From NCBI GenBank assembly GCA_002712305.1, contig PATE01000036.1, positions 28,027-61,938 on the forward strand: a DNA stretch of 33,912 bases, given 5' to 3'. Under the pieces are notes generated by a model that saw nothing but the letters and a program-made list of their open reading frames with translations, did not search any database and was not told where the DNA came from. Below, in pieces: positions 1 to 33,912 of the stretch. The stretch's first letter is position 1, and each line of letters begins with the position of its first letter. The position numbers and the translations under genes were made by a program. This stretch comes from Gemmatimonadota bacterium (GTDB taxonomy: Bacteria; Latescibacterota; UBA2968; UBA8231).

Positions 1-174
1 CTGCGACGCCACGGCTATCCCATGTGGATCATGGGTGGTGATCGAAAGGTGACCTACCAGCCGAAGACCGCACGCAAGGGCAACTTTCACCACCCCCGCC
101 ATCTGATGCTCAATCTGTTGGCACTGGATCGAATGATCGAGCGAAATGGTGCCGTGAGCGACACGTGGCAATGA
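1..174 (+). CDS. C-terminal end of an unrecognised protein (5' end outside window)
   Basis: An open frame runs from the first base to a TGA at 172-174 and encodes 57 residues ending in AVSDTWQ. It contains an aromatic and Met-rich stretch (GYPMWIMGGDRK) and a His/Pro patch (NFHHPRHLMLNLLALD). I do not recognise the family. It is taken as coding because the frame is open to the window edge, ends 23 bases before a well-supported gene on the same strand, and is followed by that gene's ribosome binding site. No signal or membrane segment is visible in the part present. Confidence 0.55.
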   Translation: MRRHGYPMWIMGGDRKVTYQPKTARKGNFHHPRHLMLNLLALDRMIERNGAVSDTWQ

Positions 175-197
175 CGTGATTTCCGAGAGGTAGGCGG

Positions 198-1040
198 ATG
201 CAGAGATGGTCGCAGAAAGGGCTGCTGGTCTTGTTAGTAGCCGGTCTCAGCGCCTGTGCCGCGCTGCGCAATCTCGAGTCCATGGACGAGGGCCTAGGTG
301 TCGATGAACCGGCGCCCCCCACGCCCGCAGATTTCGACACAGGTCAGTTTGGCGCTGTTATCCTTGAGGACGCCACCGACAAGCGGGCGATTCAAGGATT
401 CGTGTATCTGTCGATCACCTGGGGGCGGCGTCTTCGCCCCGGGCACCTACGCGCCATTTCCGGACTGGCTCAGGCGGTGACAGCCCAGACCGGTCTGCAG
501 GCCAAGGTGACGGGACACACCTTCCTCAATTCTCCAGAACTGCTACGCCGACCCTTCGTGTACATCACCGCCGTGGAGAGCTTCGATCTTTCCCGGTTGG
601 AACTGGAGAATCTGGGTCGATATATCCGCAGTGGTGGTTTCGTCGTCGTCGACAATGGTCGGCCGGACCTCAGCTTTGGACCCGCCGAGGCGGCGCTTCG
701 ACAGATGCTGATCAAGGCGGTGGGTGATAGAGCACGATTCGAGCGGATCCCCGACAGCCATCCCATCTATCACAGCTTCTACGATTTGCAGGGACCACCC
801 TTTGGCGGGGACTACCGGCCGGGTCAGAATGTCGACACGCCCCGTGCTCCACCGGTTGACCATCTGGAGGGGATCTTCCTCGACGGACGTCTGGTCGCCG
901 TCTACTCAGACATGGGGTATGGTGAATTCTGGCAACAGTCGTTCGAAAACGAGCCTCAATTGAGGATGGGGATCAACCTGGTTGTCCACGCCCTCACGAG
1001 GGAGGAGTCTCTCGCCATGAAACTGACTCCGCAACCATGA
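198..1040 (+). CDS. DUF4159 domain lipoprotein
   Basis: 280 aa. The start ATG is preceded by GAGAGG seven bases upstream. Residues 1-20 form a lipoprotein signal with lipobox L17-S18-A19-C20, so the mature protein should be lipid-anchored in the envelope. Residues from about 50 to the end form a DUF4159 domain, a family with a glutamine-amidotransferase-like fold and no established reaction. Landmarks are GFVYLSITWG, RSGGFVVVDNGRPD, FGPAEAALR and DGRLVAVYSDMGYG. The same blocks recur in the membrane-anchored DUF4159 protein at 18754-20016, so the two are clear paralogues. This copy lacks that protein's membrane helix and basic/proline-rich linker. Its stop overlaps a five-codon minicistron that leads into the M28 peptidase, suggesting co-expression. 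Family assignment is firm, function unknown. Confidence 0.88.
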   Translation: MQRWSQKGLLVLLVAGLSACAALRNLESMDEGLGVDEPAPPTPADFDTGQFGAVILEDATDKRAIQGFVYLSITWGRRLRPGHLRAISGLAQAVTAQTGLQAKVTGHTFLNSPELLRRPFVYITAVESFDLSRLELENLGRYIRSGGFVVVDNGRPDLSFGPAEAALRQMLIKAVGDRARFERIPDSHPIYHSFYDLQGPPFGGDYRPGQNVDTPRAPPVDHLEGIFLDGRLVAVYSDMGYGEFWQQSFENEPQLRMGINLVVHALTREESLAMKLTPQP

Positions 1041-1054
1041 AAGTGAGCTTGTAA
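1037..1054 (+). other. Possible five-codon minicistron between the DUF4159 and M28 genes
   Basis: ATG at 1037 overlaps the DUF4159 stop as ATGA and opens a frame of five codons (MKVSL) ending in TAA at 1052-1054. This is two bases before the ATG of the M28 peptidase at 1057. The decamer AACCATGAAA occurs twice, at 1034-1043 and 1053-1062. The peptidase lacks a convincing ribosome binding site, so stop-start reinitiation through this mini-frame could supply its translation. It may equally be a chance product of a small duplication. Confidence 0.3.
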
Positions 1055-1056
1055 CC

Positions 1057-2295
1057 ATGAAACGACGAGAATTCCTAAGGAAGTCCCTGGCCGCCTCCAT
1101 GGCCCTCGGTCCTCTTGCGACATTCGCATCCCCGCGCCTGGATAGCTTGCATCTGGTGGCGGGGCCAGAAGATCGGGCCCGATACATGGCCAGAATGCTC
1201 GACACCCTCTGCACCCAGATCGGCCCCCGCTACGCGGGAAGTGAAGCGTATGATCGTTCGGCCGAGTTGATTGCCCAGGAACTGGCCCTCGCCGTGCCGA
1301 AGACGGAACTGGACGAGTTCAGCCTGCGCGCATGGCGTCTTCTGGAGGAGCCGATCTTCTACTGCGGAGGGCGAAGCCTGGAGTGTTATCCAGCTTTTGG
1401 CAGCGCCTGGCCTGACCAGAATGGGGCTCGCGGTGTTCTTACACGCCAGGCCGGGGCCTTCGAGATCGTCGATCCCACCTCAAAACAGGTGACGGCGCGC
1501 GTGAACATCAGCACCTATGGTCGGGCCGTGACCGGCGTCATCGACCCGGCCAGTGAAAACGCCCACATCCCGACGATCTGCATCGGCAAGCAGGATGTTG
1601 CCTTCCTCGAGGACGCTGTGGCCAGCCGATCGACTGCGAGAGTGCATTTCAAAGCCGAATTCATCGACGACGCTCGAACGAGCAACATCGTTGGCACCTT
1701 GCCCGGCGAGACCGACGAAGAGATCCTGATTTTCGCTCACGCTGACACGCAGTACAACACGCCAGGCGCCAACGACAACACGGCCTCCCTCATCATCGTG
1801 CTCATGCTGGCCCACGCGTTTTCGGGCACGCGGCCGAAGCGGACGATGACGTTCATGGGAACAGGGTCTGAGGAATACATGCTTTTGGGCGCGAAGCACT
1901 ACGTCGAGCGCCGAAGGGCAGAGGATTCTCTCCACAACATCAAGTTCTGCATCAACTTCGACTCGCTGACGTATGGCCCCAATCTGTACGTCCACACACT
2001 GGACGAAGAGTTGCGGCAGATCATGGGCTCCATCCACCACGATCTGCGCCTCCACAATGAGTTCGATCCCGCCTATCCCATCGCCTTCGAGTATCCGGGG
2101 GCGGTGCGCAGCGAGGCCCATCCGTATGCCGAGGCCGGCATACGAACGATCGATCTCAACAGCCGGGGATATGACGAAGAGCAACTACCCCTGTGGCATC
2201 GCCCCGAGGATACGGCGGACAGGGTGCCCCCCGATTGTGTGGAGAACAGCTTTCTGGTCTTCAACGAATATCTGCGCCGGATCCAGGCTTTATAG
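1057..2295 (+). CDS. Tat-exported M28 family zinc metallopeptidase
   Basis: 412 aa. Family M28 enzymes are two-zinc aminopeptidases or carboxypeptidases acting on peptides outside the cytoplasm. The N-terminus (MKRREFLRKSLAAS) has a twin-arginine motif and hydrophobic stretch ending near TFASPRLD, predicting Tat export after folding. The M28 ligand set is complete: H228 and D230 in FAHADTQY, bridging D240 in GANDNTAS, the E272-E273 pair in GSEEYMLLG (E272 the expected general base), D302 in NFDSLTYG, and H381 in LWHRPEDTAD. Residues from about 50 to 200 form an N-terminal part of less certain fold. The gene follows the DUF4159 lipoprotein and ends facing the DUF6785 gene. Substrate cannot be told from sequence; scavenging of extracellular peptides is a reasonable inference. 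Confidence 0.9.
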   Translation: MKRREFLRKSLAASMALGPLATFASPRLDSLHLVAGPEDRARYMARMLDTLCTQIGPRYAGSEAYDRSAELIAQELALAVPKTELDEFSLRAWRLLEEPIFYCGGRSLECYPAFGSAWPDQNGARGVLTRQAGAFEIVDPTSKQVTARVNISTYGRAVTGVIDPASENAHIPTICIGKQDVAFLEDAVASRSTARVHFKAEFIDDARTSNIVGTLPGETDEEILIFAHADTQYNTPGANDNTASLIIVLMLAHAFSGTRPKRTMTFMGTGSEEYMLLGAKHYVERRRAEDSLHNIKFCINFDSLTYGPNLYVHTLDEELRQIMGSIHHDLRLHNEFDPAYPIAFEYPGAVRSEAHPYAEAGIRTIDLNSRGYDEEQLPLWHRPEDTADRVPPDCVENSFLVFNEYLRRIQAL

Positions 2296-2314
2296 AACGC
2301 GGGGAGGCGATTGC

Positions 2315-2332
2315 GGCGGGACTCAGTCCGCC
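2315..2332. terminator. Short inverted repeat between convergent genes, possible bidirectional terminator
   Basis: GGCGGGACTCAGTCCGCC can fold into a GC-rich stem (GGCG and GAC paired with GTC and CGCC, one bulged G) around a TCA loop. It lies between the M28 stop and the stop codon of the opposite-strand membrane protein, which it touches at 2333. There is no clear T-run on either side, so termination is only suggested by position and structure. Confidence 0.35.
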
Positions 2333-4312
2333 TCAGATGACGAAGATCATGTTGTCGGTCATGCCGTTGAACCAGTCGATGAGGGTCCACACACCGGCGG
2401 ACACGAACTGCCCCAGGACCATGCCGAGAAAGAAGGGGCGTGTGGCACGATACATTCTTGGACCGCCGTATCGCAGAACGATGATTTTGACCAGCCACGC
2501 CAGGAAGATGCTGAACCACGTCCAGTCCATCACCCTCGATCCGGCGACGGTCAGCCCTAACGGATGCAAGGGCCACCAGAGGAACTTGTAGCGCAGGAAT
2601 GTCAGTAGTCCCATCAGAGAGGCACCGAAACCCATGTTCATCCACATGGGCCACGTGACGTCGATGGGTCGACTGACGACGGTGGAGACCATGTTGAAGG
2701 GGAGCAGGTTGGCACCGAGGCAGAACCAGGAGTGGATGTTCACCCCACCCACATCATAGGCGAGCCTCAGCATCAGACCGAAGGACACGACCACCGACAC
2801 GATCAGCGATGCCACGATGCAGCCGAAGATCCAACGCTTGCGCCCGCGGAAGCAGGGCTCATCAAGCAGCTTCAGCGCATTGGCGACAGAGGCCATCAGG
2901 AAGGTCCGGATGTCTGACGCCCATCCATAGGTAAAGCCAAGAGCCGTCACGGCCTTTGCACCCAACGCCGGTGTGCCTACGGCATACAGCATGAAGTTGG
3001 GCGCGATCAGGGGCGCCCTGCAGGCCGCCAGCCCTCCCTCTACGACAAGACGGGAGATGGCGATGAAGATGACGAAGGCGATGAATAGAAACAGGATCCC
3101 CGCCCACACAGGCAGGCCTGCTGCATCGAGCCACCAGAGCATGATGACAGCCGACGCGATCAGGCCGAAGACGGCGCTCCGGTAGGAGAGAATCTCATCC
3201 GTGTCGTCCACCTCAGGGTCACCCTTGAAGGCCTTCCTGAATACATCCTTGAGGTGTCCCCGTGCCGTCCAACCGCCATAGACCACCAGTGTCACCATCG
3301 CGCCGATGGCCGTGGAGGAGAAGATGCCAGAAGCGCCGCCGTAGTCGTTGACGCGAAGACGCAGATACAGCCCCACCGTGTTGAACACGCCGTCCATGAT
3401 CTTGGCGATGACGTCGAAGAACCACAGACCAAAGGCCACATCCTGGTTGATCAAATAGGCGAAGCCGAGAACCGGGAAGCTGATCATGAAACGCAGGTTG
3501 ATCGTGTCCCGGAGCATGCCGATGGTCGTCCCCGGATACAGAATGTTGGCCTGGGGGATAAAGTCGTAGTAGGCGTTGAGACCGATCGACGAAGTCACAC
3601 AGGTGGCGACGAAGAAGCCGATCCACATGGCCGGGCTCTTGAAGAATCCCGACAGCAGCGAGGGACGCTCTTCCTCATCGCCGATCATATCGAGGGGGAC
3701 CCTGATGATGGGGTAGATCAGCCGCTCATTGTAGGTCCACTGTTTCCGCAGGATGACCATGATCGCCACCATGGCGAAGTAGAAGGCCAGGAAGAACACG
3801 CTCCAGTAGGCAAAGGGCTTCAGCCAGGCGCCCCACGGCAGGGGCATGTGTTCGGGTAGTCCTTCGAAGAAGTACTTGCTCGCCAGGGGGTCCTCTACCA
3901 CCATCCAGCCCGACACGTGCGGAGCGATGAGCGTCGCCCAGGCATTCTCTGGCGTCGTGAAATACGAAAATGTCGCCATCAAGGGGATCTGATAGTGGGT
4001 CAGTCCCATGCCGGTCACCGCACACGACGTCATCATCATCACGTAGATGAGGATCAGCTCCCCACGAGCGAAGGCCGCCCTCGGCCCGATCAGTTTGAGG
4101 ATGACGTTGATCACAGCGACGAGGAAGAAGAACACAAACACGGCGCCGCCGTTGCTGAAGTCGTCGGACATGCGCGAGCTTCGGAGATAGATCTCCCCGT
4201 ATTGTGTGCCCCCGGCCACGACAGCCGAGCACATCAAGCCCACGACGAAGGCCTTCACCGTCACCCCCTGGGGCGAGCTTGCAGTCACTTCCTCCTGCTT
4301 TGATTCGTGCAT
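2333..4312 (-). CDS. DUF6785/DUF6784 family polytopic membrane protein
   Basis: 659 aa, highly hydrophobic, with roughly a dozen or more predicted membrane segments. Examples are near residues 20-40, 58-75, 85-105, 165-190 and 230-250, with several more in the C-terminal half. Length and layout match the DUF6785 plus DUF6784 architecture, which I recall as oligopeptide-transporter-like; that relation is recalled, not demonstrated. Landmarks include RGELILIYVMMMTSCAVTG near residue 85, TYNERLIYPIIRVP near 195 and the C-terminal RYKFLWWPLHPLGLTVAGS. The start ATG (complement of 4310-4312) has AAGGA at 4317-4321. The gene is convergent with the M28 peptidase and divergent from the large train at 4699. 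Solute transport is plausible, with the neighbouring secreted peptidase hinting at peptides, but this is inference. Confidence 0.85.
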   Translation of the reverse strand: MHESKQEEVTASSPQGVTVKAFVVGLMCSAVVAGGTQYGEIYLRSSRMSDDFSNGGAVFVFFFLVAVINVILKLIGPRAAFARGELILIYVMMMTSCAVTGMGLTHYQIPLMATFSYFTTPENAWATLIAPHVSGWMVVEDPLASKYFFEGLPEHMPLPWGAWLKPFAYWSVFFLAFYFAMVAIMVILRKQWTYNERLIYPIIRVPLDMIGDEEERPSLLSGFFKSPAMWIGFFVATCVTSSIGLNAYYDFIPQANILYPGTTIGMLRDTINLRFMISFPVLGFAYLINQDVAFGLWFFDVIAKIMDGVFNTVGLYLRLRVNDYGGASGIFSSTAIGAMVTLVVYGGWTARGHLKDVFRKAFKGDPEVDDTDEILSYRSAVFGLIASAVIMLWWLDAAGLPVWAGILFLFIAFVIFIAISRLVVEGGLAACRAPLIAPNFMLYAVGTPALGAKAVTALGFTYGWASDIRTFLMASVANALKLLDEPCFRGRKRWIFGCIVASLIVSVVVSFGLMLRLAYDVGGVNIHSWFCLGANLLPFNMVSTVVSRPIDVTWPMWMNMGFGASLMGLLTFLRYKFLWWPLHPLGLTVAGSRVMDWTWFSIFLAWLVKIIVLRYGGPRMYRATRPFFLGMVLGQFVSAGVWTLIDWFNGMTDNMIFVI

Positions 4313-4479
4313 CGTTTCCTTACGCCTGGGGGCAGTCAGGTTGTGCTCAGATCGTCGAGCCGAACCGCAGCTTCAAAGCCGCTAATAGTAGGGTCACCAG
4401 GGCGACCGGTCACATCCCGTTTACAGAGGCAGCGCCCTGCGTCGTCGAAGCGTCGGTGGATGCAAAAGGTTTCCTGCCG

Positions 4480-4503
4480 CCCCAAAGAAGGTGTTTTTTG
4501 GGG
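4480..4503. repeat. Inverted repeat upstream of promoter, possible operator
   Basis: CCCCAAAGAA (4480-4489) and TTTTTTGGGG (4494-4503) pair over ten positions with one G-T pair around a GGTG loop. It lies 14 bases upstream of the -35 element of the rightward promoter candidate. It is not followed by a T-run in either direction, so a protein-binding site is more likely than a terminator. Confidence 0.4.
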
Positions 4504-4517
4504 CTGGAAAAAAGTTT

Positions 4518-4545
4518 TTGCAATACTCTTGAGTGAAGCTATATT
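4518..4545 (+). promoter_or_regulatory. Sigma70-like promoter candidate for the large rightward gene train
   Basis: TTGCAA at 4518-4523 and TATATT at 4540-4545 are separated by 16 bases. This is close to the housekeeping consensus, in an AT-rich patch of an otherwise GC-rich sequence. The first start codon at 4699 lies about 150 bases downstream, giving a long 5' leader. No experimental evidence is available. Confidence 0.5.
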
Positions 4546-4698
4546 GGCCCCACGGAATTGGCTCATTCGTCGGTTCACCGGGCAGAACTTTTGGTATCCG
4601 ACGTGTGAAATCCATTCAACGGCACAGGTAGAGCGAGCGAACGCTCATCGCGGAGTTTTCGACCGATCTGCCCAAGCAAACCCATGCGGAGTTTTTCC

Positions 4699-6603
4699 AT
4701 GAAGGTTGGAAGACAGTTGAGAACCTCGGCAGCCATGCTGCTGTTCTCTGTTGGGACGGTGTTCGCTCAGGGCGCCATCGGCGCAGAGGACAACCAGATC
4801 ACCGAGAGTCGTATGCCCACGGTGGTGACGGTGGACATCGCGGATGTGAACAGTTCGAGTTTCCCAGTCAACATCCCATTCAGCATGACCGGTTCGGCAG
4901 CCACGGTGTATCTGGCCGTGTACACGAACCTTTCTGACTCGGAGTTGCCAGGGCTCACCACGCGTGGTGAGATCAACTGGCACACCTATCAGGAAGTGAA
5001 CTATGCCCTCCACGTGTCGGCTGGTTCCCGTTTTGAAGCGGGTTCGCACTCGCTCAGCTGGGATGGCACCGATATAGACGGCAACGCCGTCGATCCGTCG
5101 GGTAGCTATCGCTACTACGTCATCGCACTCGACGATCAGGCACCGATTAACATGGTCGCCTACACCAACGCGCGGCATACGGCCGAGTCGGCCCTGGCCC
5201 GTGATGGCAATGGCGATCTGTTCACCCTCACCGGTGGCGGAGCATCACGCCTGACGGCCGATGGCCCTCGGCACATGATCATCAGTAAGGTCGGAACGAA
5301 CTGGCTGGAGACGCCGGGTGCTTATCAGTCGATCGACGTCGAAGACGAGCTGATGACGGTCGCCCACACCGATGACATCGTGCCTGCCCAGTGGCAGGGC
5401 GGCGGCAATGGCAAGCAGTATGGTAGCTTGCCTGGTGACTTCTACGGTGACAGCTGGGATGGCACGGTCTATGGCGCGGTCAAGTTCAACGTAGATCCAG
5501 CCAACGGCCAGGTCACTCTTGACCGCAACTGGGGCACCGAAGGTGACGGACGCATGAAGTTTGCTCCCTTCAGCGATGGCAACTACAAGAACGGTTCCAC
5601 CGGTATCGACTCGTGGGACGGACGCCTCTACTACCCGACCTATGATCGTGGCGGTGACCTTCCGGCACACTCGCAGGTTGGTATCCAGGACGCAGCCACC
5701 GGTGAAGTGATCGACGTGCTCGATATCTCCGAGTGGAATGTGATCGACGTCGGTGCAGGCAACCAGGCCTTCAGCCCGCACGATATCTGGGTTGATGCCA
5801 CGGGCGTCTACGTCGTCGGTTATGCAGCACCGCTGCACGTCAAGGTCACTCTCGAGGGTGAACTGATGTGGACGAACAACAACGGTGACGGTTTTGCTGA
5901 CAGTCGCAATCCTGATACCGGTGAATATGACTTCGGTTCCTTCGCTTTGACCCCGTGGAATACCTCGGGTTCGGGTAGCAAGGACGGTCACGGATTCGCC
6001 TTCATTCCGCTGCTGGGCGCCACATCGGCCACGGTCGACATTCTCGGTCCGGACGGCACGGGTATTCTGCACATGCTGGCGAGCCATGCACCGGCTCACT
6101 GGCCGCAGTGGGTTGAGTCGATCGAAGAAGACGGTCCTTACGACGGCCTCTACTGGGATATCGGATCGCGTCGCGGTGGTGGTACCGACCCGATGGATGT
6201 TCCTGACTACACCGGCTTCCCGGCGCGTCAGGCGATTCACTTCCCGTACGACTCCAAGTCTGCTCTTATCAATCCGGGCGGCGCCGCCACGGCCGTGGAA
6301 GCTCTCGATCTCGCGACGCTTCCATCCAGTCACTCTCTCGACGACGCCAGCCCCAACCCGTTCAACCCAGAGGCAACGATCCGTTTCAGCCTGCCTCAGG
6401 ACGAACAGGTGGTCCTTCAGGTATTCAACCTGCAGGGTCAACTCGTGAAGACGCTGCACCAGGGTCACGTGGCAGCGGGCACCTACCAGAGTGTTTGGGA
6501 CGGTACCGACGAGACGGGAGCGAGCATGGCTAGTGGTGTCTATCTCTACAATCTGCAGGCAGGACGCTTCTCGCAGACCAAGAAGATGACGCTGCTCAAG
6601 TAG
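4699..6603 (+). CDS. Secreted protein with two FlgD-Ig-like domains and a T9SS type A-like C-terminus
   Basis: 634 aa from the ATG at 4699. This start is preferred over the in-frame ATG at 4684 because GGAG (4688-4691) sits seven bases ahead and the product opens with a clean signal peptide (MKVGRQLRTSAAMLLFS to about FAQ). Residues about 40-149 resemble a FlgD Ig-like domain (SHSLSWDGTDIDG, then a PSGSYRYYVIALDD strand). The middle, about 150-540, is beta-rich with WDG-type turns and an NNNGDGFADS loop that could bind calcium; a propeller is possible but unproven. Residues 551-634 carry the familiar SPNPFNPEATIRFSLP, LQVFNLQGQLVKTL, WDGTDETG and SGVYLYNL blocks of type A sorting/FlgD-like C-terminal domains. 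It is probably a surface or released protein, first in the train. Its substrate or ligand is unknown. Confidence 0.85.
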   Translation: MKVGRQLRTSAAMLLFSVGTVFAQGAIGAEDNQITESRMPTVVTVDIADVNSSSFPVNIPFSMTGSAATVYLAVYTNLSDSELPGLTTRGEINWHTYQEVNYALHVSAGSRFEAGSHSLSWDGTDIDGNAVDPSGSYRYYVIALDDQAPINMVAYTNARHTAESALARDGNGDLFTLTGGGASRLTADGPRHMIISKVGTNWLETPGAYQSIDVEDELMTVAHTDDIVPAQWQGGGNGKQYGSLPGDFYGDSWDGTVYGAVKFNVDPANGQVTLDRNWGTEGDGRMKFAPFSDGNYKNGSTGIDSWDGRLYYPTYDRGGDLPAHSQVGIQDAATGEVIDVLDISEWNVIDVGAGNQAFSPHDIWVDATGVYVVGYAAPLHVKVTLEGELMWTNNNGDGFADSRNPDTGEYDFGSFALTPWNTSGSGSKDGHGFAFIPLLGATSATVDILGPDGTGILHMLASHAPAHWPQWVESIEEDGPYDGLYWDIGSRRGGGTDPMDVPDYTGFPARQAIHFPYDSKSALINPGGAATAVEALDLATLPSSHSLDDASPNPFNPEATIRFSLPQDEQVVLQVFNLQGQLVKTLHQGHVAAGTYQSVWDGTDETGASMASGVYLYNLQAGRFSQTKKMTLLK

Positions 6604-6651
6604 CCGTGGAGTTCACGTAGAGCTTTAGAAAGTCGTATCGATCCATGGGAA

Positions 6652-6688
6652 CAAGGTGGACGGTCATCTTGAATGACCGTTCGCCTTG
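6652..6688 (+). terminator. Long hairpin after the first gene of the train
   Basis: Bases 6652-6667 pair with 6673-6688 over 16 positions, including two G-T pairs, around a CTTGA loop; the core ACGGTCAT/ATGACCGT is perfect. It lies 49 bases after the stop at 6603 and is followed by TCCGTTCT, only weakly U-rich. It may act as a terminator, attenuator or 3'-end stabiliser that raises the first transcript relative to the distal genes. Confidence 0.6.
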
Positions 6689-6698
6689 TCCGTTCTAC

Positions 6699-6737
6699 CG
6701 AATCCTCCTTCGGATTTCATGTTCAGCATCGGATTCG
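6699..6737 (+). promoter_or_regulatory. Leader segment with alternative base pairing
   Basis: CGAATCC (6699-6705) can pair with GGATT at 6712-6716, or with the perfect 7-base complement GGATTCG at 6731-6737. These two pairings are mutually exclusive. The element lies between the hairpin at 6652-6688 and the ribosome binding site at 6776-6780. A regulatory role is only a suggestion. Confidence 0.2.
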
Positions 6738-6787
6738 CTCACGAGCACGGTCCATTCAACCGAAGGTGCTTCGGTGAGGAAGGGAAG

Positions 6788-8944
6788 ATGACATCTGTGG
6801 GTAGAAGAGATTCGTCGCTCGTCCTGGCTCTGATGGTCGCCATTTCCATCTGTGGCCAGGCCTTGGGTGACACACTTCGCATCGGCCACTGGGAACAGAC
6901 CACCTACTACCGACACACCTTCGAGGCCGAAGAGGGGGTAGAAGCGGCTCTGCGCGTGACGGCCGTCGGTGACTACACGCTCTATATCAACGGCGCGCAA
7001 GCCGCCACCGACGCCAACTGGCAAACGGCAGAAGAAACTCTGGTCTCGCTCGAGTCGGGGAACAACGACATCGCCATCGCCGTCACGAGTTTTCAGGCCG
7101 AGCAGGGCAATGGCCTTCTCGTCAGCCTCGAGGGCGGGGCGCTGGTCGTCCGAAGCACCTTCACGGACGAGACGTCGCTGTGGTACTGGACCGGCGATGA
7201 ACAGGTCGGGACCGACTGGACGACAGCCAATGTCAGCGGCAGCTGGGATCGCGTGCGGGCCGGCACGATCGATCGATCGCAGGTGAGTGGTGGTATTTTC
7301 CACCCTGAGACGGAAGCGGTGGCAGGTTATCCGAACGCCGTCAACCTGGGCAGTTCCACCGACGGGCGGATCGTTCTCGCCGACCAGCGGGGGCAGAATA
7401 TCGCCTTGGGGTTGAATGCCAGCGAAGTGGGGATCACGGACGGCCGCATCGGTACACCCGTCTGGTCGCTGCCGCAAGGGCTCGGCGCGTTGAATCGTGT
7501 CGTCGATCTCACCCTGCCTGACCTGACCCGCATCAATCGGGTTCGGGTGATCACCAAACCGCCTGACGGCAACGAGACCTACGAGGGCAACTCCCTCCAA
7601 GGTTATTCGGTCCAGATCAGCGAGGATCAATCGCGCTGGATCGAGATGGGCGGACTCAACGACATTGAGGACTTCGTGTTCACCGAGGTCCAGTTCAATG
7701 CGGTTCTGGCACGTCACGTGCGCGTTCAGGTCACCCAGGCTGAAGTGGGCAGCGATCCAGCTAAAGTGACAGAGGTCCAGATCTACGGCGTCGACTTCGT
7801 GCCAGACGGTGCTTTCGTCTCACAGCCGCTCGACTTCGGCGATGCAGATGCCGTGAAGAATTTTGGTCGCGTCCGCTGGTGGGCAGACACGCCCCCCTCA
7901 ACATCCGTGGCTCTACAGTTCAGTACTGGAGACAGTCCGGATACGACCGATGGCAGCTGGAGTTCCTGGAGCGAGCCCTTCGAAGAGTCCGACATTCTCA
8001 TGCCCTCTCCAGAGCCCCGGCGCTATCTGCGATATCGGGTGAATCTTCACACGGAAGATCTTGAGTTTACGGCAGCTCTCGACAGTCTCGAGATCGACTT
8101 TGAACTCGCCGGGATCGCCGCACGGGATGCGAGTGGATCTGTCGAACCCAACGAGGCTGCCATGGGCGTCGAGACCCCCTTCGTCTACCGCCTCCAGCTG
8201 CAGTTGGGTGAAGGTGACCTCGTAGAGACGGTACGCGTTCGCTTGCCGAGCCAACCGTCACAAGTTGACGGGATCATCCTGCTCGGAGAGCAGATTCTCG
8301 TACCCGAATACCCCACGAGTGACGAGGGAATCACTGCCGGTGGGCGAACGTTGCACGTGACACCGGGTGGTGTGCGTGATCTCGATATCCGCTTCGACCC
8401 GCCTCTGAGTTCGGCAGATGCCGAAGAGCTCGATCTCGAGATCACGCTCGAGTCTGCCCTCTACACGGATACGCACGAGTTTCGGGCCTTCCTCTTCAGT
8501 CCCGGTTCCGAGGATCCACAGAATGTCCGTGAGCGTGTCGTGGACGACGCGTCTTGGAAGGTCGTTGTCAGCGATGTAGACACGCGTGATCTGTTTGGCG
8601 TCAAAGCTTTTCCAAGGGTGTTTACGCCAAACGGAGACGGCATCAACGATTTCACCGTGTTCGAGTTCACGCTGACCAAGGTGACTGAACCACGGGTGGT
8701 GGATGTCGAGGTCTTTGACGTCGGCGGACGGCGAGTTCGACGGCTCGACACGCCAAGACTCATCGGTGGCCGCTATCCGAATCTGCGTGTCGGCGGAGAC
8801 GTGGCACAATTGTCCCCAGGCTTCTGGGACGGCAAGGACGACGGCGGCGAACTGGTCGCCCCTGGGATCTACCTGTTTTCAGTGACCGCGAACTTGGACA
8901 CCGGTGACGAGACCGTCACAGGGGTCGTTTACGTAGCCTACTGA
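6788..8944 (+). CDS. Secreted discoidin-like protein with gliding-type (CHU_C-like) C-terminus
   Basis: 718 aa from ATG 6788. GAGGA at 6776-6780 lies seven bases upstream and the product starts with a good signal peptide (MTSVGRRDSSLVLALMVAIS to about QALG). A longer frame beginning with TTG at 6686 has neither feature. Residues about 25-140 are beta-rich with DYTLYINGAQAATDANW, as in galactose-binding-like modules of glycoside hydrolases. Residues about 184-334 look like an F5/8 type C (discoidin) domain (YEGNSLQGYSVQISEDQSRW, then RHVRVQVTQ and KVTEVQIYGVDF). About 335-450 and 460-600 are further beta-sandwich-like regions. From about 605 on, FPRVFTPNGDGINDF followed by VEVFDVGGRRVRRL and APGIYLFSVTA matches gliding-motility/T9SS type B-like C-terminal domains. 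A carbohydrate-binding surface protein is the best guess; no catalytic motif was recognised. Confidence 0.83.
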   Translation: MTSVGRRDSSLVLALMVAISICGQALGDTLRIGHWEQTTYYRHTFEAEEGVEAALRVTAVGDYTLYINGAQAATDANWQTAEETLVSLESGNNDIAIAVTSFQAEQGNGLLVSLEGGALVVRSTFTDETSLWYWTGDEQVGTDWTTANVSGSWDRVRAGTIDRSQVSGGIFHPETEAVAGYPNAVNLGSSTDGRIVLADQRGQNIALGLNASEVGITDGRIGTPVWSLPQGLGALNRVVDLTLPDLTRINRVRVITKPPDGNETYEGNSLQGYSVQISEDQSRWIEMGGLNDIEDFVFTEVQFNAVLARHVRVQVTQAEVGSDPAKVTEVQIYGVDFVPDGAFVSQPLDFGDADAVKNFGRVRWWADTPPSTSVALQFSTGDSPDTTDGSWSSWSEPFEESDILMPSPEPRRYLRYRVNLHTEDLEFTAALDSLEIDFELAGIAARDASGSVEPNEAAMGVETPFVYRLQLQLGEGDLVETVRVRLPSQPSQVDGIILLGEQILVPEYPTSDEGITAGGRTLHVTPGGVRDLDIRFDPPLSSADAEELDLEITLESALYTDTHEFRAFLFSPGSEDPQNVRERVVDDASWKVVVSDVDTRDLFGVKAFPRVFTPNGDGINDFTVFEFTLTKVTEPRVVDVEVFDVGGRRVRRLDTPRLIGGRYPNLRVGGDVAQLSPGFWDGKDDGGELVAPGIYLFSVTANLDTGDETVTGVVYVAY

Positions 8945-8959
8945 GTGCGGATCGTCACA

Positions 8960-8991
8960 CCACGGCTCGGGGCGCTCGTCCCCTGGCGTGG
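8960..8991 (+). repeat. Inverted repeat in the gap before the first giant paralogue
   Basis: CCACG (8960-8964) pairs with CGTGG (8987-8991), and GGGG (8969-8972) with CCCC (8980-8983), separated by an internal loop. The structure would bury the GTG at 8988, the earliest possible start of the next gene. This is one reason to prefer the start at 9024. Terminator or translational-control roles are possible, with no T-run seen. Confidence 0.3.
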
Positions 8992-9023
8992 GTGAGTGGA
9001 AGGTACAGAGGGCAGACAGGGTC

Positions 9024-11732
9024 GTGAGAACCGAGATTCGCAAAGGGCTTTCCCTGGCGGCAAGTGCCGTCTTCCTCCTGTTGTTCTGTCGCGCAGAGGC
9101 GCAGATGATCTCTCGCGACACGTATCCTCTTTGGGAAAAAGAGGGCTACGAGAACATCAGCCGATTGGGCTATCGCGACTTTGATAAACGAGACGTGGAG
9201 CGGCGCGTATACGACCCCTTCGGCGTCTACTTGATCGATGGCGTGCCCGTCTTCGCACTCCAGGAGACGCGGACCAACGGCCCCGAACGCGGCAGCGCCA
9301 TCTTCAAGAGCCCTCTGTATCCTGGAATCTTCCGCAACTTGATGATCGGCATGGACTCCTATCAGGGGTGGTCAGCGTCGATCATGGTGGGGGATGCGAT
9401 TCCGACCCGGTTCTCGCCACTCACACTCAACCTGAGTCGGCTGAACGGGATCCGCTTCGACGCTTCCTCACGGAAATCGAGCTTCAGCATCATCGGTTCG
9501 CGTGTCTCCGATCCGGTGTTGCTGGCCACCGGTCTGACGCGTAGCGGTGTGCAGGTCAATGCCGAGGGGATCTCGGGAAATCCCTCCTTTGGCACCTATA
9601 TGGTGGGAGCCCACTGGGAGACGAATCTCGGCAGTGTCCTCAAGCTCGGATCCACGTATGTCAACGTGCACAACTTTGACGCCATCGCGGGACGTAAGGA
9701 CGGTTCTCTGAAGGGTTCCATCCCGTTTTCCAGTCTGGAAGAGGCGCGCTCCGTGTTCGTCATCGTCAGTGACGATTCGCACTGGGATGAGAGTGGCCCC
9801 CGTATCTATCGCCTAGAGATGAGCATCGACGGGGAACGGCGAGACGACATCGAGCCCATGGTTCGCGTCGTCCGGAATGTCCCAGCGCTTATCGGTGCTT
9901 CGAACCGCGAACTCGGACTGGGCGAAAGCGAGATCGCCCTGCAACGTGCGGACCGTCCCTCGTGGCTGATTCAGACCTACCTGATGGAAGAGATCGTCAG
10001 AGAGGGCTACACGCGCAGTGGTGCCCTGAGCAGTTTTACCAGCGGTGGCGTGTTCTTCAACTCTGGAGAAGAAGTCTCGCACGCAGAGACCCCGTTTCTC
10101 GAGGCGAGTGGCACCGACATCCTGGTCTATCGATTCGAAGTGCCGTCCAATGCCGAGGAAGTCCGTTTCCGTGCCTTGGCGGCCGGCGACTACGTCATCG
10201 ATGTGGCCAGTGCGCTGGGCTGGATCGGCAACGACGTGCAGTGGCGAGATTGGCACACGGTGAAACGAGCCGATGACAACATCCAAGACCAAAGCAATCT
10301 CGGATGGGTCAGTTTCCGTTATGGCTTTCCCACAGGGACCACTCTCTACGGCGTGAACTTCGAGGCCAATCTCTTCGGCTTCCAGGCGTGGGGGGAATTC
10401 TCGCGCAACACGTCCTATTTCCGCTATCCGTCGGGCTCCGGAAAACGTCTGGCAACCGATGTCGATGCGTATTTCGTCAATCTCTATCGAGATATGGGTC
10501 CGTGGGATCTGGGCTTCGAATACGCCAATATGCCCTCTGACTACTCCACCACGTTTCAGGCGCTGATGCAGAATCCGCGGCAGAACGTGATCTCGTCGTT
10601 CGAACTGGTTGATGACAACGATGATCGGGACGAATGGCCCGATCGCTGGGAACAGGATCGAAGCTTCGCCTCGCTGAATCTGACGCCGGCGCCAGGAGCC
10701 GGAATGGGATTCGGCGTGTTCCCAGGTCTGGATGTCGACCGCGACGGTGTGCAGGACAATGTCTGGTACAACGGTGGCAACCGAATCCTGACCTACTATG
10801 ATCAGCCGTTCTTCTTCGGTGACGACTTCAACAACAATGGTCAGATCGACGGTTGGGAGAATGACAACCGGGCCGACTATCCCTACGACCACGACAGCCG
10901 CGGTGGTCACGGGTTTGTGACGTGGCGGCCCTTGCCCGAAGTGGACGACGCTTTTGTGCGCGCCGGCTACTACAACATGCATCAGCCAGGTGGGGGCGGC
11001 AGCGATCGCGCCAGCTACTTGAAGGCCAACTACGTGGAGTCCTATCCCGGTCTGGGTCGGCTGCAGGTGGGGTACTACGGCAAGAGAGTGCGCGACGATA
11101 TCCGCAACGATCTCTACCGGTTCACGGGTGGATCATACAGGGTGCTCCCCGATCGGCTGCTGCTGCGCAACAGCCTGGTGAATACACTTGTGCTCGGCTT
11201 CCATTTGAATACCGACGTACTGCCAAATCTGAACGTGCACAACGACCTCCTGCTCGAGGTCAACAGCCAACGAGAAGTCAGTGACGGTGACTTCTATCAG
11301 CCGAGCAGACGGCTGACGACGGTGGGTTATGTGGCACGGGCCGACTACACCTGGCACGTGGGCGACAATTTCACCTTCGGGCCCATGCTGAAGGGCATCG
11401 TGCGGCGCACGAAAGCCGAACTGCAGACGCTGAAGCAGGACACGTACACGATCACACCCATTTTCCGCGCAGACTACCGCCTCACAGGGAGTACGGTTGT
11501 GCGCGGTGGCGTGCTCGGTCTGCCCTTCCGCGAGATCCACAGGGACCAGGATCGGCCTTTCTTTGATCGCGACTCGTGGTATTACATCCTGCTGCTGGAG
11601 AATCTCGGCAACTATAGGGGCATCGATGTGAGCACGAGCATCGGCTTCGAGCGGGTTTTTGACCGCTATGTCTCTTCCCACCGTGTGTCGGCTGGTGCCG
11701 AGCGCTACTACATCCGCATGCGTGCCGGGTAG
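9024..11732 (+). CDS. Giant secreted beta-rich protein, paralogue 1 of 3 (putative outer-membrane barrel)
   Basis: 903 aa from the GTG at 9024, chosen because it gives a compact signal peptide (RTEIRKGLSLAASAVFLLLF to about RAEA). A GTG at 8988 would add 12 residues and cannot be excluded; ribosome-binding evidence is weak for both. I do not recognise a named family. It shares a full-length layout with the next two genes: an N-terminal region with IDGVPVFALQETRT and LTLNLSRLNGIRFDASS, a second module opened by NIQDQSNLGWVSF, then an acidic segment. That segment (from about residue 530) has VDDNDDRDEWPDRW, GVFPGLDVDRDGVQDN and DDFNNNGQIDGWENDN, which look like calcium loops. The C-terminal ~270 residues are alternating, aromatic-rich beta strands as in outer-membrane barrels. 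Its stop abuts the next start. A surface or pore role is inferred. Confidence 0.75.
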   Translation: MRTEIRKGLSLAASAVFLLLFCRAEAQMISRDTYPLWEKEGYENISRLGYRDFDKRDVERRVYDPFGVYLIDGVPVFALQETRTNGPERGSAIFKSPLYPGIFRNLMIGMDSYQGWSASIMVGDAIPTRFSPLTLNLSRLNGIRFDASSRKSSFSIIGSRVSDPVLLATGLTRSGVQVNAEGISGNPSFGTYMVGAHWETNLGSVLKLGSTYVNVHNFDAIAGRKDGSLKGSIPFSSLEEARSVFVIVSDDSHWDESGPRIYRLEMSIDGERRDDIEPMVRVVRNVPALIGASNRELGLGESEIALQRADRPSWLIQTYLMEEIVREGYTRSGALSSFTSGGVFFNSGEEVSHAETPFLEASGTDILVYRFEVPSNAEEVRFRALAAGDYVIDVASALGWIGNDVQWRDWHTVKRADDNIQDQSNLGWVSFRYGFPTGTTLYGVNFEANLFGFQAWGEFSRNTSYFRYPSGSGKRLATDVDAYFVNLYRDMGPWDLGFEYANMPSDYSTTFQALMQNPRQNVISSFELVDDNDDRDEWPDRWEQDRSFASLNLTPAPGAGMGFGVFPGLDVDRDGVQDNVWYNGGNRILTYYDQPFFFGDDFNNNGQIDGWENDNRADYPYDHDSRGGHGFVTWRPLPEVDDAFVRAGYYNMHQPGGGGSDRASYLKANYVESYPGLGRLQVGYYGKRVRDDIRNDLYRFTGGSYRVLPDRLLLRNSLVNTLVLGFHLNTDVLPNLNVHNDLLLEVNSQREVSDGDFYQPSRRLTTVGYVARADYTWHVGDNFTFGPMLKGIVRRTKAELQTLKQDTYTITPIFRADYRLTGSTVVRGGVLGLPFREIHRDQDRPFFDRDSWYYILLLENLGNYRGIDVSTSIGFERVFDRYVSSHRVSAGAERYYIRMRAG

Positions 11733-14570
11733 ATGACCATGGGTACTCGCAAACATCTTCTCGGTGCCCTTGTGGCTGCCGTCACCCTCGTGGGAATCCC
11801 CGAGGCCCATGCCCATCTGCGTGGGCCTGGTGTCTTCCTCTACAGGCCAGGCGAGGGATATGACACCCACTCGCGCGAGCCCTATCGACACTGGCCACGA
11901 TCCTATCTGGTGCGTCCGGAAGATCTCGTCTTTGACGAACTCGGTGATTTCGTCGTCGAAGGCATCGAGGTCTTCAGTCTGCGCGAATCACGAACGCTCG
12001 ATCCTGAACCAGGGAGCGTCATCAACAAGAGTCGCTACTTCAGGGACTATCTCAGCCGTCTGTCAGTGGCGTCCGATTCCTATGGCGACTTCCACACGAC
12101 CCTGGCTGTGGGTGATCAGATCCGGACGAAGTTCACGTCCCTTTCGCTGGATATGGCAGCCCTGAATGGGATCCGCTGGGATCTGAGTACGAAGAAATTC
12201 GATTTCACCCTCGTCAATTCCCGCCTGGACTATCCGATCTGGGATGTGGACGCCAACAATGACAACAAACAGCACAATGCCAGCGTCATTGGCACAAGGC
12301 CACCCTTCTTTGCCACCTATCTGCTGGGCTCGCACCTGCAGACGAGCATCGGCGCGCTGAATCTTGGCGCCCAGTGGGTGAATCAGTATCGAATCAACAG
12401 TCTGTTGGGGCGCAAGAAGTGGGATCTTCGTGGCGCCACTCCGGGAAACAGTTCAGAGATCGACTATCTGGTGGTGAAGTTTGCCGATGGATCCATCGAC
12501 GATGACGGTGGCCCACGGGTCTATGATCTACAGGTCTACATCAATGGTGAACTGCGTCCCGAATTGAGGGTTCATCCTGACGCCGCTTCGGCATCGGGTC
12601 TGGACGACACACAGCGAATCGTTGTCACACGACATCACATGGAAACGATCGATCCCGCCTTCCCCAACGGAGACGAGGAGTTTCCTCGTGAATTCGGCAT
12701 GGAGATTCCACCGTATGTGGAATTCATCAGTGGTCAATTGCCAGAGGAATTCCCGGGACAACAGGGCTATCTCGAGGCGCATGGCAAGCAGTATCTGCTG
12801 TATTGGGTGCCGCTGAGCACGGAAGACATCGACGGTGTTTCCTTTCGCGCCAAGGTGGGCAACGACTACAGGATCAGTCTATCTGAGGTGTATGCCAACG
12901 ATCCATCGCGACTGCGCACAGGACGGACTCCGAGAGACCGGAATCGGGCGATGTTCTTCCAGGATGTGGCCCATTCTCGGGGCAAGGTGCAGGATCTGTC
13001 CAATCTACGGGTCGTGAAGTTCGACTACGGTCGACAGACCGGGCGGATGTTGGCCGGCGTGCATGCAGACATGACGGTGGAAAGCTTCACCTTCCGCGCC
13101 GAGTATGACATCAGCGCCGATTTTCGGCGTTATCCTGTCGAGTCAGGCGAACGATCCTCGCGAACCGGGCAAGCGTATTTCGTCAATGCCACGTGGCGCG
13201 GTGGGCAGGTTGACGTCGGTGGCGAAGTGTTCCACATGGATCCCCACTACGGCACGTCGCTCAGTATCCAGGACCCAGCTTATCAGAGCTTCGTCACGCT
13301 GCCCTTTTCGCCCCTGGACAGTGAAATCGACGGTGGGCTGAAGGGGATCGATGGGTTCAATCAGGCTGCGCTGAATGGGACACTCATCTTCGACACCGTA
13401 GAGGACAATGACGACAAGGACCGCTTTGCGGATCAGCACTACCTCCGCTCACGGCGAGATCTCGATGGGATCTTCCCGGGTTTGGATCTGGATCAGGATG
13501 GCAGACCCGAGACCAACAAGAACAACAATGGAATCCCCGACTATCTGGAGCCCTTCCTGCTGTACGGCGTCAACCCCGAGGAATACGACTACGGTGACGA
13601 TCTGAACAACAACGGCGTGATTGACATCCGCGAGAATGACGCTGACGCCGACTATCCATACGATCTCGATCTGAAGGGTCTTCACCTGTTCGGTTCATTC
13701 CGCCCATGGGAGGGCGCAACCTTTACGCTCGGTCAATACATGACGGAGCAGATCGCCGCCGGTGGCCAGAACAACGTGACCTATGTGAAGGCGGTTTACG
13801 ATCGCCAGATTCCGTTCTGGGGCCGTTTCCTCCTCATCGACTTCGCCAAGAAGGTCGAGGATGACATCCGTGACAATGTCTTCCTCTTTCCCCGGAACGC
13901 GACGTTCGAACTGCAGGAGGATGTGAGCGGTCGGTTTTCAGGCTCCGGACTCGGCGTGACCCTGATCGAAGATCCGCTGCAGATGAAGGACAGCTTCGTC
14001 AACACGGTCTACGCGGCCACCGACTTCATGGCGCTGGCGCCGATCGATCTTCACCTGAATGTCAAACATGAGTTCAACCATCAGTTCGGTCAGGACGGCG
14101 GCGAGTCGAGCCGGATTGAGCGGCTCACGTCCGTCATCAAGGGGCAGCTGCCCTATCACCTGAAGGGCAGATTCCGCGATGTCACGATCACGCCCCAGAT
14201 CAAGGTGATGTCGCAGCGTCTGACGGATGACCGGTTCCCTGTTCCCGTCCTGCACGAGTTCGTCTTTTATCCCATCGTGCGTCTCAACTGGGAATTGACG
14301 CCGGTGACAAGCTTCCGCGCTGGTGCACAGGGATTCCCGTTTCTCAAGAGTCGCTCCCTCGACCTGGTGAACCCCGGCCGCGACTTCTCTACCCAGGACT
14401 ACGTGGCCCTCATTGCCAACACCTTCACCTATCAGGGGTATGAGGTGAACTTCAATGCGGGTTACCAGATACAGAGACGCCAGTTCGATTCGGCGAAGCG
14501 CGCTGCTTCCGACGTGAACACCTCCATCTTTTTCTTCCGCTCCCTGGTCGGGTTGCGGCCGGTGAACTGA
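11733..14570 (+). CDS. Giant secreted beta-rich protein, paralogue 2 of 3 (putative outer-membrane barrel)
   Basis: 945 aa. ATG follows the previous TAG directly, so translation is probably coupled; ATG 11739 is an alternative. Signal peptide: MTMGTRKHLLGALVAAVTLV to about EAHA. The order of segments matches its neighbours: VEGIEVFSLRESRT, LSLDMAALNGIRWDLSTKKF, then KVQDLSNLRVVKFDYG. The acidic middle (from about residue 550) has VEDNDDKDRFADQHY, GIFPGLDLDQDGRPE, NNNGIPDYLEPF and DDLNNNGVIDIREND, followed by DADYPYDLD. The C-terminal ~300 residues consist of amphipathic beta strands (for example FRAGAQGFPFLKSRSLDL, then GYEVNFNAGYQIQRRQ). No catalytic signature is visible. The acidic loops resemble Dx[DN]x[DN]G calcium sites. 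Function is unknown; outer-membrane placement is inferred from signal, composition and neighbours. Confidence 0.78.
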   Translation: MTMGTRKHLLGALVAAVTLVGIPEAHAHLRGPGVFLYRPGEGYDTHSREPYRHWPRSYLVRPEDLVFDELGDFVVEGIEVFSLRESRTLDPEPGSVINKSRYFRDYLSRLSVASDSYGDFHTTLAVGDQIRTKFTSLSLDMAALNGIRWDLSTKKFDFTLVNSRLDYPIWDVDANNDNKQHNASVIGTRPPFFATYLLGSHLQTSIGALNLGAQWVNQYRINSLLGRKKWDLRGATPGNSSEIDYLVVKFADGSIDDDGGPRVYDLQVYINGELRPELRVHPDAASASGLDDTQRIVVTRHHMETIDPAFPNGDEEFPREFGMEIPPYVEFISGQLPEEFPGQQGYLEAHGKQYLLYWVPLSTEDIDGVSFRAKVGNDYRISLSEVYANDPSRLRTGRTPRDRNRAMFFQDVAHSRGKVQDLSNLRVVKFDYGRQTGRMLAGVHADMTVESFTFRAEYDISADFRRYPVESGERSSRTGQAYFVNATWRGGQVDVGGEVFHMDPHYGTSLSIQDPAYQSFVTLPFSPLDSEIDGGLKGIDGFNQAALNGTLIFDTVEDNDDKDRFADQHYLRSRRDLDGIFPGLDLDQDGRPETNKNNNGIPDYLEPFLLYGVNPEEYDYGDDLNNNGVIDIRENDADADYPYDLDLKGLHLFGSFRPWEGATFTLGQYMTEQIAAGGQNNVTYVKAVYDRQIPFWGRFLLIDFAKKVEDDIRDNVFLFPRNATFELQEDVSGRFSGSGLGVTLIEDPLQMKDSFVNTVYAATDFMALAPIDLHLNVKHEFNHQFGQDGGESSRIERLTSVIKGQLPYHLKGRFRDVTITPQIKVMSQRLTDDRFPVPVLHEFVFYPIVRLNWELTPVTSFRAGAQGFPFLKSRSLDLVNPGRDFSTQDYVALIANTFTYQGYEVNFNAGYQIQRRQFDSAKRAASDVNTSIFFFRSLVGLRPVN

Positions 14571-17500
14571 TGGCTCGGTTCGACTTGAGATCGTGCGCCC
14601 TTGTGGCCCGCCCGGAACGCCGACCCACCGCGAGGGTACTGGCTGTTGCCCTGTTCCTCGCCAGCGCGACGGCACCGGCCGACGACAATGTGTCCTTAGG
14701 GCCGCGCACGGGCATCGACATTCCCGAGGTGGCGCGGGTGCAGCCCGATCGGATGTTCATGCGTCGTCCGTGGGAGCCGTATGAGAACTACGCGCATGCG
14801 GAGAACATGTACACGAACTATCCGACGATTCTGTCACCCTATCGCGATCCGAAGCAGATCTTCTACGGGCCCCTGGGGAATCGACTGGCCTATGGGCGCC
14901 CCGCCTACGACTGGGTGGAGACCAAAGGGCTCGGCGTGCAGGCGCGGGGATCCTCTTCACAGGCGATCACGGGTGATCTATACAATTATCCTGGTCGTGA
15001 GCAGACTACGTACCGCCGCTACTTCGAGGACGTACTCACCGTCTCGGAGCATACCAACCGCTGGTCTGCCGGAGTCACCATCGCGCAAGAACTGCGGGGA
15101 CGATTCACGCCATTGACGCTCAAGGTGAATGCCTTCCCAGGATTTCGTCTGGACGTGAGTACGAAGCAGTCGGATTTCTCAGCGCTGTTTATGACACACC
15201 GAACGTATCGTATGGGCGCATTTCACCTGAAACGCAGCGTGGGTCTGTTGGACTTTGGTCTTACCTACGTGAATGCGCACGAAAGTTTCAGTGATCAGTA
15301 TGGAAACGCGTTGTCGCGAGACGGCGTGTTGCGCCACAACCAGCCCTTCCCGGAGATCATCGCCGTCAAGTTTTCGGATGATTCGCCCGATGACAATCGG
15401 GCTGGCCCGCACATCGTGGACGTCAACATCAAGATCAACGGTGTCGTGCGAACGGACATTGTGCCGGATATCATCGAGCAGATCGGTGGTACGACTGAAT
15501 CTTCCGTAGGCACCTTTGGCTCTCAGGGTCTTGTACGCAACACGTATGCGCAACTTGCGGCGGCGTTCACCTCTTCGGTTCCGACGCAGGCTGCGTATCT
15601 GCAGCATCGGATCAACGAAGCCCCTTTGTACATGGACTATCTATTCTTCCGCGATCTGCGGCAGAACGATCATGTCGACCTCGAGCGCCAATACGACACG
15701 TACTTCTGGCGCGGTGTGGAGTTTCCCATCAAGGAGGCTTGGCAGCTGGCCGCCAATATTGATCCGGAGGCCTCGACGAGCCGCAACTTCTACAAGGACA
15801 ATGCGGACGAGATCCTGTCACAGGTCTTTACGCCCGAAGAAGTGCAGTCGATCCTGCTTCGCAACAACGCGCTCAATCACACCTTCCGGCCCCTCGAGCA
15901 GTCCTTCCGCTGGCGCACAGACGACCCCGGTCCCATCGAGGTCGCCGGCGAGGATTTCGTCGTCTACTATTTCAATCTTGCAGGAGAGGGCTTCATCGAA
16001 TCCGTTTCGTTCGATGCCCTCGTGGCCAACGACTACAAGATCGAAGTGGGTACGGTTGCCAGGACACGAGAGGTCGATGCGAGTGACCCCTTGCAGGCGA
16101 TCGACATACCCTACACGCAGCGGTACGCCAGGCCGACCCTGTACCGAGTCGTTGAACGTGCCCCTGGAAATGTGCAGGACAAGTCCAATCTCAGGCGTAT
16201 CTCCTTCGATGTGGGGACCGAAACGGGCATGGAGATTTTCGGGTTCGATTTCAGCACGAACCTCTTTGGCCTGAAGATCGATGGGGAATACGCAAGAACT
16301 CTCCATCACCATCGTTATCCCGACGGTGTGCCCGGTCCCGATCCCAGCACGCCAATTCGTGCGGGCAAAAAATTCGATACCGACGGTGAGGCCTACTATC
16401 TGGTCGTGCGCAAGGAGCACGAGCGCTTCGATTGGGGGGCCGAGTATTTCCACATGGGGCCCGACTATTCGACAGAGCTTCTAGTACTCGGAACACCAGC
16501 TGTGCCGCACTTCAACAGCACCGTCCGCCTGATGATGGTGGACGACAACGACGACAATGATCGTTTCCCCGACTCCTGGTTCCAGCAGTATATCGCCGGG
16601 TTCGTCAACGAGGGTGTTGATGCCGATGGTGTCTTTCCGGGCAAGGACGAAGACGGTGACGGCCGGCCCGACACAAACAAGAATGGCAACCGGCTCCCTG
16701 ACTATCTGGAGCCCTTCCTCATGTACAACGTGGAGTCAGACGACTTCGTATACGATCTGGACCTCAACAACAATGATCGGCCTGACGGACGCGAAGACGA
16801 CCCCGAACCCGACTATCCCTATCCCGAGGACCTGGAAGGCATTCACGTCATCGGCACCTACCGATTCCGTCCACAACTAGGACTCACCCTTGGACGACTA
16901 GACTCCCGTCAGCAGGCCGGGGGTGGCGAGAACGTGATGAACTACGGGCGTCTCACCTGGACCGGTCGTCGACAGGGTCTGGGCGAGCTCAATATTGAGA
17001 ACACGCTGAAACGCGTTCACGACTCGGTGCCAGATCGCGTCCTGGTCTCGTCTGATTTCAGTCGGGGTGCTTTCGGCAAGGTGCATCTGGCTGGCTTCGG
17101 ATATCAGCAGCAGTTCGACCTGAATCTGATCGAAGACGATCTCAACTACCGAAACAGCTGGGCAAATCGTTTCTACGCCCAGGCGCGTCTCAGTCCTGTG
17201 AGGGGTCTGAGTATGTATCACAATTTCCGTTACGAGTTGAATCACCAACTGCGCGGTCGACTCGACGACGGCACCTTCCAGCGTCGGAACGACATTCGCT
17301 CACTGAGTTCGGTCCATCGTATCGATTACACGTGGAAGCCAGATCGCAGCAAGTGGGAAGTTGTGCCGGCCCTCAAACTGCTGTTTCTCAACCGGACCCA
17401 GGATATCGTCGAGGTGCCTCTCGCGGACGAGACGACGGTCATCCCTATCGTCAAAGCGAGTTATCATCTGACGCCCAAAACGACCTTCCGTGCCGGCGCC

Positions 17501-17740
17501 CAGGGACTGCCCGGGCTGAAGTATCGCGTCAAGGATCATGGCAACAACTGGAATAGCTTCGAGCAGGATGTCTACGTGCTGATGATGACCAATCGGTCGG
17601 ACTACTTCGGCTACGAAATCGTCACGAACTTCGGCGTGACCCTCGACCGCCGAACTTACGATGATCCCTTCCGTGGGGCGGACAACACGGACATTCTGGC
17701 GACGTTCATGCAGATTGTGGCAGGAGCCCCTCAGTTTTGA
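14570..17740 (+). CDS. Giant secreted beta-rich protein, paralogue 3 of 3 (putative outer-membrane barrel)
   Basis: 1056 aa, the longest of the three. ATG overlaps the previous stop as TGATG, indicating translational coupling. A signal peptide with a long basic n-region ends near TAPADDN (about residue 37). An extra segment of about 100 residues (roughly 300-430, including VDLERQYDTYFWRGVEFP) is not evident in the other two copies. Shared landmarks are FTPLTLKVNAFPGFRLDVST, VQDKSNLRRISFDVG, VDDNDDNDRFPDSW, GVFPGKDEDGDGRPDTNK, NRLPDYLEPF and LDLNNNDRPDGREDD. The C-terminal strands include KTTFRAGAQGLPGLKYR, closely matching paralogue 2. The protein ends in Phe (APQF), as many outer-membrane barrels do. 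Its stop overlaps the TTG start of the DUF5683 gene. Family not recognised; a barrel-like outer-membrane location is inferred. Confidence 0.8.
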   Translation: MARFDLRSCALVARPERRPTARVLAVALFLASATAPADDNVSLGPRTGIDIPEVARVQPDRMFMRRPWEPYENYAHAENMYTNYPTILSPYRDPKQIFYGPLGNRLAYGRPAYDWVETKGLGVQARGSSSQAITGDLYNYPGREQTTYRRYFEDVLTVSEHTNRWSAGVTIAQELRGRFTPLTLKVNAFPGFRLDVSTKQSDFSALFMTHRTYRMGAFHLKRSVGLLDFGLTYVNAHESFSDQYGNALSRDGVLRHNQPFPEIIAVKFSDDSPDDNRAGPHIVDVNIKINGVVRTDIVPDIIEQIGGTTESSVGTFGSQGLVRNTYAQLAAAFTSSVPTQAAYLQHRINEAPLYMDYLFFRDLRQNDHVDLERQYDTYFWRGVEFPIKEAWQLAANIDPEASTSRNFYKDNADEILSQVFTPEEVQSILLRNNALNHTFRPLEQSFRWRTDDPGPIEVAGEDFVVYYFNLAGEGFIESVSFDALVANDYKIEVGTVARTREVDASDPLQAIDIPYTQRYARPTLYRVVERAPGNVQDKSNLRRISFDVGTETGMEIFGFDFSTNLFGLKIDGEYARTLHHHRYPDGVPGPDPSTPIRAGKKFDTDGEAYYLVVRKEHERFDWGAEYFHMGPDYSTELLVLGTPAVPHFNSTVRLMMVDDNDDNDRFPDSWFQQYIAGFVNEGVDADGVFPGKDEDGDGRPDTNKNGNRLPDYLEPFLMYNVESDDFVYDLDLNNNDRPDGREDDPEPDYPYPEDLEGIHVIGTYRFRPQLGLTLGRLDSRQQAGGGENVMNYGRLTWTGRRQGLGELNIENTLKRVHDSVPDRVLVSSDFSRGAFGKVHLAGFGYQQQFDLNLIEDDLNYRNSWANRFYAQARLSPVRGLSMYHNFRYELNHQLRGRLDDGTFQRRNDIRSLSSVHRIDYTWKPDRSKWEVVPALKLLFLNRTQDIVEVPLADETTVIPIVKASYHLTPKTTFRAGAQGLPGLKYRVKDHGNNWNSFEQDVYVLMMTNRSDYFGYEIVTNFGVTLDRRTYDDPFRGADNTDILATFMQIVAGAPQF

Positions 17741-18321
17741 ACCGACGAATCTCGACACAGGCAGCAGGGCTGCACACGACGTGCTTGATGCTGTGCACAC
17801 TGTTGCTGTCCGGATTGCTGGCAACCCCTCCGGTGCAAGCTCAAGAGGACGTGTTTGCCCAGCGGAAGACCGGGTCTCGCCGGCAGGCCATTGTTCTGTC
17901 CGCCCTGTTCCCGGGGATGGGCCAGTTGGCGACGGACCGCAAGATTGCAGGGTCGATCCTCCTGATCGCTGAACTCACCTCTCTGGCCACGGCACTGACG
18001 GCGAACGAGAACTACAAGACCCGTCTCGACAACTTCCAGCGGCAGAAAGCCGAATACGAGTTGATGGCCAGTGGCAACAGCCAGTTCGACGTTGCAGAGG
18101 CTCGATGGCGCCAACTGCAGCAAGATGCCGATGACCTGGACAACCTCGGTCTCACACGACGGGTCTTCACCGCCGCCGCTGTGGGTATCTACGTCTACAA
18201 TCTGGCCGATGTCCTCATGGCAGATCGACCGAGCTCGACTGCCGATAGTGGCTGGCGTCTGCGTGCCCTTCCAGCCATGCAGGATGCCCCTGCCCGCCTC
18301 GTGATTGCGAGCAGGTTTTGA
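17737..18321 (+). CDS. DUF5683 family membrane-associated protein
   Basis: 194 aa, starting at a TTG that overlaps the upstream TGA (TTGA). AGGAG at 17722-17726 gives a spacing of ten bases. A signal peptide or first membrane helix spans about residues 14-35 (TTCLMLCTLLLSGLLATPPV). The family landmark SALFPGMGQ follows near residue 56, then a hydrophobic helix (SILLIAELTSLATALTA). A charged helical stretch of about 50 residues comes next, possibly a coiled coil (RLDNFQRQKAEYELMASG and following), and a last hydrophobic helix FTAAAVGIYVYNLADVLMA. DUF5683 proteins are common in FCB bacteria and have no assigned activity. The position between the giant paralogues and the Exb genes suggests an accessory envelope role. 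Confidence 0.72.
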   Translation: MNRRISTQAAGLHTTCLMLCTLLLSGLLATPPVQAQEDVFAQRKTGSRRQAIVLSALFPGMGQLATDRKIAGSILLIAELTSLATALTANENYKTRLDNFQRQKAEYELMASGNSQFDVAEARWRQLQQDADDLDNLGLTRRVFTAAAVGIYVYNLADVLMADRPSSTADSGWRLRALPAMQDAPARLVIASRF

Positions 18322-18719
18322 CGGGCAAGAACAAACGCGTGATGCGCAGATCCCGTTGGCTATTGTTGGCCGCGCTGTCTCTGATCGGCACGTCTTGCGG
18401 TGACGATCACAGTCTGCCGGCGAAGTTTCACGACGATCGCCTCGAAAGTCCTCAAGGATTGACGGCGACGCTGGCAGATGAGGGTGTGGTGCTGGAATGG
18501 ACCATCAACACTTCTGCGCAGGTCGCCTACTATATCGTCACCCTCGCCGAAGGCACCACGGGAGCTGAGTGGAAGTTAACCGCGCCAGCACCTACGCAGA
18601 CCCATACGGTAGAGTTCGCGTGGACGGACTCCTTCTACACATTTCGGGTGGAAGCAGTGGACGCCACCGACTTCGTAAGTGAGAGCTCCAACCTCGACAC
18701 CGTCTTCATCTCCGAGTGA
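18318..18719 (+). CDS. Small fibronectin type III lipoprotein
   Basis: 133 aa from a TTG start again embedded in a TTGA overlap with the gene before; ATG 18342 is an alternative without a visible ribosome binding site. The N-terminus (RRSRWLLLAALSLIGTSCGD) is a lipoprotein-type signal, though the lipobox before Cys (G-T-S-C) is imperfect. The rest is one fibronectin type III module: SPQGLTATLADEGVVLEWTI, then AYYIVTLAEGT, and FYTFRVEAVDATDFVSESSN near the end. FN3 modules mediate protein contacts. An envelope-anchored adaptor for this gene set is a guess from context. The following gene starts 34 bases after its stop. Confidence 0.7.
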   Translation: MTGKNKRVMRRSRWLLLAALSLIGTSCGDDHSLPAKFHDDRLESPQGLTATLADEGVVLEWTINTSAQVAYYIVTLAEGTTGAEWKLTAPAPTQTHTVEFAWTDSFYTFRVEAVDATDFVSESSNLDTVFISE

Positions 18720-18753
18720 TGAAGGTGAGAACGAGGGACCCAGGACACAGCCG

Positions 18754-20016
18754 ATGGCAAGACTGATGACCGAATCCAATCCCGCACGCTTCCAGGCTCC
18801 GTCTGATGAGCTGAAGCTTGGGCGTCTCTTCAGAGACACGCGCAAGGTGGCCTACGTCGCCTACGCGCTGGCCACCGGGATCGTTGCGTCCGCCTTCGGC
18901 TACTTCATGCTTTTAGAGGAAGAGGGACCGGCGCCGAAGCCGATGGCGATGGAGTTCATCATCCAGAAACCGCAGGCCAAGAAACCCTTCCGCATGCGCA
19001 AGGCGCAGGTGCAGAAGCGGCAGATGACTAGGCGGCTAACCACCTCACGACCGAAGATCGCCCGCACGCCTCCCCGTGCCATCCGGCGTGCCGACGCCCT
19101 GGGTGGCGTGGCCACCTTTGCACATCAGATCGATGTCGGCGCCAGTGTCGGTGTGGGGACGGTGACTCCCCAGGTTGCGGCGATGCAGATCCGCAGCTCG
19201 AAAGACCCCGAGAATCGCATCAGCATGCAGGAGGAATTCCTGGACCTGAGCGCTTTGGATACGGGGAAATACCGTGGTATGGTCATCCAGGACCCCAACG
19301 ATCGAACCAATATCCGCGGCTTCGTCTATCTCGCCCTTGCATGGGGCAACGACCTGCAGCCGGATGCGCCGCGCTCGGTGTCCAAGCTGGCCGAAGGGAT
19401 CAACACCTACACGGGCATCCAGGCGAAGGTGGCGGATCACATGTTTCTCGATTCGCCCGAATTGTTCAAGACGCCCTTCGTCTATATCACGGATCAGGAC
19501 GGCTTCGAACTCACGGACAAGGAGATCGAGAGCCTCGGGCAGTATATGCGAAGTGGTGGATTTGTCTTCGCCGACAACGATCGTCCCGACTTGAATTTCG
19601 GACCCGCCGAGGCCTCTCTCCGATCGATGTTTGGCCAGGCCCTCGGCCGTGAGGGCAAGCTGACCCGCATTCAAAACAGCCATGCTATCTACCACAGCTT
19701 CTTTGATCTGGATGGGCCACCCGTAGGCGGTGAGTATCTGAGTGTCCGCGGCAATCCGGACATCTTCTACTTGAATTCAAATGAGTCGACGGACGTTTAC
19801 TATCAGCCTGACGAGGTCGGGTTTCTTGAAGGCGTCTTCGTCGATGGGCGACTCGTCGCCGTGTACTCGGACATGGGTTATGGAAGTATCTGGCAGGATG
19901 AATTCGAGAACGAGCCCCAGCTTCGGATGGGCGTGAATCTCGTCGTCTTCGCCTTGACGCAGGAAGGCTCGATCGCACAGCAGCAGATCGATTTCTATAC
20001 GGAACTCACGGAGTAG
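18754..20016 (+). CDS. TonB-like anchored DUF4159 protein
   Basis: 420 aa. ATG 18754 is chosen because AGGA (18742-18745) lies eight bases upstream; a GTG at 18679 would sit inside the previous gene. Residues 32-54 form one membrane helix after a basic cytoplasmic tail. A linker of about 100 residues follows, rich in Pro, Lys, Arg and Gln (GPAPKPMAMEFIIQKPQAKK, then RKAQVQKRQMTRR), as in TonB-type energy transducers. In place of a TonB C-terminal domain, residues about 172-410 form a DUF4159 domain closely related to the lipoprotein at 198-1040 (shared blocks MRSGGFVFADNDRPDLNFGP and DGRLVAVYSDMGYG). The gene lies directly upstream of exbB. Topology predicts DUF4159 in the periplasm. The idea that it replaces TonB as partner of the Exb motor is inference. 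Confidence 0.85.
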   Translation: MARLMTESNPARFQAPSDELKLGRLFRDTRKVAYVAYALATGIVASAFGYFMLLEEEGPAPKPMAMEFIIQKPQAKKPFRMRKAQVQKRQMTRRLTTSRPKIARTPPRAIRRADALGGVATFAHQIDVGASVGVGTVTPQVAAMQIRSSKDPENRISMQEEFLDLSALDTGKYRGMVIQDPNDRTNIRGFVYLALAWGNDLQPDAPRSVSKLAEGINTYTGIQAKVADHMFLDSPELFKTPFVYITDQDGFELTDKEIESLGQYMRSGGFVFADNDRPDLNFGPAEASLRSMFGQALGREGKLTRIQNSHAIYHSFFDLDGPPVGGEYLSVRGNPDIFYLNSNESTDVYYQPDEVGFLEGVFVDGRLVAVYSDMGYGSIWQDEFENEPQLRMGVNLVVFALTQEGSIAQQQIDFYTELTE

Positions 20017-20037
20017 GGTACGAGCAAGATCCGACCA

Positions 20038-20062
20038 ATCACCTCCTGTAGGTAACAAGGAG
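20038..20062 (+). promoter_or_regulatory. Anti-SD-like sequence pairing with the exbB ribosome binding site
   Basis: AAGGAG at 20057-20062 is an optimal ribosome binding site eight bases before the exbB ATG. Upstream, ATCACCTCCT (20038-20047) equals the anti-Shine-Dalgarno tail of 16S rRNA over ten bases. Its CTCCT (20043-20047) can pair with AGGAG (20058-20062) around a ten-base loop. The hairpin could hide the site and damp exbB translation. An overlapping ACCT/AGGT pairing (20041-20044 with 20050-20053) would compete. Confidence 0.35.
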
Positions 20063-20070
20063 CAGTCGAG

Positions 20071-20808
20071 ATGTGGGAAATCATACAAAGCGGCGGACCG
20101 ATGATGGTGCCGCTCACCATCTGTGCAGTCATGGGCATCGCCTACACGATCGAGCGAGCGTGGGTCCTGAAGGGCATGCCCAAGCCTGAGCAGGCCAAGT
20201 CAGAGCTCGAGAATCTGGAGGCGGCCTTGCTGCGTGGCGGACAGGAGGCCGTGGTCGAACAGTGTCGTCAGGGCAAGGGGGTACTCAACTATGTGTTCTC
20301 TGCCCTGCTCAAACGGCACACAACGTTGATGATCGAGCAACGCGAGTTTCAGGCGACGCACGAGGAAATCGTGAATCTTGCCGAAAGTGCCGGTGGTGGA
20401 GATATGGGGCGCTGCATGGTCATGCTGCGCGAACTTGAGGACCTGAAGTCCGAACTCGTGGTAGAGACGGAAGAGGCGGCACGGGAGTATCTGGGCAAGA
20501 ATCTTGTCGTGCTGTTCACAATCGGGAATATCAGCCCTCTGCTCGGTCTGTTGGGCACGATCATGGGTATGATCATTGCCTTCGAGTCGATCGCCGTTGC
20601 CGGGGCGGGTGATCCGAGAGTCGTCGCCGGCGGTATCTCGCAGGCACTGGTCACGACCGCATCGGGTCTCATCGTGGCGATTCCTTCGATCGTGATCTAT
20701 CGATTTCTTGCTCGCTGGGCCGATCGCTCGCTGAAACAGGTCGAAGTCTACGGCCATGCCTTTGCGAACACGTTGATCATGTCCTCTCGGGACGAAACCA
20801 GCGCCTGA
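20071..20808 (+). CDS. exbB: MotA/TolQ/ExbB family proton-channel protein
   Basis: 245 aa. ExbB/TolQ proteins form pentameric inner-membrane channels that, with ExbD/TolR, turn proton flow into motion of a periplasm-spanning partner. Three membrane helices are visible: about 11-30, 144-172 and 190-211. The large soluble region lies between helices 1 and 2, as the family requires. Family motifs are ISPLLGLLGTIMGMIIAF in helix 2 and ALVTTASGLIVAIPSIVIYR in helix 3, with the channel-lining Thr residues preserved. It follows the DUF4159 protein by 54 bases and precedes two exbD genes. No TonB or TolA gene is present in the window, so the usual partner is either elsewhere or replaced by the upstream protein. 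Symbol is by family, not proven orthology. Confidence 0.9.
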   Translation: MWEIIQSGGPMMVPLTICAVMGIAYTIERAWVLKGMPKPEQAKSELENLEAALLRGGQEAVVEQCRQGKGVLNYVFSALLKRHTTLMIEQREFQATHEEIVNLAESAGGGDMGRCMVMLRELEDLKSELVVETEEAAREYLGKNLVVLFTIGNISPLLGLLGTIMGMIIAFESIAVAGAGDPRVVAGGISQALVTTASGLIVAIPSIVIYRFLARWADRSLKQVEVYGHAFANTLIMSSRDETSA

Positions 20809-20820
20809 GGGCGACCGGAT

Positions 20821-21237
20821 ATGGCCAGGCATCGCCAGGAACACGGCAAGAGCTTCGCTGACGAGACCGAACCGGATCTCACGCCGTTGATCGACTGCGT
20901 GTTTCTGTTGCTCGTGTTCTTCATGGTTACCACTGTATTCCTGCAGGCCAAAGGGCTCGACGTCGACCTACCCGCCCCGAGCGAAGCCGAGGAAGAACAG
21001 AAGAAGGACATCAATGTTGTCTTGGGTGCCGACGGGGATATCCAGATTGGTGGTGAAGCGGTTGATGCATCGGCTCTTGCCGATCGATTGACGGCGGCGA
21101 TGGAAGAGGCCAACAACGAGAACATCATCATTCGAGCAGATGAGAAATGTCACCAACGGCACGTGGTGTTTGTCGTGGACACGGCCAAGGGCGTAGGCGT
21201 ACAAGGGATCGCCTTCGTTCGCGTGCAGGAAGAATAG
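20821..21237 (+). CDS. exbD: ExbD/TolR family protein, copy 1
   Basis: 138 aa, 12 bases after exbB. The N-terminal tail is followed by one membrane helix (about 23-43) opening with LTPLIDCVFLLLVFFMVTTV. D25 is the conserved proton-carrying aspartate of ExbD/TolR. The periplasmic domain of about 95 residues (LDVDLPAPSEAEEEQKKDIN, then VLGADGDIQIGG and NIIIRADEKCHQRHVVFVVD) fits the family. It has the same membrane helix as the next gene, almost base for base, but a different periplasmic domain. A motor with two kinds of ExbD subunit is plausible. Confidence 0.9.
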   Translation: MARHRQEHGKSFADETEPDLTPLIDCVFLLLVFFMVTTVFLQAKGLDVDLPAPSEAEEEQKKDINVVLGADGDIQIGGEAVDASALADRLTAAMEEANNENIIIRADEKCHQRHVVFVVDTAKGVGVQGIAFVRVQEE

Positions 21238-21240
21238 GGC

Positions 21241-21651
21241 ATGGCGACGCCAATCAGTCAGCACGAGGAGCAGGACCTCAATCTCACGCCGATGATCGAC
21301 TGCGTGTTCCTGTTGCTGGTGTTCTTCATGGTTACGACCGTCTTCAAGCAGCCGTACAGCTTGCAGGTCGAGCTGCCTGAGGCCCAGCAGGCTCACCAGG
21401 TCGAAGAGAAGAAGCTGGTTTGCTCCATCACTGCAGACGGCCGCATGGAGATCAACCGAGAGCCGGTGACCAAGGCACAACTGCAGCAAGTACTGTCACA
21501 TCACAAGCAGCAGACAAGGAGTCTGACGCTGATCGTGCGGACGGACAAAACAACCGAACATGGCCACCTGCTGGATCTGTTAGAGGTCGCCAAGGGAATG
21601 GGCATCGAAAAAGTGGTTCTCGCCACAGAAGACAAGGAGGTCGAGTTGTGA
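21241..21651 (+). CDS. exbD: ExbD/TolR family protein, copy 2
   Basis: 136 aa, three bases after copy 1; AGGAAG near the end of copy 1 can serve as ribosome binding site. LTPMIDCVFLLLVFFMVTTV forms the membrane helix, with proton-carrying aspartate D20. The periplasmic part (LQVELPEAQQAHQVEEKKLV, then CSITADGRMEINREP and LLDLLEVAKGMGIEKVVLAT) keeps the ExbD fold pattern but has diverged from copy 1. Paired exbD genes downstream of exbB are known in several phyla; why both are kept here is not known. A 43-base gap with no recognised element leads to the DUF4340 gene. Confidence 0.9.
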   Translation: MATPISQHEEQDLNLTPMIDCVFLLLVFFMVTTVFKQPYSLQVELPEAQQAHQVEEKKLVCSITADGRMEINREPVTKAQLQQVLSHHKQQTRSLTLIVRTDKTTEHGHLLDLLEVAKGMGIEKVVLATEDKEVEL

Positions 21652-21694
21652 GTGTTGCCAGTTGGGTAGGGGTTCATGAAGGGCGGACGGAGCG

Positions 21695-23017
21695 ATGACA
21701 CTCAAGTCTGTGCTGCAGATCTGCATTGTGTTTGCCATTCTTGCAGGGGCCATTCTCTATTCGAACCAGAAGGAGCAAGAGAAAGAGGACGTCGCCGAAC
21801 TGACGAAGGAGCTCGTCGTTCTCGACAAGTCAAGGGTGGACGGTCTGACGATTGAAACGGCTGCCGGCGCCGTTGTCCTGCGCAAGGTGGACGGCACATG
21901 GAAGATCCTCGAGCCGCTTCGGTTGGACGCAAGTGCTGGCGCCATCGAGGGCGTTCTGGCAAACCTGGAACGCGCCCATCTGAAGAAATTTCTGCTTCTG
22001 GACGAAGGGGAGGAAACCGAGCGGCTTACCGAATACGGTTTGATCCCCCCCCATGTCAGAGTGATCGTGCAGGTCGAGGGCAGTGTTCTTGATACCATTG
22101 ATTACGGCAACAGCCCGCTCAATACCTATGTCTATGTGAAAAGAGCCTCCCAGCAACGCGTCGGCATGACCGAACTCTACCGGCGCACCGGAGTGGACAA
22201 AGATCTGTTTGAATTGCGCGAGAAACGGGCCCTCAGGTTCGAAAAATCGGCTGTCACGTCCGTTCGCATCACCCGGCCGAGTCTCACGATCGAGATTGCC
22301 AGAGATGGGGACAGCTGGCGTCTACAGCAGCCTTCGGAAGGCCCCGCTGACGGTGGACAGGTCGATTCGGTCCTTTCACGTCTGAGTGCCGCGTTCATGA
22401 CCTCCTTCGATGACGCGCCGGCGAGCCTGTCCTCCTATGGCCTTGATACTCCCACTCTACAGGTCGATGTGCATGCCCAGGGCGCAGATGGATCGACGAC
22501 CACTCACACACTGTCAGTCGGCGATGTAGCCGCGAGCGGCCATTATGCGAAGAGTGAATCGGCACCCTACGTCTTCACCTTGGACAGTTCCTTCGTGCAG
22601 GGCATGCCCACATCCGATTTCCGCCTGGGTCCCAAGAAGCTCCTGGATTTCCAGAGAAAGACCGTGGACCGAGTTGAGTTTATCTATCCAGATCGCTCGA
22701 TTCTCTGCGTGCGTGACAACAACGCATGGGTTGCCGCCTCACCCCCAGGTCCTATCGATGGCAATGAGATGGAGGCGATCCTGTTTACCATGGAGCAGTT
22801 GGAAGCGGTAGCCTTCACCGAAGGCTCACAGAGCCTCCGGACCCCAAGCCTCCGTGTTCGAGCGTGGGCAGCATCGGAGATCGTCGCCGATCTCTCCCTT
22901 GGACAGGTTGAAGGCGACAGAGTGCACGCAAGGGGTAGCCTCATTGAACGCGGTACTCTGGTCGAGAAAGCGGAAGCTGATCGGTTGATGCCGGAGCGGA
23001 TCTTTGTCGGCGAGTAG
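21695..23017 (+). CDS. DUF4340 domain membrane-anchored protein
   Basis: 440 aa. One N-terminal membrane helix (LQICIVFAILAGAILYSNQ, about 6-24), then a periplasmic region built from repeated DUF4340-type units. DKSRVDGLTIETAAGAVVLR followed by DGTWKILEPL recurs as KSAVTSVRITRPSLTIEIAR with DSWRLQQPSEG, and again as RKTVDRVEFIYPDRSILCVR with AWVAASPPG. YGL-type signatures appear twice (EYGLIPPHVRV and SYGLDTPTLQV). DUF4340 is found in GldG-like proteins of gliding and envelope ABC systems, but no ABC transporter gene is present here. Translation is probably coupled to the TPR gene, which overlaps its last 14 bases. Anchored periplasmic scaffold is the best description; no activity is known. 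Confidence 0.82.
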   Translation: MTLKSVLQICIVFAILAGAILYSNQKEQEKEDVAELTKELVVLDKSRVDGLTIETAAGAVVLRKVDGTWKILEPLRLDASAGAIEGVLANLERAHLKKFLLLDEGEETERLTEYGLIPPHVRVIVQVEGSVLDTIDYGNSPLNTYVYVKRASQQRVGMTELYRRTGVDKDLFELREKRALRFEKSAVTSVRITRPSLTIEIARDGDSWRLQQPSEGPADGGQVDSVLSRLSAAFMTSFDDAPASLSSYGLDTPTLQVDVHAQGADGSTTTHTLSVGDVAASGHYAKSESAPYVFTLDSSFVQGMPTSDFRLGPKKLLDFQRKTVDRVEFIYPDRSILCVRDNNAWVAASPPGPIDGNEMEAILFTMEQLEAVAFTEGSQSLRTPSLRVRAWAASEIVADLSLGQVEGDRVHARGSLIERGTLVEKAEADRLMPERIFVGE

Positions 23018-24278
23018 GACAAGGGATAGCAACGATGACGTACAAAGACGACAGAAGACGCGCCGACGCGGGATCACCGCTGCTGTCGTCACCCTTGTCA
23101 CTGGTGGAGCTGCCATCTACGGGCTCTGGATCCTTCCTCAGGAAGAACTCGCCGAGGCTGTGTCCCTGGTGGAGAAGGGCAACGCGCTGCTACAGGCAGG
23201 ACAGACGATGAAGGCCATCGACCACTACAGCCGTGCCATTCAACTGGACGCCGGATCGGTGCTGGCCCACAACGGCATGGGAATGGCGTATCGGGGGGCG
23301 GGCAACTTTCCGAGGGCCGAGCAGTTTCTTCGAAAGGCGCTCTCGCTAGATCCTGCCGCCGTGGAGACGTACAACAACCTCGCCATCGTCTATGCCGAGG
23401 GTGGCAGGCTCCGGGAATCGGAAGCCACGTACCGGAAAGCACTGTCCGTCGATTCCACGTCGGCTGTGATGCGCTTCAATGTCGGTGCCTTCTATGCCCA
23501 AGTGGGCTCGTATTCGCAGGCGGCGGAGCAGTACAAACGCGCCATCGAGTTGCGGAGCGATCTGTATCAGGCCCACAACAACCTGGCGCTGGCCTATATC
23601 GCTCTGGGCAACACGGCGGAGGCGATCGCCGAGTTCGAGGCTTCCATTCGACTGAATCCACACCAGGGGCGTGCCTACTACAACCTGGGCCTGGCCCGCG
23701 AGGAGCAGGGCAACTACGAGGTGGCTGCCGACTTGTATCGCAAGGCACTCACCAACCGGATGGGTAGTCCTGATGTCCACTATCATCTCGGGGTGGCTCT
23801 CGAGGGAATGCGTGATCTGGTCTCGGCGAAGCAGCATTTCGGCACGGTCTTGTCTCTTGATGCCTCCCACAAGGAAGCTCACTACCGCCTTGGGGTGATC
23901 GCGGCGAAGGAGAGAAGATTCGACGACGCCGAGGTTCACTTCACGGCGGCCATCGACATCGATGCACAGTTCGCCGACGCTCACTACAACCTGGCTCGTC
24001 TGTTGTTCAAGCAAGGCAAGAGTGATGCCGCCATGCGCGAGATGGAACTCTTCAAGAGTCTGAGTGCTTACAACAAGGAAGTGGAGAGCCTCGAGCGGAT
24101 CCTCCTCTACCTACCCAGGGACGCCAAGGCCCATCTCGAGTTGGGACACGTGCACCGGAAGTACGAGCAACACGACAGGGCCCTCGAAGCCTATCGCACG
24201 GCTCTGTCCATCCGGCCGGGTTTTCGGGATGCCCAGCAAGCGTTGACCGAGGCGCTCGAAGTCACAGAGGCTCTGTGA
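23004..24278 (+). CDS. Membrane-anchored TPR repeat protein
   Basis: 424 aa from a TTG at 23004, with GGAG (22993-22996) seven bases upstream; no other in-frame ATG gives a better start. The gene overlaps DUF4340 by 14 bases. A basic N-terminus (RRQKTRRRG) precedes one membrane helix (about 25-43, TAAVVTLVTGGAAIYGLWIL), so the repeats should be periplasmic. About ten tetratricopeptide repeats follow, for example KAIDHYSRAIQLDAGSVLAH, AYYNLGLAREEQGNYEVAAD and DRALEAYRTALSIRPGF. TPR domains hold protein complexes together. In this position it is probably a scaffold between the Exb motor and outer-membrane parts, by inference from context. Confidence 0.85.
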   Translation: MSASRTRDSNDDVQRRQKTRRRGITAAVVTLVTGGAAIYGLWILPQEELAEAVSLVEKGNALLQAGQTMKAIDHYSRAIQLDAGSVLAHNGMGMAYRGAGNFPRAEQFLRKALSLDPAAVETYNNLAIVYAEGGRLRESEATYRKALSVDSTSAVMRFNVGAFYAQVGSYSQAAEQYKRAIELRSDLYQAHNNLALAYIALGNTAEAIAEFEASIRLNPHQGRAYYNLGLAREEQGNYEVAADLYRKALTNRMGSPDVHYHLGVALEGMRDLVSAKQHFGTVLSLDASHKEAHYRLGVIAAKERRFDDAEVHFTAAIDIDAQFADAHYNLARLLFKQGKSDAAMREMELFKSLSAYNKEVESLERILLYLPRDAKAHLELGHVHRKYEQHDRALEAYRTALSIRPGFRDAQQALTEALEVTEAL

Positions 24279-24312
24279 TGTCAATCCACGTGACAGCAGG
24301 AGGCACTTTCCC

Positions 24313-27300
24313 ATGGGACTGTTAGGACTTGCCATCGTCAGTATCTCGATGAGCGTCGCTTACATCGCCAGGGATGTGCCGACGAGCGACTTCATGCTCT
24401 CCACCTTCCAGGCCGGACAGAGTTTCTATTCCGAGGGTGCCTACGACCAGGCGATCGACAAATACCGCAGCGTCGGCGAGGAGCGCAGCGTTCTTCTGGA
24501 CGACAGCGAAATCATCGTCGTCGTCGGTGAGGTGGAAGCCACCGTCAAGGATGCCGCCATCTACCAGGTTGGCAACTCGTATTTCAAGATGTTCGAGGAG
24601 GCGACGCAGGCTGCTGAGGGCTTGAGGGACAAGGACGAAAAGAGCCGGCGTCTGGCGCAGGCGGAAGAATACCTCGAGGAAGCGGTCAGCTTCTTCTCTC
24701 GCGTCGAAGAGCAATCCGACTCTGACGAACTGCGTGTGCTGGCGCAGGGTCGCATCATGACCTGCTTGTACAGCGCTCGCCGCTTCGAAGATGTGATTCG
24801 CGAAGGACGCGAGTTTGTCGAGCGTTTCCCAAGCCATCCGTATGTCGTGGAAGCTCTCTACAACATTGGCTGGTCCTACTATGAACTCAAAGACTACGAC
24901 AAGAGCATTGGCGCCTTCACCGAACTGACGCAAAGCTTCGAGTCAGGTTTCCAGGTGAGCCGAGCGCTGTTTCAGATCGGTGAGTGTTACTACGACCAGA
25001 AGCGCTACGCAGAGGCCATTCCACACTATCAGGCCCTTGTGGACCAGGCCGACATCAGTGAGCTCACCGAGCAGGATGTTCAGCGAATGCAGTTCGAGAA
25101 GGTCGCTGGTCTGGTCGACGAAACGGAGTACGAACTCACTGCCAAGGCGCAGATCCGCATCGGCGACAGCCACAGTCAACTGGGAGACTTCGACAAGGCC
25201 GAAGACGCCTACCATACGGTGACCAACGTGTTCTCGCAGGAACGACGTCTGGTTGAGAAGGCGTACCAAAGTCTTGCGGACATGTATTTCTCGAGTCGCC
25301 TGCTGACGCGATGTGTGGGTGCGTATCGAGAGGCGATCGACAACGCCACCAGCAAGACCTTCCAGGCACGGATGCAGTTTCAGCTGGCCCAGCGTTATAC
25401 AGAGGCGAGCCGCGAGTGGGGGGAAGATCTATACGACGACGCCATCCGTGAGTTCAACGTCTACTTAAAGGCCTACGGCGAGGTCGCCAGTTCGGCGGGT
25501 TACTCTCTTGCCAATACGTATTACGAGATCGGCCAGGTCCACTACGCCAAGGCGGAACGTTTCGCGGCCCAGGGCGCGCAGGACCAGGCGATGGACGCCT
25601 ATGGAGCGGCTCTGTCCTCGTACTCCACGCAGCTGGAAGATCATCCTGAGGCGGCCTTCGACATGGCGGCTCGATTTAATGCGGCTCTTTGCCGGCAGAT
25701 GCTCGGGGGAGATACGCAGGATGAGGCCATCGAAGGGTTCAGCCAGATCATCGCCGAAGACCCCGATGGGCCCTATGCCATCAGCTCACAGTTCCAGCTT
25801 GCCCGCATCCAGCTCGGCCAGGGGCAGCATGATGAGGCGACGACCACGTATTCTCAGATCATCGCGGCCACGAGTGATTCAAATCATCTGGATGTGGCTC
25901 ACTTCGAACTGGGACTGGTTCGAGCGCAGGCCAAGGACCTGACCCAGGCGGCCGAGCACCTGCTACAGGTACGCCAGGGAGCTCCCCAGTATTCACTTTC
26001 GAGATTGGAAGCGGCACGCAGCTTCGTCAGCCTCGCCGATTTCGACCAGGCCCTGTCGGTTCTTCGGCAAGGCATGGACGTGGCCCAGAGCGACAGCGAG
26101 AAAGCTCAGTACTGGTATCTGACCGGGAAGGCCCACGTTGGTAAGCAGGACTACTCAAATGCCATAGACGCGTTCTCCAACACTCTTCGTGTCTCGTCGG
26201 ATCCGCTGCTCCAGGAGATCGCCCGCTACGACCGGGGCACGAGTTACACGCGGTTGGAGATGTATGCCGAGGCTGTCGAGGATCTGAAACTTCTGACGGC
26301 GTCGGAGAACGAGCGAATTCGCGGGGCTGTGCAGAGGATGCTCGGCATGGCCTATCTGCGACTGAACGACCAGCAGGAGGCCTTGCGAAGTTATTCTGAA
26401 CTTGCAGCTACGTCTCAGAATCTGTCCGAACGTGCGGACTACCTGATTCTGATTGTTGAACTCTACATGGAGCTGGAGCAGTACGACGAAGCCGTCTCCA
26501 CCGGTCGGCAGATTCTGGCCCTTGACCTTGGCGATGACAAGGGAGGCCGAGAGTATTCGGTCCGAGAACAGACGCACTTTCTCATCGCCGAGAGTCTGCA
26601 CAGCAGTGGCAACTACGAGGACGCCGTTTCCGCCTACATAGAAGGGCTCAGCCGATATCCTGACTCGTTCTATTCTCCAGATATGTCCTATGCGCTGGGT
26701 ACTTTGTACTTCCAGATGGATCGTCTGGATGAGGCGGCGGACACCCTGACCGACTTCGTCGCACGATTCGGTGACTCACCGAACGCGCTGTATGGACTCT
26801 ACTATCTCGGCTACGCCCATTTCAGCTTGCGCGATTTCGACAAGTCCCGAGACGTATTCGCCGATCTCGCCGAGAGATTCCCTGATTCAGAGGTTGCCGC
26901 GGAAGCCATGATGCGGGTCGCGGAGAGTGCCTTCAATCTGAGTGAGTTTGACCTCGTGATCGGTGTCTACAAGGACGTGCTCACCGCGTATCCAGACGCG
27001 CCATTCCTCGACGAGGCGACATACAACATGGCCTGGGCCCATTACGAAGCCCAGAATGAAGAGGAGTTTATCAGCGGTCTGCGCCGTCTGCTCAATGGGT
27101 TTCCGAAGAGTGAATTCGCCCCGGATGCCCGGTTTACCCTCGGGGATCACTACTTCAACAAAGAGCAGTATCAGGAGGCCCTCAATGAGTATCAGCTCGT
27201 ATTGCGGGACCACGGCGATTCGAAGATCGCCGGTGAAGTGCCGGAAGTGTTGAAGAATGTCCGTGAGATTATCGCATATGGCGAGTACGAAGAGGCGATA

Positions 27301-27597
27301 GCCATCTTCAGTGTGGCCTTGGGGCTCGACAAAGAAGACAAGAAAGCCGAAGCGTTAGAGAAGTTCCGAGAGGTCGTGCCCATGTTCGTCAATCTGATGG
27401 AGAAGTACCCGGGCACGGAAGTACAGGTCGGAGCCCTGAGCAATCTTGGTGTTTGTTATGAGTTCCTGAACCAGTGGCAGGACGCGGTACAGACCTACGA
27501 CAAGGTGATCGAACTGTTCGAGGCCCAGGAGGCGAGCCAGGAGGCGTATCAGTTCGCCAAGGGGCATCGCGATTGGATTGTGACCTCTCGGCTCTGA
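24313..27597 (+). CDS. 1094-aa TPR-repeat envelope protein
   Basis: ATG 24313 has AGGAGG (24298-24303) nine bases upstream. Residues 1-20 are a hydrophobic helix (LLGLAIVSISMSVAYIA) that acts as signal or anchor. The remainder is a long alpha solenoid of more than 20 tetratricopeptide-like repeats, for example ALYNIGWSYYELKDYDKSIG, ARIQLGQGQHDEATTTYSQI, LGYAHFSLRDFDKSRDVFAD and GDHYFNKEQYQEALNEYQLV. Many repeats carry the longer spacing seen in YbgF/CpoB- and BamD-like TPRs, known partners of envelope motors and barrel assembly; this resemblance is pattern-based. Its length would allow it to span the periplasm or wrap several partners. No enzymatic domain was seen. The frame is intact throughout. 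Confidence 0.85.
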   Translation: MGLLGLAIVSISMSVAYIARDVPTSDFMLSTFQAGQSFYSEGAYDQAIDKYRSVGEERSVLLDDSEIIVVVGEVEATVKDAAIYQVGNSYFKMFEEATQAAEGLRDKDEKSRRLAQAEEYLEEAVSFFSRVEEQSDSDELRVLAQGRIMTCLYSARRFEDVIREGREFVERFPSHPYVVEALYNIGWSYYELKDYDKSIGAFTELTQSFESGFQVSRALFQIGECYYDQKRYAEAIPHYQALVDQADISELTEQDVQRMQFEKVAGLVDETEYELTAKAQIRIGDSHSQLGDFDKAEDAYHTVTNVFSQERRLVEKAYQSLADMYFSSRLLTRCVGAYREAIDNATSKTFQARMQFQLAQRYTEASREWGEDLYDDAIREFNVYLKAYGEVASSAGYSLANTYYEIGQVHYAKAERFAAQGAQDQAMDAYGAALSSYSTQLEDHPEAAFDMAARFNAALCRQMLGGDTQDEAIEGFSQIIAEDPDGPYAISSQFQLARIQLGQGQHDEATTTYSQIIAATSDSNHLDVAHFELGLVRAQAKDLTQAAEHLLQVRQGAPQYSLSRLEAARSFVSLADFDQALSVLRQGMDVAQSDSEKAQYWYLTGKAHVGKQDYSNAIDAFSNTLRVSSDPLLQEIARYDRGTSYTRLEMYAEAVEDLKLLTASENERIRGAVQRMLGMAYLRLNDQQEALRSYSELAATSQNLSERADYLILIVELYMELEQYDEAVSTGRQILALDLGDDKGGREYSVREQTHFLIAESLHSSGNYEDAVSAYIEGLSRYPDSFYSPDMSYALGTLYFQMDRLDEAADTLTDFVARFGDSPNALYGLYYLGYAHFSLRDFDKSRDVFADLAERFPDSEVAAEAMMRVAESAFNLSEFDLVIGVYKDVLTAYPDAPFLDEATYNMAWAHYEAQNEEEFISGLRRLLNGFPKSEFAPDARFTLGDHYFNKEQYQEALNEYQLVLRDHGDSKIAGEVPEVLKNVREIIAYGEYEEAIAIFSVALGLDKEDKKAEALEKFREVVPMFVNLMEKYPGTEVQVGALSNLGVCYEFLNQWQDAVQTYDKVIELFEAQEASQEAYQFAKGHRDWIVTSRL

Positions 27598-27628
27598 GGG
27601 TCACAGGTTTGCGTGAGAAAGGGAAGTC

Positions 27629-28450
27629 ATGAGTTTTTTGCGGAAACGGGTGTATCAGGCCCCGTTGAATCGTCTTGGGAATCGTCTTGGGCATTGCATG
27701 GGGATTGGTTTGGGTCTTCTTGCGGCGGGCTGCATCATCTTCCCACCGAAGATCCACTACAACTCCTACATGCAGCCATCGGAACTCTCGAGCGATGTGG
27801 AGTCCTATCGAACTGAGGAAGATGGTTCGGTCTCCTACGTCGCAGAAGGACTCCGGGTCAATGTCGACTATCTCACCGACGCCGAGCTGAATGCGCTGCT
27901 TCCCGAGGATTCGCAGAGAGAAGAGTATTCGACCAATCCGTACACCTACGGTGATGAGGTCGAAGGAGACGTCGGTTACGTCCCCAATCGGTTCTCCGTC
28001 TTTCGTGTCAGTGTCTTCAATCAGACCTTCGCGAAAGTCGAATTCGATCCACTCGAGGTCGATCTCCTGACCGACCAGGGCGAATCCTTGCACGCCTATG
28101 GCATCCCGTCTACATCTCCGAACCAGAGTTTCGAGCGTTACTACCGAGGGCTCCGCGGACAGAGTGGCAACGAGTTCTACCGATTCGAGGTCCGCATGGG
28201 ACACGTGCGCAGCCTTGGTTATGCCGAAGACCAGCCCATTTTCAAGGGCGAAAGCTACAGCGGCTTGATCGTCTTCGATACGCTGAATCCGCAGGTCAAG
28301 AAGGTTCGATTCGTGTTGCCGCAGTTTGCCCTCAAGTTCGATGAGTTTGGTCGTGTGATCGAGTCCATCGATTGCCACTTTGATTTCGACCGCCACATCG
28401 AGAAGTGGACGGTCGAGGAACATGCGAGCGCCGGTTCTCCAAGCCAATAG
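27629..28450 (+). CDS. Putative lipoprotein of unknown family
   Basis: 273 aa. AAAGGGAAG lies just before the ATG. A basic N-terminus and hydrophobic stretch end in LGLLAAGC (Cys35), a lipoprotein-type cleavage site with Ala at -3. The N-terminal region contains a short in-frame DNA repeat (AATCGTCTTGGG twice near 27668-27692), giving NRLGNRLG. The mature part is beta-rich and soluble (NRFSVFRVSVFNQTFAKVEF, then DPLEVDLLTDQGESLHAYGI and GLIVFDTLNPQVKKVRFVLP). I do not recognise the family. Its end overlaps the start of the CsgG/FlgT-like gene by 29 bases, so the two are probably co-translated and may act together at the outer membrane. Confidence 0.72.
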   Translation: MSFLRKRVYQAPLNRLGNRLGHCMGIGLGLLAAGCIIFPPKIHYNSYMQPSELSSDVESYRTEEDGSVSYVAEGLRVNVDYLTDAELNALLPEDSQREEYSTNPYTYGDEVEGDVGYVPNRFSVFRVSVFNQTFAKVEFDPLEVDLLTDQGESLHAYGIPSTSPNQSFERYYRGLRGQSGNEFYRFEVRMGHVRSLGYAEDQPIFKGESYSGLIVFDTLNPQVKKVRFVLPQFALKFDEFGRVIESIDCHFDFDRHIEKWTVEEHASAGSPSQ

Positions 28451-29357
28451 TTCCCACGGGCGCCGGTGGCGCTTGTCGAGGCTCCTGACGGCCGTCCTGA
28501 TTCTGCATGTCCTGCCCGCTGGCGCGATTCAGCGTGGTGATACCGTGGCGATTCTCCCTTTCGAAGATCACAGTGATTTTCCGGGCACGTGGGACATCCG
28601 TCGTGGTCTCGCGGAGAAGCTGGCGATCTTCATGGCCGACACACTCGGTCTGGTGGTGCTGTCTCACGACACGATCGCGGCCGTTGTGTCAGCCAGCGGC
28701 GAGGCTCACCAGTCCATCGATCAAGCGCGGGTCGTCGGGCAATCTCTATATGCCGATTTTGTGCTGACCGGTGACATTGTGGATTTCTCGATCAGACGAT
28801 TCTCTGTCGGGAATCCCTCTCTGGGTGGCTACGCCTCCTACACGGCGCTGGTGGACCTCGAGACACGCCTTGTGCGAGTTTTTCCCGGTGCAACACAGGT
28901 CGAGGCCTTTCGTGGCATGGCCGAAGAGGAAGCCGACGATCTGGGCCTGACACTGATGGGAAAACCGACCGAGACCGCCGCGTTGCATAAGCAACTGAAT
29001 GATGTCGTCTTCGGGAGCGATGTGTTCGCTGCTACGATCATCGGCAAGGCGACCCAACGGTCAGTGCAGCAGATTGTCGACGGGCTCTCCGCCCGGGTTC
29101 TGAATGAGAACCTGGTGCTGAAGCAAGGGGCGAAGATCTTGAGCCTGGAAGGTGAAGAGGGGTTCGTAAACCTGGGGATTGCGGACAAGGTCGAGGCGGG
29201 CCACCGTTTTGACATCTATTCCAGAATCGACAGCCAGCGAGTGGGTGCCATCCAGGTGGTCGTTCCCCTCGCGGCACACCTGTCGCAGATACGAATTACC
29301 GACGGGGCGCAACAGATTCAACCTGGAGACCTGTTACGGGCCCCGGTAGGTCGGTGA
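28422..29357 (+). CDS. CsgG-like protein with FlgT-type C-terminal domain
   Basis: 311 aa from ATG 28422, chosen because GAGGA lies just upstream and the product has a signal peptide (WRLSRLLTAVLILHVLPAGA). The longer frame from a TTG at 28380 would bury it. Residues about 37-215 resemble the CsgG/TolB-N-like fold: VAILPFEDHSDFPGTW, then LAEKLAIFMADTLGLVVLSH and LYADFVLTGDIVDFSIRRFS. Residues about 225-308 (KILSLEGEEGFVNLGIADKV, EAGHRFDIYSRID, IQPGDLLRAPVGR) match the C-terminal domain of the flagellar protein FlgT. CsgG itself is an outer-membrane secretion pore; FlgT binds the flagellar basal body. Whether this one makes a pore is not shown, as the CsgG transmembrane strands are not obvious. 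It is the last gene of the envelope train. Confidence 0.65.
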   Translation: MRAPVLQANSSHGRRWRLSRLLTAVLILHVLPAGAIQRGDTVAILPFEDHSDFPGTWDIRRGLAEKLAIFMADTLGLVVLSHDTIAAVVSASGEAHQSIDQARVVGQSLYADFVLTGDIVDFSIRRFSVGNPSLGGYASYTALVDLETRLVRVFPGATQVEAFRGMAEEEADDLGLTLMGKPTETAALHKQLNDVVFGSDVFAATIIGKATQRSVQQIVDGLSARVLNENLVLKQGAKILSLEGEEGFVNLGIADKVEAGHRFDIYSRIDSQRVGAIQVVVPLAAHLSQIRITDGAQQIQPGDLLRAPVGR

Positions 29358-29358
29358 C

Positions 29359-31101
29359 ATGCGTCGACGGTGTATTCCGGCAGCTCTGCCGACGACAAGC
29401 TCACTCACATGGATCATCCTCGGCTGCTCGCTGGTCGCGGCTCCTGCACTTGAGGCGACCGTCACTTTCGTCGATGTGGCCTACGAGGCTGGCGTCAATT
29501 TTCGCTACACCCACGGCGGCACGGGGCAGAAGTTTTTCATCGAGACTATGGGGCCCGGTTGTGCGTTTCTGGACTACGACGGGGACGGCGAACTGGACAT
29601 CTACGCCGTGAATGGCCACACCTTGAAACCCGGTGCCGAAGTCGTGGAGACGAATCGGCTCTTCCGAAACAAGGGCGACGGGACATTTACCGATGTGTCC
29701 GTTGCTGCCGCAGCTGACGATCGAGGTTATGGAGTCGGGGTTACGGCAGCTGACTACGACAACGACGGGGACACGGATGTCTTCATCAGCAACTATGGCG
29801 CGAATGTCCTCTACTCTAATTCCGCAGATGGACGGTTTCGCGACCACACGATCGCCGCCGGTGTGGGGGACCAAAGGTGGGGCACGGGATGCACCTTTCT
29901 CGACATCGACAACGATGGTCTGCTCGACCTCTACGTGGCCAACTACCTCGACTACACCCTCGATGAGCCCGGGAAAGATCTGACGCCCTACGTGGTTGCC
30001 GCCGGCGATACGCTGAGAATGGATCTGCGGGCCTATCCGAGTCCGGACAACTTCGATGGGGCAGCAGACGTCCTCTATCGCAACGTTGGTGACGGCACCT
30101 TTGTCGATGTGACCGAGAAGGCGGGGGTTCTCAATCCTGATGGCAAGGGCATGGGTGTCGTCGGTGGAGACTACGACGGCGACGGTTTTGTGGATATCTT
30201 CGTCGCCAATGACCAGCGTGCGAACTTTCTGTATCGGAACGGTGGGGATGGCACGTTCACCGACATGGCGCTGATCGCCGGTGTCGGATACAGCGGCGAT
30301 GGACGGATGGAAGCCAGTATGGGGGCCGACTTCGGTGACTACGACAACGACGGCTGGCTCGACCTCGTCGTGCCCAACTTCCAGCGCGAGCCGACCAGCG
30401 TCTATCGCAATGAAGGCGACGGGATGTTCGCCTACGAGTCGTCGCGATCCGGCATCGGTCGTGGGTCATTGGCCTTCGTCGGATGGAGCACCGCCTTCTT
30501 CGACTATGACAACGACGGCTTTCTCGATGTCTTCATCGCCAATGGGCACACGCTGGACAACATCGAACTCTTCGACGCGTCAGCTACCTACCCCCAGCGC
30601 AACCAGCTGTTCGCCAATCGTCACGATGGCACCTTCCAGGACGTCAGCGATCAGGTGGGTCCGGGGATGGCCACGTCCAAGGTCAGTCGCGGCGCCGCCT
30701 TTGGCGATTACGATCAGGATGGCGATATCGATATCTTCGTCGTCCATTCGAAGAAGGCCGCCGATCTGTTGCGCAACGAAGGCGGCCATCGCGCGGGACA
30801 CTGGCTGCACGTGCGGGTTGTGGGCGTGACCAGCAATCGCGATGGTATCGGCGCGAGGGTCGAGATTCAGGCAGATGGTCTGAAACAGATCCGCGAAATC
30901 AAGGCGGGATCAGGGCTGTACGGACAGAACGATTTACGAGCCACTTTCGGACTCGGAGGCAAGACTCAGATCGATCTGTTGCAGGTGAGGTGGCCAAGTG
31001 GTGTTGTAGATCGAATTCACAATCTCCCCGCCGATCAGATGGTCGTCGTCATGGAAGGCGAGGGATGTGTTGTCGAGAGCCAGAGCGAGGGTGGCGATTG
31101 A
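29359..31101 (+). CDS. Secreted CRTAC1 family protein (FG-GAP/VCBS repeats, UnbV domain)
   Basis: 580 aa, one base after the previous stop. The N-terminus (MRRRCIPAALPTTSSLTWII and following) is a signal peptide ending near ALEA. Seven FG-GAP/VCBS repeats are visible by their calcium loops: DYDGDGELDIYAVNG, DYDNDGDTDVFISNYG, DIDNDGLLDLYVANY, DYDGDGFVDIFVAND, DYDNDGWLDLVVPNF, DYDNDGFLDVFIANG and DYDQDGDIDIFVVHS. Together they should form a seven-bladed beta-propeller like an integrin head. The C-terminal ASPIC/UnbV domain (about 485-570) is marked by RDGIGARVEI, FGLGG and VRWPSGVVDRI. Members are extracellular and often adhesive or associated with polysaccharide; the ligand here is unknown. 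It may belong to the end of the envelope train or to the next operon. Confidence 0.9.
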   Translation: MRRRCIPAALPTTSSLTWIILGCSLVAAPALEATVTFVDVAYEAGVNFRYTHGGTGQKFFIETMGPGCAFLDYDGDGELDIYAVNGHTLKPGAEVVETNRLFRNKGDGTFTDVSVAAAADDRGYGVGVTAADYDNDGDTDVFISNYGANVLYSNSADGRFRDHTIAAGVGDQRWGTGCTFLDIDNDGLLDLYVANYLDYTLDEPGKDLTPYVVAAGDTLRMDLRAYPSPDNFDGAADVLYRNVGDGTFVDVTEKAGVLNPDGKGMGVVGGDYDGDGFVDIFVANDQRANFLYRNGGDGTFTDMALIAGVGYSGDGRMEASMGADFGDYDNDGWLDLVVPNFQREPTSVYRNEGDGMFAYESSRSGIGRGSLAFVGWSTAFFDYDNDGFLDVFIANGHTLDNIELFDASATYPQRNQLFANRHDGTFQDVSDQVGPGMATSKVSRGAAFGDYDQDGDIDIFVVHSKKAADLLRNEGGHRAGHWLHVRVVGVTSNRDGIGARVEIQADGLKQIREIKAGSGLYGQNDLRATFGLGGKTQIDLLQVRWPSGVVDRIHNLPADQMVVVMEGEGCVVESQSEGGD

Positions 31102-31147
31102 AAGACGCTGCGTTCTGGCTCAGATTTCCCTGAAAAGGAGCTTCTTC

Positions 31148-32440
31148 ATGAGGATTCGCGCGACCATTCCGGCCGTGCTCTGTCTGACCGCTCTGTGGGC
31201 CTTGCCCATCAGCGGTCAGGTCTCTCTTTCCAAGAGTGAGCGCGACGGCCAGCCCGTATATGTCATCGAGAACAAATACGTACGAAGTGAGATCGCCTAT
31301 ACGCGGGCAAGGTCGCCTCTGAGCTACTTCGACAAGATCACGCAAGTAGAGCAACTGAGGCAGTTGGCGCCCCTGAATGGGAATCACGGCAAACACACGG
31401 GTCACGGCGGTGTTGCCGAAGCGGTTCCATGGACAGGTGGTTCACCGTACATGGGGTATCTGTGGACACAGCCCTGGGAAATGACGGCGCGGACGTACGA
31501 CGACCACGTTGTGCTGACGGGTGAGATCACCTTTCCCTATCCCGATCCGGTGACAGGTCGTCTGTGCGAGTTGAGATTTCAGAAAACGATGACCGCCTAC
31601 GAGGGTTCAACGCGTCTGAAGATGGACTATCACATCCAGAACGTGGGAGACCGTCCGGCGCGATTTCAACACTGTGTCCACGGCAGTCCGTGCGTCGGGG
31701 GCACGTGTGACGACGGTGATTACTTCTTCGCCCCGGGAGATCGCAGCTGGGTCGTGTGGAGCAGCCTGTTTCCGCAACTCAAGATCCCCGACCAGTCGTG
31801 GCACTCGTGGCCCTTTGACGAAGCGGTGGATTTCACCGAGACCGACGCAGAGGGTGGGCTCCAACTCTTCGTACCAGCTCGCTGGGGTGTCATGGGGGAC
31901 GACAAAACCAAGGAAGTGATGGCCATGGTCAGTTCCCCTGTGACGGTGGGGGGCACGCGTGAAATTCCCGTGTATATGGGATACACCCGTGGTCGTGGGA
32001 ACTACTATCTGGAACCCTCCCTCACAAAACATATCTCCAATCACGATGACCGTTGGGAGCGCGAGGGGTACTCTGTCGATCTGGAGCGGGGCGAAGCCTG
32101 CGTCTACACGGTGGACATGGCCATGTTCCACGGTGTCTCGAAAGAGCAGGTGATGGATGTCCACAGTCTGACAGGCGACTATCTGCTGTTGTCGGCGCCA
32201 ACGGTGAAGGTGGACTCGAAGAGAGCCCGCATCGATGTCGCCATCGCGGTAACGGGCGATGCACGATTGTCCGTCGTCGAGGCATCGACGGGTGAGGTTC
32301 TGTCGGCGACAGATCTGACACCTGGCAATGTGCAGAGCATCAAAGAAGAGGTTTCGCTCTCCAGCGCCGGTGCCGAGGTGAACGTGTTGCTCACCAACGC
32401 GGCGGGAGAACAAGTATTGGTAGGAGGTACAGACGGTTAA
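31148..32440 (+). CDS. Secreted galactose-mutarotase-like protein, exact family uncertain
   Basis: 430 aa from ATG 31148, with AAGGAG (31135-31140) seven bases upstream and a signal peptide (MRIRATIPAVLCLTALWALP to about ISGQ). The longer frame from 31067 lacks both. The body is beta-rich: PVYVIENKYVRSEIAYTRAR near the N-terminus, KMDYHIQNVGDRPARFQHCV, a WHSWPF motif, and MGYTRGRGNYYLEPSLTKHI. Strand order and the LKMDYHIQNVGDRP block resemble aldose-1-epimerase/mutarotase-like sugar-processing domains. I cannot place it in a named subfamily or assign catalytic residues. A last ~90 residues (DSKRARIDVAIAVTGDARLS and following) form an extra beta domain. It overlaps the Ldh-family gene by one base (TAATG), so the two are translationally coupled. 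Confidence 0.65.
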   Translation: MRIRATIPAVLCLTALWALPISGQVSLSKSERDGQPVYVIENKYVRSEIAYTRARSPLSYFDKITQVEQLRQLAPLNGNHGKHTGHGGVAEAVPWTGGSPYMGYLWTQPWEMTARTYDDHVVLTGEITFPYPDPVTGRLCELRFQKTMTAYEGSTRLKMDYHIQNVGDRPARFQHCVHGSPCVGGTCDDGDYFFAPGDRSWVVWSSLFPQLKIPDQSWHSWPFDEAVDFTETDAEGGLQLFVPARWGVMGDDKTKEVMAMVSSPVTVGGTREIPVYMGYTRGRGNYYLEPSLTKHISNHDDRWEREGYSVDLERGEACVYTVDMAMFHGVSKEQVMDVHSLTGDYLLLSAPTVKVDSKRARIDVAIAVTGDARLSVVEASTGEVLSATDLTPGNVQSIKEEVSLSSAGAEVNVLLTNAAGEQVLVGGTDG

Positions 32441-33444
32441 TGGCCTTTCGATCGAGAAACTACCCGCCTGAACACGGGATTCTCATTCCCCTGGCACATC
32501 AGAGACGGGTCATCAGAGATCTGCTCGGCAGCACGGCGATGCGCGCCTCCGATGCCGACTATCTTGCCGATCGCCTGGTGACCAATGATGGCCGCTGTCT
32601 ATACAGCCACGGGAGTCGACAACTTCCGCACTACCTCGAGAATCTGAATGGCGGCAATGTCAATCCTGACCCCGACGTGCAGGTCGTATCCTCCTTTGGT
32701 GCCACGGCTCGTGTCGATGGCGATGGCGGTCTTGGCTACATGGCGTGCCGAGTGGGGATGGAGAAGGTCCTGGAGCTCACTGAGAAGTTCGGCACGGGAA
32801 GCTGCACGACGGGCAACCACTTTCACGTCGGTTCCGTGGGCACATGGACGCGGATGGCCGTGGAGAAGGGATACATCGGTATGGCCATGTCGGCGCACCG
32901 AAATCGCCTCGACCCGAACCAGATGATCACCCGGCTACCGAATGCTTCGCCTCTCAGTTTCGGGTTTCCCGCAGGCGACCAGCCTCCGCTGATCCTTGAC
33001 ATGGGCAGCAACATTCTCCCCGATGATGAGGATCTGATGGAGAAGATGCCGCACGGCTATTTCAAGGCGATCGGCCTGTCCGCGAGCGTGCAGGCCATCT
33101 CTGGGATCCTCGCGGGGATCTACCGGGAGGAACTGACCCCTCCCAAAGGGAAATGGACGGCGAATCAAGGCGCCTTTCTCTGCGCCTGGGATGTTCGAGC
33201 CTTCATGGACATCGACGAATACACGGAAGAGATGGATCGATTCACTGCGGGGGCGCGAAAGATGCAGCCCCTTCCCTATCTGAGCCGTGCCGAGCTCCCT
33301 GGTGGCATGGAGTGGCAGTGGGAGCAGGACAATCGAGAGCGCGGCATTCCACTGGGTGACGAACACCGAGAGCAACTTGAAAACCTGGCAGCCGAAGTCG
33401 GCGTCGACTGTGGCTACGACCAATTCGAAGAGACGAGGTTCTAA
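32440..33444 (+). CDS. Ldh family (malate/ureidoglycolate/lactate-type) oxidoreductase
   Basis: 334 aa, slightly short for a family usually near 350. These enzymes use NAD(P) to reduce 2-oxoacids or oxidise 2-hydroxyacids and related compounds in the cytoplasm. Family marks seen: the catalytic-histidine segment CLYSHGSRQLPHYL (about 53-66), GLGYMACRVGMEKVL, the nucleotide-site block GNHFHVGSVGTWTRMAVEKG and IGMAM, a PLSFGFPAGDQPPLILDMGS segment, and Lys in MPHGYFKAIGLSASVQAISG. The canonical GTNP turn is not conserved and the lid region is shortened, so substrate cannot be read off. ATG overlaps the preceding TAA; AGGAGG at 32422-32427 is a rather distant ribosome binding site. Probably part of a carbohydrate or hydroxyacid catabolic operon. 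Confidence 0.85.
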   Translation: MAFRSRNYPPEHGILIPLAHQRRVIRDLLGSTAMRASDADYLADRLVTNDGRCLYSHGSRQLPHYLENLNGGNVNPDPDVQVVSSFGATARVDGDGGLGYMACRVGMEKVLELTEKFGTGSCTTGNHFHVGSVGTWTRMAVEKGYIGMAMSAHRNRLDPNQMITRLPNASPLSFGFPAGDQPPLILDMGSNILPDDEDLMEKMPHGYFKAIGLSASVQAISGILAGIYREELTPPKGKWTANQGAFLCAWDVRAFMDIDEYTEEMDRFTAGARKMQPLPYLSRAELPGGMEWQWEQDNRERGIPLGDEHREQLENLAAEVGVDCGYDQFEETRF

Positions 33445-33445
33445 C

Positions 33446-33912
33446 ATGACCAACGATTCCTGGCGCACAGGCATCTACCTGACACCCGATATCATTCAGA
33501 AACATCCCGTTTACGTCGAACGGCTGCGCGATGAAATTGGCCTCGACACAGTGGTGATTCCCTTCACCGGCGAACTGCCGGAAGAGGTGATGAAGTTGAG
33601 CCCCTATGGTGGCCGCACGCCGACGGATGCTGAACTGGATCAGCTCGTTCTGCGGCACTTCGATGGGCGCCCCGTCGATCCGCGGGAGTACGAACAGGCC
33701 AAGAGGTTCTGTGGCCCCGCAGTAAACGCAAATGGAGATGACGCGGCATTTCGGGCCATTGTAGAGCAACTCAAGAACGCTGGGCTGAAGGTGTGGACCT
33801 ACGGTGGCGCCTGGACGATCCGGCGACTCACGTTCTGCCCGTCGCGGCCTGACACGCAGCGATGGTTCGACGCCGCCTACGCACACTGGGCGACACAGTA
33901 CGGCCTCGATGC
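33446..33912 (+). CDS. N-terminal part of a TIM-barrel-like protein (3' end outside window)
   Basis: 155 residues are present before the window ends; the frame is open. ATG 33446 lies one base after the Ldh-family stop, with GAGG upstream at a normal distance. The sequence (WRTGIYLTPDIIQKHPVYVE, then LDTVVIPFTGELPEEVMKLS and FRAIVEQLKNAGLKVWTYGG) alternates strands and helices as at the start of a beta/alpha barrel, resembling glycosidase-like or sugar-isomerase barrels. No signal peptide is visible, so it should be cytoplasmic. Exact family not recognised. Position suggests a third step of the same catabolic operon. Confidence 0.65.
   Translation, partial: MTNDSWRTGIYLTPDIIQKHPVYVERLRDEIGLDTVVIPFTGELPEEVMKLSPYGGRTPTDAELDQLVLRHFDGRPVDPREYEQAKRFCGPAVNANGDDAAFRAIVEQLKNAGLKVWTYGGAWTIRRLTFCPSRPDTQRWFDAAYAHWATQYGLD

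Follow-up and report, generated by a model that had tools for sequence, protein, structure and literature searches.

Results

Organization of the locus

The window (the whole stretch of DNA that was analysed, 33,912 nucleotides) carries a train of envelope genes from a member of the Latescibacterota, with the following features:

198–1040, + strand: g1, DUF4159 lipoprotein, upstream of the train and associated with it
4699–6603, + strand: g4, surface protein with a FlgD_ig/type IX-like C-terminal domain (FlgD_ig 5e-18)
6788–8944, + strand: g5, surface protein whose C-terminal Pfam matches to F5/8-type and FlgD_ig/CHU_C are weak
9024–11732, + strand: BAR1, predicted giant outer-membrane beta-barrel (AlphaFold2 model m73834538b8c0)
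11733–14570, + strand: BAR2, giant barrel paralogue, 32% identity to BAR1
14570–17740, + strand: BAR3, giant barrel paralogue, 30% identity to BAR1
17737–18321, + strand: g9, DUF5683-like membrane protein (3.6e-5, below cut-off), retained in other trains
18318–18719, + strand: g10, small fn3 protein (fn3 4.5e-5), probable lipoprotein
18754–20016, + strand: g11, TonB-like transducer with a cytoplasmic N-terminus, one TM helix, a Pro/Lys/Arg-rich linker and a periplasmic DUF4159
20071–20808, + strand: ExbB/TolQ-type proton channel (PF01618, 2e-27)
20821–21237, + strand: ExbD1 (PF02472, 4e-29; membrane Asp in DLTPLIDCVFLLLVFFMV)
21241–21651, + strand: ExbD2 (PF02472, 1e-32; membrane Asp in LNLTPMIDCVFLLLVFFMV)
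21695–23017, + strand: DUF4340 protein, peripheral, restricted to window-type trains
23004–24278, + strand: TPR1, TPR protein anchored at its N-terminus, peripheral
24313–27597, + strand: TPR2, 1,094-residue TPR protein with an N-terminal hydrophobic anchor or signal, core
27629–28450, + strand: g18, lipoprotein (LLAAGC) of a lineage-specific family, core
28380–29357, + strand: g19, CsgG/FlgT-like periplasmic protein, peripheral (sole match DUF7499 at 9.5e-4)
29359–31101, + strand: g20, FG-GAP/ASPIC-UnbV surface protein, often adjoining trains

All genes named in the initial annotation are present on one strand (+), and Pfam confirms DUF4159, MotA_ExbB, ExbD twice, DUF4340, TPR twice and FlgD_ig/CHU_C; matches behind the DUF5683 and CsgG/FlgT-like labels exist but are weak. 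From BAR1 to the window end neighbouring genes overlap or are separated by no more than 54 bases (range −71 to +54; in order from BAR1: 0, −1, −4, −4, −41, 54, 12, 3, 43, −14, 34, 31, −71, 1, −35, −1), which bears out the claim of overlaps or gaps under 55 bases from 9024 onward. The two junctions upstream of BAR1 measure 82 and 43 bases with longest-ORF starts, and better starts (4699, 6788 and 9024, that of g5 picked by its Shine-Dalgarno sequence) lengthen both. Promoter- and terminator-like matches within the train did not exceed those in shuffles, and neither Rfam nor a tRNA scan gave any match in the window. The span 4699–29357, first taken as the whole train, was drawn too narrowly, as associated genes reach past it on either side.

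Barrels, transducer and motor

BAR1-3 reach the threshold of no Pfam or NCBIfam family (SlpA_C barrel at 0.018 only), and the BAR sequence gave one chance match against solved structures. Pfam found no Plug (PF07715) or TonB-receptor domain in them, and for want of a Plug match they were rejected as TonB-dependent receptors; SprA was likewise rejected because its profile does not match the barrels. In the AlphaFold2 model of BAR1, which is of low confidence (pLDDT 54, pTM 0.49), long antiparallel strands form a barrel, and the best matches in a fold search were all outer-membrane barrels; BAR1 is, on this low-confidence prediction, a large outer-membrane barrel. The closest solved fold is Deinococcus SlpA (S-layer deinoxanthin-binding complex; Z 15.5, rmsd 10.6 over 422 residues, 11% identity), a loose fit given the large rmsd and low-confidence model, in a comparison that includes no energiser.

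At its C-terminus, g11 has DUF4159 in place of TonB_C, and neither an FHA nor a TonB match was present in Pfam and NCBIfam. A literature search found no paper naming DUF4159. The upstream lipoprotein g1 is 49% identical to g11 across the aligned part, and in G059 and G060 it likewise lies upstream of a train, with PorU and M28 genes. The membrane aspartate is kept in both ExbDs beside ExbB. The ExbB-ExbD-ExbD genes are absent beside some trains (G049, C159 of G042, and G053) and can sit elsewhere.

Surface, TPR and lipoprotein components

Because g4 scores above the cut-offs for FlgD_ig, Por_Secre_tail and TIGR04183, it is identified as a type IX CTD-tailed substrate encoded with the train; g5 matches more weakly. 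Full-length paralogues of g4 stand at the start of other trains, and g5 is a constant neighbour of the barrels across trains. Since this full-length conservation extends over paralogous trains, g4 and g5 are better regarded as parts than as the casual surface cargo they had been called.

In most other trains TPR2 comes straight after the final barrel, and it matches PorW/SprE at 8e-31, with generic TPR families matching better. Against the GltE profile (NF033758), TPR1 reaches 83.5 bits (cut-off 225), and several other TPR families score higher. The N-terminus of g10 reads LSLIGTSCGDD and was left unflagged by an automatic lipobox scan. Comparison of g18 and g19 with solved structures gave chance matches only; the predicted structure of g18 (pLDDT 47) was left out of the fold search. 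One further train, on C21, is flanked by two g19 paralogues.

Recurrence of the train

The same genome holds a second full train, whose set is the same but differently ordered, a third partial train and reduced copies. Across several Latescibacterota families, f1, f6 and f7, the set recurs in shuffled order at roughly 30-50% identity, often in several copies per genome; reduced loci contain barrel-g18 units that lack motor genes. M28 peptidase and Ldh_2 genes occur in the vicinity of trains. Because the set recurs both in its own genome and in other families, it stands far above chance. Recurring blocks span up to 10-13 genes, contrary to the refuting condition set in the initial annotation, under which conservation of neighbour order would stop at pairs. 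Giant barrels were found in 39 of 64 Latescibacterota genomes and g18 in 38, the two agreeing in 63 of the 64; none of 322 genomes from outside the phylum has g18. The TonB-like protein varies across the phylum together with the barrels and g18, and this, together with the recurring blocks, supports the earlier proposal of a shared function across both membranes.

When paralogues were matched by train, distances of BAR1-3, TPR2, g18, g5, g4, DUF5683 and the fn3 lipoprotein correlated with those of the transducer at 0.92-0.99, values that rank at the top when compared to the possible within-genome swaps. Distances of ExbB-ExbD-ExbD fit the transducer less well (r 0.68-0.82), with 37-45 of 500 swaps equally good. 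The parts of paralogous trains were inherited and duplicated en bloc. The gene train is a real, conserved module, and its core set is the FlgD-tailed g5, the three ∼1,000-residue barrels, the ∼1,090-residue TPR2, DUF5683, the fn3 lipoprotein, the TonB-like DUF4159 transducer, g18 and ExbB-ExbD-ExbD. The periphery consists of DUF4340, TPR1 and the CsgG-like protein, which are limited to some f1 trains; the 15-gene unit of the initial annotation accordingly holds as a recurring set but not in these three members, nor always in ExbB-ExbD-ExbD.

Outside the phylum, distant giant barrels lie just upstream of ExbB-ExbD-ExbD in G102, G379 and G247, two of which also have a DUF5683-like gene upstream, and PorV-family and FlgD_ig genes adjoin barrels. 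For the transducer, the DUF4159 part was matched in these genomes and the TonB-like N-terminus was not.

Association with type IX secretion genes

Upstream of the window, PorU and a PorZ-like gene lie within 9 kb, and such a pair also stands beside ExbB-ExbD-ExbD on C52. A smaller operon combines PorV-family, TPR, ExbB, ExbD and TonB-DUF4159 genes with a single ExbD; the PorZ-like and PorV-family assignments score below NCBIfam cut-offs. This operon and the PorU/PorZ genes beside two trains link the machine to type IX secretion. SprA (TIGR04189) is encoded in 63 of 64 genomes, in the present genome only at G000:C91, outside the train. Families f2, f3, f4 and f10 bear SprA, have no train and show weak DUF4159 matches only, which rules out the train as a universal type IX motor; because SprA occurs in such train-free families, type IX export in itself does not require the machine. 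The GldM search matched 0 of 64 genomes, in a search that had no positive control, as no control genome matched. A literature search found no paper pairing type IX secretion with Latescibacter-.

Discussion

The train resembles known surface motors yet equals none of them. The Myxococcus Agl-Glt core complex is built from a single TolQ/ExbB, a pair of TolR/ExbD proteins, a transducer resembling TonB, and two long TPR proteins (PMC3169522). With the seven-gene Agl-Glt/Agl-Nfs core (aglRQS, gltC, gltD, gltE, gltG) the train shares one TolQ-like and two TolR-like proteins (adjacent at 20071-21651), a bitopic transducer resembling TonB, two TPR proteins of which one is very long and the other shorter, lipoproteins, outer-membrane proteins and paralogous output complexes within one genome, Glt and Nfs sharing one motor. 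However, GltG has FHA, TM and TonB_C regions whereas g11 has a TM, a linker and DUF4159 only; Glt has proteins of 209-275 residues as against three barrels of ∼1,000; TPR1 falls below the GltE cut-off; and the train comes with FlgD_ig surface proteins and nearby type IX genes. A TPR-TPR-ExbB-ExbD-ExbD-TonB cluster of Fibrobacter succinogenes (FSU_2397-2403), up on cellulose (PMC6851124), is by its description alike in motor and TPR composition and in its FCB-group host with reported type IX-secreted enzymes, but its transducer is described as a "TonB family" protein rather than a DUF4159 fusion and no giant barrel is reported with it. The initial statement that no named system has this set was thus too strong, since both clusters share its motor and TPR composition; what is new relative to known systems is the family of barrels, the transducer ending in DUF4159 and the type IX gene link.

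Tight packing is by itself common in bacterial genomes, and gene order is shuffled between these trains, as would suit unrelated envelope genes that are neighbours by chance; but the set recurs inside one genome and from genome to genome, its members co-occur and its paralogues are matched, all of which contradicts this reading, and we consider it hardly credible. Motility, with the train driving adhesins along the surface, would fit the Agl-Glt-like composition (PMC3169522) and the pairing of a motor with surface proteins bearing type IX-like tails; nevertheless, several divergent trains per genome, the TPR1 score (83 bits vs 225 for GltE) and a literature search that found no gliding documented for the phylum make it quite improbable.

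Two further readings are also unlikely but less so. Like type IX secretion and Bacteroidota gliding (SprA, PorV, PorU, PorZ, PorW/SprE, GldLM), the train has FlgD_ig/CHU_C tails, a long TPR protein and a pmf motor, and genes for PorU and for PorZ-like and PorV-family proteins lie close to trains or in the related operon. It could be a type IX-like exporter or motor, ExbBD and TonB-DUF4159 standing in for GldLM and TPR2 for PorW/SprE, with the barrels exporting or anchoring FlgD_ig-tailed proteins; the SprA and GldM counts, adjoining PorU/PorZ-like genes, the PorV-family gene of the single-ExbD operon and the extraphyletic barrels beside PorV-family and FlgD_ig genes all favour this. Nonetheless, the barrels are not SprA matches, the motor is ExbB-ExbD-ExbD, SprA is encoded elsewhere and in the four train-free families, the GldM count has the control problem given above, and TPR2 matches generic families better, so we think it rather improbable. 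Slightly less so is uptake, in which each train would import a single large substrate, a glycan or glycoprotein, in the TonB/ExbBD manner; surface proteins would bind this substrate and barrels pass it, the multiplicity of trains reflecting substrate range as in SusCD pairs. Energiser, bitopic transducer, large barrels and many copies recall TonB-ExbB-ExbD with TonB-dependent receptors or SusCD, and the divergence of the copies and their surface proteins, the weak sugar-binding-like F5/8-type match of g5, the nearby M28 peptidase and Ldh_2 genes, and the import proposed for the Fibrobacter cluster (PMC6851124) agree with it. On the other hand, no Plug was found in the barrels, the transducer has no TonB_C, each set has two ExbDs and three barrels, the same genomes commonly encode ordinary Plug proteins (13 in this one), and neither hydrolases nor inner-membrane transporters accompany the trains as a constant set.

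We lean, with roughly even confidence, toward a proton-motive-force-driven trans-envelope machine that acts on outer-membrane barrels and type-IX-tailed surface partners and works in the manner of Agl-Glt/Nfs with another transducer and other outer-membrane parts; for an analogue, surface transport driven by the pmf is proven (PMC3858216). In favour of this reading are the further trains in this genome and in other families, the agreement of barrels and g18, the matched distances, the predicted barrel fold of BAR1, the distant barrels beside ExbB-ExbD-ExbD outside the phylum and the type IX link; against it count the low confidence of the BAR1 model, the trains that have no ExbB-ExbD-ExbD beside them and its poorer distance fit, the train-free families that bear SprA, and the PorZ-like and PorV-family scores below cut-off. 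ExbB-ExbD-ExbD would move the TonB-like transducer, whose DUF4159 end may contact TPR2/g18 and the periplasmic barrel face, and the force would gate or shift the barrel assembly with its attached type IX-exported surface proteins. The most likely use, and the least certain step, would be to transport, position or move surface proteins, or else a polymer bound by them, in several parallel versions per genome and much as the Agl-Glt/Nfs surface transporters do. More tentatively, and with doubt outweighing belief, these may form a distinct class of pmf-driven outer-membrane machine, in which ExbB-ExbD-ExbD takes the place of a GldLM motor, which our search did not find in the phylum, and works via the DUF4159 transducer on giant barrels; these would export, position or shift type IX-sorted surface proteins.

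The analysis describes a probable multi-copy energised envelope machine, with tested boundaries, in an uncultured phylum, and proposes for DUF4159 a role that can be tested, at the distal end of a TonB-like transducer. It also raises the question of which motor drives type IX secretion in those Latescibacterota that bear SprA and gave no GldM match. The association of the barrel family with ExbB-ExbD-ExbD recurs outside the phylum.

Results

From BAR1, the first of three giant barrel-like paralogues (BAR1-3), onward, each junction in the window has a spacing of -71 to +54 bases, and every gene across window positions 4699-33444 is on the plus strand. The initial annotation had taken positions 4699-29357 for a possible undescribed energised surface machine. 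Pfam identified FlgD_ig tails, DUF4159, MotA_ExbB, two ExbD, DUF4340, two TPR and FG-GAP/ASPIC domains among the window proteins. All of our evidence is computational and drawn from draft genomes, and in the large searches scores refer to the best candidates per genome only. A genome tree and the named relatives put the host genome (G000) in Latescibacterota; the phylum's name is taken from those relatives, several of which are filed differently in GenBank. Its loci are as follows.

Gene trains and related loci in the host genome
C57, bases 28027-61938: the window (genome 4.77 Mb, 91% complete)
C57, bases 19507-25603 (L045, 9508-15604), upstream of the window: PorZ-like gene, then PorU sortase (606 bits, cut-off 420)
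C21: window genes g4 and g5, BAR1, BAR2, BAR3, TPR2, DUF5683, fn3, transducer, g18, CsgG, ExbB, ExbD, ExbD (29-70% identity to the window train)
C43: g4, g5, BAR1, BAR2, reaching the contig end
C47, C122, C77: reduced loci with g5-like proteins and one or two barrels; g18-like gene in two of three
C52: ExbB, ExbD1, ExbD2 at the contig end (62-73% identical to the window motor genes)
C76 (L114; the operon is seen at L120-L128 too): second operon, with PorV-family, 1,085-residue TPR, ExbB, ExbD and TonB-like DUF4159 genes in that order

The C52 motor genes may belong to the third train, on C43. The same set occurs in Latescibacterota families f1, f6 and f7, with barrels in f1 and f5-f9. Its order is partly shuffled: outside the window TPR2 mostly follows the last barrel, and the motor genes are shifted or missing in some trains. 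TPR1 and the CsgG-like gene are present in only part of the trains, and DUF4340 is confined to window-type trains of f1. Because the set recurs with this partly shuffled order, selection for the set fits more readily than mere descent of one block. A DUF6785/DUF6784 membrane protein (window 2333-4312, minus strand) often lies next to trains, on one strand or the other (also in G049, G042, G053, G050 and G041).

Barrels were found in 39 of 64 Latescibacterota genomes and g18, a lipoprotein gene, in 38, all barrel-positive; the 322 genomes from outside the phylum gave no g18 match. The two were both present or both absent in all but one of the 64 genomes (Fisher 6e-17, taking no account of relatedness). 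Trait counts by family are not independent events. Strong transducer matches fell in the same families. Families f2-f4 are barrel-negative within the class of f1, and f10, outside that class, is negative beside positive f5-f9; joint gain or loss of train parts therefore likely happened more than once. In genomes with at least two trains the parts pair by train, with distance correlations to the transducer of 0.92-0.99; only 2-9 of 500 swaps matched equally well, where no more than 96 different swaps could be drawn, true matching included. ExbB and ExbD pair less strictly (0.68-0.82), as expected if motors were exchangeable between trains.

The transducer, g11, begins with a short, basic segment in the cytoplasm, followed by a single TM helix, a Pro/Lys/Arg-rich linker and a highly conserved DUF4159 domain; its nearest solved relative is Hoch_4089 (4i66, E 9e-12), and no TonB_C domain was found in it. 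The window ExbB, ExbD1 and ExbD2 retain the typical motifs, among them a membrane aspartate in both ExbDs. Upstream, g1 encodes a smaller DUF4159 lipoprotein, 49% identical to g11.

BAR1-3 matched no Pfam or NCBIfam family at threshold; identity to BAR1 is 32% for BAR2 and 30% for BAR3. The AlphaFold2 model of BAR1 is of modest confidence (pLDDT 54, pTM 0.49) and consists mostly of strands of 8-16 residues. Because this model is strand-rich and outer-membrane barrels take all the top places among its solved matches, with Deinococcus SlpA first (Z 15.5, rmsd 10.6 over 422 residues), a large outer-membrane barrel is the supported reading, albeit from a weak model.

Outside the phylum, the barrel profile matched 7 of 322 genomes (1e-16 to 1e-31). 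In G102, G379 and G247 a barrel of 1,095-1,159 residues is followed by ExbB-ExbD-ExbD directly or after one gene, with DUF5683-like and Wzz-type genes upstream in two of them; in others the barrel adjoins PorV-family and FlgD_ig/PorZ-like genes. DUF4159 proteins occur in six of the seven, aligning to the transducer within the DUF4159 part only, with no match to its TonB-like N-terminus. At L140 (G102) and L142 (G379) the distant barrel and ExbB-ExbD-ExbD lie downstream of Wzz/GNVR polysaccharide chain-length genes, and the barrel N-terminus is lipobox-like (YGCG).

Discussion

From the parts, motifs, linkage and co-inheritance observed here we infer a working mechanism in which proton flow through ExbB-ExbD-ExbD would drive the transducer, its DUF4159 end would engage TPR2, g18 and the barrels, and the barrels with their FlgD_ig partners would perform work at the cell surface. 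Uptake and secretion readings of the train remain rivals to such surface work. The train departs from the Ton system, no Plug match having been found in its barrels and no TonB_C in its transducer, and from type IX secretion in not being SprA-based. SprA matched in 63 of 64 Latescibacterota genomes and C25 peptidases in 60; since SprA-bearing families without the train exist, we rejected it as the general type IX motor. GldM was not found in the 64 genomes, in a search run without a positive control.

The second operon is kept in f1 and f6, while f8 and f9 also have its parts and f5 has its transducer; its PorV-family gene scores 83 bits, below the cut-off of 90, and a g18-like gene precedes it in some genomes. 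It may represent an ancestral or housekeeping form of the motor part. A second PorU/PorZ-like pair lies close to the C52 motor genes. After the C57 PorU come genes for an M28 peptidase and an epimerase-like protein, then g1 and another M28; the order PorU, M28, epimerase, DUF4159 lipoprotein recurs in G060 (L130).

The nearest proven parallel is Agl-Glt/Nfs, in which a single exchangeable motor serves several output complexes and moves polymer at the surface (PMC3169522, PMC3858216). PMC9389320 reviews the motor class. Judged from its genes, the train would work alike, though it does not share the GltG-type transducer or GltE. By analogy, the most useful cultivable counterpart is the Fibrobacter TPR-TPR-ExbB-ExbD-ExbD-TonB cluster, which is up on cellulose (PMC6851124). 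The literature searched, thin on subscription papers, held no mention of DUF4159 and never paired type IX secretion with Latescibacter-. We file the train as a new variant among pmf-driven trans-envelope machines. Two f7 loci (G008:C76, L075; G007:C347, L076) carry tandem arrays of TonB-like DUF4159 genes, three to four in each, suggesting many partners per motor.
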